Shown: positions 1 through 64,000 of the stretch, one piece after another
How the letters are laid out: each line of letters opens with the position of its first letter
Numbering within the stretch: position 1 is the first letter of the stretch
Source of the DNA: Bradyrhizobium guangzhouense
GTDB lineage: Bacteria; Pseudomonadota; Alphaproteobacteria; Rhizobiales; Xanthobacteraceae
Reading direction: 5' to 3'
DNA: 64,000 bases
Assembly (NCBI RefSeq): GCF_004114955.1
Contig: NZ_CP030053.1
Coordinates: 2,976,001 to 3,040,000 of the forward strand
Position numbers and translations under genes: made by a program
Notes under the pieces: generated by a model
The model's database searches: none
Told to the model about the DNA's origin: nothing
The model's input: only the letters and a program-made list of their open reading frames with translations

Positions 1-477
1 GTGGTAGTCGGACAGCCAGAATCCGAACAGGCAGTTGAGGATCAGGCGCAGCGTATGCGACTGGATCGAGCGATTGACGGAACGGTCGGACTGGTTGTCG
101 CGATAAGTGATGACGATGTCGGCGGCGCCGGCGGCCTTGAACATCCGCGCGATGCCTTCGTTCTGGAAGGCATGGTCGCCGGGAACAAGCGTGATTGCAT
201 CGAACTTCGCGCGCGACAAGGCATATCCGAAGCCGGCACCGACGCCGCGCCGTTCGATGTTGTGATGCACGATGATCCGCGGCTCGCCGGCGGCATACGA
301 GTCCATGATCGCGCCGGTCGCGTCGGTGCTGCCGTCGTCGATCAGGAAGATCTCGAAATCGTCCAGCAACTCGCGGGCCAGCGGCAGCACCCCATCAATC
401 GTGTCGGCGATCTTGTCCTGCTCGTTCAGCGCCGGAATGACGATCGTGAGCCGTTTTGCTGCCCTGGAAGATATCAT
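1..477 (-). CDS. Family 2 glycosyltransferase (C-terminus beyond the window)
   Basis: Partial gene; the frame stays open to the left edge, giving 159 N-terminal residues. It has the GT-A nucleotide-sugar fold start IVIPALNE (residues 12-19), the DDGSTD motif (47-52) and a GDH acidic motif (100-102) where a DxD-type metal site is expected. The family transfers a sugar from an NDP- or polyprenyl-phosphate donor, usually at the cytoplasmic face of the inner membrane. ATG at 477 is the only ATG before an upstream in-frame stop near 529. It follows the two small membrane proteins on the same strand and may be in their operon. The subfamily (for example dolichyl-phosphate mannose synthase-like) cannot be settled without the missing end. 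Confidence 0.85.
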   Translation of the reverse strand, partial: MISSRAAKRLTIVIPALNEQDKIADTIDGVLPLARELLDDFEIFLIDDGSTDATGAIMDSYAAGEPRIIVHHNIERRGVGAGFGYALSRAKFDAITLVPGDHAFQNEGIARMFKAAGAADIVITYRDNQSDRSVNRSIQSHTLRLILNCLFGFWLSDYH

Positions 478-597
478 CGAATGCCGCCGTCGCCGGCTAC
501 TCTCATGGTTGAAGCGCAAGCGGCAACCTTAAGTGATCGAGTGCCGGCAAACAATGCCGCCTCCCGCAGGTCGGGCAGGAGAGTGGCATTCGGGCCA

Positions 598-1116
598 CTA
601 TTCGCTGAACTCGTAGAGCCCGGAGTTCCCGATTCCGAAGGCCCGGCGCAGGCGCCCGATCCGATTGGCCATGGTCCGCCCCGCAGCCGTCGCGGCGAAT
701 CGCGAATCTGATTGCTCGACCAGCCCGCCGTCGACGAGGATTTTGGTCCGTCCGTAGAACAGATCCGGAACCTGCCGTTCGACCACATCGGAAAGCGGTG
801 CCGTTCGGCCCGGCCGATCGACAAGTCCGAGCAGGATGTCCAGTGACACCGATTTATACGCCGCACCGAAGGCGAAAACATAGGCCATGACGCCGAATCC
901 GAAAATCGACGCCGCGTCCCAATACCGGAAATCCGGCAGGGTCAAAACGCCCAACAGCACGCCCAGCATATGCGAAAGCAGAGCGGCAAGCCCGAGCAGC
1001 ATCACCGGCGCGAGCGACCAGGCGCGGATACGCGCCGTGATCTGAAGGGCAGGCGCCAGCAGCGCAAAGACAACCACAGCGACGAGACCGACAGCGAATG
1101 ACATCGTGCCCGTCAT
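598..1116 (-). CDS. Small membrane protein with winged-helix-like C-terminus
   Basis: 172 residues; I do not recognise a named family. About three hydrophobic segments occupy residues 5-105. A soluble C-terminal part (about 110-165) has the helix-helix-strand-strand look of a winged helix, with GRTKILVDGGLVEQ followed by FAATAAGRTMANRIGRLRRA. The start ATG overlaps the stop of the upstream gene (ATGA, 1113-1116), so the two are translationally coupled. The upstream neighbour has the same layout, suggesting a heteromeric pair. Position beside a glycosyltransferase suggests a link to glycan synthesis, which is inference only. Confidence 0.7.
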   Translation of the reverse strand: MTGTMSFAVGLVAVVVFALLAPALQITARIRAWSLAPVMLLGLAALLSHMLGVLLGVLTLPDFRYWDAASIFGFGVMAYVFAFGAAYKSVSLDILLGLVDRPGRTAPLSDVVERQVPDLFYGRTKILVDGGLVEQSDSRFAATAAGRTMANRIGRLRRAFGIGNSGLYEFSE

Positions 1117-1619
1117 CCGAGACCCGTCGACAAACGAACGAGCTTCACGAGACGTGCCACCGCAAGTCCTTTAGCCGTCGGAGTCAATTTGCCGTCGGCA
1201 CTCGTCACCATGCCGGCGCCGATCAGAAGCTTCAGTCGATTGTGTGCGAAGGTACCGAGATCCCCGCCTTGCATATAAGCCCCGGCCCATTGCTCCGAGG
1301 TGAGGGGACGTCCGACCTGGACCAGCGCCGTAAGCAGCGTCAGGGTAAAACCCCAGGCCAGCAGGCTGAACAGGATGTAGCAAAGCATCATCGCCGTCGC
1401 GAGCAGGAAGAAGCCGCCAACCACGTCGGCGAACTGTCGTTGCCCCGGCAGCGCAATGCAGGCGATCACGAACAGAATGATGGCGCTGAGACAGCCCATT
1501 CGAAAACGACGGCCCGCTCCGCGAATAGCCGCGATACGTGCGTAACACACCAGCAGCAGCGGAAGTCCGGCACTCAGACAAATCGCAGTGGTCTGTGCAG
1601 GCCCCGGTAGGAAGTTCAT
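1113..1619 (-). CDS. Small membrane protein with winged-helix-like C-terminus (partner)
   Basis: 168 residues from ATG at 1619. An in-frame ATG at 1685 exists but lies between the -35 and -10 boxes of a good promoter (1669-1697), so a transcript starting near 1662 can only use 1619. The N-terminus is hydrophobic, with about three to four membrane segments (residues about 8-28, 42-58, 62-85, 90-105). The C-terminal 70 residues resemble a winged helix, with RLKLLIGAGMVTSADGKLT then PTAKGLAVARLVKLVR. The layout is the same as the downstream gene, with which it shares a 4-bp ATGA overlap. Function unknown. Confidence 0.68.
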   Translation of the reverse strand: MNFLPGPAQTTAICLSAGLPLLLVCYARIAAIRGAGRRFRMGCLSAIILFVIACIALPGQRQFADVVGGFFLLATAMMLCYILFSLLAWGFTLTLLTALVQVGRPLTSEQWAGAYMQGGDLGTFAHNRLKLLIGAGMVTSADGKLTPTAKGLAVARLVKLVRLSTGLG

Positions 1620-1668
1620 CGCGGAAAATCGCCTCGGACGCCTCGGTGCTGCCGCAGCCGGCGCGGTG

Positions 1669-1697
1669 TCTATAGGAGGTCGCATTTTATGGGTCAA
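1669..1697 (-). promoter_or_regulatory. Sigma70-type promoter for the small membrane protein pair
   Basis: On the minus strand, TTGACC (1697-1692) is followed by a 17-bp spacer and TATAGA (1674-1669). Transcription would start near 1662, about 43 nt before the ATG at 1619. This placement excludes the upstream ATG at 1685. Confidence 0.6.
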
Positions 1698-1698
1698 T

Positions 1699-1710
1699 GA
1701 TCAATTGATC
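1699..1710. promoter_or_regulatory. Perfect palindrome GATCAATTGATC next to the -35 box
   Basis: A 12-bp perfect palindrome sits immediately upstream of the minus-strand -35 box, in the gap between two divergent transcripts. The position fits a regulator site. No regulator gene is nearby, so this is a candidate only. Confidence 0.35.
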
Positions 1711-1796
1711 CTCCGCATCAGGCTCTTGCGGTAGTCGGATGGGCGTGCGAACTCTTGCCGCCGATGCCGTCCTCGATCCATCCCAGCACATCTTCA

Positions 1797-3446
1797 ATGC
1801 GCCGCGCGACAGCAGTCTTGCTGGCGCTGCTATTGGCCGCGCATGCGCCGATGCTGCTGAACGACGGCCTCTTCATGGACGATTGGCTGGTGCTCAAGGC
1901 CGGTCCGGGCTTCGTGATCGACATCGATTTCCTGCTCCACGGCGCAGGCCATCCGGTCTTCTACAGCTACGACGCGATCGCCAACTGGACCGGCGCGCCG
2001 ATTGCCGTGATGTTGTCGCTGGCGCTCGCCGGAATTGTCTTCGGCGCGACGTCTCTGGCGCTGGCTGCAACGCGGCTCGACCTGCTCGATCGCGCCGAGG
2101 CGGTCGGCTTCGCGCTGATGGTGTGGACTTATCCCGGCTATCAGCTCTGGGCGGGCAAGGCGAATGCGGTCTACGTGCTTAGCTTTGGACTCTTGTTCGT
2201 CGGGACCTTGCTGCTGACGCTGGCCTACGGCGCGCGCGGAGTGCGGTGCGCGTTGCTGCGCCTGGCCTGCGCGCTCGCGTTCCTTCTGGGGTTTGCGCTC
2301 AATTCGACGATCGTGCTCTATGCCTTTGTCGTGCTGGGCCTCTTCGTCGCAATATGGCTGCGCGGCGAGCCGACGCACGGCCTTGTCCGGCGCACCTGGC
2401 TGGCTGGCTGGTGCTGTGCCGGTCGCTATCCGGACCTGGTGATGCTTCCCCTGATTTATTGGGGCGCGCTCAACATCTGGTTCAAGCGTAGCGGCGTATA
2501 TGCGCAGTATTACAATGCCCATTTCCCGAGGCCCGGCGAATTGCTGAACGGCTGGGAGACATTTTTTCTCGCCGGCTACAGCGACGTTGCGCTTCACGCG
2601 ATCGAGGCCGCGGACGCGGTGCCAAAGCTCTTTATCGCAGCCGCGCTCCTGGTCGGGATTGCTTTGTTCCTGCTGCGCGCCGATATGAAAGCGACCGCGC
2701 CGCGATACGCCAGCCTCTTGCCGTTCGCGCTCGCCGTGGTCGTGTTCCTGGTATTGTCGCTGCCCTATCTGATCGCCGGCATTTCGCCGTCTTCGACGAA
2801 TTTCTACGAGAGCCGTCATCTTCTGATGTTTGGTCTGCCGTTGGCGCTGACGCTGCTTGCCATCAAGCGGGGAGCAGAGCGCTGGATTGGTCCGAGCGCT
2901 GCCATTGTCCTCGTGTTCGGATCGGGAGCGGTGCTGTCGATTGGCCTGCTATGGACCGACTACGCCTTCATGCAAGCCAGGACCCTGAAGCAACAGGCCT
3001 TGGCGCATCATCTCGCCCACCAGCCGCAGCCGGCGGCGACGGTCTTTGCACTCGATGACGGCTTCGTCGACTACCCGTCACGCCACACGAGCTTCGGCTT
3101 CACCGAGGTCACCGGCACCCTTCGCCTCGTCTGGGGCAATCAGCCCTTCCTGGGATTTGCCCTGCGCGCTGAACGGCCGACCGTCTTGCGAGAGGTGCAA
3201 GCGGCGCGGACTGGGCCGAACAGCGCCTTTGCTCACCTCGACCCGTCTGGGCCGCAGGCGACGATCTCGATGCAGCCGGGGCCGGCCGCGGCGCCCAATC
3301 TGGCTCTGGCCAGGAAATACTACACGTGCCGACTGTTGGCGCGTTGCGACGTCTCGCAATTGCTGGATCAACTCGCGCAGGTGAGCATCAAGGTGGGACC
3401 TATCGCCGGCATTCTGCCGCTCGAGGCTACGAAGCCTATCCGATGA
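1797..3446 (+). CDS. Polytopic membrane protein, possible GT-C glycosyltransferase
   Basis: About 549 residues from ATG at 1797; an earlier ATG at 1764 and a TTG at 1755 are in frame. The 1797 start puts MRRATAV directly before the first membrane helix, the usual positive-inside arrangement. There are roughly ten to twelve hydrophobic helices in the first 400 residues, then a periplasmic-looking C-terminal domain. An FMDDWLVL acidic pair follows helix 1, where GT-C enzymes that use polyprenyl-phosphate sugars carry their catalytic Asp. The gene is transcribed against the sugar operon and overlaps the Gfo/Idh gene by 11 bp at the 3' end. The GT-C assignment is tentative. Confidence 0.7.
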   Translation: MRRATAVLLALLLAAHAPMLLNDGLFMDDWLVLKAGPGFVIDIDFLLHGAGHPVFYSYDAIANWTGAPIAVMLSLALAGIVFGATSLALAATRLDLLDRAEAVGFALMVWTYPGYQLWAGKANAVYVLSFGLLFVGTLLLTLAYGARGVRCALLRLACALAFLLGFALNSTIVLYAFVVLGLFVAIWLRGEPTHGLVRRTWLAGWCCAGRYPDLVMLPLIYWGALNIWFKRSGVYAQYYNAHFPRPGELLNGWETFFLAGYSDVALHAIEAADAVPKLFIAAALLVGIALFLLRADMKATAPRYASLLPFALAVVVFLVLSLPYLIAGISPSSTNFYESRHLLMFGLPLALTLLAIKRGAERWIGPSAAIVLVFGSGAVLSIGLLWTDYAFMQARTLKQQALAHHLAHQPQPAATVFALDDGFVDYPSRHTSFGFTEVTGTLRLVWGNQPFLGFALRAERPTVLREVQAARTGPNSAFAHLDPSGPQATISMQPGPAAAPNLALARKYYTCRLLARCDVSQLLDQLAQVSIKVGPIAGILPLEATKPIR

Positions 3447-4470
3447 TGTTCCGCTTCCAGATCGTCTCCGCGAGGGCGATGTCTGCAATCGAATCCGCGC
3501 CAGAGGCCAGCGGCATTCGGCGTGCGGCAACGTCGGACACGAATGCATCGGCTTGACGGCGAAATGCCCAGCTGCTCTCGCGCGCCAGCCGTGTCCGATG
3601 ACCATCCTGATCGAGACTGATCTGCGCCTCGTCCTCGGCAAAGGGAGGGGGCAGTTCGATGGTGATGGCCCCGCGTTCGAAATCGATCGTCAGGCCTTCG
3701 CGCCAAGGCCCCTCGGATCCGTTCGCGAGCTCCAGCACGCAGGCGATGCCGTCGAAGTCGAGCGTAATGCGCGAGGCTGCCGAGAGGTCGATCTTGCTGT
3801 TGACGACGTCGGGCGAGGGCCCGAGCAGATAGCGCGTCAGATTGATGATGTGGCTGAAGACATTCAGGAAGACATCGTAGTCCGGTCGCATCGCGGCTGG
3901 CAGCCAGTCCGGCCCGTCCTGCCAGAGCTCAAGCCCGTCGGGGCGCGCCTCAGCGGTCATCACAAAGGTGTCGCGCGATCCCCCGGTGTTGCCGCCGAAG
4001 CACCAGCCGCGCGCACCGATGATACGTCCGAGCGACTGATCCGTCCGAAGGCGCGTCAGCTCGGCCAGCGCGCGGGCCACGCCGGCATCGTGACGCTTCA
4101 TGTAGCCGATCGCGTAGACGAGGCTCCGCCGCCGCGCGGCTTCGATCAGGGACGCAGCCTGGATCGTCGTATAGGCCATCGGCTTTTCCGACAATACGTG
4201 GCGGCCGCTGTCGAGTGCGTCCAGAACGATCGGGCCGGTCGCACGTCGCTTCGTCACGACCACGACGGCGGAGACCTCGCGATCCGCGAGCAACTCGTGA
4301 TGGGAGCCGTAGATCCGAGAGACGCCGAATTTCCGTGCAGCGGCGGCTGCGAGATCAGGCCGGAGATCAGCGATCGCGACGACACGACAGGCGGGATTGG
4401 CGGCGAAATTGGCAAGGTGGCACATCTGGCCGACCATGCCCGTTCCTATGATGCCAATGCCTGGCCTCAC
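3436..4470 (-). CDS. Gfo/Idh/MocA-family NAD(P)-dependent oxidoreductase
   Basis: 344 residues, starting at GTG with GGAG eight bases upstream. The N-terminal Rossmann domain has GTGMVG (residues 9-14), and EKP (95-97) marks the cofactor/substrate cleft. The rest is the usual alpha/beta dimer domain. The family oxidises or reduces sugar hydroxyls, often the 3-OH of an NDP-sugar or an inositol. It is the last gene of the long minus-strand sugar unit, three bases after the upstream methyltransferase. The likely role is making a keto-sugar used by an aminotransferase of the same cluster (inference from context). Confidence 0.88.
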   Translation of the reverse strand: MRPGIGIIGTGMVGQMCHLANFAANPACRVVAIADLRPDLAAAAARKFGVSRIYGSHHELLADREVSAVVVVTKRRATGPIVLDALDSGRHVLSEKPMAYTTIQAASLIEAARRRSLVYAIGYMKRHDAGVARALAELTRLRTDQSLGRIIGARGWCFGGNTGGSRDTFVMTAEARPDGLELWQDGPDWLPAAMRPDYDVFLNVFSHIINLTRYLLGPSPDVVNSKIDLSAASRITLDFDGIACVLELANGSEGPWREGLTIDFERGAITIELPPPFAEDEAQISLDQDGHRTRLARESSWAFRRQADAFVSDVAARRMPLASGADSIADIALAETIWKRNIIG

Positions 4471-4473
4471 GTG

Positions 4474-5679
4474 CTAGGCTCCATCCACGCGCTTCCGCAA
4501 GACGAGGAAATGCGCCGGCTGTCCCCAGGCGGTGAGGAACGCCTGGTCGGATTGGGTGAGGGCGGTGATCCCTGCCATATCCCGCTGCGCGATCGCGCTG
4601 AAGATATGGTGGAAGCTCTCGATCGTCGCTGCAAAAGCCTCGAGTTCGACCGCGTCGTCGGCAAGAATCTCGGTGTCTTGGATTGTCGCGCGCAGCGACG
4701 CGAGGCTCGCGATCACGCGAGGCAGGCTCTCGCCGAACGGATCGTCGATCATCCGATCGACATCGAGCACCAGCGCTTCGATCGAAGCCGAGATCGCGCT
4801 CACTGCTTCGGCCTTGCCGACCAGATAGAGCTTGCGTCCGCCGAGGAAGCTGAGGCGGCTGCGGCGAAGGTGGTGTATCGCGCGCAGCAGTTTCTCGTCG
4901 GCGGACAGGACTTTTTTGTGCCAGTAAACGTCAAGGCTGTCGCGGTAAGATGGCCACGCCGAATGGATATCGAATCCCTGACCGTGCGCCGCCGTGCACA
5001 AGGCCGCCGCGTCGAGGAAGTAGCGGTGCCGGACGAAGGGGTTCTCGAGCACGTCCATCAGCCACGATTCGAAGCTGCGGGTGTGCGGGATGCTGTCCCA
5101 CTTCGCTTCGAACAGCGCTTTCGCGGTTTCGAGAGCAGGTCGGCCTGTCAGCACCTTGCCGGCGGCGTGAATCGCCTTGAGTGCAAGTTCGAAGAAGCCG
5201 CCGTAGCGTTCGTAATAGGAAGTGACGGCGTAACCGCCAGGATTGAGCAGCCGGTGAAAGATGCCGAGCCAGTTTTCGGTCGGCTGCACCGTGTAGATGA
5301 ATCCTTCGGCATCGATGATGTCGAAGCGACGATCGCTGCGGAATCCCTCGACATCCGACGATACGAGCTCGCGCAGACGTGTCGTCTGGCTGAAATGCGC
5401 GAAGTAAGCCTGAATTTTCGCGTGCGCATGCCGGTTCGGCTCGGCGAGCGTCAAGCTGGCACCCCAACTGGAAAACACCAGGGCGTTCTCGCCGGAATCG
5501 GGCCCGAACTCCAGCACGTCGGCGTCGCGGAACAGGCGCGGCGGTAGCACCAGCTTGTCCGAAAACAACTCGCGCCGCTGGCCGGCATAGGCTTCGAGCT
5601 CGGCGGACGATTTGAAATTCCCGAACGTCGGCAGTACGTCCTGACGTTCGTAATAGTTGAAGAGCTTGTCCTCAGCCAT
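4474..5679 (-). CDS. SAM-dependent methyltransferase-like protein
   Basis: 401 residues from ATG at 5679, which overlaps the upstream stop by 8 bp and is preceded by AGGG; an upstream frame extension to 5739 lies inside the previous gene and was rejected. SAM motif I is VLEFGPDSGENA (residues 55-66) and a DIIDAEGF acidic loop follows. The last third (about 250-400) is an alpha-helical extension with no family I recognise. It probably acts on a sugar intermediate of this operon. The substrate is unknown. Confidence 0.75.
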   Translation of the reverse strand: MAEDKLFNYYERQDVLPTFGNFKSSAELEAYAGQRRELFSDKLVLPPRLFRDADVLEFGPDSGENALVFSSWGASLTLAEPNRHAHAKIQAYFAHFSQTTRLRELVSSDVEGFRSDRRFDIIDAEGFIYTVQPTENWLGIFHRLLNPGGYAVTSYYERYGGFFELALKAIHAAGKVLTGRPALETAKALFEAKWDSIPHTRSFESWLMDVLENPFVRHRYFLDAAALCTAAHGQGFDIHSAWPSYRDSLDVYWHKKVLSADEKLLRAIHHLRRSRLSFLGGRKLYLVGKAEAVSAISASIEALVLDVDRMIDDPFGESLPRVIASLASLRATIQDTEILADDAVELEAFAATIESFHHIFSAIAQRDMAGITALTQSDQAFLTAWGQPAHFLVLRKRVDGA

Positions 5680-6889
5680 GCAGCGACCCTGAGACCGCAT
5701 CGAGCCGGTCGAGCTCACTCCAGATGTCGGACGGCGCAAAGATCGAGACGATCTGGAGCGGACGTTTCAAATTCTCGCGCAGCCGGTTGCTGACCTTGTC
5801 TTCGTTCTCCTGGTTCACGGCGAGAAGACAAACCAGAGGAGCGGATCTGCCAGTGAGGTCTTCCGGCGAGCGGATCGGAATCCCGGTGCCGGGCAGGAAC
5901 AATCCCTGGCGCTCCTTCTGGTCGTCGACCGAGAGATCGACGAGCTCCGCAAGTTCGTGGGCATTCGTGAAGGTGCAAGCGCGGCAGCCGGCGCCGTAGA
6001 TTGCGATCTCGGCGCCGCTGGCGCGGGCCTTGGCCAGGATCGGGCGGAGACGAGCGCCGTACTCCCTCGCGCGCTGTCCGAATTTCTCGCCGACGCCGGC
6101 CGGCGCAGGCGGCGCTGTCACTGCGCCGACGGCACGGCGGGCAGCGATGGCGAGGCTGCCGCCACTGAAATTGTATTTCTTGACGGATACCGCCTCGAAG
6201 CCATGGCGCGCCAGCAGCGCGAGCAGCGTCGGTTCGGTGAAGTAGCTGACGTGCTCCTCCCAGAGGACCGAAAGGTCGCCCACCATGGAGCCGGGCGCGA
6301 AATCAGGCACGTCGATGAACAGCAGTCCGTCGTCGCTGAGCGCGATTTTCACACAGGCGAAGAAGTTCTCGAAATCGACGATGTGTTCCAGCACCTGGCG
6401 CGAGACCACGAGATCGAACTTGCCGGCTTGCGCGACCGCGTCGTGGGCCATCTCCGGGCTGAGCATATCGGCATAGACCTTGATGCCGCGCTCGCTGGCG
6501 ATCTTGCCCGACACCGGATTGGGCTCGACGCCAACCATGACCTTCGCGCCGCGCTCGCGCAGCCTGTCCATGAACAGGCCGTCGTTGCATCCGATCTCGA
6601 ACACGGATTGATGCTTCGAGAATTTCGCGATGGTATCGAGCTCATCGACCTGGTGCGGCTCCGGCTTCCAGCTGCTGAAATTGTAGTTGAACTGCCGGTA
6701 CAGAATGTCGGGGTCGATCGGCTTGACGATCTGGGGCAGGCCGCAATCGCCGCAGGCCAGCACCTCGAACGGATAGCGCTCGTCCTGCTCGTCCCTGCTG
6801 TGCCGGAGCCGATGGGCAATCGGCATCTGTCCGAGATCGATGACCGGACGCAGGTTCGTCGAGTGGCAAAGGCGGCAATGGTCGGTCAC
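5672..6889 (-). CDS. NDP-sugar C-methyltransferase (TylC3/NovU type)
   Basis: 405 residues, GTG start. The three-part layout is that of sugar C-methyltransferases: a zinc-binding N-terminal module with C5, C8, C46 and C49, a SAM-binding domain with VFEIGCNDG (96-104), and a C-terminal Rossmann-like domain with IAIYGAGCRACTF. Such enzymes add a branching methyl to a 4-keto or 3-keto NDP-sugar. A paralogue with the same layout lies at 20836. A 250-bp gap upstream containing a perfect palindrome suggests an internal control point. The exact carbon methylated cannot be read from the sequence. Confidence 0.87.
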   Translation of the reverse strand: MTDHCRLCHSTNLRPVIDLGQMPIAHRLRHSRDEQDERYPFEVLACGDCGLPQIVKPIDPDILYRQFNYNFSSWKPEPHQVDELDTIAKFSKHQSVFEIGCNDGLFMDRLRERGAKVMVGVEPNPVSGKIASERGIKVYADMLSPEMAHDAVAQAGKFDLVVSRQVLEHIVDFENFFACVKIALSDDGLLFIDVPDFAPGSMVGDLSVLWEEHVSYFTEPTLLALLARHGFEAVSVKKYNFSGGSLAIAARRAVGAVTAPPAPAGVGEKFGQRAREYGARLRPILAKARASGAEIAIYGAGCRACTFTNAHELAELVDLSVDDQKERQGLFLPGTGIPIRSPEDLTGRSAPLVCLLAVNQENEDKVSNRLRENLKRPLQIVSIFAPSDIWSELDRLDAVSGSLHG

Positions 6890-6965
6890 TGATTATTCTC
6901 GCATTTGGGCAGGCCTGACGAGGCGATTTTCAACGAAACTGGCAGGGCCGGCAATCGAGATGTTT

Positions 6966-6979
6966 CCGGATATATCCGG
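6966..6979. promoter_or_regulatory. Perfect palindrome CCGGATATATCCGG
   Basis: A 14-bp perfect palindrome lies 77 bp upstream of the C-methyltransferase start, in the only long gap (6890-7142) inside the sugar operon. It is a candidate operator or small hairpin. No convincing promoter boxes were found beside it. Confidence 0.35.
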
Positions 6980-7142
6980 TGCCAGACCACGGAGCTGTCC
7001 TCAAGCCGATACGCGCACTCAATAGGGAGCAGGTACCAGTCGTCAGAACGTCTTGCAAGGCGCGCCGGCCGGAGCGCCAGCGGCGTCGGGCATCATGCGG
7101 TCCGGAGTTGGGCGGCGAGACCAACCATCTGCGGTCGACAAT

Positions 7143-7718
7143 CTATCTTTGCGTCAGCCAGTCCGCGGCGGTCGCACCAACCTTCGTGACGTAGTCGTGG
7201 ACCGCAGCGGCGTCGCTGCCATCCGGGGCCCAGTCGGGAAATGCCGTGCGGGATGGGTCAAACGGGCCGGCAGTGGTTTCGTGGAACACCAGCCATTCGG
7301 AGGTGATCAGGATCGAGTGGAACACCTGTTCGGGCATCCGGTAGTAGCAGCGCTTGCCATGGCCGTAAGGCGCCATTTCGAGCACGTCGCGAATCTGCCC
7401 GTCATCCTCGAAGATCACCACCTGTGCGGTGCCCTCGATGACGTGGAACGATTCCGGTTTGCCAAAATGCTTGTGGGGCCGGACATAGGCCTCGCGATGG
7501 TGCACGATCAGCATCTCGTGCAGACCGGACAAGGGATCGGGATGGGTGCAGAGCCGGCTGCGCAGGCGCGGGTTGCCGGCGGCGATGCGCTTCAGCTCCG
7601 CGATGGTGGCGTCGTCCGCGGTGACGATGGCATCGTCCGAATAATAGACTTCCGGATTTTGTGCGCGAAGCGAGGTTGACCGGCGCGGGCCCGCTTCATT
7701 CGAAGAAGATGAACCCAT
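7143..7718 (-). CDS. WbuC-family cupin metalloprotein
   Basis: 191 residues from ATG at 7718, preceded by GAGG at good spacing and overlapping the upstream stop by 23 bp. The double-stranded beta-helix carries a metal site PHKHFGKPESFH (residues 81-92: H82, H84, E89 and H92 as likely ligands). Small cupins of the WbuC type occur in O-antigen and capsule clusters; their reaction is not established. Its place between methyltransferases and the LIC12192-type gene fits a sugar-modifying or isomerising role. Confidence 0.8.
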   Translation of the reverse strand: MGSSSSNEAGPRRSTSLRAQNPEVYYSDDAIVTADDATIAELKRIAAGNPRLRSRLCTHPDPLSGLHEMLIVHHREAYVRPHKHFGKPESFHVIEGTAQVVIFEDDGQIRDVLEMAPYGHGKRCYYRMPEQVFHSILITSEWLVFHETTAGPFDPSRTAFPDWAPDGSDAAAVHDYVTKVGATAADWLTQR

Positions 7719-8361
7719 GGTCGCCTCGGTAGCCGCATTTGTCGTAGATCCAGGCCCACGTCTCCGGACCGTGGAAGCTCAGGCAGGTAAGCTGCCAATA
7801 GAGCAGGTTCGCCTTCTCGCGCTCGTTGCGGAACGATTCCACCATCAGATATTTCGAGGCGTCGCGTCCGACGCGCTCGATCTCCGATACGGCGCGGAAC
7901 ACGTCCTCGAGCGGAAGATTGTGCAGCACGCCGAGCGACACCACGAGATCGAAACTATGGTCGGGGTAGGGCAGTTCGACAGCGCTGCCGACCCTCAGCT
8001 GCGGCCGCACTTCCTCCTTGGCATTGGCGATGCCGTAGTCGGAAATGTCGATGCCTGCGATGGTGAGATCGGGCACAAGCTGGGTGAACTCGTAGAGTAG
8101 ATAGCCCTTGCCGCAGCCGACATCGAGCACGCTCATGCCGGGCTTGATGCCGTAGCGATCGATCAGGGTCTGCGCGAGCGGGCGCCAGCGTCCGTCATAG
8201 CGATAGCCGCCGTAGCCATAGCGGCGGTCCCCGTCCCAATAGTCGCGTCCCCATTGCCGCGCAACAGTCGCGGATTCCGCCTTGTCGTGCTCGACCACGC
8301 GCTGGACGTAGTCGCGCTTGGTCGACGCGTGCATCGGCTGGAGCAGGTTGATCTCGGTCAT
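7696..8361 (-). CDS. Class I SAM-dependent methyltransferase
   Basis: 221 residues from ATG at 8361 with GGGGA just upstream; a longer frame to 8481 has no support. Motif I is VLDVGCGKG (residues 78-86), followed by GIDISDYGI and a SFDLVVSLGVLHNLP motif IV-like segment. The tail after about 190 is short (YRGDHGFIFFE). This is a Methyltransf_11-type fold, third methyltransferase of the operon. A small-molecule sugar substrate is inferred from its neighbours. Confidence 0.87.
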   Translation of the reverse strand: MTEINLLQPMHASTKRDYVQRVVEHDKAESATVARQWGRDYWDGDRRYGYGGYRYDGRWRPLAQTLIDRYGIKPGMSVLDVGCGKGYLLYEFTQLVPDLTIAGIDISDYGIANAKEEVRPQLRVGSAVELPYPDHSFDLVVSLGVLHNLPLEDVFRAVSEIERVGRDASKYLMVESFRNEREKANLLYWQLTCLSFHGPETWAWIYDKCGYRGDHGFIFFE

Positions 8362-8386
8362 TGTCCCCAGCCGGTATGCAGCATCG

Positions 8387-8779
8387 TCACAGGATCGTCG
8401 CGTATTTGTTGACGAGCAGGATGTCCTCGACCGCCTGAATGCCCTCGCGCGAGGACAGCGTGATCTCCTCGACGGCTGCATGCAGGTCGCAGCCTTCGCG
8501 CAGCACGCGGTCGTAGATCTCCCGCCGCCGCGCCTCGTCGGCCGGCAACATGAAGATACTGTACAGGATCAGGCCATTCAGTCGGGGCAGTTCGTCGAGG
8601 ATGTCCTCGAGCACCATGTAGCTGCCCGGCATGATGTGCTCGGCGGCGCTCAGCAGATATTGCAGGTTCTTGCGCCGCGCGTAGTCGCGGATCACGATGT
8701 TCTGGACGTGCTGCGGGCTGCGGCTGCCGTTCAGCGGCCTGGCGCCGATGTAGCCGCGATGGCCGGCTCGTTCAGCCAT
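8387..8779 (-). CDS. Sporadic carbohydrate cluster protein, LIC12192 family
   Basis: 130 residues with a strong GGAGG ribosome site before ATG 8779, overlapping the previous stop by 8 bp. It has the short conserved blocks I associate with this family: GYIGARP near the start, PQHVQN, IRDYARRKNLQYLLS, and a GLILYSIFMLP strand. The family has no known biochemical function and is defined by its scattered presence in carbohydrate clusters, often beside the 2OG-Fe(II) oxygenase found here directly upstream. The assignment is from memory of the family pattern and should be confirmed by a TIGR04323 search. Confidence 0.75.
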   Translation of the reverse strand: MAERAGHRGYIGARPLNGSRSPQHVQNIVIRDYARRKNLQYLLSAAEHIMPGSYMVLEDILDELPRLNGLILYSIFMLPADEARRREIYDRVLREGCDLHAAVEEITLSSREGIQAVEDILLVNKYATIL

Positions 8780-9578
8780 GGAAGCCTCCGGGCAGCTTGT
8801 ATTGCATGCCGACGCGCGTCGCCGGACGCAGCAGGATCGGCTCGAAGAACTCCCCGAAGCGCTTGTCCGCGTAGGGCGACATGATGCTCTTGAAGCGGCA
8901 GTTCATGCTCCAGCGCGTGCCGGGCTCCTCGTTGACGCGATTGCCGTGCATCAGCGTCTGGTTGAACAGCATCACGTGACCGTAGGGAATCTCGATGAAG
9001 GTCGCGTGCGGCTTGATCGTCTTGTAGAGTTCTTCGGCGCTGCGCAGGCTTGCCATGCGGTCCTGCATCTCGCCGTTCAGGGAGGGCGGCAGCAGATACA
9101 TCGATTTGGTGCGCTGGACGTCGACAAGTGGCACCCACACCACGACCTCGAAGGGCGAGTCGCCCGACCAGACGTCGGAATGGGTGGCGAGCAGCGACGA
9201 GCTGTCGCCGGGAAGCTGGATACTGAGATTGACGCGGCGCTGCATGCACAGCTCGTTGCCGACGATGGTCTCGATCGTCGAGCGCGCCAGGCGGAAATAG
9301 GTCGGTCGGAACCACGGCTCGGCATTGAGGCCGTTGAAGACGTGCAGTCGCAGGCCGTTGAGATCGTCGACGCTCACCCGCGCGTGGATGCTGTCGAGCA
9401 TCGCATAGGGGTCGTTGCTGGGTGGCAGCTTCAGATAGTCGGCCGCGAGCTCGGCGGCGCGCCGCTGGATTCGATCGAGCCCGTTGCGGTCATCGGCCCG
9501 TGTGGTGACGAAGCCGTCGTCGATGAAACGCTGCGCCAGCGCCTGCTCGTCGGGTTGAAGGAAGTCCGTATCCATCAT
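8772..9578 (-). CDS. Sporadic carbohydrate cluster 2OG-Fe(II) oxygenase
   Basis: 268 residues. The start ATG at 9578 overlaps the aminotransferase stop (ATGA) and has GGGAG eight bases upstream. The jelly-roll iron site is readable: H133 and D135 in THSDVWSGD, H211 in LMHGNRV, and R223 as the 2-oxoglutarate anchor, as in phytanoyl-CoA dioxygenase-like enzymes. The expected reaction is hydroxylation or oxidative rearrangement of a sugar or sugar nucleotide, using O2 and 2-oxoglutarate in the cytosol. It is paired with the LIC12192-type gene downstream, as in other sporadic carbohydrate clusters. Confidence 0.82.
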   Translation of the reverse strand: MMDTDFLQPDEQALAQRFIDDGFVTTRADDRNGLDRIQRRAAELAADYLKLPPSNDPYAMLDSIHARVSVDDLNGLRLHVFNGLNAEPWFRPTYFRLARSTIETIVGNELCMQRRVNLSIQLPGDSSSLLATHSDVWSGDSPFEVVVWVPLVDVQRTKSMYLLPPSLNGEMQDRMASLRSAEELYKTIKPHATFIEIPYGHVMLFNQTLMHGNRVNEEPGTRWSMNCRFKSIMSPYADKRFGEFFEPILLRPATRVGMQYKLPGGFHG

Positions 9579-10693
9579 GCAAAATACTCCCGGGCGGTCG
9601 CGCAAATATAGCTGATGTCGGCAGCCGAGAGGAACTGGTTGATGGGAAGCGTGAGGATCTGATCGGCCTGCCGCTCCGTCACCGGGAACGCGCCACGACC
9701 GTGACCCAGATGCGCAGCCGCCGGCTGGAGGTGGATCGGTACCGGATAATGGATTGCGGTCTCGATGCCCTTGTCGGCAAGATATTTCTGGAAGTCGTTG
9801 CGACGGTCAGTCTGCACGACGAAGGTGTGGAAGGTGTTGAACTCGATGTTGCGGCAGGGTGGAACGAACAACGGCAGGCCGGTGAGCTCGGCGCGGTATT
9901 GCGCGGCGTTGCGGCGACGACGTTCGATCACCGAGGGCAGGTGACGCAGGCGAATCCGCAGCACCTCGGCCTGGAGCGTGTCGAGCCGCGAGACGATGCC
10001 CCATTCCTGGACGTCGCTGCGGTTGATCAGGCCGTGATTGCGCAGCCGACGGATTCGTGCGGCGAGCTCGGCATCGGCCGTGACGAGAAATCCGGCGTCG
10101 CCGGCGGCATTGAGATTCTTCAGCGGATGCGCGGAGAAGCAACCGAACGTTCCCATGGTGCCGCTCATGCGGCCGTCATAGGTCGAGCCGACGGCCTGCG
10201 CGCTGTCCTCGATCACGGCAAGCGCGTGCTTGCGCGCGATCGCCATCAGCGGGTTCATGTCGGCCATGCGCCCGGTCAGGTGGACCGGCATGATCGCCTT
10301 GGTCCGCGGGGTCACGGCAGCCTCGACCGCGGCGGGATCGATGTTCTGGTCCGGCAGCACGTCGGCAAACACAGGCGTCGCACCGACCGCGATGATCGCG
10401 GCGGTCGATGCCACGAACGAATTCGGCGGGGTGATGACCTCGTCGCCGGGACCGATGTCGAGTGCCCGCATGGCCAGGATCAGCGCATCGGTGCCGGAAT
10501 TCAGCGTCACGACATGCGGCGAGCCGAGATAGGAGGCCAATTCCTCCTCGAGCTTTGCGACCGCAGCGCCCCCGATGAAATCGCCGCGGGAAAACACCGC
10601 CTCGACCGCCTGCATGATTTCGCTGCGCTCTTCCTCGAATTGTGCGGGAAGATCGACGTAGCCGATGCGGCGGCGGGCAGTATCAGCGTCCAT
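9575..10693 (-). CDS. DegT/DnrJ/EryC1/StrS aminotransferase (copy 2)
   Basis: 372 residues, ATG with AGGA upstream; it overlaps the preceding paralogue by 11 bp. It is a PLP-dependent sugar aminotransferase fold: SGTDAL phosphate-binding loop, D163 and Q166 near the pyridine ring, and the Schiff-base lysine K192 in HPLKNLN followed by GDAG rather than the commoner GEGG. The family transfers an amino group from Glu or Gln to a keto-sugar nucleotide; some members are dehydratases, but those lack the lysine. It is clearly related to the next gene (tandem duplication), so two different keto-sugars or two positions may be aminated. Confidence 0.92.
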   Translation of the reverse strand: MDADTARRRIGYVDLPAQFEEERSEIMQAVEAVFSRGDFIGGAAVAKLEEELASYLGSPHVVTLNSGTDALILAMRALDIGPGDEVITPPNSFVASTAAIIAVGATPVFADVLPDQNIDPAAVEAAVTPRTKAIMPVHLTGRMADMNPLMAIARKHALAVIEDSAQAVGSTYDGRMSGTMGTFGCFSAHPLKNLNAAGDAGFLVTADAELAARIRRLRNHGLINRSDVQEWGIVSRLDTLQAEVLRIRLRHLPSVIERRRRNAAQYRAELTGLPLFVPPCRNIEFNTFHTFVVQTDRRNDFQKYLADKGIETAIHYPVPIHLQPAAAHLGHGRGAFPVTERQADQILTLPINQFLSAADISYICATAREYFA

Positions 10694-11789
10694 GGCAGAA
10701 CTTCCTGACGGTCTCGATGACGCGATCCTGCTGTGCGCGCGTCAGATGCTGGTCGACGGGGAAGCTGATGACCTCCTTGGCGTGACGATCGGTGACCGGG
10801 AAGGTGCCCGGCGCGTAGCCGAGATGCTTGAGGCCTTCCTGCTGATACAGCGGGATCGGGTAGTGGATCTTGGCCTCGATGCCGTTGTCCAGGCAGTATT
10901 TGTAGAGTTCGTCGCGGCGTTCGGCGAACACCATGTACAGATGGTAGACGTGCTTCACTTTGGGACGGCGCGGCGGAACGCGCACGCCCGGCAGGCCGGC
11001 AAGCCCTGCGTCGTAATACGCCGCGTTCTCGATCCGGCGCCGCGTGATCTCGCTGGTCTGGCCGATCAGCCAGTTGCCGACGACGGCCTGAAGGGAATCC
11101 AGCCGCGAATTGCAGCCGAGGATCGCGATCTCGTCGCGATTCTTCATGCCGTGGTTGCGGATCAGGCGGAGCTTTTCGTTCATGCCGTCGTCATTGGTGA
11201 CGACGACGCCGGCATCGCCCCAGACGTTGAGGTTTTTGAGCGGATGGAGCGAGAAGCCGGCGGCGATGCCGTGGGTGCCTGACCGCTTGCCAGCGAACTC
11301 CGACAGGATGCCCTGGCACGCGTCCTCGACGACGGGAATGTTGTGACGTTGGGCGATCGCCATCAGCTTGCCCATGTCAGTGACTTCGCCGGTCAACTGA
11401 ACCGGCATGATCGCCTTGGTCTTCCCGGTGATGGCGGCTTCGACGTAGTCGACATTCATGCAGAATGAATCGTCGCAGTCGACCAGCACGGGCGTTGCGC
11501 CGGTCTCGGCGATCGCGCCGACAGTCGCAATGAAGGTGTTGGCGGCGGTGATGACCTCGTCGCCATGGCCGATGCCGAGCGCTTTCAGCGGCAGCTTGAG
11601 GGCGTCGGTGCCGGATCCGACGCCGATGGCGTGACGTACGCCGATCAGCTCGGCAAAGCGCTTCTCGAATTCGGCGACAGGCTTGCCAAGGGTAAAGTCG
11701 CCCGTTGCGACCAGCCGGCCGATCTCCGCCAGGATAGGCGCGGGGTCGGAGAATTGCTCGAGCAGATAGGAATATCGAACGTCGTACAT
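10683..11789 (-). CDS. DegT/DnrJ/EryC1/StrS aminotransferase (copy 1)
   Basis: 368 residues from ATG at 11789; the open frame continues upstream to 12362 only as an antisense-like shadow inside the transketolase gene, and family alignment begins at this Met. The PLP fold is intact: SGTDAL, D156 and Q159, K185 in FSLHPLKNLN and GDAG. It shares the HPLKNLN signature and most motifs with the downstream paralogue. Eight bases separate it from the transketolase subunit. The role is amination of a keto-sugar nucleotide, substrate unknown. Confidence 0.92.
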   Translation of the reverse strand: MYDVRYSYLLEQFSDPAPILAEIGRLVATGDFTLGKPVAEFEKRFAELIGVRHAIGVGSGTDALKLPLKALGIGHGDEVITAANTFIATVGAIAETGATPVLVDCDDSFCMNVDYVEAAITGKTKAIMPVQLTGEVTDMGKLMAIAQRHNIPVVEDACQGILSEFAGKRSGTHGIAAGFSLHPLKNLNVWGDAGVVVTNDDGMNEKLRLIRNHGMKNRDEIAILGCNSRLDSLQAVVGNWLIGQTSEITRRRIENAAYYDAGLAGLPGVRVPPRRPKVKHVYHLYMVFAERRDELYKYCLDNGIEAKIHYPIPLYQQEGLKHLGYAPGTFPVTDRHAKEVISFPVDQHLTRAQQDRVIETVRKFCHGR

Positions 11790-11797
11790 GTGGCCCG

Positions 11798-12757
11798 TCA
11801 GGTGGAATGGAGTTGAGGAGCTGAGGTGTGGGAGGCGGCGAGCGCGCGCTCGATCGAGGTCGCGATGGCGCTTGGCGAGAGTCCGTGCTTCTTCAGCAGC
11901 GAGTCCTGTGAGCCGTAATTGTGCATGAAGCGATCCGGCAGCGACAGCCGCAGCATCGCCGGCAGGTTTGATCCGAGCTTGTCGATCAAGGCCTCCGCGA
12001 CCGCACTGCCGAGCCCGCCGGAGGGGACGTGCTCCTCGAGCGTCACCAGCAGGCGCGTCCCGCCAGCGGCTTGCAGCAGTGCGTCGGCGTCGAGCGGCTT
12101 CACCGTATGCATGTGCAGGATGCCGGCACGGATGCCTTGCGCGGCGAGCAGGTCGGCCGCGGCAAGGGCGCGCTGGAGCATGATGCCGGTCGTGACCATC
12201 ACGACCTCGCCGGGCGGCCGCATCAGGATGGCCTTGCCGATCTCGAACCTGTGTTCCGCCTTCGAGACGATCGCATCGCCGCCCTTGCCGAGGCGGATGT
12301 AGATCGGACCCTTCCAGTCCAGCGTCTCCTCCATCATGCGCGCGGCTTCGTCGGCATCGCACGGGCAGATCACCGTCATGTTCGGCAGCGCCCGCATGAT
12401 GGCGATGTCCTCGATCGCCTGGTGCGTCGGGCCGAGCGGTGCGTAGACGAGGCCGCCGCCATTGGCGATCAGGCGCACCGGCATATTATGCAGACAGAGA
12501 TCGACGGCGACCTGCTCGTAACAGCGCCGCGTCAGGAAAGTCGCGATGGTGTTGACGTAAGGCACGAAGCCCTCCATCGCCAGGCCCGCTGACATGCCGA
12601 TGATGTGCGCTTCCGAAATGCCTTCGATCAGATGACGCTTGGGAAACTCCTTGCTCATCGCGCGTAGTGTGCCGGCGCCCGGGTCGGAGCCGATGTAAAG
12701 CACCCGCTCGTCGCGCGCGGCGAGCTTGTGGACCATGTTCATCGCGGTGTTGCGCAT
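11798..12757 (-). CDS. Transketolase-like protein, C-terminal subunit
   Basis: 319 residues from ATG at 12757, ten bases after the N-terminal subunit; a longer frame to 12913 runs inside that gene. It carries the pyrimidine-binding domain with catalytic Glu (E49 in EGISEAHIIG) and the C-terminal transketolase domain with TLEEHVPSGGLGSAVAE. Together with the upstream gene it should form an alpha2beta2 TPP enzyme that moves two-carbon ketol units. In a sugar-nucleotide operon this could supply sedoheptulose phosphate or build a C2-branched or elongated sugar. The role is inferred. Confidence 0.9.
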   Translation of the reverse strand: MRNTAMNMVHKLAARDERVLYIGSDPGAGTLRAMSKEFPKRHLIEGISEAHIIGMSAGLAMEGFVPYVNTIATFLTRRCYEQVAVDLCLHNMPVRLIANGGGLVYAPLGPTHQAIEDIAIMRALPNMTVICPCDADEAARMMEETLDWKGPIYIRLGKGGDAIVSKAEHRFEIGKAILMRPPGEVVMVTTGIMLQRALAAADLLAAQGIRAGILHMHTVKPLDADALLQAAGGTRLLVTLEEHVPSGGLGSAVAEALIDKLGSNLPAMLRLSLPDRFMHNYGSQDSLLKKHGLSPSAIATSIERALAASHTSAPQLHST

Positions 12758-12767
12758 GGGCAGCCGA

Positions 12768-13616
12768 TCAAAAATCGCCGACAGCGACGCGGATGGCGTC
12801 GAGCTCGCTGTCGGACAGCTTGTTCTTGTGATGCCAGTCGGCGTTGGATTCTGCGGGGGGCAGACCCTTGCCCTTGACGGTATGGCAGATGATCGCTGTC
12901 GGCTTTCCCGCAACGGCCGGCACCTGCTTCAGCGTGGTGCGCAGGGCGCCAACATCGTGGCCGTTGAGCTCCTGCACGGCAAAGCCGAAGCTGCGCCATT
13001 TGTCGGCGAGCGGCTCCAGCGGCAGCACGTAGTCGGTGGGCCCGTAGCTCTGCAGCTTGTTGTAGTCGATCAGCGCGACCAGATTGTCGAGGCCGTGCTT
13101 GGCCGCGCCCATGGCGGCTTCCCACACCGATCCCTCGTTGATCTCGCCGTCGCCGAGCAGGACGAAGGTCCGGTAGCTGCGCTCGCGCAGGCGTGCGGCA
13201 AGTGCGAGCCCGACACCGATCGAAAGGCCATGCCCGAGCGCGCCGGTCGACGCCTCGACACCCGGCACCATCCCGTATTCGGGATGCCCGCCGAGGATGC
13301 TGTCGGGGCCGCAAAAGCCGTCCAGCTCCGACAGCGGGAAGAAGCCGCGATCGGCAAGCAGCGCATAGAGCGCCAGACAACCGTGGCCCTTGCTGAGGAT
13401 CGCGCGGTCGCGGTTCGGATCCCGTGGATTCTTCGGATCGATGCGCAGCACGTCGTCGTAGAGAACACGGACCATCTCGATCAGCGACAAGGCCGGACCG
13501 ACATGTCCGCGCCCCGCGGAGCGGACGGAACCGAGGACCAGGCGGCGCAGATAAAGACTGCGCTCGTCCAGCGTGCAGGTGAGGGCGGCTTCAGCGTGGG
13601 GTGAGATCTGGATCAA
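12768..13616 (-). CDS. Transketolase-like protein, N-terminal (TPP) subunit
   Basis: About 282 residues. No ATG start is available: TTG at 13616 is chosen because it gives the usual subunit length, and TTG at 13667 is the alternative. Thiamine diphosphate/Mg binding motif GDGEINEG (155-162) with N186 in IDYNKLQ; SKGHGCLALY and GALGHGLSIGVG are typical transketolase signatures. It overlaps the preceding kinase gene by 26 bp and is followed after ten bases by the C-terminal subunit. Splitting of transketolase into two genes is common in secondary-metabolite and glycan clusters. Confidence 0.88.
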   Translation of the reverse strand: MIQISPHAEAALTCTLDERSLYLRRLVLGSVRSAGRGHVGPALSLIEMVRVLYDDVLRIDPKNPRDPNRDRAILSKGHGCLALYALLADRGFFPLSELDGFCGPDSILGGHPEYGMVPGVEASTGALGHGLSIGVGLALAARLRERSYRTFVLLGDGEINEGSVWEAAMGAAKHGLDNLVALIDYNKLQSYGPTDYVLPLEPLADKWRSFGFAVQELNGHDVGALRTTLKQVPAVAGKPTAIICHTVKGKGLPPAESNADWHHKNKLSDSELDAIRVAVGDF

Positions 13617-14628
13617 TTTGGCAAATCGCTTGATGGAGCCGGCGGGCTTTGTCGAGCTGACCGGCAAGGCGGACCGTCAGATCGCCACCTTGCGCAGCCA
13701 AGGCGCGTCGGGAGCGGGTTTCCGGCAAATAGGCATTCAGGACAATCAGGCACCAAATCGCCCCGAACACAGGATACAGTACGTCACGGCGGATCGCAAA
13801 CGAGTCGTCCTCCGCCTCGAAGGCGCGTGACAGCCGTTCGATCAGGCGCTTTGCGCTTGTTGCGGGCAGATTGCTACCGGGATGGATCGCCGTGTCGGAC
13901 ACCAGTTTGACCGGATCGTCCCAGCCGAAATATTCGAAGTCGATGAAGCGCAGCCGGCCGTCTTCGCCGCGCAGCGCATTGTGCAATCCGAAATCCGACG
14001 GGCTGAGTGCGCGATGCGCCGGCGCAATATCCGCCGCCGGATCACGGCCCAGGTCCGCATAGCGCCGGCGGAGCTGACGGATCGCAATATCTGTGCTGGG
14101 AATCAGGCTGCCGTCGACGAAGGCACGAAGGTCGGAATCATTCTCCGAGGCACGCCTCAAGCTGTCCAGGCGTTGCTCGTACTGGGCGATCGCTTCCTCG
14201 GGCGAAAAGATGCTCGCCGATGCGTTCCTCAAATCACGCGCGCCCTCGGCAAAGCGCAGCTTCTGCAGCGCGACCAGAAAGTCGGCGAGCTGATCGGCGT
14301 CGTCGTCCTGCGGGCGCAGCACGGCGGGCTCGCCGTCGAACCATTGATACAGGGCGCAGAATGCATCCGCGTCCTTCGCCACCGGCCGCGGTGTCGAATC
14401 GATGCCGTGGCGCGACAGAAACACGAGCGCATCATATTCCTGCCCCAGGCGATCGCGCCCGTCGGATGGATAATGCTTGAGGGCGAGCGGCGGTCCCCCG
14501 GCCATCTCCAGCCGAAACACTCTGTTGTTGCCGCCTGCGCGCGCCGGATGGACGGCTACGACACGGGCCCCGGCGAGGCGGCTGCCGATCGCCATCGCAA
14601 CCGATCCGCCGATGTCGGGTTCGCTCAT
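13591..14628 (-). CDS. APH-fold phosphotransferase (aminoglycoside/choline kinase-like)
   Basis: 345 residues from ATG 14628, with GAGG upstream and an ATGA overlap with the HAD gene. The kinase fold is visible: ATP-anchoring K51 in LALKHY, catalytic D212 with N217 in SPSDFGLHN, and the metal-binding D230 in FIDFEYFGWDDP. Such enzymes phosphorylate small molecules, including sugars and amino alcohols. In this operon a sugar kinase is the simplest reading, perhaps making the 1- or 7-phosphate ahead of nucleotidylation. The substrate is not identifiable from sequence. Confidence 0.85.
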   Translation of the reverse strand: MSEPDIGGSVAMAIGSRLAGARVVAVHPARAGGNNRVFRLEMAGGPPLALKHYPSDGRDRLGQEYDALVFLSRHGIDSTPRPVAKDADAFCALYQWFDGEPAVLRPQDDDADQLADFLVALQKLRFAEGARDLRNASASIFSPEEAIAQYEQRLDSLRRASENDSDLRAFVDGSLIPSTDIAIRQLRRRYADLGRDPAADIAPAHRALSPSDFGLHNALRGEDGRLRFIDFEYFGWDDPVKLVSDTAIHPGSNLPATSAKRLIERLSRAFEAEDDSFAIRRDVLYPVFGAIWCLIVLNAYLPETRSRRALAAQGGDLTVRLAGQLDKARRLHQAICQIDPDLTPR

Positions 14629-15245
14629 GCCGCAAATACCTCGCGGCGGATCTCGGCCCAAGTCGCGATCGGCTTGCACCGTGCGGGGCAGGGGCGCTGC
14701 GATCGCGTGAACAGGATCGAGCGCGTTGTCGTCGGGAAGTGCGGTTGCTCGAACACATCGACGAGATCGTCGATGAAGACATCGAGCTTCAGGCTTGCGA
14801 GCCGGTCGACCTTGCCGGCCTGCGTGTCCTCGAAATAGACGTCGCCTGCGGAAAGCGCCGCATCAGCAGTGTCGATCAAGCCTGCCCCTCGCAGCCAGCT
14901 GCGCGCGGCGTCGCGCAGGTCGGTGCGATCCGGATCCTGATGGCCGTAGCGGGTCTTGTGGCTGACGATGTAGACCTTCGCGCCGGCCAGGCTGCACGTA
15001 GCCAGAAATTCCTGCACGCCCGGATAGACTTCGGCGCCACCAATTCCCTTGCCGTAGACGAAGCCCTGCAGACCCTGCCAGGCAAGCTCGCCGCCCTCGC
15101 GGGATCGCAGGTGATCCCGTACCTCGTTCTTCAAACCGTCCCAGCCCTCCGGCACCAGCCCACGCTGACGCGCGACGGCGGCAAAAACCTTGTCGTAGCA
15201 GATGATCGTGTTGTCGAAGTCGATGCCGATCCGCACGCCGCTCAC
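14625..15245 (-). CDS. HAD-superfamily hydrolase-like protein
   Basis: About 206 residues. GTG at 15245 overlaps the epimerase stop (GTGA); GTG at 15236 is equally possible. The frame extends upstream to 15782 only inside the epimerase gene and was not used. HAD motif I is IDFDNT with D9 and D11, motif II is in IVSHKT, and acidic FIDDLVD is motif IV-like. It probably dephosphorylates a sugar phosphate, filling the place that GmhB has in heptose synthesis, although it is not a close GmhB look-alike by eye. Confidence 0.8.
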   Translation of the reverse strand: MSGVRIGIDFDNTIICYDKVFAAVARQRGLVPEGWDGLKNEVRDHLRSREGGELAWQGLQGFVYGKGIGGAEVYPGVQEFLATCSLAGAKVYIVSHKTRYGHQDPDRTDLRDAARSWLRGAGLIDTADAALSAGDVYFEDTQAGKVDRLASLKLDVFIDDLVDVFEQPHFPTTTRSILFTRSQRPCPARCKPIATWAEIRREVFAA

Positions 15246-16243
15246 TTCAGGCTGATGTTCTGCATCATCTTGATGTTGAAGTACCGGGGGTCGTTGAGCG
15301 AGTTCGGAAGGCGGCCGGACTTGAAGGCGTCGACGAGGCCGGACACGGCCTGCTCGATCGTGTGGGTCGGCGCGAATCCGAGTTCGCGGCGGATCTTCTC
15401 CGAGGAGACGTGATAGGAGCGCAGATCGTCGGTGGGTTCGACGGCGATTTCGACGTTGTTGCCGACCACCGACTTGACGATGTCGGCGATCTTCATCAGC
15501 GAGTGGTTCTCGTAGCCGATGTTGTAGGTCTTGCCGTCGATCTTGGCGTCGTCCTGCTGAAGCAGGAACAGATAGGCAGCGGACATGTCCTCGATGTGCA
15601 GATTGGGCCGGCGCTGTGTCCCGCCGAACACGCGGATGCGGCCGGTGTTGACCGCAAGATTGGTCAAGATGTTGACGACGACGTCGAGCCGCTGCCGCGG
15701 TGCGTAACCGCAGACGGTGGCGGGGCGCACCGTGCACGCGACGAAGCCGGAAGCGGCCTCGTCGGCGAGATCGGTCTCGCACATCGCCTTGAACTTCGAG
15801 TAGTCCGTGAGCGGTTCGCAGGACAAATCCTCGGTCACTTCGGCTTCGTCCTTGATGCCGTAGACGCTCGAGGAGGATGCGTAGATGAAGCGCTTGATGC
15901 CCGCTTTCTTCGCGGCGCGCACCATCGGCCGGAAGCAGTCGTAGTTGATGGACTTGCCGAGTGCCGGATCGAGCTCGAACGAGGGATCGTTGGAGATGCA
16001 GGCGAGATGGATCACCGCATCATTGCCGCGCAGCGCCTCGTTGATCGCGGCTTCATCGCGGATGTCGCCCTTGATCAGACGAAGGTTCGGATTGTTGCGA
16101 ACCGTGTCGAAGACGGATTCACCGTACATGAACAGGTCAAGCACCGTGACCTTGTGGCCCGCTGCCAGCAGCTGGGGCACCAGCACGCTGCCGACATAGC
16201 CGGCGCCGCCCGTGACCATCACGTTCCATTTTTGACCAATCAC
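15242..16243 (-). CDS. NAD-dependent epimerase/dehydratase (extended SDR) 1
   Basis: 333 residues, GTG start with GGAG seven bases upstream. NAD-binding TGGAGYVG (11-18), catalytic S124 in YASSSSVYG and Y148/K152 in DYSKFK. The substrate-binding half contains RPATVCGYAPRQRLD. It is an extended SDR acting on a nucleotide sugar (4-epimerase, 4,6-dehydratase or reductase). It follows the fused nucleotidyltransferase/kinase by 26 bp, so it probably acts on that product. Confidence 0.92.
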   Translation of the reverse strand: MIGQKWNVMVTGGAGYVGSVLVPQLLAAGHKVTVLDLFMYGESVFDTVRNNPNLRLIKGDIRDEAAINEALRGNDAVIHLACISNDPSFELDPALGKSINYDCFRPMVRAAKKAGIKRFIYASSSSVYGIKDEAEVTEDLSCEPLTDYSKFKAMCETDLADEAASGFVACTVRPATVCGYAPRQRLDVVVNILTNLAVNTGRIRVFGGTQRRPNLHIEDMSAAYLFLLQQDDAKIDGKTYNIGYENHSLMKIADIVKSVVGNNVEIAVEPTDDLRSYHVSSEKIRRELGFAPTHTIEQAVSGLVDAFKSGRLPNSLNDPRYFNIKMMQNISLK

Positions 16244-16269
16244 TGCCGTTCTCCAGATCTTCGTTTGCG

Positions 16270-17835
16270 CTACTTCAACAACGCCGTCACGAACTTGACC
16301 AGCGGCGCCTTTTCGACCGAGTTGCGATGACCGACAATGCCGACCTTGATCGCGCCCGCCGCATTGCCAATGAAGGCGACGTCCTCGATATTGCCGCCGG
16401 CCGCCACCAATGGGGCCGTAATCGTCAGGAAGGCGTCGCCCGCGCCGACGGTGTCGACGACGGTCTTGGTGAAAGCGGGAACGCGCGCGACGCCGGTCTT
16501 CGCCGAGAAGGGATAACAGCCGAAGGATCCGTGCGTGATGATCATGTTATCGCAGTCGATCTTGCGGTGCAGGCCGTTCTCGATCACGGAAGCGATGTCG
16601 CTGAACTTGTCGGTGGCGGCCAGGCGCGCTTCCGGCGCGTCGATGCAGATGTAGTCGGCCCGCGGATATTTCGTGACGAGATTGTAGCCGTGATTTCCGC
16701 TGTTGCTCTGGGCGTTGACAGCCAGGAACTTGGAATTCGCGATCAGCGTGTCGATGGTGGTGGAGGCGATCATGCCGTGTCCGAAATCGGTGACGATGAC
16801 GACGTCAGCGCCGCGGATACGTTCCGCGGTGACTCTGTCGATCTCTTCCCGCTGCTCCTCGCCGACCGGCGTGTCGTCCATGGTGTAGACTTCGAACAAT
16901 TTGTGCAGATAGCCGAGTTCGACGTAGCGGAGCTTGCGGGTGGTCGGTCGGTTCTCGACGCGAATCGGCGTCAGCGTGACGTTCGGGCGGATATGGGCGC
17001 GCAGGAAGGCTTCGGGATAGTCGTCGCCGCCGAGCGTCGTGACGATCTCGACCGACTTGCAGAAGCTCGCGACGTGGTTCGCAGCGGCGATCACCCCGCC
17101 GGCAAACTGCTCCCGGTTCTTGAACAGGGTCGCGACGATGTTCTCCTTGGATGCCTTTCCGAGAGCCGAGACGTACTGGTATTCGTCGATGATGGTGTCT
17201 CCGACCAGCACGACGTGCATGTCCTGCATCTTGTCGATCAGCTTCAGGAGGCGTTCGGCGCCGCCGCCTTCGCGCACCTTCTGGAGGTAGTCGCGCAGAG
17301 GGGGATCGTAGATGTCGAAGTAGCGGTTGAGCAGCGTCGACGAGCTGAAGGTCACGTCGCGCGTGAAGACGATCCGCCCGCCATGGCGCTCGACGGTCTC
17401 GCGTTCGGTGGCGATCTTGCCGGTGACGTCATCCTCCGGATTTTCGTAGTCCGAGCCCTTGACGTAGATATCGGGGCGCACGGTATCGAGGATGGGCTCG
17501 GCGCTCGAGGTCTGGTTGATGCCGACCCAGTCGACGGTGCCGAGCGCGGCGAGCATCTCGGCGCGCATGTTCTCCGGAAAGATCGGCCGGCCCGGACCCT
17601 TGTTGACGTGGCGGTCGGCGGTGACCGTCACCATGACGACGTCGGCTTCCTTGCGCGCCGCTTGAACGTGGCGGACGTGACCGAGATGCACGAGATCGAA
17701 CACGCCGTGGCACAGCGCGACGGTCTTGCCTTGCGCTTGCGCTGTCCGCGCGATCTCACCGAGCTCCTCGATCGTCTTGATTTTCTCGTGCGGCGCCGGA
17801 TGGCCGTTCGGTTTGTTTGTCGGAGCAGTGCTCAT
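16270..17835 (-). CDS. Fused sugar nucleotidyltransferase / PfkB-type kinase (HldE-like, domains reversed)
   Basis: 521 residues. The N-terminal half (about 38-175) is a cytidylyltransferase-like domain with HGVFDLVHLGH (HxGH at 50-53) and a late SSST motif. The C-terminal half (about 205-521) is a PfkB/ribokinase-type kinase with GD near the start and GAGDAF (464-469) carrying the catalytic base. HldE, the heptose kinase/adenylyltransferase, has the same two domains in the opposite order (kinase first). Expected product: an ADP- or other NDP-activated heptose-like sugar made in the cytosol. Position 2 of the operon, with a SIS isomerase divergently next door, supports this. Confidence 0.88.
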   Translation of the reverse strand: MSTAPTNKPNGHPAPHEKIKTIEELGEIARTAQAQGKTVALCHGVFDLVHLGHVRHVQAARKEADVVMVTVTADRHVNKGPGRPIFPENMRAEMLAALGTVDWVGINQTSSAEPILDTVRPDIYVKGSDYENPEDDVTGKIATERETVERHGGRIVFTRDVTFSSSTLLNRYFDIYDPPLRDYLQKVREGGGAERLLKLIDKMQDMHVVLVGDTIIDEYQYVSALGKASKENIVATLFKNREQFAGGVIAAANHVASFCKSVEIVTTLGGDDYPEAFLRAHIRPNVTLTPIRVENRPTTRKLRYVELGYLHKLFEVYTMDDTPVGEEQREEIDRVTAERIRGADVVIVTDFGHGMIASTTIDTLIANSKFLAVNAQSNSGNHGYNLVTKYPRADYICIDAPEARLAATDKFSDIASVIENGLHRKIDCDNMIITHGSFGCYPFSAKTGVARVPAFTKTVVDTVGAGDAFLTITAPLVAAGGNIEDVAFIGNAAGAIKVGIVGHRNSVEKAPLVKFVTALLK

Positions 17836-17922
17836 CTAAATCATCCAAAGCGCCGATCGGTCTTTGGTGACCGGCGGGCTTGATCGGTTGGCGGCAATCC
17901 CATCAAGTGCGAATGAAACGGC

Positions 17923-18951
17923 TCAACCGCTTGCTTCTTGCGGCTTGCCGGGCGCCGCGCCACTGTCGTCACCCAGATATTTGAACCAGTCCTTGGTGGC
18001 ATCCGCAATCTTGTCGACAGTCCACAGCGGGGCGTCCTTGTACTGGTCCATCGATGTCAGCATCGTCGCGACGCCTTCCTCGAACTTCACCTTCGGCGTC
18101 CATTTCAACACCCGCTTGATCTTGGTGATGTCGGCATAAGTGCAGTCGGGCTCGCCGGGCCGCTTCGGAATGTGGACCTTGTCGCCACCAAGCAACTCGA
18201 CCAGCCGGTTCACGCTGTAGGTGTTGTCCGAGCCGACGTTAAAGACCTCGTGCGAGATGTCGGAGCGTGCGGCAGTCACGAAGGCATCAGCGACATCGCT
18301 GACGAAGGTAAAATCACGCGTCTGCTCGCCGTCGCCGACAACGGTGAACGGCTTGCCGGCGAGCTTCTGCGCCATGAAGACACCGAACACGGCGCCGTAC
18401 GTTCCGGTGGTGCGGTGGCGCGGCCCGTAGACGTTGAACAGACGCAGCGCTACGGCCGGCAGCTTGTAGACTTGGCACCAGTGCATGACGCACTGCTCAC
18501 CGAGATTCTTGGTAAGCGCGTAGGGGTACATCGGCCTGATATCGGCTCCCTCCGGCGTCGGATAGACGTCGGGAATGCCGTAGCAGGACGATGACGCTGC
18601 GTAGACGAAGCGGCGAACGCCGGCGTGACGCGCCGCCTCGAGGACGTTGACAGTGCCGTCGACATTGGCGCGGTGATAGGGGATCGGCGACTCAATCGAG
18701 GGAACGATATCGGCCAATGCTGCCAGGTGGAACACCCAGTCGATACCGGAGAAATACGGCCTGATCTGCTCGAGGTCGGTGACATCGGCGCGGACCACTT
18801 TCAACCGGCTTGATGTGGCGCGCGAAGCCAGGTTCTCGGGCCGCCCGATGACGAAATTATCGAGCGCGATGACCTCATGGCCGTCATCGAGAAGGCGATC
18901 GACAAGATGACTTCCGATGAAGCCGGCGCCGCCAGTTACGATGCATTTCAT
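17923..18951 (-). CDS. NAD-dependent epimerase/dehydratase (extended SDR) 2, GalE-like
   Basis: 342 residues from ATG 18951 (MKCIVTGG); in-frame ATG 18960 would add three residues, and the frame further upstream has no start signal. NAD site GGAGFIG (7-13), S121/S122 and Y144/K148 (PYALTK). FNVYGPRH and GDGEQTRDF resemble UDP-glucose and UDP-GlcNAc 4-epimerases. The first gene of the minus-strand sugar operon; a TATAAT box lies about 100 bp upstream. Substrate remains open. Confidence 0.92.
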   Translation of the reverse strand: MKCIVTGGAGFIGSHLVDRLLDDGHEVIALDNFVIGRPENLASRATSSRLKVVRADVTDLEQIRPYFSGIDWVFHLAALADIVPSIESPIPYHRANVDGTVNVLEAARHAGVRRFVYAASSSCYGIPDVYPTPEGADIRPMYPYALTKNLGEQCVMHWCQVYKLPAVALRLFNVYGPRHRTTGTYGAVFGVFMAQKLAGKPFTVVGDGEQTRDFTFVSDVADAFVTAARSDISHEVFNVGSDNTYSVNRLVELLGGDKVHIPKRPGEPDCTYADITKIKRVLKWTPKVKFEEGVATMLTSMDQYKDAPLWTVDKIADATKDWFKYLGDDSGAAPGKPQEASG

Positions 18952-19047
18952 GGGGAACATCCGTGCCGCGAATGCCCAGCGAAATAGGCCCGCCAATGTT
19001 GAGTGAAACCCGAATCCGACTACCAGCCACCCGCAAACTTTGCAAGC

Positions 19048-19053
19048 ATTATA
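19048..19053 (-). promoter_or_regulatory. Candidate -10 box (TATAAT) for the 16-gene sugar operon
   Basis: A perfect TATAAT on the minus strand, in an AT-rich patch of the 140-bp divergent gap, about 97 bp before ATG 18951. No good -35 lies 16-18 bp upstream, so an activator or alternative sigma might be needed. Confidence 0.35.
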
Positions 19054-19056
19054 CCT

Positions 19057-19085
19057 TTGCAATCCCTAGTAATAATCGGTATCAA
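19057..19085 (+). promoter_or_regulatory. Weak candidate promoter for the SIS isomerase gene
   Basis: TTGCAA, 17-bp spacer, TATCAA. It would start transcription at about 19092, the first ATG itself, implying a leaderless message or use of the next ATG at 19110. Confidence 0.25.
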
Positions 19086-19091
19086 GCCGGC

Positions 19092-19697
19092 ATGTCGAGC
19101 CGTCAATCCATGCCCGTCGAGCCCGTCGATCCCGAGCACAAGGCGTTCCTCGTCGACTACATGGGGCGCCTGCATCGTGCGACCGCGGTCGATGATGGTG
19201 TCTTCGCCAAGATCGCCGCGACCCGCGCCATCTGGCTGCGCGCGCGAGAGCAGGGCGGGCGTGTGATCTTCATCGGCAATGGCGGCTCCGCCGGCATAGC
19301 CTCGCACCTTGCGATCGATCTGGCGAAGAATGCTTCGGTGCCGGCGCACTGCTTCAGCGACGCAAGCATGATGTCGTGTCTCGCCAACGACTACGGCTTC
19401 GAGGACTGGCTGGCGCATGCGGTGCGCCTCAGCGCGCGCGCCGGCGACTGTCTCGTGGCGATCAGTTCGTCCGGACGCTCCAAGAACATTCTCAATGCGG
19501 TCGCGCAGGCGCGGGCGATGAAGCTCGACGTCGTCACGCTTTCGGGCATGAACGCGGACAATCCGCTGCGCGGTCTCGGCGACGTCAATTTCTGGGTCGA
19601 CAGCCGCAGCTACAACATCGTGGAGACCGCGCACCAGTTCTGGATGATGGCCGCGATCGACCTCATCATCGGTCGCGCTGAATATCCGGCGTCCTGA
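19092..19697 (+). CDS. SIS-domain phosphoheptose isomerase-like protein (GmhA-like)
   Basis: 201 residues from ATG 19092 (alternative ATG 19110). The SIS fold is clear: GNGGSAGIASH (62-72) binds the sugar phosphate and ISSSGRSKNI is the second SIS signature, with VETAHQ near the end as in GmhA. GmhA converts sedoheptulose 7-phosphate to D-glycero-D-manno-heptose 7-phosphate. With a transketolase and an HldE-like fusion in the divergent operon, this is the natural entry step of a heptose-type pathway. It lies in a three-gene plus-strand set with the next membrane protein. Confidence 0.88.
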   Translation: MSSRQSMPVEPVDPEHKAFLVDYMGRLHRATAVDDGVFAKIAATRAIWLRAREQGGRVIFIGNGGSAGIASHLAIDLAKNASVPAHCFSDASMMSCLANDYGFEDWLAHAVRLSARAGDCLVAISSSGRSKNILNAVAQARAMKLDVVTLSGMNADNPLRGLGDVNFWVDSRSYNIVETAHQFWMMAAIDLIIGRAEYPAS

Positions 19698-19709
19698 GGC
19701 GAGAGGTTG

Positions 19710-20750
19710 ATGCAATCGCGGTTCAAGCAGGCTATCCTGTTCTCGGTGAAGCTGCTGCTTTCGATCGCGGTGCTGGCCTACATCGCCCGCGGTCTGAACC
19801 TGCGTCAGCTGCGCATGCATCTCCTCTCGGTTGATCCAGCCATGTTCGTCCTGGCGCTGGTCTTGATCTTCTCTCAGACCTTCGTCCTCAACGGCCGCTG
19901 GGAACTGATCATGCGTGCGCTTGGCGTGTCGCTGGATTGGCTCGCCGGTTGGCGGATCCTCATGATCAGCATGTGGTTCAATCAGGTGCTTCCGTCATCG
20001 GTCGGCGGCGATGCTGTGCGGATGTGGTTGCTGCGGCAGCGTGGCGTGCAATGGCCGGAGGCGGTCAAGGGTGTGGCGGCGGATCGCTTCACGGCTTTGA
20101 TCGGGTTGATAGCATTGATGGTGGTGGGGCTGCCCGTGCTGATGTTGCGGGTGTCCAATCAGGCTGCAATCCTGGCGATTGGCGCGCTGACGGTCGCGGG
20201 CGTGGCCGGCACCCTGGTGTTGTTGACGCTCGATCGGCTGCCGAAGCGGCTGATTGCACTGCCCGCGATCGCAAGCTTCGTTCGCTTCGGCGCGCTCGTC
20301 CGGTTTCTTCTGTTGCAGTTTGAACGTCGCGGAGCCTTGTTCGGTTCGGCGCTGCTGATTCATCTCGTGACCGCTGCGGCCTGTTATGCCCTGGCGCGCG
20401 GTGTCGGAGCGCAGCTCTCGCCGCTGGAGGCCGGCATCCTGATTCCGCCCGTGGTATTGCTGACCGCCGTACCGATCTCGATCAGCGGCTGGGGGGTTCG
20501 CGAGGGCGCCATGGTTGCCTGTCTCGGGCTTGCCGGCGTGCCGTCCGAGCAGGCGCTGTCGGTCTCGCTGCTGCTGGGTGCCATCAGCGTGCTCATCGGG
20601 CTCGTGGGTGGCGTGATCTGGCTGGCCAGCCCGGAGCGCGGTTCGTATTCTGCCGACAAGGCCGCCAAAGCTGCTAACGACAATGCCGTGGCCGACGCAT
20701 CACCGGGTTTCGGACCAGGGCAGGGCGAGCAAGCGTCGAGTCATCCATGA
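19710..20750 (+). CDS. Integral membrane protein, lysylphosphatidylglycerol synthase TM-region family
   Basis: 346 residues from ATG 19710, with GAGAGG a few bases upstream; the TTG at 19707 was rejected. About eight membrane helices and the family block MWFNQVLPSSVGGDAVR, plus SISGWGVREG, identify the UPF0104/LPG_synthase_TM family. Members without the soluble synthase domain are often found in glycan and lipid clusters; a flippase role is often proposed but unproven. It sits 12 bp after the SIS isomerase and is probably co-transcribed. The tail after about 310 is polar. Confidence 0.85.
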   Translation: MQSRFKQAILFSVKLLLSIAVLAYIARGLNLRQLRMHLLSVDPAMFVLALVLIFSQTFVLNGRWELIMRALGVSLDWLAGWRILMISMWFNQVLPSSVGGDAVRMWLLRQRGVQWPEAVKGVAADRFTALIGLIALMVVGLPVLMLRVSNQAAILAIGALTVAGVAGTLVLLTLDRLPKRLIALPAIASFVRFGALVRFLLLQFERRGALFGSALLIHLVTAAACYALARGVGAQLSPLEAGILIPPVVLLTAVPISISGWGVREGAMVACLGLAGVPSEQALSVSLLLGAISVLIGLVGGVIWLASPERGSYSADKAAKAANDNAVADASPGFGPGQGEQASSHP

Positions 20751-20835
20751 CCCGCTTGAACCCGTCGCCATCGATCTGGTCTTCGCAGGGTGAGATTGCC
20801 TCACTCGTTCGTATGTCTCGTTTTCCGGTTCAATC

Positions 20836-22104
20836 ATGAAAAACCTGTTCTACGTCCGTCACACCTGCCGCCTGTGTCATTCGGACAAGCAAGAGCTGGT
20901 GGTCCCGATGGCCGGCATGCCGATCGGAACGCCGAACTTCCAGGTCCCGAATGCCAGTGTCGACGATCCGGTGTTTCGCGCGGCGGTTCCGATGGCGTTG
21001 CATCTTTGCCGGGACTGCGGCCACCTCCAGATTCTTCATGTCGGGAATCCAGAGGTTCAGTACCGCAACTATGTCTATACCACCTCGCTCTCGCTCGGCC
21101 TGCGCGAGCATTTCGCGGGCTACGCCAATGACGTCCTGAACCGCTTTGCGATTCCGCCGGGCTCGCTGGTCGTCGAGCTCGGGAGCAACGACGGATCGCT
21201 GCTCGGCTTCTTCAAAGAGCGCGGCATGCGGGTGCTGGGAGTCGATCCTGCCGTCGACATCGCGCGGCGCGCGACGGAAGCGGGCATCGAAACCATCGGC
21301 GATTTCTTCACCGACACCATTGGCCAGCGCATCCTGAAGAGCCATGGCGCGGCCAGCGTCGTGATTGCCAACAACATGATCGCCAATGTCGACGATCTCG
21401 ATCCACTGGTGATCGGGGTTCGCGACGTGCTGGCGCCGGACGGACTGTTCGTGTTCGAGACGCAATACGGTGTTGACGTCACCGAGAAGAACCTGCTCGA
21501 TACCGTCTATCACGAGCATCTGTCGTATTTTAACATCAAGCCGCTGACGCGCTTCTTCGCACGGCTCGGGATGGAGTTGATCGACGTCCAGCACATCTGG
21601 ACCAAGGGCGGCTCGATCCGCGTGACGGTTCAGCGCGCGGGGGGCGCCAAGAAACCGTCGGCGGAAGTCGCCCGCTTCATCGCCGAGGAGGACCGGCTCG
21701 GCGTCGATCAGCCGGCCTATTACGCGCCCTACGTCAAGAGAATCGCAGCCATCCGCGACGAGCTGGTCGCGATGGCCGATGCCGCCCATGCGCGCGGTCA
21801 ATTGGTTGCGGGCTACGGCGTTTCGGTCGGCACCACGACGCTGCTGCCGCAGTTCGGCCTGGAGAACAAGATCGACTTCCTGGTGGACGACGATCCCAAG
21901 AAGGGGAACGTGATGGCGGGCCCAGGGTACGACATCCCGATCCTGCCCCCCGCCGCGCTCTATGAGCGCAAGCCGGCGTTCGTCGTCGTCTTCGCCTGGC
22001 GCTATGTGGACCCGATCCGGGCCAAGCACGCCCGCTATTTCGCCGAGGGCGGAAAGTTCGTCGTGCCGCTGCCGGGCATTTCCAAGGTCGATAGTGCCGT
22101 CTGA
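20836..22104 (+). CDS. NDP-sugar C-methyltransferase (TylC3/NovU type), second copy
   Basis: 422 residues. N-terminal zinc module with C11, C14, C58 and C61, SAM-binding VVELGSNDG (112-120), YHEHLSYF in the middle, and a C-terminal Rossmann-like domain with GYGVSVGTTTLL. The same architecture occurs at 5672, but the two differ widely in sequence, so they are unlikely to be a recent duplication. It should add a methyl branch to a keto-sugar nucleotide. It closes the plus-strand side of the sugar region, 85 bp after the flippase-like gene. Confidence 0.88.
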   Translation: MKNLFYVRHTCRLCHSDKQELVVPMAGMPIGTPNFQVPNASVDDPVFRAAVPMALHLCRDCGHLQILHVGNPEVQYRNYVYTTSLSLGLREHFAGYANDVLNRFAIPPGSLVVELGSNDGSLLGFFKERGMRVLGVDPAVDIARRATEAGIETIGDFFTDTIGQRILKSHGAASVVIANNMIANVDDLDPLVIGVRDVLAPDGLFVFETQYGVDVTEKNLLDTVYHEHLSYFNIKPLTRFFARLGMELIDVQHIWTKGGSIRVTVQRAGGAKKPSAEVARFIAEEDRLGVDQPAYYAPYVKRIAAIRDELVAMADAAHARGQLVAGYGVSVGTTTLLPQFGLENKIDFLVDDDPKKGNVMAGPGYDIPILPPAALYERKPAFVVVFAWRYVDPIRAKHARYFAEGGKFVVPLPGISKVDSAV

Positions 22105-22459
22105 GGGGCGGTCGCCGAGAGCGCTTAAGGCGAGGGCGCTGTAGGCCGATCTGCAGGGAGCCGGTCAAAGCCTTTTGGGACGCGCCCGCAACGGACAGCT
22201 AAGCCTTTGATCGGCTTGGGCTCTGCCCGGCCGTCCCGGCAAGGTCGGTTGGACCGGGAAGGCTCCCTCGATCTTGACCTCTGACCTTATCCGCAGTAGA
22301 TACCGCGCACTCGCAGCCGGCCCGTTAGACGCGGATCTCCGGCGCGGCTTTGAAATCCCCGAACAACAGAGCCCGGTTTTCCGGCTCATCCTTCGAGACA
22401 GAGGGCTGGGCCACAGGCGGCTGTTCGGATCCCCGAAATCCTTATTGGCGTCTCAAACG
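22105..22459. other. 355-bp gap before secE
   Basis: No coding region supported. It holds a candidate promoter at 22274-22302. The tRNA-Trp gene that precedes secE in many bacteria was looked for on both strands and not found. Confidence 0.6.
22274..22302 (+). promoter_or_regulatory. Candidate promoter for secE-nusG
   Basis: TTGACC, 17-bp spacer, TAGATA. The -35 is good and the -10 moderate. The leader to the secE ATG would be about 150 nt. Confidence 0.45.
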
Positions 22460-22651
22460 ATGGCAGTCAGCCCGTTCAAGTTCTTGCAGGAAGTGCGCTC
22501 GGAGACCGCCAAGGTCACCTGGCCGACCCGTCGTGAGACCACGATCACCACCATCATGGTGTTCGTGATGGTCGCCGTGGCCTCGATCTTCTTCTTCGCC
22601 GCCGACCAGATCATCCGCTACCTCATCACCTTCCTTTTGGGCATTCACTGA
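22460..22651 (+). CDS. secE: Preprotein translocase subunit SecE
   Basis: 63 residues from ATG 22460; the open frame upstream to 22274 is not part of SecE. This is the short one-helix form: an amphipathic N-terminal stretch with the conserved KVTWPTRRE, then one membrane helix (about 37-57). SecE clamps SecY in the SecYEG channel of the inner membrane. It shares one base with nusG (TGATG), so the two are coupled. Confidence 0.95.
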   Translation: MAVSPFKFLQEVRSETAKVTWPTRRETTITTIMVFVMVAVASIFFFAADQIIRYLITFLLGIH

Positions 22652-23208
22652 TGGCAACAGCCGCCGCAACCCAATCGTCCGACAAGCGCTGGTATATCGT
22701 CCACGCATATTCGAACTTCGAGAAGAAGGTCGCCGAATCGATTCGCGAGCAGGCCAAGCAGCGCGGGCTCGAGGAGCTGTTCGAGCTGGTGCTGGTTCCG
22801 ACCGAGAAGGTCACGGAAGTGCGCCGCGGCCGCAAGATCGACGCCGAGCGCAAGTTCTTCCCGGGCTACGTGCTGGTGAAGATGAAGCTGACCGACGAGG
22901 CGTTTCATCTGATCAAGAACACCCCGAAAGTCACGGGCTTCCTCGGCGCGGAAAACAAGCCGATGCCGATCTCGGAATCCGAGGCCATGCGCATCTTGCA
23001 CCAGGTGCAGGAGGGCGTGGAACGGCCGAAGGCGTCGGTGTCGTTCGAGATCGGCGAGAACGTGCGCGTGGCCGACGGCCCGTTCGCCTCGTTCTCGGGG
23101 GTGGTCGAGGAAATCGACGAGGCGCGCTCGCGCGTGAAGGTCGCGGTATCGATCTTCGGCCGCGCGACGCCCGTGGAACTGGAATTCGGTCAGGTCGAGA
23201 AGGTCTGA
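22651..23208 (+). CDS. nusG: Transcription termination/antitermination factor NusG
   Basis: 185 residues. The NGN domain (from RWYIVHAYSNFEKKV) binds RNA polymerase at the clamp, and the C-terminal KOW domain (VRVADGPFASFSGVV) binds Rho or S10. FFPGYVLVKM is the usual NGN core. The length is close to the E. coli protein. It overlaps secE by one base and precedes rplK by 130 bp, the standard bacterial order. Confidence 0.97.
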   Translation: MATAAATQSSDKRWYIVHAYSNFEKKVAESIREQAKQRGLEELFELVLVPTEKVTEVRRGRKIDAERKFFPGYVLVKMKLTDEAFHLIKNTPKVTGFLGAENKPMPISESEAMRILHQVQEGVERPKASVSFEIGENVRVADGPFASFSGVVEEIDEARSRVKVAVSIFGRATPVELEFGQVEKV

Positions 23209-23338
23209 CCGGGTACGCGTGAGACCTCGGTCTCGCGCAAAGAGAGGCCGTGGGAGGGAGAGGGCGGTTGCCAGCCGCATCCGACCCAGACCACGAACCT
23301 GAAACCGCCGGCGTCAGCCGGCACAACAGGAGTGATAC

Positions 23339-23767
23339 ATGGCAAAGAAAGTGACCGGATACCTGAAGCTTCAGGTCCCGGCCGGTGCGGCGAATCCCTC
23401 GCCCCCGATCGGTCCCGCGCTTGGTCAGCGCGGTCTCAACATCATGGAGTTCTGCAAGGCGTTCAACGCCCAGACCCAGAAGGAAGAGAAGAACACCCCG
23501 ATCCCGGTGATCATCACCATTTACGCGGACCGTTCCTTCACCTTCGAGATGAAGACGCCGCCGATGTCCTACTTCCTCAAGCAGGCCGCCAAGATCCAGT
23601 CCGGCTCGAAGGCGCCGGGCCGTGACAAGGCCGGCAAGGTGACCAAAGCGCAGGTGCGCGAGATCGCCGAGAAGAAGATGAAGGATCTCAATTGCGACAC
23701 CATCGAATCGGCCATGAAAATGGTCGAGGGCTCTGCCCGTTCGATGGGTCTGGAAGTTGCGGGGTAA
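23339..23767 (+). CDS. rplK: 50S ribosomal protein L11
   Basis: 142 residues with AGGAG six bases before ATG. The proline-rich N-terminal hinge [11 protein letters not shown] and the RNA-binding C-terminal domain (KAAKIQSGS through [11 protein letters not shown]) are intact. L11 forms the GTPase-associated centre with 23S rRNA helices 43-44 and is needed for stringent-response sensing by Rel. It is followed by rplA after six bases. Confidence 0.98.
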
Positions 23768-23773
23768 GCGGTC

Positions 23774-24466
23774 ATGGCAATCGGAAAGCGTTTGAACAAA
23801 GCCCGCGAAGGTGTTGACCGCGAAAAGCTTTACCCGCTCGCGGACGCCATCAAGATGGTCAAGGAACGCGCCAAGGCGAAGTTCGACGAGACCATCGAGG
23901 TCGCGATCAATCTCGGCGTCGATCCGCGTCACGCCGACCAGATGGTTCGTGGTGTCGTGACCCTCCCGAACGGCACCGGCCGTACGCTCCGCGTCGGCGT
24001 GTTCGCCCGCGGCGCCAAGGCTGACGAAGCCAAGGCCGCCGGTGCCGACGTCGTCGGCGCCGAAGACCTGGTCGAGAAGGTGCAGAATGGCGCGATCGAT
24101 TTCGATCGTTGTATTGCGACCCCCGACATGATGCCGCTGGTCGGCCGTCTCGGTAAGGTGCTCGGCCCGCGCGGCCTGATGCCGAACCCGAAGATCGGCA
24201 CCGTGACCATGGACGTCACCGGTGCGGTGAAGGGTGCCAAAGGCGGCTCGGTCGAGTTCCGCGTCGAGAAGGCCGGCATCCTGCAGGCCGGCGTCGGCAA
24301 AGCCTCGTTCTCCGAGGAGAAGCTGGTCGAGAACATCAAGGCTCTCGCTGACGCGGTTGCGAAAGCGAAGCCGGCTGGCTCCAAGGGCACCTATATCCAG
24401 CGCGTTGCGGTGTCCTCGACGATGGGCCCGGGCGTGAAGGTCGAGCCGGGCACCATTCTCGGCTAA
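23774..24466 (+). CDS. rplA: 50S ribosomal protein L1
   Basis: 230 residues, normal length. Conserved VINLGVD-like N-terminal strand, [20 protein letters not shown] and the closing [11 protein letters not shown] are present. L1 forms the mobile stalk that guides E-site tRNA, and in other bacteria represses its own operon by binding the leader. A very strong hairpin terminator follows at 24487, so rplK-rplA appear to form a separate transcription unit from rplJ-rplL here. Confidence 0.98.
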
Positions 24467-24486
24467 GTCTGGAAATTGCATGAGGC

Positions 24487-24520
24487 AAGGGGCGGAATCG
24501 GGCAACCGATTCCGCCCCTT
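24487..24520 (+). terminator. Strong hairpin terminator after rplA
   Basis: A perfect 15-bp stem (24487-24501 with 24506-24520) closed by a GCAA tetraloop, ending CCCCTT then GTCGTTT. The T tract is poor but the stem is exceptional. Confidence 0.7.
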
Positions 24521-24555
24521 GTCGTTTGTGGGCGCATTCACCGGAAACAAGAACG

Positions 24556-25509
24556 ATGGCTGACAAGGTCCTGATCTTTTCGCGCTTTCCCAAGTCGATG
24601 ATGGCGCGCTTCGCCGAACGGTTCGAGCTGCTCGACACCGGTGGCAAGCCCGCACGCGAGGTGTTTTCGGCCGGTGAACTCGGCGGCATCCGGGCGCTGC
24701 TGACCGCCGGCGGCTCACCGCTGGGCGCGGAGGCGATGGACCTGTTCCCAAAGCTCGGCGCGATCGTCTGCTACGGCACCGGCTATGATGGCGTCGACCT
24801 GAAGGCCGCCGCCGCGCGCAATATCGCGGTCGGCCACAGCCCCGGCGCCAACGCCGCCCCGGTCGCCGATATCGCGATGACCCTGATGCTGGCGACGACG
24901 CGGCGGATTTTGGTGGCCGACCAATACGTCCGTAGCGGTGACTGGGCGACGTCAAAGCCGTCGCCCATGATGCGCCCGCAGGCCGGCATGCCGGGGCGCC
25001 GCATCGGCGTCTATGGCATGGGCGAGATCGGCCGCAAGATCGCCTTGCGCTGTGCCGCCTTCGAGAGCGAGGTCGGCTATTTCAGCCGCACCAAATACGA
25101 TCTGCCCTATCAATATTTTCCATCACTGGAGGCGCTGGCCGACTGGTGCAGCGTGCTGATGATCGCGGTTCGGGCCGGGGCCGAGACCCAGCACGTCGTC
25201 AACGCGGACATCCTGGGGCGCCTCGGCACGGATGGCTATGTCGTCAATATCTCCCGCGGCTCGGTCATCGACGAGCCGGCACTGGTCGCGGCGCTGACCG
25301 ACAAGACCATCGCCGGCGCGGGCCTCGATGTCTTCGAGAAGGAGCCGCACGCCCCTGACGCGCTGACGGCGCTGCCGAACGTGGTGTTCGCCCCGCATAT
25401 CGGCGGCCACACCCTCGAATCGCACGTCGCCATGCAGAGCTGCGTGCTGGCGAACCTCACCGCGTATTTCGAGGGCAAGCCGCTGCCTTATCGGGTCAAA
25501 TCGGCCTGA
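24556..25509 (+). CDS. D-isomer-specific 2-hydroxyacid dehydrogenase
   Basis: 317 residues from ATG 24556 (MADKVLIF); the GTG at 24526 was rejected. NAD-binding GMGEIG (154-159), catalytic Arg in NISRGSVIDE, Glu in the FEKEP segment and the catalytic His in APHIGGHT give the full Arg/Glu/His set. Such enzymes reduce 2-oxoacids such as glyoxylate, hydroxypyruvate or phenylpyruvate using NAD(P)H. It sits between rplA and rplJ, where these genes usually adjoin, downstream of the rplA terminator, so it needs its own promoter; none was recognised. Confidence 0.9.
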   Translation: MADKVLIFSRFPKSMMARFAERFELLDTGGKPAREVFSAGELGGIRALLTAGGSPLGAEAMDLFPKLGAIVCYGTGYDGVDLKAAAARNIAVGHSPGANAAPVADIAMTLMLATTRRILVADQYVRSGDWATSKPSPMMRPQAGMPGRRIGVYGMGEIGRKIALRCAAFESEVGYFSRTKYDLPYQYFPSLEALADWCSVLMIAVRAGAETQHVVNADILGRLGTDGYVVNISRGSVIDEPALVAALTDKTIAGAGLDVFEKEPHAPDALTALPNVVFAPHIGGHTLESHVAMQSCVLANLTAYFEGKPLPYRVKSA

Positions 25510-25522
25510 ATCGGCCCTTGCC

Positions 25523-25542
25523 GGCCCGGATCAAGCCGGGCC
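25523..25542 (+). terminator. Small hairpin after the dehydrogenase gene
   Basis: Stem GGCCCGG/CCGGGCC, loop ATCAAG, no T run. Weak terminator or a dispersed GC-rich palindrome. Confidence 0.3.
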
Positions 25543-26022
25543 AGCAACGGATTGGAACTGGTGTGAATTTTGCTCTTGGCAATCGGGCAGAGAGCGGTTA
25601 AAGAACCGCCTCCGGACGTGCCGGCCTTGGCTGGCGCGTTCGTGCACGCATTCCGAAAACCCGACACGCAGGAGATCATTCCTTTTCAGGACGTCCGCAA
25701 GGATTTGCCCGAAAAGGAAGGAAAATCCATCGGCCGGTGGGAATGCGGGCAGAGGTCAGGCGGTTCGCCGGCTGGCCTTGTCCTGTCCAAGACTGCAGGC
25801 GCCAGCGAGAAATTTCGATTTTTCAACGGCTTAATCGTATGGCCTGCATAGACGGGTGAAGACCGGATTTCACTTCGCATCTTACCTTAGGGTGGCTGCG
25901 GAAGGAGTTTGGTTCGGACCTCGACACCCCGCGGACCTCACAAGGGTTCCGGGAGGGCAGGCTTTAATCGTTGTCTCGCCCCGGCGTGTCCAAAGGGTTT
26001 TTGGCCCAGAGGTTCAGGTTTG

Positions 26023-26056
26023 AGCGGGACAATGGGTGCAACCCGGCGGTCCCGCT
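26023..26056 (+). promoter_or_regulatory. Candidate ribosomal-protein leader hairpin before rplJ
   Basis: Outer stem AGCGGGAC/GTCCCGCT and inner stem GGGT/ACCC separated by an asymmetric internal loop (3 and 4 bases). It ends 33 bases before the GTG start of rplJ. The L10-L12 complex represses its own mRNA in other bacteria by binding an internal-loop structure of this kind; equivalence here is inferred. Confidence 0.4.
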
Positions 26057-26089
26057 TTCGCGATGACCGCCAACCGGAAAGAGCTTGCT

Positions 26090-26608
26090 GTGGAACGAGC
26101 GGCAAAAAAGGAAGCGGTCGAACAGCTCAATGGGGTCTTCAAGACCACGAGCGTCGCGGTCGTTGCCCAATATTCCGGCCTGACCGTCGCCCAGATGCAG
26201 AAGCTGCGCATGCAGATGAAGCAGGCTGGCGCCTCGGTGAAGGTCTCGAAGAACCGTCTCGCCAAAATTGCTCTTGAAGGCACTGACGTCGTTGCCATCG
26301 GCCCCATGCTGAAGGGACCGACCGTGATCGCCACTTCGAACGATCCGGTAGCGGCGCCAAAGGTCGCCATCGAATTCGCCAAGGCGAACGAAAAGTTCGT
26401 CATCGTCGGCGGCTCGATGGGAAAGACCGTCCTGAATGTCGACGGCGTGAAGGCGCTTGCCTCGCTGCCGTCGCTTGACGAACTGCGCGGCAAGATCGTC
26501 GGCCTGCTTGTGGCCCCGGCGACCAAGCTCGCTCAGCTCGCCAACGCGCCCGCGGGCAAGCTCGCGCGCGTCATCCAGGCTCATGCCTCAAAGGGCGAAG
26601 CGGCCTGA
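26090..26608 (+). CDS. rplJ: 50S ribosomal protein L10
   Basis: 172 residues from GTG 26090. An upstream in-frame ATG at 26063 lies next to the leader hairpin and would add nine residues; the GTG start matches the distance from N-terminus to the conserved GLTVAQM block seen in E. coli L10. [14 protein letters not shown] is the rRNA-binding region and the C-terminal helix binds L7/L12 dimers. L10 anchors the ribosomal stalk. It precedes rplL by 54 bp. Confidence 0.96.
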
Positions 26609-26662
26609 CGCCCTTCGCAAAACTCAAACCCGAACCAGACTTACATCTAAGGAAACTGAACA

Positions 26663-27040
26663 ATGGCTGACTTGCAGAAGATCGTTGACGACCTCTCGAG
26701 CCTCACCGTGCTCGAGGCCGCTGAACTGGCGAAGCTCCTCGAAGAGAAGTGGGGCGTTTCGGCTGCCGCGGCTGTCGCCGTGGCCGGCCCGGCTGCTGGC
26801 GGCGCTGCTGCCGCTCCGGCGGAAGAGAAGACCGAGTTCACGGTCGTTCTCGCCTCTGCCGGCGAGAAGAAGATCGAGGTCATCAAGGAAGTCCGCGCCA
26901 TCACCGGTCTCGGCCTGAAGGAAGCAAAGGACCTCGTCGAGGGTGCTCCGAAGCCGCTGAAGGAAGGCGTGAACAAGGAAGAAGCCGAGAAGATCAAGGC
27001 CCAGATCGAGAAGGCTGGCGCCAAGGTCGAGCTCAAGTAA
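26663..27040 (+). CDS. rplL: 50S ribosomal protein L7/L12
   Basis: 125 residues, standard length. An N-terminal dimerisation and L10-binding helix pair, an Ala/Pro-rich flexible hinge (about 35-52) and the C-terminal domain with [15 protein letters not shown] that contacts translation GTPases. It is the acidic, multicopy stalk protein. A 487-bp gap with a small hairpin separates it from rpoB, as in other bacteria where this junction attenuates transcription into rpoBC. Confidence 0.98.
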
Positions 27041-27527
27041 GCATCGCTTACGGACGGGGTCCCGGGCTGAGCCTGGGACTCCGGTCTGCCCTTCAAGAGG
27101 GTGGGCTCAAAAGAGCGGTCAGATGCAAAAGGCGTGCGACGGATCGTCCCGACGCAGGCCAGACACGAAAATGTGTGGGGATTTGAGGGTTTACCCCTCG
27201 AATCTGCACTATTGTCGCCCCATATCGGGTCGGCAGCACGAAAGCGCGGTGGGCAGGGATGCCGGATTTCCCTGTAAGCCGTTGGGAGAGCAGGCTATTT
27301 CGGGCTTTTGCAGTCCGTGAAGACGATCGTTGTGACGGGCGGGCGTGCCTATGCGCCCCGCGCGTCGTTTTGCGTTTTGAAGGTCTGAAGAACAGATTCA
27401 GGACATGACGGCCTGAAACTGGATTTTCGGTCCCCAAAAACGGGTTCGAAAAATTCAACCCGGGGAGCGGCGGCAGCTGCGTTCCGGACGGTTCGCCCAG
27501 AGCGGGCGACGAAAATGAGAGGCCACG
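27041..27527. other. 487-bp gap between rplL and rpoB
   Basis: No gene supported. It holds a hairpin at 27059-27079 and a small GAGGG/CCCTC stem near 27185-27199. No convincing promoter was seen. Confidence 0.55.
27059..27079 (+). terminator. Possible attenuator hairpin after rplL
   Basis: Stem GTCCCGGG/CCTGGGAC with one G-U pair, loop CTGAG, no T run. It is in the place where E. coli has the rplL-rpoB attenuator. Confidence 0.35.
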
Positions 27528-31652
<4,125 letters not shown>

Positions 31653-31663
31653 CACGACCTTTC

Positions 31664-31688
31664 ATGCCCGGCCTTTGCGGCCGGGCAT
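31664..31688 (+). promoter_or_regulatory. Intercistronic hairpin between rpoB and rpoC
   Basis: A perfect 10-bp stem ATGCCCGGCC/GGCCGGGCAT with loop TTTGC. A second stem GGCGCCC/GGGCGCC spans 31690-31723. No T run, so more likely a processing or stability element than a terminator. Confidence 0.45.
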
Positions 31689-31781
31689 TGGCGCCCCTCC
31701 CGATGCCTTGAGGGCAGGGCGCCCCGCTCGAGTGATTTTCGAATTTGCGGCCGGAGGCGACCGGTACGCGAGGAGAAGACG

Positions 31782-35978
<4,197 letters not shown>

Positions 35979-36009
35979 TCGTTCATCCGTAGGATTACTG
36001 AGGACAATG

Positions 36010-36036
36010 AAAAGGCCGGCGAAAGCCGGCCTTTTT
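36010..36036 (+). terminator. Intrinsic terminator after rpoC
   Basis: An 11-bp stem AAAAGGCCGGC/GCCGGCCTTTT with a GAAA tetraloop followed by T residues. Classic rho-independent terminator. Confidence 0.9.
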
Positions 36037-36170
36037 GCTGCTTTGTTTGCCTGTTGCGATGCGGGATCAACCTTTGTTCATCTTTCCTTCAGGCGCAAAA
36101 GCGCTTCTGCTAAGGGAACTTAGACCGGTGGTCCCGTGACGGGGGCAGGGCCGGAGACCACGGAACTAAC

Positions 36171-38234
36171 ATGCTTGACCTCGCAATCGTAGGCGGCGGC
36201 CCCGGCGGGCTGATGAGCGCCTGGTACCTGAAGCGTAAGCTCGGCGATCTCTGCCGCATCACCATTTTCGAGTCCTCCGACCGGCTTGGCGGCAAGATCG
36301 TCACGCGCAAATTCGACTCCGCGCCGGCGATGTACGAGGCCGGCGTTGCCGAGATCTACGACTACTCGATGACGGGCCCGGATCCGCTGCGCGAGCTGAT
36401 TCAGCATTTCGGCCTGCAGACCATTCCAATGGACGCCGAACAGGTGCAGTTCGGCGGTGAGCTGCTTGATGATGTCGCCGGCATGCGCCGCCGATATGGC
36501 GCCAAGACCGCGGCGGCGATCGAGGCGTTCCGCAAGCGCTGCGCCGACGAGATGTCGCCGATCGAGTATTACGAAGGCGTCGGTGCGCACGACAACGAGA
36601 ACCCGTGGGCCTACAAGACCGCCGAGCAGGTGCTCGACGAGGAAGTCAAGGACGAGGTCGCAAAGCGCTTCTTCAAGGTGATGGCGCGCTCGGATATCGC
36701 GACCGAAAGCCACAACACCAACGGCCTCAACGCGCTCAAGAACTATCTGATGGATGTCGACGGTTATATCGGCCTCTACTCCATCCAGAACGGCAACGAG
36801 CAGCTGATCGAATGCCTCCAGTCCGAGGTCAACGCCGACATCCAGCTCAATCATCGCGTGCTCACCGTCGGCAAGGCGCCGACCGGCCGCTATCAGCTCA
36901 AGATGATGAACGGCAAGGGGCCGGAGACGCGCGACTTCGATCTCGTGCTGGTCTGCCTGCCGCACTCCTGGCTCGCCACGATGGGGTGGGAAGGCGAGCA
37001 GCTGCGCAAGTCGATGGTCAAGCACGTCGCCTATTTCGACCGTCCCGCGCACTACCTGCGCGTCTCGATCCTGTTCGACACCCCGTTCTGGGGTGACAAG
37101 ATTCCCGGCGCCTGGTTCATGTCGGACGCCTTCGGCGGCTGCTGCGTCTACAACGAGGGCGCGCGCCACGACGTCGGCAAGCACGGTGTCTTGAATTGGC
37201 TCATTCCCGGCTCCGATGCGCTGGCCTTCGCCAATCTGTCGGACCAGGAGCTGATCGATGCCGCGCTGAAATCGCTGCCGGCCTCGCTCGGAGACGCGCG
37301 TGCCCATTTCATGGAAGGCAAGATCCACCGCTGGCTGTCGTCGGTGAATGCGATTCCGGGCGGTTTGCCCGTGCGCGACGTCATGACCAATCACCGGCCC
37401 GAGCCGAAGGAGCATCCCGGCATCGTCGTGGTCGGCGATTATCTGTTCGACTCCACGTTGAACGGCCTGCTCGATTCCTCGGACGCAGCGACCGACATCA
37501 TCCTGACCGAGATGATGCGGCTGCGCCGTGAGCGCGCGCAGGAAGACGGCGAGCCGATCTCCGACAAAATCGACCGCGACTATTTCGAAAACTATCGCGG
37601 CCTCGGCCCCTATGGCGAGGTGTGGAAGCAGTTCACCGATCCGGATTATCTGTCCAGACTGATCAGCATCGTCTGGGGCAAGACCAAGGGCGCAAAACTC
37701 CTGGTGGCAGGCTCCGCCAGCGGCGAGCTGGTTGGCGCGCTGCGCGATCGTGGCATCGATGCCTGGGGCATCGAGAACAACCGCGCGATCCACGCCAGGA
37801 CGCCGAAGGCGCTGAAGAAGTACAACAAGCTCGGCTCGATCACCGACATGCCGTTCAAGGACGGTAGCTTCGACTACGTGTTCGAGACCAGCCTCTGCCA
37901 CGTTGCCCCGAAGCAGGTGGTCCGCGCGATCCGCGAGTTGAACCGCGTGGTCAAGACCGGCGTCGTGTTCGGCTCGGTCACCTCGGACATGGCATCGGCC
38001 GTAATCGATCGCTACGATCTCTTGCGCGGGGTCAGGAAGCTCGGCACCTGGTGGGAATGGTCCGAACTGTTCTTCGGCAACGGCTTCGATCTGTCGATGC
38101 ATCGCAAGGATTGCACCGACGCGCTCTGGGCCGCGACGCTCGCCGCCAACAAGGGCCCGGGGCAGTGGTATGCCGACGCCGACTCCTTGCGCTATTCCTT
38201 CTTCGACAAGGTCGAGGAAGAAGACGACGACTAG
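36171..38234 (+). CDS. Flavin amine-oxidase-like domain fused to a methyltransferase domain
   Basis: 687 residues. The N-terminal half (about 1-450) is an FAD/NAD(P)-binding oxidoreductase: GGGPGG (8-13), FESSDRLGGKI, and a C-terminal GDYLFDSTLNGLLDS that closes the FAD site as in amine oxidases and desaturases. The last third (about 505-640) resembles a class I methyltransferase: KLLVAGSASGELVGAL, GIENN, then FDYVFETSLCHVAPKQ. The glycine motif is degenerate (GSASGE). The protein ends with an acidic VEEEDDD. Substrate unknown; a redox step followed by methylation of one substrate is a reasonable guess. It follows the rpoC terminator and has no recognised promoter. Confidence 0.8.
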   Translation: MLDLAIVGGGPGGLMSAWYLKRKLGDLCRITIFESSDRLGGKIVTRKFDSAPAMYEAGVAEIYDYSMTGPDPLRELIQHFGLQTIPMDAEQVQFGGELLDDVAGMRRRYGAKTAAAIEAFRKRCADEMSPIEYYEGVGAHDNENPWAYKTAEQVLDEEVKDEVAKRFFKVMARSDIATESHNTNGLNALKNYLMDVDGYIGLYSIQNGNEQLIECLQSEVNADIQLNHRVLTVGKAPTGRYQLKMMNGKGPETRDFDLVLVCLPHSWLATMGWEGEQLRKSMVKHVAYFDRPAHYLRVSILFDTPFWGDKIPGAWFMSDAFGGCCVYNEGARHDVGKHGVLNWLIPGSDALAFANLSDQELIDAALKSLPASLGDARAHFMEGKIHRWLSSVNAIPGGLPVRDVMTNHRPEPKEHPGIVVVGDYLFDSTLNGLLDSSDAATDIILTEMMRLRRERAQEDGEPISDKIDRDYFENYRGLGPYGEVWKQFTDPDYLSRLISIVWGKTKGAKLLVAGSASGELVGALRDRGIDAWGIENNRAIHARTPKALKKYNKLGSITDMPFKDGSFDYVFETSLCHVAPKQVVRAIRELNRVVKTGVVFGSVTSDMASAVIDRYDLLRGVRKLGTWWEWSELFFGNGFDLSMHRKDCTDALWAATLAANKGPGQWYADADSLRYSFFDKVEEEDDD

Positions 38235-38245
38235 CATCACGGGGA

Positions 38246-38280
38246 GGATGAATTCGCCAATTGTTTTGCCGAATTCATCC
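38246..38280. repeat. Perfect 11-bp inverted repeat overlapping the ABC gene promoter
   Basis: Arms GGATGAATTCG and CGAATTCATCC separated by 13 bases. It starts 12 bp after the preceding stop codon and covers the -35 box of the next promoter, so it could be a terminator stem, an operator, or both. Confidence 0.5.
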
Positions 38281-38294
38281 TGATCGCATAGAAT
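38266..38294 (+). promoter_or_regulatory. Promoter for the ABC exporter gene
   Basis: TTGCCG, 17-bp spacer, TAGAAT; leader of about 68 nt to ATG 38369. Confidence 0.5.
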
Positions 38295-38368
38295 CGGTGC
38301 AAATAGCGGCTTCCGCTATTTCCCTGCTTTCTCTGCGGTCATGCCGGCCGTCAGCATCGGTTGGTTTC

Positions 38369-40405
38369 ATGGCGTCCAGGCCTCTCTCTCCCGACAAACA
38401 GAAGCTCGCCGCGCAAGAGGCGGCCGAGCTCGAGGACAAGCTCGCCTCCAGCGCCAAGCCGGACCTCGATGACGACGAGGACGACGAAGACGAGGATGAT
38501 GACGAGCTTGAACTCGATGACGACGACGATGATGAGGACCTCGTCGTCTTTACCGCTCGCGAAGCCGCCGGCGCGCTCGCGACCATCCTGGGTTTCGTCA
38601 AGCCCTTCCTGCCCAACTACAAGCGCATCCTGGGCTATGTGGCATTCGGCGTTCTGGTCGAGACGCTGTTCAATGTCATCATGCCGCTCAGCCTGAAGTT
38701 CCTGATCGACGACGCGCTCGGCGAAGAGGATTTCCAGGCGCTGTACAAGATCCTCGGCGTGCTCGCGGTCGCCGGCATCTTCACCTCGATCGTCGCGGTC
38801 TGGTACGAGCGCTGGGATGCGCGGCTGGCAGCCTGCGTCATCTCCGATGTCCGCAAGCGCCTGTTCGAACACGTTCAGGACCTCCCGGCCGCCTATTTCG
38901 GCCGCACCAAGCGCGGCGAGATCCTGTCGCGCTTCTCGGTCGACCTCTCGGCCTTCGAAGGTTCGGTCAAGTCCTTCGCCAACAGCGCCGCGCTACCGTT
39001 CCTGGAATTGATCGCCGGCATCATCCTGATGCTGTTCCTGAACTGGCAACTCGCCGTCGTTGCGCTGCTGGTATTCCCGATCACGCTGATCGGCCCGCGT
39101 ATCCTGACGCCGAAGGCGGTGCAGGCCAATTACGAGCAGAAGCTCAACGAAAGCGCGCTGCTGGGGATGGTGCAGGAGAACGTGGCGGCGCAGGCCGTGA
39201 TCAAGGCGTTCAGCCTGCAACGTAAGATGTTCGGCTTCTTCGCCTTCCGCAATGACGCGACCCGGAACAGGATCGCTGCCGCCGGATTCCTGTCGACGAT
39301 GGTGGAGCGCACCGTCACCATCTCGGTGCTGCTGTTGCACCTCGTCGTGCTCGCCATCGGCGCCTATCTGGCAACCAAGGGCCAGATCACCATCGGCACC
39401 TTCGTCACTTTCGAGAGCGCGTTCTGGGAGGTCTCCTACAACATCGCCCATGTGATGCACTTCATTCCGGTGTCGATCTCCTCGGCCGCCGCGATCCGCC
39501 ACATGCAGGAGTTGCTGGACGAGCCCACCCGCGGCGCCGACCGTCCCGGCGCGCCCGATCTGCCGCGCATCACCCACGACATCACCTTCGACCACGTGAC
39601 GTTCCAGTACGAGGGCGCGCAGACGCCGGTGCTGGACAATCTCAGCCTCAAGCTCAATGCCGGCAAGCGCATCGCCATCGTCGGCCCATCAGGCTCCGGC
39701 AAGAGCACGTTGTTGAACCTGATCTTGCGGCTCTACGTCCCGGACGAAGGCCGTGTCACCATCGACGGCGTCGACGTCCGCAAGGTGACGCTGGATTCGC
39801 TGCGCCGGAGCATGGCGGTGGTGTTTCAGGAGAACATGTTGTTCAACATGTCGATCCGCGAGAACATCCGGCTCGGCAAGGAGGGCGCGAGCGACGAGGA
39901 GGTGGAGGAGGCGGCCAGGAAGGCCGAGATCCACCGCTACATCATGAGCTTGCCGCAGCGCTATGACACGCCGGTCGGCGAGCGCGGCGATACGCTATCG
40001 GGCGGCCAGCGCCAGCGCATTGCGATCGCGCGGGCGGTCATCCGCAATCCCTCCGTATTGTTGCTGGATGAGGCGACCTCGGCGCTCGACCAGACCACCG
40101 AGGCCGCGATCAACCGCACGTTGCTGAAGGTCGCCAAGGGCCGCACCATGATCTGGTCGACCCATCGCCTGACTTCTGTAGTCGAGATGGACGAGATCAT
40201 CGTGATTTCAGGGGGCAGGGCGATCGAGCGCGGTTCGCATGCCGAGCTGCTCGCGAAGAACGGCACCTATCGCAAGCTGTGGAACGATCAGATCCATCAG
40301 CCGCACGGTGTGGCCGCTCAAGCCGACGACGACAGCGATGATGACGAGGACGATGAGGACCTCGACGAGGATGACGAGGAGGATGACGAAGACGAGGAGG
40401 AGTGA
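38369..40405 (+). CDS. ABC exporter, fused permease and ATPase, with acidic tails
   Basis: 678 residues from ATG 38369. A six-helix ABC exporter membrane domain (about 75-370) is followed by an ATPase with Walker A GPSGSGKST (439-447), signature LSGGQ (543-547), Walker B LLLDEATS and the switch His in STHRL. The family exports lipids, peptides or glycans as homodimers. Unusual: residues 32-57 contain 23 Asp/Glu and residues 653-678 contain 24, so both cytosolic ends are highly acidic. The C-terminal tail codons overlap the convergent gene by 88 bp. Substrate unknown. Confidence 0.93.
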   Translation: MASRPLSPDKQKLAAQEAAELEDKLASSAKPDLDDDEDDEDEDDDELELDDDDDDEDLVVFTAREAAGALATILGFVKPFLPNYKRILGYVAFGVLVETLFNVIMPLSLKFLIDDALGEEDFQALYKILGVLAVAGIFTSIVAVWYERWDARLAACVISDVRKRLFEHVQDLPAAYFGRTKRGEILSRFSVDLSAFEGSVKSFANSAALPFLELIAGIILMLFLNWQLAVVALLVFPITLIGPRILTPKAVQANYEQKLNESALLGMVQENVAAQAVIKAFSLQRKMFGFFAFRNDATRNRIAAAGFLSTMVERTVTISVLLLHLVVLAIGAYLATKGQITIGTFVTFESAFWEVSYNIAHVMHFIPVSISSAAAIRHMQELLDEPTRGADRPGAPDLPRITHDITFDHVTFQYEGAQTPVLDNLSLKLNAGKRIAIVGPSGSGKSTLLNLILRLYVPDEGRVTIDGVDVRKVTLDSLRRSMAVVFQENMLFNMSIRENIRLGKEGASDEEVEEAARKAEIHRYIMSLPQRYDTPVGERGDTLSGGQRQRIAIARAVIRNPSVLLLDEATSALDQTTEAAINRTLLKVAKGRTMIWSTHRLTSVVEMDEIIVISGGRAIERGSHAELLAKNGTYRKLWNDQIHQPHGVAAQADDDSDDDEDDEDLDEDDEEDDEDEEE

Positions 40406-41571
40406 CCGAGGAAGTTCGGCTCCAGATGGAATGCCCCTCCAAGCCGTCGCAATAATCCCTGGATGGACCACGCCGTGAAGCGCGCCCAGCGCTGCGCGGT
40501 CCAGTAGGGGCTCGTCGCAATCGATACCGAGCGGAAGCCGAACGCTTTTGCCGTCGACCATTCATCGCAGGCCCGCTTGACGGGATCGGCGTAGAAGGCC
40601 GCGATCTTGTTCGCATCCATCCCGTCGGACGCCAGCCATTGCGGGATGTGGACATTGCAGAGCCGCTCGACGTCCGTGAACACTTTGTCGCTGCCCGTGC
40701 CGGCGGCCGGGCAGGAGGTCGCGAAGGCGTCGCCGGCCAGCACTAGTCCCGGCTGATGGCTGGCATCGTTCACGTAGAGGTCGACCGGGCGAATCTTGAC
40801 TTCGCTCACGATGTCGAAGGCGCCGGTGATGCGCTTGAGGCGCGGCAGGGCGGCATTCAAAGTCTCCGCCGGCGCGCGGCGGAGCTCGCGCAGCCAGGGA
40901 TCGTCGAAGCTGCGATACACGAACAGATTGGCGCGCATGTGCGTGCCGATCGGAAACAGCGAGATGTAGGCAATACGGTCGCTCGGCCGCTCGGAGAAAT
41001 AGGTCAGCGCCGGGAAGTCGAACGCTTTCCGCCCTGCCGGCGCTACATCGAATCCGATCGAGATCGAATGACAGGCGCTGATGATGTTTCTGATGATGCC
41101 AAGCTGGTGCCGCAGACCGACGTTCAGGCCGTTGGCGAGCACGACCAGGCGGGCCGACACCGTCTCGTCATTGGCGAGTGCGATTCGCTGCCGCTCCGGG
41201 CTGGTCTCTACCGATACCGCCTTGGTCCAGATCCGCTCGACTGTCTCGGGAATCTCGTCGCGGATCGCGTTAACCAGGCAATCATAGCGGATGTTGAACT
41301 GCCGGCTCGGCGCCTTGTCGAGGAGATGGCCGAACCGTGCGATCCAGTTCTCGCCGGAGAAGGTCGCCCGACGCAGCACCTGGTCTGCGATTCCCGTGCG
41401 CTGGAATCGCTCGACCTGCCCGTGACCGCTAAGCTTCTCGACGCGAAAATCGGCCGGATAGGTCTCATGCGGGTCGATCATGACGGCCGAAATGCCGGCG
41501 CGCCCAAGCATTGCGGCGGCGGTCGAGCCGGCAAGTCCCCCGCCAATGATGGCTATATCGGTGTACCGCAT
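40318..41571 (-). CDS. FAD-dependent oxidoreductase with a poly-Ser tail
   Basis: 417 residues. FAD-binding GGGLAG (10-15), an FRVEKLSG segment resembling the halogenase/geranylgeranyl-reductase class of flavoproteins, and LVLAGDAFATSCPAAG for the second FAD contact. The last 28 residues (390-417) hold 24 Ser and are encoded entirely antisense to the acidic tail of the ABC exporter. The ancestral protein probably ended near residue 390. A strong promoter lies at 41635-41663. Substrate unknown; flavin hydroxylase, reductase or halogenase activity are all possible. Confidence 0.87.
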   Translation of the reverse strand: MRYTDIAIIGGGLAGSTAAAMLGRAGISAVMIDPHETYPADFRVEKLSGHGQVERFQRTGIADQVLRRATFSGENWIARFGHLLDKAPSRQFNIRYDCLVNAIRDEIPETVERIWTKAVSVETSPERQRIALANDETVSARLVVLANGLNVGLRHQLGIIRNIISACHSISIGFDVAPAGRKAFDFPALTYFSERPSDRIAYISLFPIGTHMRANLFVYRSFDDPWLRELRRAPAETLNAALPRLKRITGAFDIVSEVKIRPVDLYVNDASHQPGLVLAGDAFATSCPAAGTGSDKVFTDVERLCNVHIPQWLASDGMDANKIAAFYADPVKRACDEWSTAKAFGFRSVSIATSPYWTAQRWARFTAWSIQGLLRRLGGAFHLEPNFLGHSSSSSSSSSSSSSRSSSSSSSSLSSSA

Positions 41572-41634
41572 GGCGCTTGCCTCTGCCGAAGGTGGCAGAT
41601 TGACGCATCAACAGGAAAAAAAGCCTTAGCGCGG

Positions 41635-41663
41635 GTTATAAAAGTATATTTCTTCCGGGTAAA
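41635..41663 (-). promoter_or_regulatory. Promoter for the FAD oxidoreductase gene
   Basis: On the minus strand TTTACC, 17-bp spacer, TATAAC; the leader to ATG 41571 would be about 57 nt. It sits in a clearly AT-rich patch. Confidence 0.55.
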
Positions 41664-41780
41664 AATGTGCCTGGGACTGGCGGAGCCGGGCCTTCGGTCC
41701 CATATCCGGCGGGCGCCGCGAGAGCGCCAAGCAGGCAATTTCTGAAGGCGCGAGAAGCGCTTTGTGACTGTCGTTTCGCC

Positions 41781-41807
41781 TTGACTTGAGCGATTCTCAC
41801 TTATAGA
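41781..41807 (+). promoter_or_regulatory. Candidate promoter for the str operon
   Basis: TTGACT, 15-bp spacer, TATAGA. Good hexamers but short spacing; it would leave a leader of about 430 nt before rpsL. Confidence 0.35.
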
Positions 41808-42244
41808 AAGCGCCTCACTTAACGACAGGCGGTGAGCATCGCCAACGTCGGAACGGGCCACCCGTCTGATCCCTAAGGGGTCGCAAAGATGGGCACCAAC
41901 CTCGACGAATGCCGCTCAAACGCTGTCGATAATAGCTAGGCAATGCCAGTGCGATTTTAGGTCTTCCGAGCCTGTTCTCGTGAGGCCGAATTCGGATGCA
42001 TGACCTCAGTGCGCGGGCCGCGGCTTTACGCTGATCGGCCTGAAGACTGCGGTCCTCTGTGGCGTCGAAGCGCTTTCCGCTCAGTGATGGAGCGGTTGGC
42101 GCGATTTCGCTTTGTGCGGATTGTTCCCGTGCGAAGCGGGCCCCGTCGGGCGGGTAGCGCGACAAGAATTTGCGGTCCCGGCAACGGGCTCGCGGCAAGA
42201 CAGCGGACCCGCAAGGGGCTGCGATAACAAAGGGTAAGGCCAGG

Positions 42245-42616
42245 ATGCCGACGATCAACCAGCTGATCGCTCAACCGCGTGAAGTGCAGAAGTCGCGCAA
42301 GAAGGTGCCAGCGCTGCAGCAGTCGCCGCAGAAGCGTGGCGTTTGCACGCGCGTCTACACCACGACCCCGAAGAAGCCGAACTCGGCGCTTCGTAAGGTC
42401 GCCAAGGTGCGTCTGACCAACGGTTTCGAGGTGATCGGCTACATCCCGGGTGAGGGCCATAACCTTCAGGAGCACTCGGTGGTCATGATCCGCGGCGGCC
42501 GCGTCAAGGACTTGCCCGGCGTGCGCTACCACATCCTCCGCGGCGTTCTGGATACCCAGGGCGTCAAGAACCGTAAGCAGCGTCGTTCGAAGTACGGCGC
42601 GAAGCGTCCGAAGTAA
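42245..42616 (+). CDS. rpsL: 30S ribosomal protein S12
   Basis: 123 residues from ATG 42245 (MPTINQL); upstream open frame rejected. K43 in [10 protein letters not shown] and K88 in GGRVKDLPG are the wild-type, streptomycin-sensitive residues. S12 sits at the decoding centre and controls accuracy. It heads the str operon and is followed by rpsG after 15 bases. Confidence 0.99.
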
Positions 42617-43102
<486 letters not shown>

Positions 43103-43135
43103 CGGCGAAACAAACGGACTCGCAAGGAACACCCC

Positions 43136-45208
<2,073 letters not shown>

Positions 45209-45248
45209 TTGTCGTCGGTCTAAAGCTGACGATTGAACGGAGAGTCAA

Positions 45249-46439
<1,191 letters not shown>

Positions 46440-46443
46440 TTAC

Positions 46444-46497
46444 GCGAATAGGGATTGGCGAGTAGCGAATGGTGACATTCGCTATTCGCTATTCGCC
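46444..46497. repeat. TATTCGC-type palindromic repeat between tuf and rpsJ
   Basis: The core stem is GCGAGTAGCGAATG (46458-46471) against CATTCGCTATTCGC (46476-46489), one G-U pair, loop GTGA. Further GCGAATA and TATTCGCC copies lie on each side, so several alternative stems are possible. It looks like a dispersed intergenic repeat rather than a terminator (no T run). Confidence 0.6.
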
Positions 46498-46524
46498 ACC
46501 CCCCTCTAAAGAGAGACCACGGCA

Positions 46525-46833
46525 ATGAACGGCCAAAACATTCGTATCCGTCTCAAGGCGTTCGACCATCGTATCCTCGATACGTCGACCCGGGAGATCG
46601 TGAACACGGCGAAGCGCACCGGTGCGCAGGTTCGCGGACCCATTCCGCTGCCCACCCGCATCGAGAAGTTCACCGTCAACCGTTCGCCGCACGTCGACAA
46701 GAAGAGCCGCGAACAGTTCGAGATGCGCACTCACAAGCGTCTGCTCGACATCGTCGATCCGACCCCGCAGACCGTCGATGCTTTGATGAAGCTCGACCTG
46801 GCCGCCGGTGTCGACGTCGAGATCAAGCTCTAA
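46525..46833 (+). CDS. rpsJ: 30S ribosomal protein S10
   Basis: 102 residues. [14 protein letters not shown] at the start and the tRNA-binding loop [19 protein letters not shown] are typical. S10 is also NusE, partner of NusB in antitermination. It opens the S10 gene block; 53 bp to rplC. Confidence 0.99.
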
Positions 46834-46886
46834 GATTTTTGGATCACGTTCGCACCTTGCGGACAGAAAGAACAGGAAGCACGCCG

Positions 46887-47603
46887 ATGCGCTCCGGAGT
46901 GATCGCACAAAAGGTCGGGATGACGCGGGTCTTTACAGAGGCCGGCGAACATATCCCCGTGACCGTGCTGAAGCTCGGCAATTGCCAGGTCGTAGGCCAC
47001 CGCACTGAAGAGAAGAACGGTTATGTCGCGCTCCAGCTTGGTTCTGGCAGCCGCAAGACCGTGTACATGCCCAAGGCTGAGCGCGGCCAGTTCGCGGTCG
47101 CCAAGGTCGAGCCGAAGCGGCAGGTCGAGGAATTCCGCGTCTCCGCGGATGCCATGATCCCCGTCGGCGCCGAGATCCTCGCCGATCACTTCGTCGTCGG
47201 CCAGTTCGTCGACGTCACCGGCACCTCGGTCGGTAAGGGCTTCGCTGGCGGCATGAAGCGCTGGAACTTCGGCGGTCTGCGCGCCACGCACGGTGTGTCG
47301 GTCTCGCATCGTTCGATCGGTTCGACCGGTGGTCGTCAGGACCCCGGCAAGACCTGGAAGAACAAGAAGATGCCCGGCCACATGGGTGTCGATCGCATCA
47401 CCACGCTCAACCTGCGCGTCGTCCAGCTCGACGTCGAGCGCGGTCTGATCCTCGTCGAAGGCGCCGTTCCCGGCTCCAAGGGCGGTTGGATCCGTGTGCG
47501 CGACGCCGTCAAGAAGCCGCTTCCGAAGGAAGCTCCGAAGCCCGGCAAGTTCAAGGTTGCGGGCGGCGAAGCCGAGGCTGCGGCCCAGCAAGAGGGTGCG
47601 TGA
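46887..47603 (+). CDS. rplC: 50S ribosomal protein L3
   Basis: 238 residues from ATG 46887; the extension to 46839 has no start signal. It is longer than E. coli L3 (209) because of an Ala/Glu/Gln-rich C-terminal tail after [10 protein letters not shown], frequent in rhizobia. The loop with [18 protein letters not shown] reaches toward the peptidyl-transferase centre; the Gln is a methylation target in other species. One base separates it from rplD. Confidence 0.98.
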
Positions 47604-47604
47604 G

Positions 47605-48225
47605 ATGGAATTGAAAGTCACCACCCTCGAGGGCAAGGAAGCCGGCTCGGTCCAGCTTTCAGACGCCATTTTCGGCCTTGAGCCGCGCCAGGACATCATT
47701 GCGCGCTGCGTGCAGTGGCAGCTGAACAAGCGTCAGGCCGGCACCCACAAGGCCAAGGGTCGCGCCGAGATCTGGCGCACCGGCAAGAAGATGTACAAGC
47801 AGAAGGGTACCGGCGGTGCTCGTCACGGCTCGGCCCGCGTGCCGCAGTTCCGCGGCGGCGGTCGTGCCTTCGGTCCGGTCGTGCGTTCGCACGCCACCGA
47901 CCTGCCGAAGAAGGTCCGTGCACTCGCTCTCAAGCATGCGCTGTCGGCCAAGGCCAAGGACGGCGATCTGCTCGTGATCGACAAGGCCGCGCTGGAAGCC
48001 GCCAAGACCAAGGCGCTGCTCGGTCACTTCTCGGGCCTCGGCTTGACCAACGCGCTGATCATCGACGGCGCCGAGCTCAACAACGGCTTCGCCGCTGCGG
48101 CCCGCAACATCCCGAACATGGACGTGCTGCCGATCCAGGGCATCAACGTCTACGACATCCTGCGCCGTCAGAAGCTCGTTCTGACCAAGGCCGCCATCGA
48201 TGCGCTGGAGGCGCGCTTCAAATGA
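47605..48225 (+). CDS. rplD: 50S ribosomal protein L4
   Basis: 206 residues from ATG 47605, two bases after the rplC stop. The extended loop with [15 protein letters not shown] lines the exit tunnel. In E. coli L4 represses the S10 operon by binding its leader; whether that applies here cannot be read. It overlaps rplW by 4 bp (ATGA). Confidence 0.99.
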
Positions 48226-48524
48226 CGAAGAACATCGAGGCTCGCCATTACGACGTGATCGTCGCCCCGGTCGTCACCGAAAAGGCGACGCTGGCGTCCG
48301 AGCACAACAAGGTTCTGTTCAAGGTGGCCGCGAAGGCGACCAAGCCGCAGATCAAGGAAGCGATCGAGAAGCTGTTTGACGTCAAGGTCAAGAGCGTCAA
48401 CACGCTGGTCCGCAAGGGCAAGACTAAGGTCTTCCGCGGCAATCTCGGCTCGCAGTCGAACACCAAGCGCGCGATCGTGACCCTCGAAGAGGGTCATCGG
48501 ATCGACGTGACCACCGGTCTGTAA
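48222..48524 (+). CDS. rplW: 50S ribosomal protein L23
   Basis: 100 residues from ATG 48222, coupled to rplD by ATGA. VVTEKAT at the N-terminus and [15 protein letters not shown] loop are typical. L23 surrounds the exit tunnel and is the docking site for trigger factor and SRP. Confidence 0.99.
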
Positions 48525-48536
48525 GGTCGCACGACG

Positions 48537-49370
48537 ATGGCACTGAAGAAGTTCAATCCCACGACACCGGGCCAGCGCCAGCTGGTCATGGTCGATCGTT
48601 CGGCGCTCTACAAGGGCAAGCCGGTCAAGGCGCTCACCGAGGGCAAGCATTCCTCGGGCGGCCGCAACAACACCGGTCGCATCACCGTGCGCTTCCGCGG
48701 CGGCGGTCACAAGCAGACCCTGCGCATCGTCGACTTCAAGCGCGACAAGGTCGATGCGCCCGCGACCGTCGAACGGCTGGAATATGATCCGAACCGCACC
48801 GCGTTCATCGCGCTGGTCAAGTACGAAGACGGCACCCAGGCCTATATCCTGGCGCCGCAGCGTCTGGCGGTCGGCGATTCCGTGGTCGCCGGCAACTATG
48901 TCGACGTGAAGCCGGGCAACGTCATGCCGCTCGGCAACATGCCGGTCGGTACGATCATCCACAACATCGAGGTCAAGATCGGCAAGGGCGGCCAGCTCGC
49001 TCGTTCCGCCGGCACCTATGCTCAGCTGGTCGGCCGCGACCAGGACTACGTGATCATCCGCCTGAACTCGGGTGAGCAGCGTCTCGTGCACGGCCGTTGC
49101 CGCGGCACCATCGGCGCGGTGTCGAACCCGGATCACATGAACACCTCGATCGGCAAGGCCGGCCGCAATCGCTGGCTGGGCCGCAAGCCGCATAACCGCG
49201 GTGTTTCGATGAACCCGATCGACCATCCGCACGGCGGTGGTGAAGGTCGTACCTCGGGCGGTCGTCACCCGGTCACTCCGTGGGGCAAGCCGACCAAGGG
49301 CAAGAAGACCCGCAGCAACAAGTCGACCAATAAATTCATTCTCCTAAGCCGCCACAAGCGGAAGAAGTAA
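48537..49370 (+). CDS. rplB: 50S ribosomal protein L2
   Basis: 277 residues. Conserved [19 protein letters not shown] near the start and the peptidyl-transferase-proximal HPHGGGEGR with the essential His toward the end. L2 binds 23S rRNA domain IV and bridges the subunits. Twelve bases before rpsS. Confidence 0.99.
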
Positions 49371-49382
49371 GGAACGACGGAC

Positions 49383-49661
49383 ATGGTTCGTTCAGTCTGG
49401 AAAGGCCCGTTCGTCGAGGGTTCTCTGCTCAAGAAGGCGGATGCCGCTCGCTCGTCCGGCCGTCACGACGTCATCAAGATCTGGAGCCGTCGTTCGACGA
49501 TCCTGCCGCAATTCGTCGGTCTGACCTTCGGCGTCTACAACGGTCAGAAGCACGTGCCGGTGGCCGTCAACGAGGAAATGGTCGGTCACAAGTTCGGCGA
49601 GTTCTCGCCGACCCGGACCTTCCATGGCCACTCCGGCGACAAGAAAGCCAAGAAGGCTTGA
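49383..49661 (+). CDS. rpsS: 30S ribosomal protein S19
   Basis: 92 residues. [25 protein letters not shown] and [16 protein letters not shown] are the family blocks. S19 forms a head complex with S13 that contacts the A-site tRNA. Ten bases before rplV. Confidence 0.99.
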
Positions 49662-49671
49662 GGATTAAACG

Positions 49672-50061
49672 ATGAGCAAACCTAAGCGCGAACGGAGCCT
49701 CGCCGAGAACGAGGCCAAGGCGGTCGCCCGGATGCTGCGGGTGAGCCCGCAGAAGCTCAACCTGGTCGCCCAGCTCATTCGCGGCCGGAAGGCTTCCGCT
49801 GCGCTCGCCGATCTGCAGTTCTCGCGCAAGCGGATCGCGGTCGACGTGAAGAAGTGCCTGGAATCGGCCATCGCCAATGCCGAGAACAACCACGACCTCG
49901 ACGTCGACGATCTCGTCGTGGCGCAGGCGTTCGTCGGCAACGGCCTCGTGATGAAGCGCTTTGCCGCCCGCGGGCGTGGCCGTTCGGGCCGTGTCTACAA
50001 ACCATTTTCGCAGCTGACGATCATTGTTCGTCAGGTCGAAGCCGAAGCAGCAGCGGCTTAA
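49672..50061 (+). CDS. rplV: 50S ribosomal protein L22
   Basis: 129 residues. [20 protein letters not shown] at the start and the tunnel hairpin [17 protein letters not shown] near the end; the hairpin tip is a macrolide-resistance hot spot and looks normal. Tail of VEAEAAAA. Eighteen bases before rpsC. Confidence 0.99.
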
Positions 50062-50079
50062 GGGTCGCAGGAGAAAACG

Positions 50080-50805
<726 letters not shown>

Positions 50806-50834
50806 TCGACCAGAGAATTTGAGGGCTTAAAGCC

Positions 50835-51248
50835 ATGATGCAACCTAAGAAAACGAAGTTCCGGAAGGCGCATAAGGGCCGCATCCACGGCGTTGCGTCT
50901 TCGGGCGCGACGTTGGCATTCGGCCAGTTCGGCCTGAAGGCGACCGAGCCTGAGCGCGTCACCGCGCGCCAGATCGAAGCCGCCCGCCGCGCGCTGACCC
51001 GCCACATGAAGCGCGCCGGCCGCGTCTGGATCCGCGTGTTTCCCGACGTTCCGGTGTCGAAGAAGCCGGCCGAAGTCCGCATGGGCTCCGGCAAGGGTTC
51101 GCCGGAACTGTGGGTCGCCCGCGTCAAGCCGGGCCGGGTGCTGTTCGAGATCGACGGCGTCAACACCCAGACGGCGCGCGAAGCGCTGACGCTCGCGGCC
51201 GCCAAGCTGCCGATCAAGACGCGCTTCGTCGAGCGCATTGCGGAGTAA
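50835..51248 (+). CDS. rplP: 50S ribosomal protein L16
   Basis: 137 residues. [15 protein letters not shown] start, [19 protein letters not shown] core. Two adjacent ATG codons (50835 and 50838) are both possible starts. L16 organises the A-site tRNA elbow region of the 50S subunit. It ends six bases before the rpmC start. Confidence 0.98.
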
Positions 51249-51253
51249 TGGCC

Positions 51254-51460
51254 ATGGCCCAGATGAAGATCGAAGACATCCGCGCGATGAGCCCCGACCA
51301 GCAGGACGATGCCGTCCTGAACCTGAAGAAGGAGCGCTTCAACCTGCGCTTCCAGCGTGCCACCGGGCAGCTCGAGAACACCTCGCGTCTGCGCGAGGCT
51401 CGCCGCGACATCGCCCGGATCAAGACCGTCGCCGCGCAAGCGCGCGCGAAGAAGAAGTAA
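51254..51460 (+). CDS. rpmC: 50S ribosomal protein L29
   Basis: 68 residues from ATG 51254: GGAG at 51242-51245 is eight bases upstream, whereas ATG 51248 overlaps the rplP stop with only two bases of spacing. Two-helix fold with [20 protein letters not shown]. It sits near the exit tunnel beside L23. Confidence 0.97.
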
Positions 51461-51473
51461 GGGGCTAACGGAT

Positions 51474-51722
51474 ATGCCGAAACGTACTTTGCAAGGCGTG
51501 GTCGTCAGCGACAAGACTGCCAAGACCGTCGTGGTGCGCGTCGATCGCCGCTTCACGCATCCGATCTACAAGAAGACGATCCGCCGTTCGAAGAACTACC
51601 ACGCGCACGACGAGAACAACGAGTTCAAGCCGGGCGACATGGTCTGGATCGAAGAGACCAAGCCGATTTCGAAGTTGAAGTGCTGGATCGTGATCCGGGG
51701 CGAACACAAGAAAAGCGCCTGA
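51474..51722 (+). CDS. rpsQ: 30S ribosomal protein S17
   Basis: 82 residues from ATG 51474 ([12 protein letters not shown]). OB fold with [18 protein letters not shown] and the ISKLKCW close. It binds 16S rRNA helix 11 early in assembly. A 96-bp gap with a 6-bp hairpin (TCGGCC/GGCCGA, 51733-51752) separates it from rplN, the S10/spc boundary. Confidence 0.98.
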
Positions 51723-51818
51723 TCTGTTGGCCTCGGCCATTCATTTGGCCGACTGACTTCAGGGAAATGTTGAGCGCCGGCTAGGCTGGCGCAAAGAGAA
51801 AGAGGACGAGGTGCATCA

Positions 51819-52187
51819 ATGATTCAGATGCAGACCAACCTCGACGTGGCCGATAATTCTGGCGCACGCCGTGTCATGTGTATCAAGGTGCTCGGAGGCT
51901 CCAAGCGCCGCTACGCCACGATCGGCGACATCATCGTCGTCTCGATCAAGGAAGCCATTCCGCGTGGCAAGGTGAAGAAGGGCGACGTGATGAAGGCCGT
52001 CGTGGTGCGTGTCCGCAAGGACATCCGCCGCGCTGACGGTTCGGTCATCCGCTTCGACCGCAACGCCGCCGTCCTGATCAACAACCAGGCCGAGCCGGTC
52101 GGCACCCGTATCTTCGGGCCCGTGCCGCGCGAGCTGCGTGCGAAGAACCACATGAAGATCATTTCGCTCGCGCCGGAGGTGCTGTGA
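51819..52187 (+). CDS. rplN: 50S ribosomal protein L14
   Basis: 122 residues. [17 protein letters not shown] start and [16 protein letters not shown] end are diagnostic. L14 lies at the subunit interface with L19. First gene of the spc block; its stop shares one base with the rplX ATG (TGATG). Confidence 0.99.
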
Positions 52188-52501
52188 TGGCTGCGAAGAT
52201 CCGCAAGGGCGACAAGGTCGTCGTGCTGACCGGCCGCGACAAGGGTCGCACCGGCGAAGTGTTCGAAGTTCGCCCCGACGCCGGCACGGCGCTCGTGCGC
52301 GGCATCAACATGGTCAAGCGTCACCAGAAGCAGACGCAGGCCCAGGAGGGCGGCATCATCTCGAAAGAGGCGCCGATCCAACTGTCCAACATCGCGTATG
52401 TCGGCAAGGACGGAAAGCCGACCCGCGTCGGATTCAAGATTCTGGCGGACGGCAAGAAGGTTCGCATCGCCAAGAGCTCGGGAGCTGAGATCGATGGCTG
52501 A
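52187..52501 (+). CDS. rplX: 50S ribosomal protein L24
   Basis: 104 residues from ATG 52187, with GGAGG just upstream; GTG 52184 rejected. KOW motif at the start ([20 protein letters not shown]). L24 starts 50S assembly. It overlaps rplE by 8 bp. Confidence 0.98.
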
Positions 52502-53051
52502 GACCGCTTACACCCCGCGCCTGCGCGCGGAATACGACTCGAAGATCCGCACGGCGATGACCGAGAAGTTCGGTTATGAGAACGTCATGCAGGTTCCGCG
52601 TCTGGACAAGGTCGTGCTGAACATGGGCGTCGGCGATTCCGTCAACGACCGCAAGAAGGCCGAGACTGCCGCTGCCGAGCTGACCCAGATCGCCGGCCAG
52701 AAGGCGATCGTGACCTACTCGCGTATCGCGATCGCGACCTTCAAGCTGCGTGAGAACCAGCCGATCGGCTGCAAGGTCACGCTGCGCAAGGCCCGCATGT
52801 ACGAGTTCATCGATCGCCTGGTGACGGTCGCGCTGCCGCGCGTCCGCGACTTCCGCGGTTTGAACCCGAAGAGCTTTGACGGCCGCGGCAACTATTCGCT
52901 CGGTATCAAGGAGCACATCATTTTCCCCGAGATCGACTTCGACAAGGTCACGGAAGCCCGCGGTATGGACATCACCGTCTGCACCACGGCCAAGACCGAC
53001 GAAGAGGCGAGGGCCTTGTTGACCGCTTTCAATTTCCCGTTCCGGCAGTGA
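52494..53051 (+). CDS. rplE: 50S ribosomal protein L5
   Basis: 185 residues from ATG 52494 inside the rplX end; longer frame rejected. [12 protein letters not shown] and [15 protein letters not shown] are typical. L5 binds 5S rRNA and contacts P-site tRNA. Confidence 0.99.
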
Positions 53052-53097
53052 GACGCTGACCTAAAGCCTCTCAAACGCGGATACCCAGGAGCCAAGC

Positions 53098-53403
53098 ATG
53101 GCAAAGAAGAGTTCAGTCGAGAAGAACAACCGGCGCAAGCGGATGGTGAAGAACGCCGCCCCGAAGCGCGAGCGGTTGAAGGCGATCATCGCCGACAAGA
53201 CGCTGCCGATGGAGGAGCGGTTCGCCGCCACCCTGAAGCTTGCGGAAATGCCGCGCAATTCGTCGGCCACCCGCATCCGTCTGCGTTGCGAGCTGTCGGG
53301 CCGCCCGCGCTCGAACTATCGCAAGAACAAGCTGTCCCGTATCGCGCTCCGCGACCTTGGCTCCAAGGGCATGGTCCCGGGCCTCGTGAAGTCGAGCTGG
53401 TAA
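53098..53403 (+). CDS. rpsN: 30S ribosomal protein S14 (zinc-independent form)
   Basis: 101 residues, the long form without a CxxC zinc ribbon. [18 protein letters not shown] and the [15 protein letters not shown] end are conserved. It is a late-assembling head protein. Confidence 0.98.
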
Positions 53404-53417
53404 GGAGGGTCGTTTAG

Positions 53418-53816
53418 ATGTCTACGCACGATCCAATCAGCGATCTGATCACCCGCATCCGCAACGCGCAGATGCGTTCCAAGAGCAAGGTCTCCACGCC
53501 CGGCTCGAAGATGCGCGAGAACGTCCTCGAAGTGCTCAAGAGCGAGGGCTACATCCGCGGTTACGCAACCCTCGAGCACGCCTCGGGCCGTAGCGAGATC
53601 GAGATCGAGCTGAAGTATTTCGACGGCGAGCCCGTCATCCGTGAGATCGAACGTGTCTCCAAGCCAGGGCGCCGCGTTTACGCCTCGGTGAAGAACCTGC
53701 CGCGGGTCAATAACGGGCTCGGTATTTCGGTGTTGTCGACGCCGAAGGGGATCATGGCCGACCACAGTGCGCGTGAAGCGAACGTGGGCGGTGAAGTCCT
53801 CTTCACGGTGTTCTGA
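53418..53816 (+). CDS. rpsH: 30S ribosomal protein S8
   Basis: 132 residues. [15 protein letters not shown] start and GGEVLFTVF end. S8 binds 16S helix 21; in E. coli it represses the spc operon by binding near rplE. No matching leader was identified here. Sixteen bases before rplF. Confidence 0.99.
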
Positions 53817-53832
53817 GAAGGATTTTTGATCC

Positions 53833-54366
53833 ATGTCACGTGTTGGCAAAAGGCCTGTGGCGGTGCCGTCCGGTGTGACCGCGACCGTCGATGGGCAGAC
53901 CGTCAAGATGAAGGGGCCGAAGGGCCAGCTTCAGTTCGTCGTTCATGACGACGTCGAAGTGAAGCTCGAGAACGGCCAGGTCAAGGTCAAGCCGCGGGCC
54001 GAGACCAATCGCGCGCGGGCGCTGTATGGCACCGCTCGCGCCCAGGTCGCGAATCTGGTCGAAGGCGTCACCAAGGGCTTCGAGAAGAAGCTCGAGATCA
54101 CCGGCGTCGGTTACCGCGCCGCGATGCAGGGCAAGAACCTGCAGCTCGCGCTCGGTTACAGCCACGACGTGGTCTACCCGATCCCGGAAGGGATCACGAT
54201 CGCCGTGCCGAAGCCCACCGAAATCACGGTGTCGGGCAGCGACATCCAGCGCGTCGGCCAGGTTGCCGCCGAGATCCGCTCCTATCGTCCGCCGGAGCCC
54301 TACAAGGGCAAGGGCGTGAAGTATGTGGGCGAATTCATCTTCCGCAAGGAAGGCAAGAAGAAGTAA
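53833..54366 (+). CDS. rplF: 50S ribosomal protein L6
   Basis: 177 residues. [14 protein letters not shown] start, duplicated RNA-binding fold, and [16 protein letters not shown] near the end. L6 lies near the sarcin-ricin loop and factor-binding site. Eleven bases before rplR. Confidence 0.99.
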
Positions 54367-54377
54367 CGGAGCCGGTC

Positions 54378-54740
54378 ATGTCCAAAGCCAAGGTTACCAA
54401 TGCCCGGCGCAAGCGGAGTGTGCGGCTGAAGCTGCGCCGCTCCGGCGGTGGTCGTCCGCGTCTGTCGGTGTTCCGCTCGTCCAAGCACATCTACGCCCAG
54501 GTCATCGACGACCTGAAGGGCGAGACGCTGGCCTCTGCCTCCTCGCTCGAGAAGTCGATGCGGGACGGCGGCAAGACCGGCGCCGACATCGATGCAGCGA
54601 AGGCGGTCGGCAAGCTGCTGGCCGAGCGCGCCGCCGAGAAGGGCGTCAAGGAAGTCGTGTTCGATCGCGGCAGCTACCTCTACCACGGGCGCGTCAAGGC
54701 TCTCGCCGACGCTGCGCGTGAGAGCGGGCTGAGCTTCTAA
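54378..54740 (+). CDS. rplR: 50S ribosomal protein L18
   Basis: 120 residues. Basic N-terminus [12 protein letters not shown], then [18 protein letters not shown] and [20 protein letters not shown]. It binds 5S rRNA with L5. Confidence 0.99.
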
Positions 54741-54784
54741 CAGAATTTGAGGATTGAGGCGTAAGCCTCTGAAGGATTGGAAAA

Positions 54785-55378
54785 ATGGCAGAACGCGAAC
54801 AACGTGGTGGACGCGATCAACGCGGCGGCGGACGTGAACGCAAGGAGCGCGAGGAGCGCGACAGCGAGTTCGTCGACAAGCTCGTCCACATCAATCGCGT
54901 GGCCAAGGTCGTCAAGGGCGGCAAGCGCTTCGGTTTCGCTGCGCTCGTCGTGATCGGCGATCAGAAGGGCCGCGCCGGCTTCGGTCACGGCAAGGCGCGC
55001 GAAGTGCCTGAGGCGATCCGCAAGGCCACCGAGTCCGCCAAGCGCAACCTGACCCGCGTGTCGCTGCGCGAGGGCCGTACGCTGCATCACGACATCGCCG
55101 GCCGTCATGGCGCTGGCCGCGTCTATCTGCGTGCCGCTCCGGCCGGTACCGGCATCATCGCCGGCGGTCCGATGCGCGCCGTGTTCGAGACGCTCGGCGT
55201 CCAGGACGTGGTGGCGAAGTCGATCGGCTCGTCGAACCCGTACAACATGGTTCGCGCGACCTTCGATGCGCTGAAGCACCAGGACTCACCGCGTTCGGTC
55301 GCGGCGCGCCGCAACATCAAGGTGTCCACCCTGCAGGGTCGTCGCATCGGCGGCGATGCCGAGGCGGCGGCGGACTAA
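54785..55378 (+). CDS. rpsE: 30S ribosomal protein S5
   Basis: 197 residues, about 30 longer than E. coli because of an Arg/Gly/Glu-rich N-terminal extension. dsRBD-like [19 protein letters not shown] and the conserved [17 protein letters not shown]5 lines the mRNA entry channel and affects accuracy and spectinomycin response. Confidence 0.99.
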
Positions 55379-55403
55379 CCAACGCTTTTCGGAGTAGACC
55401 ACG

Positions 55404-55610
55404 ATGGCCAAGGACGCCGCAAAGTCCGCAAAGACGATCAAGCTCGAGCAGACCGGCAGCGCGATCCGCCGCCATCACTCGCAGCGTTCAACGCTGATCG
55501 GGCTCAAGCTCAACAAGATCGGCCGCACCAGCGAACTGCCGGACACTCCGGCCGTCCGCGGCATGATCGAAAAGGTTCACCATCTCGTCCGCATCGTCGA
55601 CGAGAAGTAA
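55404..55610 (+). CDS. rpmD: 50S ribosomal protein L30
   Basis: 68 residues; core [19 protein letters not shown] and [15 protein letters not shown] match L30. Slightly longer than the 59-residue E. coli form, with a charged N-terminus. Confidence 0.98.
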
Positions 55611-55658
55611 AATTGCGCGCATGATCCAGATCATGCGCAAAACACAAGGAGCAGGGCG

Positions 55659-56144
55659 ATGAAGCTCAGCGATATCGCCGACAACGCCGGCTCGCGCAAG
55701 AAGCGCATGCGCGTCGGCCGTGGCATCGGTTCGGGCAAGGGCAAGCAGTCCGGCCGCGGCGGCAAGGGCCAGACCGCGCGTTCGGGCGTGCGCATCAAGG
55801 GTTTCGAAGGCGGCCAGATGCCGATGCATCGCCGTCTGCCCAAGCGTGGCTTCAACAACATCTTCCGCGTCGAGTATGCCGAGATCAATCTCGACCGTCT
55901 CCAGGATGCGGTCGATGCCAAGAAGCTCGACACCGGCAGCGTCGTCAACGTCGAGGCGCTGGTGAAGGCCGGCGTGCTGCGCCGCGCCAAGGCGGGCCTG
56001 CGGCTGCTCGGCCGCGGCGAGCTCAAGGCCAAGCTGAACATCGAGGTCCACGGCGCCACCAAGTCCGCGATCGAAGCGGTCGAGAAGGCCGGTGGTTCGG
56101 TGAAGATCCTCGCCCCTGCCAAGGAAGAAGGCGAGGCGGCGTAA
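55659..56144 (+). CDS. rplO: 50S ribosomal protein L15
   Basis: 161 residues. Gly/Arg-rich N-terminus with [17 protein letters not shown] and [18 protein letters not shown]; folded C-terminal domain. A perfect 8-bp hairpin follows the stop, before secY. Confidence 0.99.
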
Positions 56145-56157
56145 CATCTGCGTCATT

Positions 56158-56179
56158 GGCCCGCGCCTCGCGGGCCTTT
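56158..56179 (+). terminator. Hairpin between rplO and secY
   Basis: Perfect stem GGCCCGCG/CGCGGGCC, loop CCT, then TTTA. It could reduce transcription from the ribosomal genes into secY. Confidence 0.5.
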
Positions 56180-56294
56180 ACGCATGCGGGACGATGGACT
56201 TATCGAAGCCGAAGCCCCAGATAATGTCCGGCGTCCGCTAAAATAGCCCGGCCGCGGGTATGACGGCGCAAAAGGCGGCGGGAGAAAGTCCAAT

Positions 56295-57626
56295 ATGGCC
56301 TCTGCAGCGGAACAACTGGCAGCCAATCTCAATTTCGGCGCGTTCGCCAAGGCCGACGAACTGAAGAAGCGCATCTGGTTCACGCTGGGTGCGCTGCTCG
56401 TTTATCGGCTCGGAACCTACATCCCGCTGCCCGGCATCGATCCCAACATCTGGGAGCAGGTGTTCAAGTCGCAGGCAGGCGGCATTCTCGGCATGTTCAA
56501 CATGTTCGCCGGCGGCGGCATCCACCGCATGGCGATCTTCGCGCTGAACATCATGCCGTACATCTCGGCCTCGATCATCATCCAGCTGCTCACCACCGTC
56601 TCGCCGCAGCTCGAGGCGCTGAAGAAGGAAGGTGAGGCGGGCCGCAAGACGCTGAACCAGTACACCCGCTACCTCACGGTGATCCTGGCCGCGTTCCAGT
56701 CCTACGGCATCGCGGTCGGCCTCGAAGGCGCCGGCAACGTCGTCAGCGACCCCGGCATGTTCTTCCGTCTCTCCACCGCGATCACGCTGACCGGCGGCAC
56801 CATGTTCCTGATGTGGCTGGGCGAGCAGATCACCTCGCGCGGCATCGGCAACGGCATCTCGCTGATCATTCTCTCCGGCATCGTCGCCGAGCTGCCCGCA
56901 GCGCTCGCCAACATGCTCGAGCTCGGCCGTCAGGGTGCGATGTCGACCGGTCTGATCCTGGTCGTGATCGTGATGGCGGTCGCCGTGATCGCGTTCATCG
57001 TGTTCATGGAGCGCGCCCAGCGCCGGCTGCTGATCCAGTATCCGAAGCGCCAGGTCGGCAACAAGATGTTCGAGGGCCAGTCCTCGCATCTGCCGCTCAA
57101 GCTCAATACCTCGGGCGTGATCCCGCCGATCTTCGCGTCCTCGCTGCTGCTGCTGCCGACCACGGTTGCGAACTTCAACGCGGGCAAGGGACCGGAATGG
57201 TTCCAGTGGATTACCACCCAGCTCGGCCACGGCCGTCCGCTGTTCCTGGTGCTCTATCTCGCGCTGATCGTGTTCTTCGCCTTCTTCTACACCGCGATCG
57301 TGTTCAACCCGACCGAGACCGCGGACAATCTGAAGAAGCACGGCGGCTTCATCCCGGGCATCCGCCCCGGCGAGCGTACCGCTGAGTACATCGATTACGT
57401 GCTGTCGCGCATTACCGTTCTCGGTGCGATCTATCTGGCGATCGTCTGCTTGATCCCGGAAATCCTGATCTCCTACGCCTCGGTGCCGTTCTACTTCGGC
57501 GGCACGTCGCTGCTGATCGTCGTCAGCGTCACCATGGATACGGTGGCGCAGGTGCAGGGCTATCTCTTGGCGCACCAGTACGAAGGCCTGATCCGCAAGT
57601 CGAAGCTGCGGGGCCGTCGCCGCTAA
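56295..57626 (+). CDS. secY: Preprotein translocase subunit SecY
   Basis: 443 residues with about ten membrane helices. LPGIDPN in the first periplasmic loop, [19 protein letters not shown], the cytosolic [17 protein letters not shown] loop and [16 protein letters not shown] are typical. It forms the protein-conducting channel of the inner membrane with SecE (22460) and SecG. The gap from rplO is 150 bp and holds a hairpin. Confidence 0.99.
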
Positions 57627-57644
57627 GCGGCGCATTCACTGAAG

Positions 57645-57664
57645 GCGGCGCATCCGCGCCGCCG
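57645..57664 (+). terminator. Hairpin after secY
   Basis: Perfect stem GGCGGCG/CGCCGCC, loop CATCCG, no T run. Followed 110 bp later by a candidate promoter for adk. Confidence 0.4.
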
Positions 57665-57775
57665 ATTCGCTCGCGCAGGCGATGCGCGGCACCTACCGAA
57701 GCGATCAGTCGGTCATTCGGTCGCATCGCAAGAGCTGCTCTCACTGCAGCACAATCCCTGATTTCAAAGGCCTTC

Positions 57776-57805
57776 TTGGCGTCCGGGCATTTGCTCCCTT
57801 ATGAT
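57776..57805 (+). promoter_or_regulatory. Candidate promoter for adk
   Basis: TTGGCG, 18-bp spacer, TATGAT. The -10 matches consensus in five of six positions. Leader of about 93 nt to ATG 57905. Confidence 0.45.
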
Positions 57806-57904
57806 ATGGGTAGCGGTGCGGCGCCGATTGTGGTTTGCACTGTTGTCAAACTTTCAAACACGGGTGCGCGAGCTATCGCTCACCAATCCGGGGGGCGTAC
57901 GCCG

Positions 57905-58759
57905 ATGAGAATTATACTTCTTGGACCGCCAGGGTCGGGCAAGGGGACCCAGGCGCAGCTGCTGGTGCAGCGCTATGGCATCGTCCAGCTCTCGACCGGC
58001 GAGATGTTGCGTGCAGCAGTCGCGGCCGGCACGCCGGTCGGCCTCAAGGCCAAGGAGATCATGGCTGGCGGCGGGCTCGTGCCTGACGACGTCGTGGTCG
58101 GCATCATCTCCGATCGCATCGACCAGCCGGACGCCAAGCACGGCTTCATCCTCGACGGTTTCCCGCGCACCGTGCCGCAGGCCGAGGCGCTGGACAATCT
58201 GCTCCGGCACAAGCACCTCAAGCTCGACGCCGTGATCGAGCTCCGCGTTAATGAGAGCGCGCTGCTGAGTCGGGTCGAGACCCGCGTCGCCCAGATGCGG
58301 GAGCGCGGGGAGGAGGTTCGCCTCGACGACACCCCGGAGGTCCTGACCAAGCGGCTCGCCAGCTACCGTAGCCAGACGGAACCCCTGATTCACTACTATT
58401 CCGAGCGTCGCAAGCTCTCGACCATCGACGGCATGATGGCCATCGACGAGGTCACGCGCGCCATCCACCGCCAGCTGCTGGCGCTGGGCGCCGTCGAGCC
58501 CAAGACCCATGCCCGTAGTGCGGCCAAGGCGGCGCCCGCCAAAAAGGCCAAGGCAGCCAAGAAGGTGGCCAAAAAGCCGGCGAAATCGGTAAAAAAGGCC
58601 GCGAAATCGGCTAAATCCGCCAAAAAGGCCGTGAAGGGCACTAAAAAGGCAGCCAAGAAAGCAGCCAAGAAAACGGTCAAAAAGGCGGCCAAGACGGCAG
58701 TCAAAAAGGGTGCCAAAAAGGCCGCAAAAAAGGTCACGAAAAAGCGAGCCAAGCGCTAG
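57905..58759 (+). CDS. adk: Adenylate kinase with a histone H1-like C-terminal tail
   Basis: 284 residues from ATG 57905. Kinase core about 1-196: P-loop GPPGSGKGT (7-15), AMP-site STGEMLR (30-36), DGFPRT (84-89) and a short LID without the Cys zinc site (about 122-150). It balances AMP, ADP and ATP. Unusual: residues about 200-284 are a Lys/Ala tail with about 35 Lys in 85 residues, built of AKKA-type units. The tail uses AAA codons far more than the core and neighbours. The tail may bind nucleic acid, ribosomes or polyphosphate, or be a phase-variable low-complexity addition. Confidence 0.95.
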
Positions 58760-58765
58760 CGGCGG

Positions 58766-58795
58766 TTGACGAAAGCCCCCTGAATCCCTTAATAA
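58766..58795 (+). promoter_or_regulatory. Candidate promoter for rpsM-rpsK-rpoA
   Basis: TTGACG, 18-bp spacer, TAATAA, just after adk. It would give a leader of about 145 nt before rpsM. Confidence 0.4.
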
Positions 58796-58947
58796 GCCCC
58801 GCATCCAAGTCGGATAGTTTCAAACGATGCCGGGCCCCAGGAAGACCAGGGGTGGGCGTCGTGTTCGCGTTTGTGAACACCTGCCCGAGAAACATAAGCA
58901 CTTAAAGCCCGATTCCTGACGAGGGATCGGCAACAGGAGAGAAGGCC

Positions 58948-59316
58948 GTGGCCCGTATTGCCGGCGTGAACATTCCGACCAACAAGCGCGTGCTGATCGC
59001 GCTCCAGTACATCCATGGCATCGGCCAGAAGATCGCTGGTGAGATCCTCGAAAAGGTGAAGATCCCCGAGGATCGTCGCGTCAATCAGCTCAGCGACGCC
59101 GAAGTGCTCCAGATCCGCGAAGTGATCGATCGCGACTATCTGGTCGAGGGCGATTTGCGTCGTGAAGTCGGTATCAACATCAAGCGTCTGATGGACCTCG
59201 GCTGCTATCGCGGCCTGCGTCATCGTCGCGGTCTGCCGGTGCGCGGTCAGCGCACCCATACCAATGCGCGTACGCGCAAGGGTCCGGCCAAGGCCATCGC
59301 CGGCAAGAAGAAGTAA
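58948..59316 (+). CDS. rpsM: 30S ribosomal protein S13
   Basis: 122 residues, GTG start with AGGAGA upstream. [13 protein letters not shown] start and [18 protein letters not shown] end. S13 contacts P-site tRNA and forms bridge B1. Followed by a strong GAAA-loop hairpin before rpsK. Confidence 0.99.
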
Positions 59317-59335
59317 GTTTTCGAAACCAATCGCG

Positions 59336-59371
59336 GCGTGTGGCGATAGGGGAAACCCTTTCGCCACGCGC
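59336..59371 (+). terminator. Long GAAA-capped hairpin between rpsM and rpsK
   Basis: An 11-bp lower stem (59336-59346 with 59361-59371, one G-U), one mismatch, then AGGG/CCCT capped by GAAA. No T run, so a processing or stability element is as likely as a terminator. Confidence 0.5.
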
Positions 59372-59437
59372 TTCTCGTTCCACAGGTGTAGCCGCTGGCA
59401 TTACGGCGGCGTTTGAGATCTCCAGGAAAGGTACTCT

Positions 59438-59827
59438 ATGGGCAAGGAAGCCACCCGCGTTCGTCGTCGTGAGCGCAAGAACATCGCCTCCGGCGTCGCG
59501 CACGTGAACTCGTCCTTCAATAACACGACCATCACCATCACCGACGCGCAGGGCAACACGATTGCCTGGTCCTCCGCCGGCACGATGGGTTTCAAGGGCT
59601 CGCGCAAGTCGACCCCGTATGCCGCTCAGGTCGCCGCTGAAGACGTGTCCAAGAAGGCGCAGGAACACGGCATGCGCACGCTGGAAGTCGAAGTCGCCGG
59701 TCCCGGTTCGGGTCGTGAGTCGGCGCTCCGCGCGCTGCAGGCTGCGGGCTTTACCGTCACCTCGATCCGCGACGTGACCACGATCCCACACAACGGTTGC
59801 CGTCCCCGCAAGCGTCGGCGCGTTTGA
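59438..59827 (+). CDS. rpsK: 30S ribosomal protein S11
   Basis: 129 residues. [27 protein letters not shown] and the [14 protein letters not shown] end. S11 lies on the platform and lines the E site. A hairpin with a T5 tract follows before rpoA. Confidence 0.99.
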
Positions 59828-59834
59828 TACGAAG

Positions 59835-59868
59835 TTGCGGGCGCATCGGTCGCCCGCAATGACTTTTT
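59835..59868 (+). terminator. Terminator-like hairpin between rpsK and rpoA
   Basis: Perfect 9-bp stem TTGCGGGCG/CGCCCGCAA, loop CATCGGT, then TGAC and five T. It may partly terminate ahead of rpoA. Confidence 0.55.
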
Positions 59869-59939
59869 GCAAAGCCGCGCGAATGATCCGCGGCCTTTCT
59901 CCAACGCCAGTGCCTGCAACTGCAGTTTGACTGGCCTGT

Positions 59940-60971
59940 ATGGGTGAAACAGTGACGATCCAGAAAAATTGGCAAGAACTGATTCGGCCGAACAAGCTCC
60001 AGATTCAGCCCGGCAGCGATCCCTCGCGTTTCGCGACCATCGTCGCCGAGCCGCTCGAGCGCGGTTTCGGCCAGACGCTCGGCAACGCGTTGCGCCGCAT
60101 CCTGCTCTCCTCGCTCCAGGGCGCGGCGGTGCAGTCGGTGCACATCGACGGCGTGCTGCACGAGTTCTCCTCGATCGCTGGCGTCCGTGAGGACGTCACC
60201 GACATCGTGCTCAACATCAAGGACATCTCGATCAAGATGCAGGGCGAAGGCCCCAAGCGCATGGTTGTGAAGAAGTCTGGCCCGGGCGTTGTCACCGCCG
60301 GTGACATCCAGACCGTCGGCGACGTTGTCGTGCTGAACCCGGACCTGCAGATCTGCACCCTCGACGAGGGCGCCGAGATCCGAATGGAGTTCACGGTCTC
60401 GACCGGCAAGGGCTACGTGCCCGCCGAGCGCAACCGTCCCGAGGATGCACCGATCGGCCTGATCCCGGTCGATAGCCTGTATTCGCCGGTCCGCAAGGTC
60501 TCCTACAAGGTCGAGAACACCCGCGAGGGCCAGATCCTCGACTACGACAAGCTGACCATGACGATCGAGACCAACGGTGCGCTGACGCCGGATGATTCGG
60601 TGGCTTACGCCGCCCGCATCCTGCAGGATCAGCTCAACGTGTTCGTCAACTTCGAAGAGCCGCGCAAGGAAGTCGCCCAGGAGATCATCCCGGACCTCGC
60701 CTTCAACCCGGCCTTCCTCAAGAAGGTGGACGAGCTCGAGCTGTCGGTGCGTTCGGCCAACTGCCTGAAGAACGACAATATCGTCTACATCGGCGACCTC
60801 GTGCAGAAGAGCGAAGCGGAAATGCTCCGCACCCCGAACTTCGGCCGCAAGTCGCTGAACGAGATCAAGGAAGTGCTGGCCCAGATGGGTCTGCATCTCG
60901 GCATGGAAGTGCCGGGCTGGCCGCCGGAGAACATCGACGAGCTCGCCAAGCGCTTCGAAGATCATTATTGA
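59940..60971 (+). CDS. rpoA: DNA-directed RNA polymerase subunit alpha
   Basis: 343 residues. N-terminal assembly domain ([34 protein letters not shown]), flexible linker, and C-terminal DNA-binding domain ([31 protein letters not shown]). It dimerises to start polymerase assembly and binds UP elements and activators. It is flanked by terminator-like hairpins on both sides. Confidence 0.99.
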
Positions 60972-60984
60972 TCCGACTTCACCG

Positions 60985-61014
60985 TGACGGCCGGCGTCCC
61001 CGGCCGTCATTTTT
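60985..61014 (+). terminator. Intrinsic terminator between rpoA and rplQ
   Basis: Perfect 10-bp stem TGACGGCCGG/CCGGCCGTCA, loop CGTCC, followed by TTTTT. A textbook terminator placed inside the usual rpoA-rplQ pair. Confidence 0.8.
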
Positions 61015-61092
61015 ATGGGCGAACGCAGGAAGCCCACCTGAGCAACTGGTCCGACGAACCGTCGCGGCAGTTCTAGAACAAGGAATAGTTAC

Positions 61093-61509
61093 ATGCGTCA
61101 CGGCAAGGTTCATCGGAAGCTCAACCGCACGGCCGAGCACCGCCGCGCGATGTTCGCCAACATGGCGGCCGCGCTGATCAAGCACGAGCAGATCGTCACC
61201 ACGCTGCCCAAGGCCAAGGAGCTTCGTCCGATCGTCGAGAAGCTCGTCACCCTCGGCAAGAAGGGCGGCCTGTCCATGCGCCGCCAGGCCATCTCGGAGA
61301 TGCGCGACAAGGACCAGGTCAAGAAGCTGTTCGACGTGCTGGCGCCCCGTTACAAGGATCGCCAGGGCGGCTACACGCGCATCATCAAGGCCGGCTTCCG
61401 CTACGGCGACAACGCCGCGATGGCCGTGATCGAGTTCGTCGATCGCGACGTCGATGCCAAGGGCCAGGACTCAGGTCCCGTGCAGGCAAAGGAAGCCGAG
61501 GCGGCGTAA
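61093..61509 (+). CDS. rplQ: 50S ribosomal protein L17
   Basis: 138 residues. [20 protein letters not shown] start and [21 protein letters not shown]; a short C-terminal tail is added. L17 lies near the exit tunnel. It ends the ribosomal cluster; a strong terminator also precedes it, so it must be read through or have a promoter not recognised here. Confidence 0.98.
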
Positions 61510-61529
61510 GCCAAATCGCATAGCGTTTC

Positions 61530-61559
61530 AAAAGCGGCGCCCTTCGGTGCCGCTTTTTT
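61530..61559 (+). terminator. Intrinsic terminator after rplQ
   Basis: Stem AAAAGCGGCGCC/GGTGCCGCTTTT with one G-U pair, loop CTTC, ending in a run of six T (61554-61559). Ends the superoperon. Confidence 0.88.
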
Positions 61560-61625
61560 GTATCTCGCAGCCATTTCTCACGCTGCGCACGATGATTTCT
61601 AGCAAAGCATTTGATGGGGGCTTCG

Positions 61626-62462
61626 ATGAGGATGGCCTTTGCGATCGCGCTGGCACTGCTGACGTCGCCGATATCAGCCGAAACGTTGGTCGAGCGCGGC
61701 GCTTATCTCGTTGGCAGCGTGATGGTCTGCAACAACTGCCATACGCCGCGCGGGCCGCAAGGCCTCGACATGACGCGCATGCTCTCGGGCGGCCAGACCT
61801 TTGACGAGCCCGCCTTCAAGGTCACCGCATCCAACATCACGCCCGACAAGGAGACCGGCATCGGCAGCTGGAGCGATGCCGAGCTGAAGCACTTCCTCGT
61901 CAGCGGCATCAGGCCGAACGGATCGGCGGTTGCGCCCATCATGCCGACCATCTTCTACACTGTGCTCACGGCGCGCGATCTCGACGCGCTCACGGCTTAC
62001 TTGCGCTCGGTGCCATCTGTGCATCGCGAGACGCCAGCGCCGGAATACAGGGTCGCGCTGAAGCCGGAGATGCCGAGTTACGCCGGCAAGCAGGCGACCG
62101 AGGGGGAACTGTCCGACAAGCTCGCCCGCGGCCGCTATCTCATCACCATCGCCCATTGTCTCGAATGCCACACGCCGGAGGGCCCGTCCGTGGTGCACGA
62201 TTTCGCCGGCGCGAGCGGGAAGGGTGGCCGAACGTTCAAAGGCCCATGGGGCTCGTCCGTCTCGCCCAACATCACCTCGGATCCTGTGGCCGGCCTCGGG
62301 CAGTGGAGCGACGACGAAATCAAGCGTGCGATTACGCAAGGCATCGCGCGCGACGGTCGCAAGCTCAAGCCGCCGATGGCTTATGCTGGCTATGCCACCA
62401 TGACGGCTCAGGATCTCGATGCAATCGTCGCGTTCGTCCGGACACTACCGCCGAAAAGCTGA
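61626..62462 (+). CDS. Periplasmic diheme c-type cytochrome
   Basis: 278 residues from ATG 61626, which has GGGGG upstream; ATG 61614 and TTG 61611 rejected. Signal peptide about 1-18 with cut after ISA. Two heme c sites, CNNCH (C35-H39) and CLECH (C178-H182), in two similar halves, each with a PNG or PPM-type Met ligand candidate downstream. Such proteins pass electrons from periplasmic dehydrogenases (for example alcohol or aldehyde dehydrogenases) to an oxidase. No dehydrogenase partner lies in the window. Confidence 0.9.
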   Translation: MRMAFAIALALLTSPISAETLVERGAYLVGSVMVCNNCHTPRGPQGLDMTRMLSGGQTFDEPAFKVTASNITPDKETGIGSWSDAELKHFLVSGIRPNGSAVAPIMPTIFYTVLTARDLDALTAYLRSVPSVHRETPAPEYRVALKPEMPSYAGKQATEGELSDKLARGRYLITIAHCLECHTPEGPSVVHDFAGASGKGGRTFKGPWGSSVSPNITSDPVAGLGQWSDDEIKRAITQGIARDGRKLKPPMAYAGYATMTAQDLDAIVAFVRTLPPKS

Positions 62463-62543
62463 AACCTCACGCGTCGGTGAGGGACGATTGAAGCTGCGTG
62501 TGCAGCGCACGATATCTCCGTCAACAGCAACGGAGATTGACGG

Positions 62544-63332
62544 ATGAAGATCGACCTTTCCGGAAAGACTGCCCTCGTCACCGGCTCGACCGCCGGCATC
62601 GGCCACGCCATCGCCAAGGGCCTCGCGGGCTCGGGTGCAAGCGTCGTCATCAACGGGCGCGGTCAGGACAAGGTCGATGCCGCGGTGCGCAAGTTGGAGG
62701 GAAGCGGCGCCAAGGTGCGGGGCATCGCCGCCGACGTCTCGACCGCGGCGGGCTGCAAGGCGCTGGTCGCGGCGCTCCCCGAGGTCGATATCCTCATCAA
62801 CAATGCCGGCATCTTCGAGCCGAAGGGCTTTTTCGAGATTCCGGACGAGGACTGGAGCCGCTTCTTCGAGGTCAACGTGATGAGCGGCGTGCGGCTCTCG
62901 CGCGCCTACATGCAGGGCATGCTGAAGCGCAACTGGGGCCGCATCGTCTTCATCTCCTCCGAGTCCGGGCTCAACATTCCCGCCGAGATGATCCACTACG
63001 GCATGAGCAAGACGGCCCAGCTCGCGGTCGCGCGTGGTCTCGCGCAGCTCACCCAGGGCACCGCCGTCACCGTGAACTCGGTGCTCCCCGGCCCGACCAT
63101 GTCCGAGGGCGTCGAGACCTTCGTGAAGGATCTCGCCAAGCAGAACGGGCAATCGGTGGATGAAGCCGCCGCCAATTTCGTCAAGCAGCACCGCCCGAGC
63201 TCGCTGATCCAGCGCTTTGCCAGTGTCGAGGAGATCGCCAACATGGTGGTCTATGTCGCCTCGAAGGAGGCCTCTGCGACCAACGGCGCGGCGCTGCGGG
63301 CGGAGGGCGGTATCGTCAACACCATCGCTTGA
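62544..63332 (+). CDS. Short-chain dehydrogenase/reductase (classical SDR)
   Basis: 262 residues, ATG with GGAG eight bases upstream. NAD(P)-binding TGSTAGIG (13-20), NNAG near 90, catalytic Ser in FISSESG and Tyr/Lys in HYGMSK, and the PGPTMSEGV stretch after it. The family oxidises or reduces alcohols and ketones; substrate unknown. It is 81 bp after the cytochrome gene and may or may not share its transcript. Confidence 0.93.
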   Translation: MKIDLSGKTALVTGSTAGIGHAIAKGLAGSGASVVINGRGQDKVDAAVRKLEGSGAKVRGIAADVSTAAGCKALVAALPEVDILINNAGIFEPKGFFEIPDEDWSRFFEVNVMSGVRLSRAYMQGMLKRNWGRIVFISSESGLNIPAEMIHYGMSKTAQLAVARGLAQLTQGTAVTVNSVLPGPTMSEGVETFVKDLAKQNGQSVDEAAANFVKQHRPSSLIQRFASVEEIANMVVYVASKEASATNGAALRAEGGIVNTIA

Positions 63333-63425
63333 GCCGTGATCGGGCGTGGGGAGCGGGGTTCCTGCCTAGCTGCCCTGCCGACACGCCCCTTTCATTCGTG
63401 GCGAGACTGGCTAAAAAGGGCCTCC

Positions 63426-64000
63426 ATGCTCTGGCCCCTCTCGACCCGCCACAAGCGCCTGTTCAGGCTGACATCCGCGCGCTGGCAGCGGCGTGCAATC
63501 TTTCTGCTCGGCGGGATCGGGGTCGGTGCTGCCGCGGTGGCGCTGGCGCAGCTCGCTGATCTCGCACAGCACGCCTTTGCACTTCTGCTGGCTAAGTCAC
63601 GCTATGCCGTGCTCGCAGTGACGCCGCTCGGCTTCATGCTGTCGGCCTATCTGACCATTCGCGTGTTCCCGAACGCGCAGGGCAGCGGCATCCCGCAGGC
63701 GATCGCCGCGCGGCATCTGACCGATCAGGCGGCGCGCGAGAGCCTGGTCTCGATCCGGATCGCGGTCGGCAAGATGATCCTCACGCTGTTCGGGCTGCTG
63801 TGCGGCGGCTCCGTCGGGCGGGAAGGGCCGACCGTTCAGGTCGGCGCCTCCATCATGTTCGCGCTCGGCCGTGTCTCGCCGCGCCGCCAACCTGGATTGA
63901 TCCTGGCCGGTGCGGCCGCCGGCGTCGCGGCGGCCTTCAATACGCCGCTGGCTGGCATCGTCTTCGGCATCGAGGAGATGAGCCGCGCGTTCGAGACCCG
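63426..64000 (+). CDS. CLC-family chloride channel or H+/Cl- exchanger (C-terminus beyond the window)
   Basis: Partial, 191 residues to the edge. The start ATG has AGGG upstream. The anion-filter motifs are present: GSGIP (86-90), GREGPTVQ with the gating glutamate E133, and FNTPLAGIVFGIEEM. The gating Glu supports voltage- or proton-coupled gating. It resides in the inner membrane. Downstream domains (CBS or none) cannot be seen. Confidence 0.92.
   Translation, partial: MLWPLSTRHKRLFRLTSARWQRRAIFLLGGIGVGAAAVALAQLADLAQHAFALLLAKSRYAVLAVTPLGFMLSAYLTIRVFPNAQGSGIPQAIAARHLTDQAARESLVSIRIAVGKMILTLFGLLCGGSVGREGPTVQVGASIMFALGRVSPRRQPGLILAGAAAGVAAAFNTPLAGIVFGIEEMSRAFET

What the first reader, a model, noticed from the sequence alone, without database searches (positions are those of the whole stretch)
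3436..22104. A compact pathway for an unusual, possibly C2-extended or heptose-derived glycan sugar
Seen: sixteen minus-strand genes with overlaps or tiny gaps at most junctions, plus a divergent SIS isomerase. Known: transketolase makes sedoheptulose phosphate; GmhA-like isomerase, HldE-like kinase/nucleotidyltransferase and a phosphatase make NDP-heptose. Inference: the operon makes a NDP-heptose or a C2-extended sugar and then oxidises, aminates and C-methylates it. A link to odd rhizobial O-antigen sugars such as bradyrhizose, whose biosynthesis I do not know to be solved, is possible but speculative (bradyrhizose has no amino group, whereas two aminotransferases are present).
Basis: partly seen in the sequence, partly recalled or inferred. 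Interest (0 to 1): 0.85.

Follow-up and report, generated by a model that had tools for sequence, protein, structure and literature searches.

The report
Operon for a branched unusual sugar
A 16-gene Bradyrhizobium operon most likely builds an activated seven-carbon-type sugar and then grafts a two-carbon branch onto it with a transketolase, a step that has been guessed for some antibiotics but not shown for a bacterial glycan sugar.

Summary
In detail: 16 minus-strand genes (3436-18951), tightly packed, with a divergent SIS-domain gene (19092-19697), in a Bradyrhizobium-type genome. Ten of them plus SIS recur as a module in other bacteria. Two are NCBI's uncharacterised 'sporadic carbohydrate cluster' families (TIGR04323, TIGR04324), so the cluster type was flagged before but not explained. 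The two aminotransferases are accessory; bradyrhizose is not supported. My main result is a swap. In related clusters a split pyruvate-dehydrogenase-E1-like pair replaces the HAD-kinase-transketolase block: 36 versus 6 of 51 loci, never both; 21 versus 8 of 35 genomes, never both. A pyruvate-type enzyme could hardly supply a precursor for anomeric activation, so the thiamine-diphosphate step probably acts after nucleotide activation and adds a C2 branch to a keto-sugar. Epi2, dehydrogenase-like, likewise never coincides with one radical-SAM subfamily. The transketolase lacks two substrate-pocket residues in 88 of 88 loci, although another split paralogue in this genome lacks them too. TIGR04323 has a serine-recombinase fold without a conserved catalytic serine. 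A phage-like contig carries much of the pathway. The product is undetermined and every reaction is inferred.

The parts
3436..4470 (-). Gfo/Idh/MocA-type oxidoreductase (accessory)
   Evidence: PF01408 1.6e-20; found in 6 of 40 diverse loci
4474..5679 (-). Methyltransf_23 methyltransferase (accessory)
   Evidence: PF13489; 3 of 40 diverse loci
5672..6889 (-). C-methyltransferase-like (Methyltransf_13/23/14; accessory)
   Evidence: PF08421, PF13489, PF08484
7143..7718 (-). WbuC-family cupin (accessory)
   Evidence: TIGR04366 132.8 bits, cut-off 42
7696..8361 (-). MT11: class I methyltransferase, core
   Evidence: PF08241 2.6e-19; found in 38 of 40 diverse loci
8387..8779 (-). TIGR04323 (LIC12192 family) protein, core; serine-recombinase catalytic-domain fold without a conserved catalytic Ser
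8772..9578 (-). TIGR04324 2OG-Fe(II) oxygenase, core
9575..10693 (-). DegT2 aminotransferase (accessory)
   Evidence: PF01041 5.3e-107; Lys of the HPLKN motif in 50 of 51 loci
10683..11789 (-). DegT1 aminotransferase (accessory)
   Evidence: PF01041 3.4e-102; nearest solved 3uwc 5.8e-114
11798..12757 (-). TKC: split transketolase, pyrimidine and C-terminal domains
   Evidence: PF02779, PF02780; nearest solved is split transketolase 6yaj; G100 and L108 in 88 of 88 loci
12768..13667 (-). TKN: split transketolase, ThDP domain (start uncertain)
   Evidence: PF00456 3.4e-50
13591..14628 (-). APH-type small-molecule kinase; travels with the transketolase
   Evidence: PF01636 1.8e-9; in 38 of 46 TKC loci and none of 6 E1 loci
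14625..15236 (-). small HAD-type phosphatase; travels with the transketolase
   Evidence: DFDNT motif Asp residues in 80 of 81 loci; PF00702 0.013 only; fused to APH in L088 and L115
15242..16243 (-). Epi2: extended SDR, likely C4 dehydrogenase
   Evidence: PF01370; nearest solved 6vo6 2.3e-39; YxxxK in 80 of 81 loci
16270..17835 (-). NTkin: nucleotidyltransferase + PfkB kinase, HldE domains in inverted order
   Evidence: PF01467 and PF00294; HldE models matched below cut-off; PTTRK-R motif shared with the genome's own HldE-like protein
17923..18951 (-). Epi1: GalE/HldD-like extended SDR
   Evidence: PF01370 1.3e-61; YxxxK in 75 of 75 loci
19092..19697 (+). SIS: divergent GmhA-like isomerase homologue, GmhA site residues altered
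   Evidence: TIGR00441 84.6 bits, cut-off 209.45; alignments
19707..20750 (+). LPG_synthase_TM flippase-like membrane protein
   Evidence: PF03706 3.1e-46
20836..22104 (+). C-methyltransferase-like (Methyltransf_13/23/14)
   Evidence: PF08484 1.1e-43

Best explanation
The operon makes a nucleotide-activated, C2-branched higher sugar for a glycan. Step 1 (inferred): a heptose phosphate is phosphorylated at C1 and converted to an NDP-sugar by NTkin, in the manner of HldE. In this genus the isomerisation before it is probably done by a separate GmhA. Step 2: Epi1 epimerises and Epi2 oxidises the NDP-sugar to a keto-sugar. Step 3: the split transketolase TKN/TKC transfers a hydroxyacetyl (C2) unit onto the ketone, giving a tertiary-alcohol branch, so a heptose would become a nonose. 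APH and HAD act only in the transketolase version, perhaps on the extra CH2OH of that branch. Step 4: the 2OG oxygenase, the TIGR04323 protein and MT11 tailor the product; in this genus DegT1/DegT2, C-methyltransferases, the Gfo/Idh enzyme and the cupin modify it further. Shown here: gene identities, conservation, co-occurrence and swaps, motif states, two fold assignments. Inferred: every reaction, the heptose starting point and the glycan destination.
For: (1) ThDP swap. In six related loci a split PDH-E1-like pair (or, at a contig end, one half of it) replaces the transketolase; where Epi2 is also present (L192, L193, L194, L202) it lies 0-39 bases from Epi2. Of 51 loci with NTkin, 36 have TKC, 6 have E1, 0 both, 9 neither in the stretch held (26 of the 65 loci examined had been picked by TKC or NTkin status). 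In a sample of 150 genomes not picked for it, 35 have NTkin: 21 with TKC, 8 with E1, 0 both, 6 neither (chance of zero overlap 1.3e-4, not corrected for phylogeny). Families f92 and f107 of that sample hold NTkin genomes of both kinds. A pyruvate-type donor acting before activation would give a 1-deoxy-ketose that NTkin could not activate at C1 (reasoning). (2) Oxidation swap: Epi2 (36 loci) and a SPASM radical-SAM subfamily (6 loci: the query locus L102 and five at 62-72% identity) never coincide; 9 loci have neither. (3) TKC has Gly and Leu where three transketolase-like proteins of this genome have the His and Asp of the substrate pocket, 88 of 88 loci, many closely related, while catalytic Glu and two Arg are kept. 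(4) Epi2's nearest solved structure is 6vo6, recalled as Campylobacter Cj1427, which oxidises an NDP-heptose. (5) NTkin keeps HldE motifs. (6) Co-occurrence: TIGR04323 in 52, TKC in 53, shared 52 of 195 genomes of the genus. (7) Precedents: E1-like pairs (aKADH2) branch keto-sugars with C2, and split transketolases are proposed to do so in miharamycin and amipurimycin (PMC12247030, passages and section 2.3 read).
Against: No biochemistry. HAD and APH travelling with the transketolase would also fit phosphorylated substrates made before activation. The exclusions rest on small, related samples and on thresholds I set. Other, more distant radical-SAM genes (22-33% identity) do occur in loci with Epi2. 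Nine NTkin loci and 6 of 35 NTkin genomes show no ThDP pair at my thresholds; two of those six (G673, G727) do have a diverged TKN/TKC beside NTkin and one (G606) an E1-alpha fragment. The altered pocket is not unique to the cluster: another split transketolase-like paralogue in this genome (L131) also lacks the His and Asp, whereas the solved split enzyme 6yaj keeps them. Epi1 and SIS were found in only 19 and 20 of 40 diverse loci, and the presence of SIS where it occurs suggests a ketose-phosphate intermediate. Pocket residue roles and the Cj1427 function are recalled. A transketolase that transfers C2 to a ketone has not been reported in vitro (review).
Confidence: 0.5

Rival explanations
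1. The transketolase works first: it makes a heptulose or octulose phosphate, SIS isomerises it, NTkin and HAD turn it into an NDP-heptose or NDP-octose, and the rest oxidise, aminate and methylate it.
For: GmhA-like, HldE-like and HAD proteins sit together. HAD and APH each occur in 38 of 46 TKC loci. 21 of 23 TKC genomes have NTkin.
Against: NTkin occurs with an E1-like pair in place of transketolase, which is not expected to make an aldose-forming ketose. The transketolase pocket differs from housekeeping ones in 88 of 88 loci. The SIS proteins of this genus lack residues that GmhA uses, and sedoheptulose 7-phosphate should not need a dedicated transketolase (general knowledge).
Confidence: 0.25
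2. The ThDP enzymes, APH and HAD build a separate small building block (for example a C2-extended acyl, cyclitol or amino unit) that is later attached to an NDP-sugar made by Epi1/NTkin/Epi2.
For: The HAD-APH-TK block and the NTkin block are separable in order and distance. In 6 genomes whose 2OG locus shows no transketolase, the cluster-type TKC lies outside the stretch held; for some of them this may still be the same contig.
Against: TKC or E1 is found with NTkin in 29 of 35 genomes. The slot directly beside Epi2 is shared by the two ThDP types.
Confidence: 0.15
3. The operon makes bradyrhizose.
For: Same genus; C-C bond-forming enzymes present.
Against: A different 11-gene gdh cluster syntenic in six photosynthetic strains is implicated (PMC4743980).
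Confidence: 0.02

Closest known systems
NCBI 'sporadic carbohydrate cluster' families TIGR04323 and TIGR04324
   Same: Both are present, adjacent and far above cut-off.
   Different: They are family labels only. No paper in the held library contains the searched terms 'sporadic carbohydrate cluster', TIGR04323, TIGR04324, SpoChoClust or LIC12192; pathway logic, swaps and fold are added here.
aKADH2 (split PDH-E1-like) C2-branching of keto-sugars in antibiotics such as kibdelomycin and trioxacarcin
   Same: ThDP enzyme, C2 branch, and sometimes transamination of the branch ketone (PMC12247030, passages).
   Different: Here the E1-like pair was seen only in relatives; the window has a split transketolase in that slot, and the sugar base looks heptose-like.
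Proposed split-transketolase branching in miharamycin and amipurimycin
   Same: Split-gene transketolase proposed to add hydroxyacetyl to a keto-sugar (PMC12247030 section 2.3).
   Different: Those are Streptomyces natural products, unproven; here it is a conserved cluster of Gram-negative bacteria with an HldE-like NDP-sugar core.
YerE-type branching (yersiniose and similar LPS sugars)
   Same: ThDP-dependent branch on an NDP-keto-sugar in a surface glycan (PMC12247030, passages).
   Different: YerE is a decarboxylase-family enzyme; the Pfam scan of the operon genes showed no such protein.
Campylobacter capsular heptose modification (Cj1427 and neighbours, recalled)
   Same: Epi2's nearest solved structure is 6vo6 (identity as Cj1427 recalled).
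   Different: No ThDP enzyme and a different nucleotidyltransferase type, as recalled.

Membership tests
NCBI sporadic carbohydrate cluster (TIGR04323/TIGR04324) | Both models matched above curated cut-off | tested here: met
   165.9 bits vs 55; 341.6 vs 150
Serine recombinase | Catalytic-domain fold | tested here: met
Serine recombinase | Conserved nucleophilic Ser after the first strand | tested here: not met
   No invariant or nearly invariant Ser in residues 1-40 of 22 aligned proteins; Arg14 invariant in that loop. Position judged from secondary structure, not from a residue-level superposition
Serine recombinase | Detectable sequence homology to Resolvase (PF00239) | tested here: inconclusive
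   No PF00239 match in 22 members at E up to 10; hhalign against small recombinase alignments found nothing
GmhA sedoheptulose-7-phosphate isomerase | NCBIfam equivalog cut-off | tested here: not met
   84.6 bits vs 209.45
GmhA sedoheptulose-7-phosphate isomerase | GmhA site residues His, Glu, Gln, His (positions recalled) | tested here: not met
   His kept; Glu is Asp in 62 of 62 loci; Gln is Val in 19 of 19 that reach it; second His is Met in the window and in 8 of 8 fetched genomes of the genus, while the 17 loci read at that position have His
HldE | NCBIfam equivalog cut-off and kinase-then-transferase order | tested here: not met
   161.9 bits vs 521; domain order inverted
Housekeeping transketolase | Substrate-pocket His and Asp (TktA 461 and 469, numbers recalled) | tested here: not met
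   Gly100 and Leu108 in 88 of 88 loci; three own-genome proteins (L134-L136) have His and Asp, one other split paralogue (L131) does not
Fe(II)/2OG oxygenase (PhyH type) | Fold and HxD...H facial triad | tested here: met
ThDP-dependent keto-sugar branching pathway | C2 transfer to an NDP-keto-sugar | not testable with these tools
   Inferred from swaps only
Bradyrhizose cluster | 11-gene gdh cluster syntenic in six photosynthetic strains | tested here: inconclusive
   None of those strains is among the 44 close named loci (capped list); gene lists were not compared

The most novel reading that the evidence does not exclude
A widespread, horizontally portable pathway, also carried by phage-like contigs, makes C2-branched heptose (nonose-type) sugars. 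Two unrelated oxidation enzymes (an SDR or a radical-SAM protein) and two kinds of split thiamine enzyme (transketolase or PDH-E1-like) are interchangeable, and one tailoring step is catalysed by a former serine recombinase fold that has become a sugar enzyme.
Probability: 0.35. Interest if true: 0.85.

Novelty: new variant of a known kind. Interest (0 to 1): 0.65.

Why it matters
A 2025 review says that transketolases using a ketone as acceptor have not been characterised in vitro and that its 13 candidates all come from Streptomycetes (PMC12247030 section 2.3). This operon and its relatives would give many candidates from Gram-negative bacteria, with a natural control (the E1-like version) and an obvious acceptor (the Epi2 product). 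It would also give the first functional hypothesis I know of for the TIGR04323 and TIGR04324 proteins, and a defined gene set to link to an unknown glycan sugar.

Tried and rejected
Bradyrhizose was considered and set aside (see rivals). SIS as a working GmhA in this window was set aside because of the altered residues. I first assumed that the aminotransferases belong to the core; neighbourhoods showed that they are accessory. Sequence homology between TIGR04323 and resolvases could not be shown; one search failed because my motif filter found no recombinase and hhalign had no template, and one search used a poor two-sequence template with a script error in one part. The TIGR04324 oxygenase has no relative in the PDB by sequence, only by fold. 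I looked for a lipoyl E2 beside the E1-like pairs and found no lipoyl motif in six loci; this is a motif scan, not a family search. A search for the phage-contig copy of the oxygenase in 50,697 annotated phage records found nothing; the 34 records with transketolase matches are all below 60% identity. Leptospira members implied by the family name LIC12192 were not retrieved.

Rows dropped or limits set: one search kept the best 80 of 241 relatives. L088 was dropped from the cupin/CMT_b gap count. Thresholds for calling TKC (1e-100), NTkin (1e-100), the E1-like subunit (the 12 genomes at 50% identity or more; 5 weaker ones at 41-46% left out) and radical SAM (40%) were chosen by me from gaps in the score lists. 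G736 (TIGR04323 below cut-off) was left out of the co-occurrence set. G126 (TKC at a contig edge) is the one genus genome with TKC and no TIGR04323.


Full report
What is there. Its nearest named relatives for this locus are Bradyrhizobium (44 Bradyrhizobium-type loci at 84-96% identity in the oxygenase), so I treat the host as Bradyrhizobium-type. Sixteen minus-strand genes run from Epi1 (18951) down to the Gfo/Idh gene (3436), with 13 of 15 junctions at 26 bases or less or overlapping. Divergently, on the plus strand, lie SIS, a flippase-like membrane protein and a C-methyltransferase-like gene, followed by a reading frame that I take for secE (not tested), nusG, ribosomal protein genes L1 and L10, and rpoB and rpoC. 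Seven of 8 fetched genomes of the genus keep the SIS-flippase-methyltransferase-secE/nusG order; the eighth keeps the first three genes but shows no secE/nusG match in its stretch.

Families. Pfam and NCBIfam give an SDR (Epi1), an inverted HldE-like nucleotidyltransferase-kinase (NTkin), a second SDR (Epi2), a small HAD protein (weak), an APH-type kinase, a split transketolase, two DegT aminotransferases, a 2OG-Fe(II) oxygenase (TIGR04324), a TIGR04323 protein, a methyltransferase (MT11), a WbuC cupin, two more methyltransferases and a Gfo/Idh enzyme. TIGR04323 and TIGR04324 are NCBI's 'sporadic carbohydrate cluster' models, so the cluster type was already flagged. No paper in the held library contains the terms I searched for them. 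The cluster is indeed sporadic: TIGR04324 is above cut-off in 7 of 398 genomes of the phylum sample.

Core and accessories. I used the oxygenase to fetch 80 named loci, the best of 241, and mapped all window genes onto them. In 40 diverse loci (all found through the oxygenase) the counts are 2OG 40, TIGR04323 40, MT11 38, TKC 32, TKN 31, NTkin 30, HAD 27, APH 27, Epi2 25, SIS 20, Epi1 19, cupin 10, DegT2 8, DegT1 6, Gfo/Idh 6, CMT_a 4, CMT_b 4, MT23 3 (some loci are cut by contig ends). The DegT pair is accessory: both are found in 8 of the 65 loci examined (L089, L094, L113, L181, L184, L192, L193, L202). HAD and APH are fused in two loci.

Co-occurrence. In 195 genomes of the genus, TIGR04323 is found in 52 and cluster-type TKC in 53; 52 are shared, and the extra one lies at a contig edge. 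In 150 genomes of another order, NTkin is in 35, TKC in 23 and TIGR04323 above cut-off in 10. All 10 have TKC, 9 of the 10 have NTkin, and 21 of the 23 TKC genomes have NTkin. The sets are therefore largely nested: NTkin is the widest, the transketolase is narrower, TIGR04323 narrower still. In 10 genomes picked through loci, 9 have a cluster-type TKC even when it is not in the stretch held around the oxygenase; the exception is the one behind L095, Thalassobaculum.

The swap. I then fetched 13 TKC-positive loci without TIGR04323 and 13 NTkin loci whose genomes (in one case, another contig) gave no TKC at 1e-100. In L192, L193 and L202 the position of the transketolase, between Epi2 and DegT1, holds a dehydrogenase-E1-type pair: PF00676, then PF02779 plus PF02780, with PDH E1 models matched below cut-off. 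Across 65 loci, 51 have NTkin: 36 with TKC, 6 with the E1 pair or part of it (L192-L196, L202), none with both, 9 with neither in the stretch held. In the 150-genome set, 12 genomes carry the E1-like alpha subunit at 50% identity or more. Eight of these have NTkin and none has TKC. Families f92 and f107 contain NTkin genomes of both kinds; f25 has both ThDP kinds, but its E1 genome has no NTkin at my threshold. Of the six NTkin genomes with neither, two (G673, G727) have a diverged transketolase pair beside NTkin and one (G606) an E1-alpha fragment. HAD and APH each occur in 38 of 46 TKC loci and in none of the 6 E1 loci. No lipoyl motif was found in the six E1 loci.

What the swap means. A pyruvate-type C2 donor acting before activation would make a 1-deoxy-ketose, which an HldE-like anomeric kinase could not activate. 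The simplest common role is carboligation to a keto-sugar after activation: acetyl from the E1 pair, hydroxyacetyl from the transketolase. A review describes exactly these two enzyme classes as known (aKADH2) or proposed (split transketolase) makers of C2-branched sugars in antibiotics, and says that the transketolase case is unproven and its candidates are all from Streptomycetes (PMC12247030; I read section 2.3 and search passages). Two further results fit. Epi2's nearest solved structure is 6vo6, which I recall as Cj1427, an NDP-heptose C4 dehydrogenase. Epi2 (36 loci) is also never found with a radical-SAM/SPASM subfamily (6 loci: the query locus and five at 62-72% identity), while 9 loci have neither (Fisher 2.8e-4, not corrected for phylogeny). 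Against this, other and more distant radical-SAM genes do occur in loci with Epi2.

Active sites. TKC keeps the catalytic Glu (87 of 87 read) and two Arg (87 of 87 and 88 of 88), but has Gly100 and Leu108 in 88 of 88 loci, many of them closely related, where three transketolase-like proteins of the same genome (L134-L136) have His and Asp (residue roles recalled). This is weaker than it looks: another split paralogue of unknown role in the genome (L131) also lacks both, although the solved split enzyme 6yaj keeps them. NTkin shares the PTTRK-R and GAGD motifs with the genome's own HldE-like protein. SIS has Asp for the GmhA Glu in 62 of 62 loci. In the window and 8 fetched genomes of the genus it also lacks the second His, which the 17 loci read at that position keep. 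So the SIS of this genus is probably not an ordinary GmhA, and heptose phosphate may come from a second GmhA-like protein of the genome, which keeps those residues.

Bradyrhizose. A published screen linked bradyrhizose to an 11-gene cluster with gdh, syntenic in six photosynthetic strains; its authors do not exclude polar effects (PMC4743980, passages and section 15). This operon was not seen in those strains among the loci retrieved (capped list, and their presence in the collection was not checked). The link is not supported.

Destination. Unknown. Three relatives (L097, L108, L126) have flagellin genes nearby, and L098, L108 and L120 carry a TPR-GT41 glycosyltransferase, so a protein glycan is as likely as LPS in those lineages.

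Judgement. I give 0.5 to the C2-branched heptose-type reading, 0.25 to the transketolase-first reading, 0.15 to a separate building block and 0.02 to bradyrhizose. The remainder covers readings that I have not thought of.

Noticed in passing
L027:3900-14657 and L028 (IMG/VR contigs, two metagenomes): A phage-like contig with DnaB helicase, terminase and SU10-type portal genes carries Epi1, a stand-alone nucleotidyltransferase domain, SIS, Epi2, TKN, TKC, 2OG, TIGR04323 and MT11, plus a PfkB kinase gene beyond the terminase. The two contigs are 99.98% identical over 16 kb; HAD and APH were not found there.
   Followed up: partly
L232, L233, L241 (IMG/VR contigs): Further putative viral contigs carry NTkin plus TKN/TKC, with Epi2 in L233 and radical-SAM genes in L232 and L241. 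Phage hallmark genes were not checked there.
   Followed up: partly
window 6890-7142: The 253-base gap between cupin and CMT_b is a variable slot in the genus: gaps of 38 to 5932 bases, with a flippase-like gene in 24 of 39 loci (L088 left out).
   Followed up: partly
L088:1525-9639: In B. japonicum SZCCT0153 the stretch holds diverged TKC (55%), TKN (64%) and a HAD-APH fusion on the opposite strand, with no usual copies seen.
   Followed up: no
L097, L108, L126: Flagellin genes lie within 10 kb of the oxygenase gene, and a TPR-GT41 glycosyltransferase was confirmed in L108 (also L098, L120).
   Followed up: partly
window 24526-25509: A D-2-hydroxyacid dehydrogenase gene sits between the L1 and L10 ribosomal-protein genes; it is also next to rplA in 7 of 8 fetched genomes.
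   Followed up: no
window 1755-3446: A 563-aa membrane-type protein with no Pfam match ends beside the operon; the flank 1-3436 has matches in 10 of 44 Bradyrhizobium-type loci, many of which end before it.
   Followed up: no
L098:12527-13408 and relatives: An RmlD-like reductase gene family accompanies the cluster in 21 of 37 non-Bradyrhizobium loci (Pfam of one member); I saw no counterpart among the window's operon genes.
   Followed up: no
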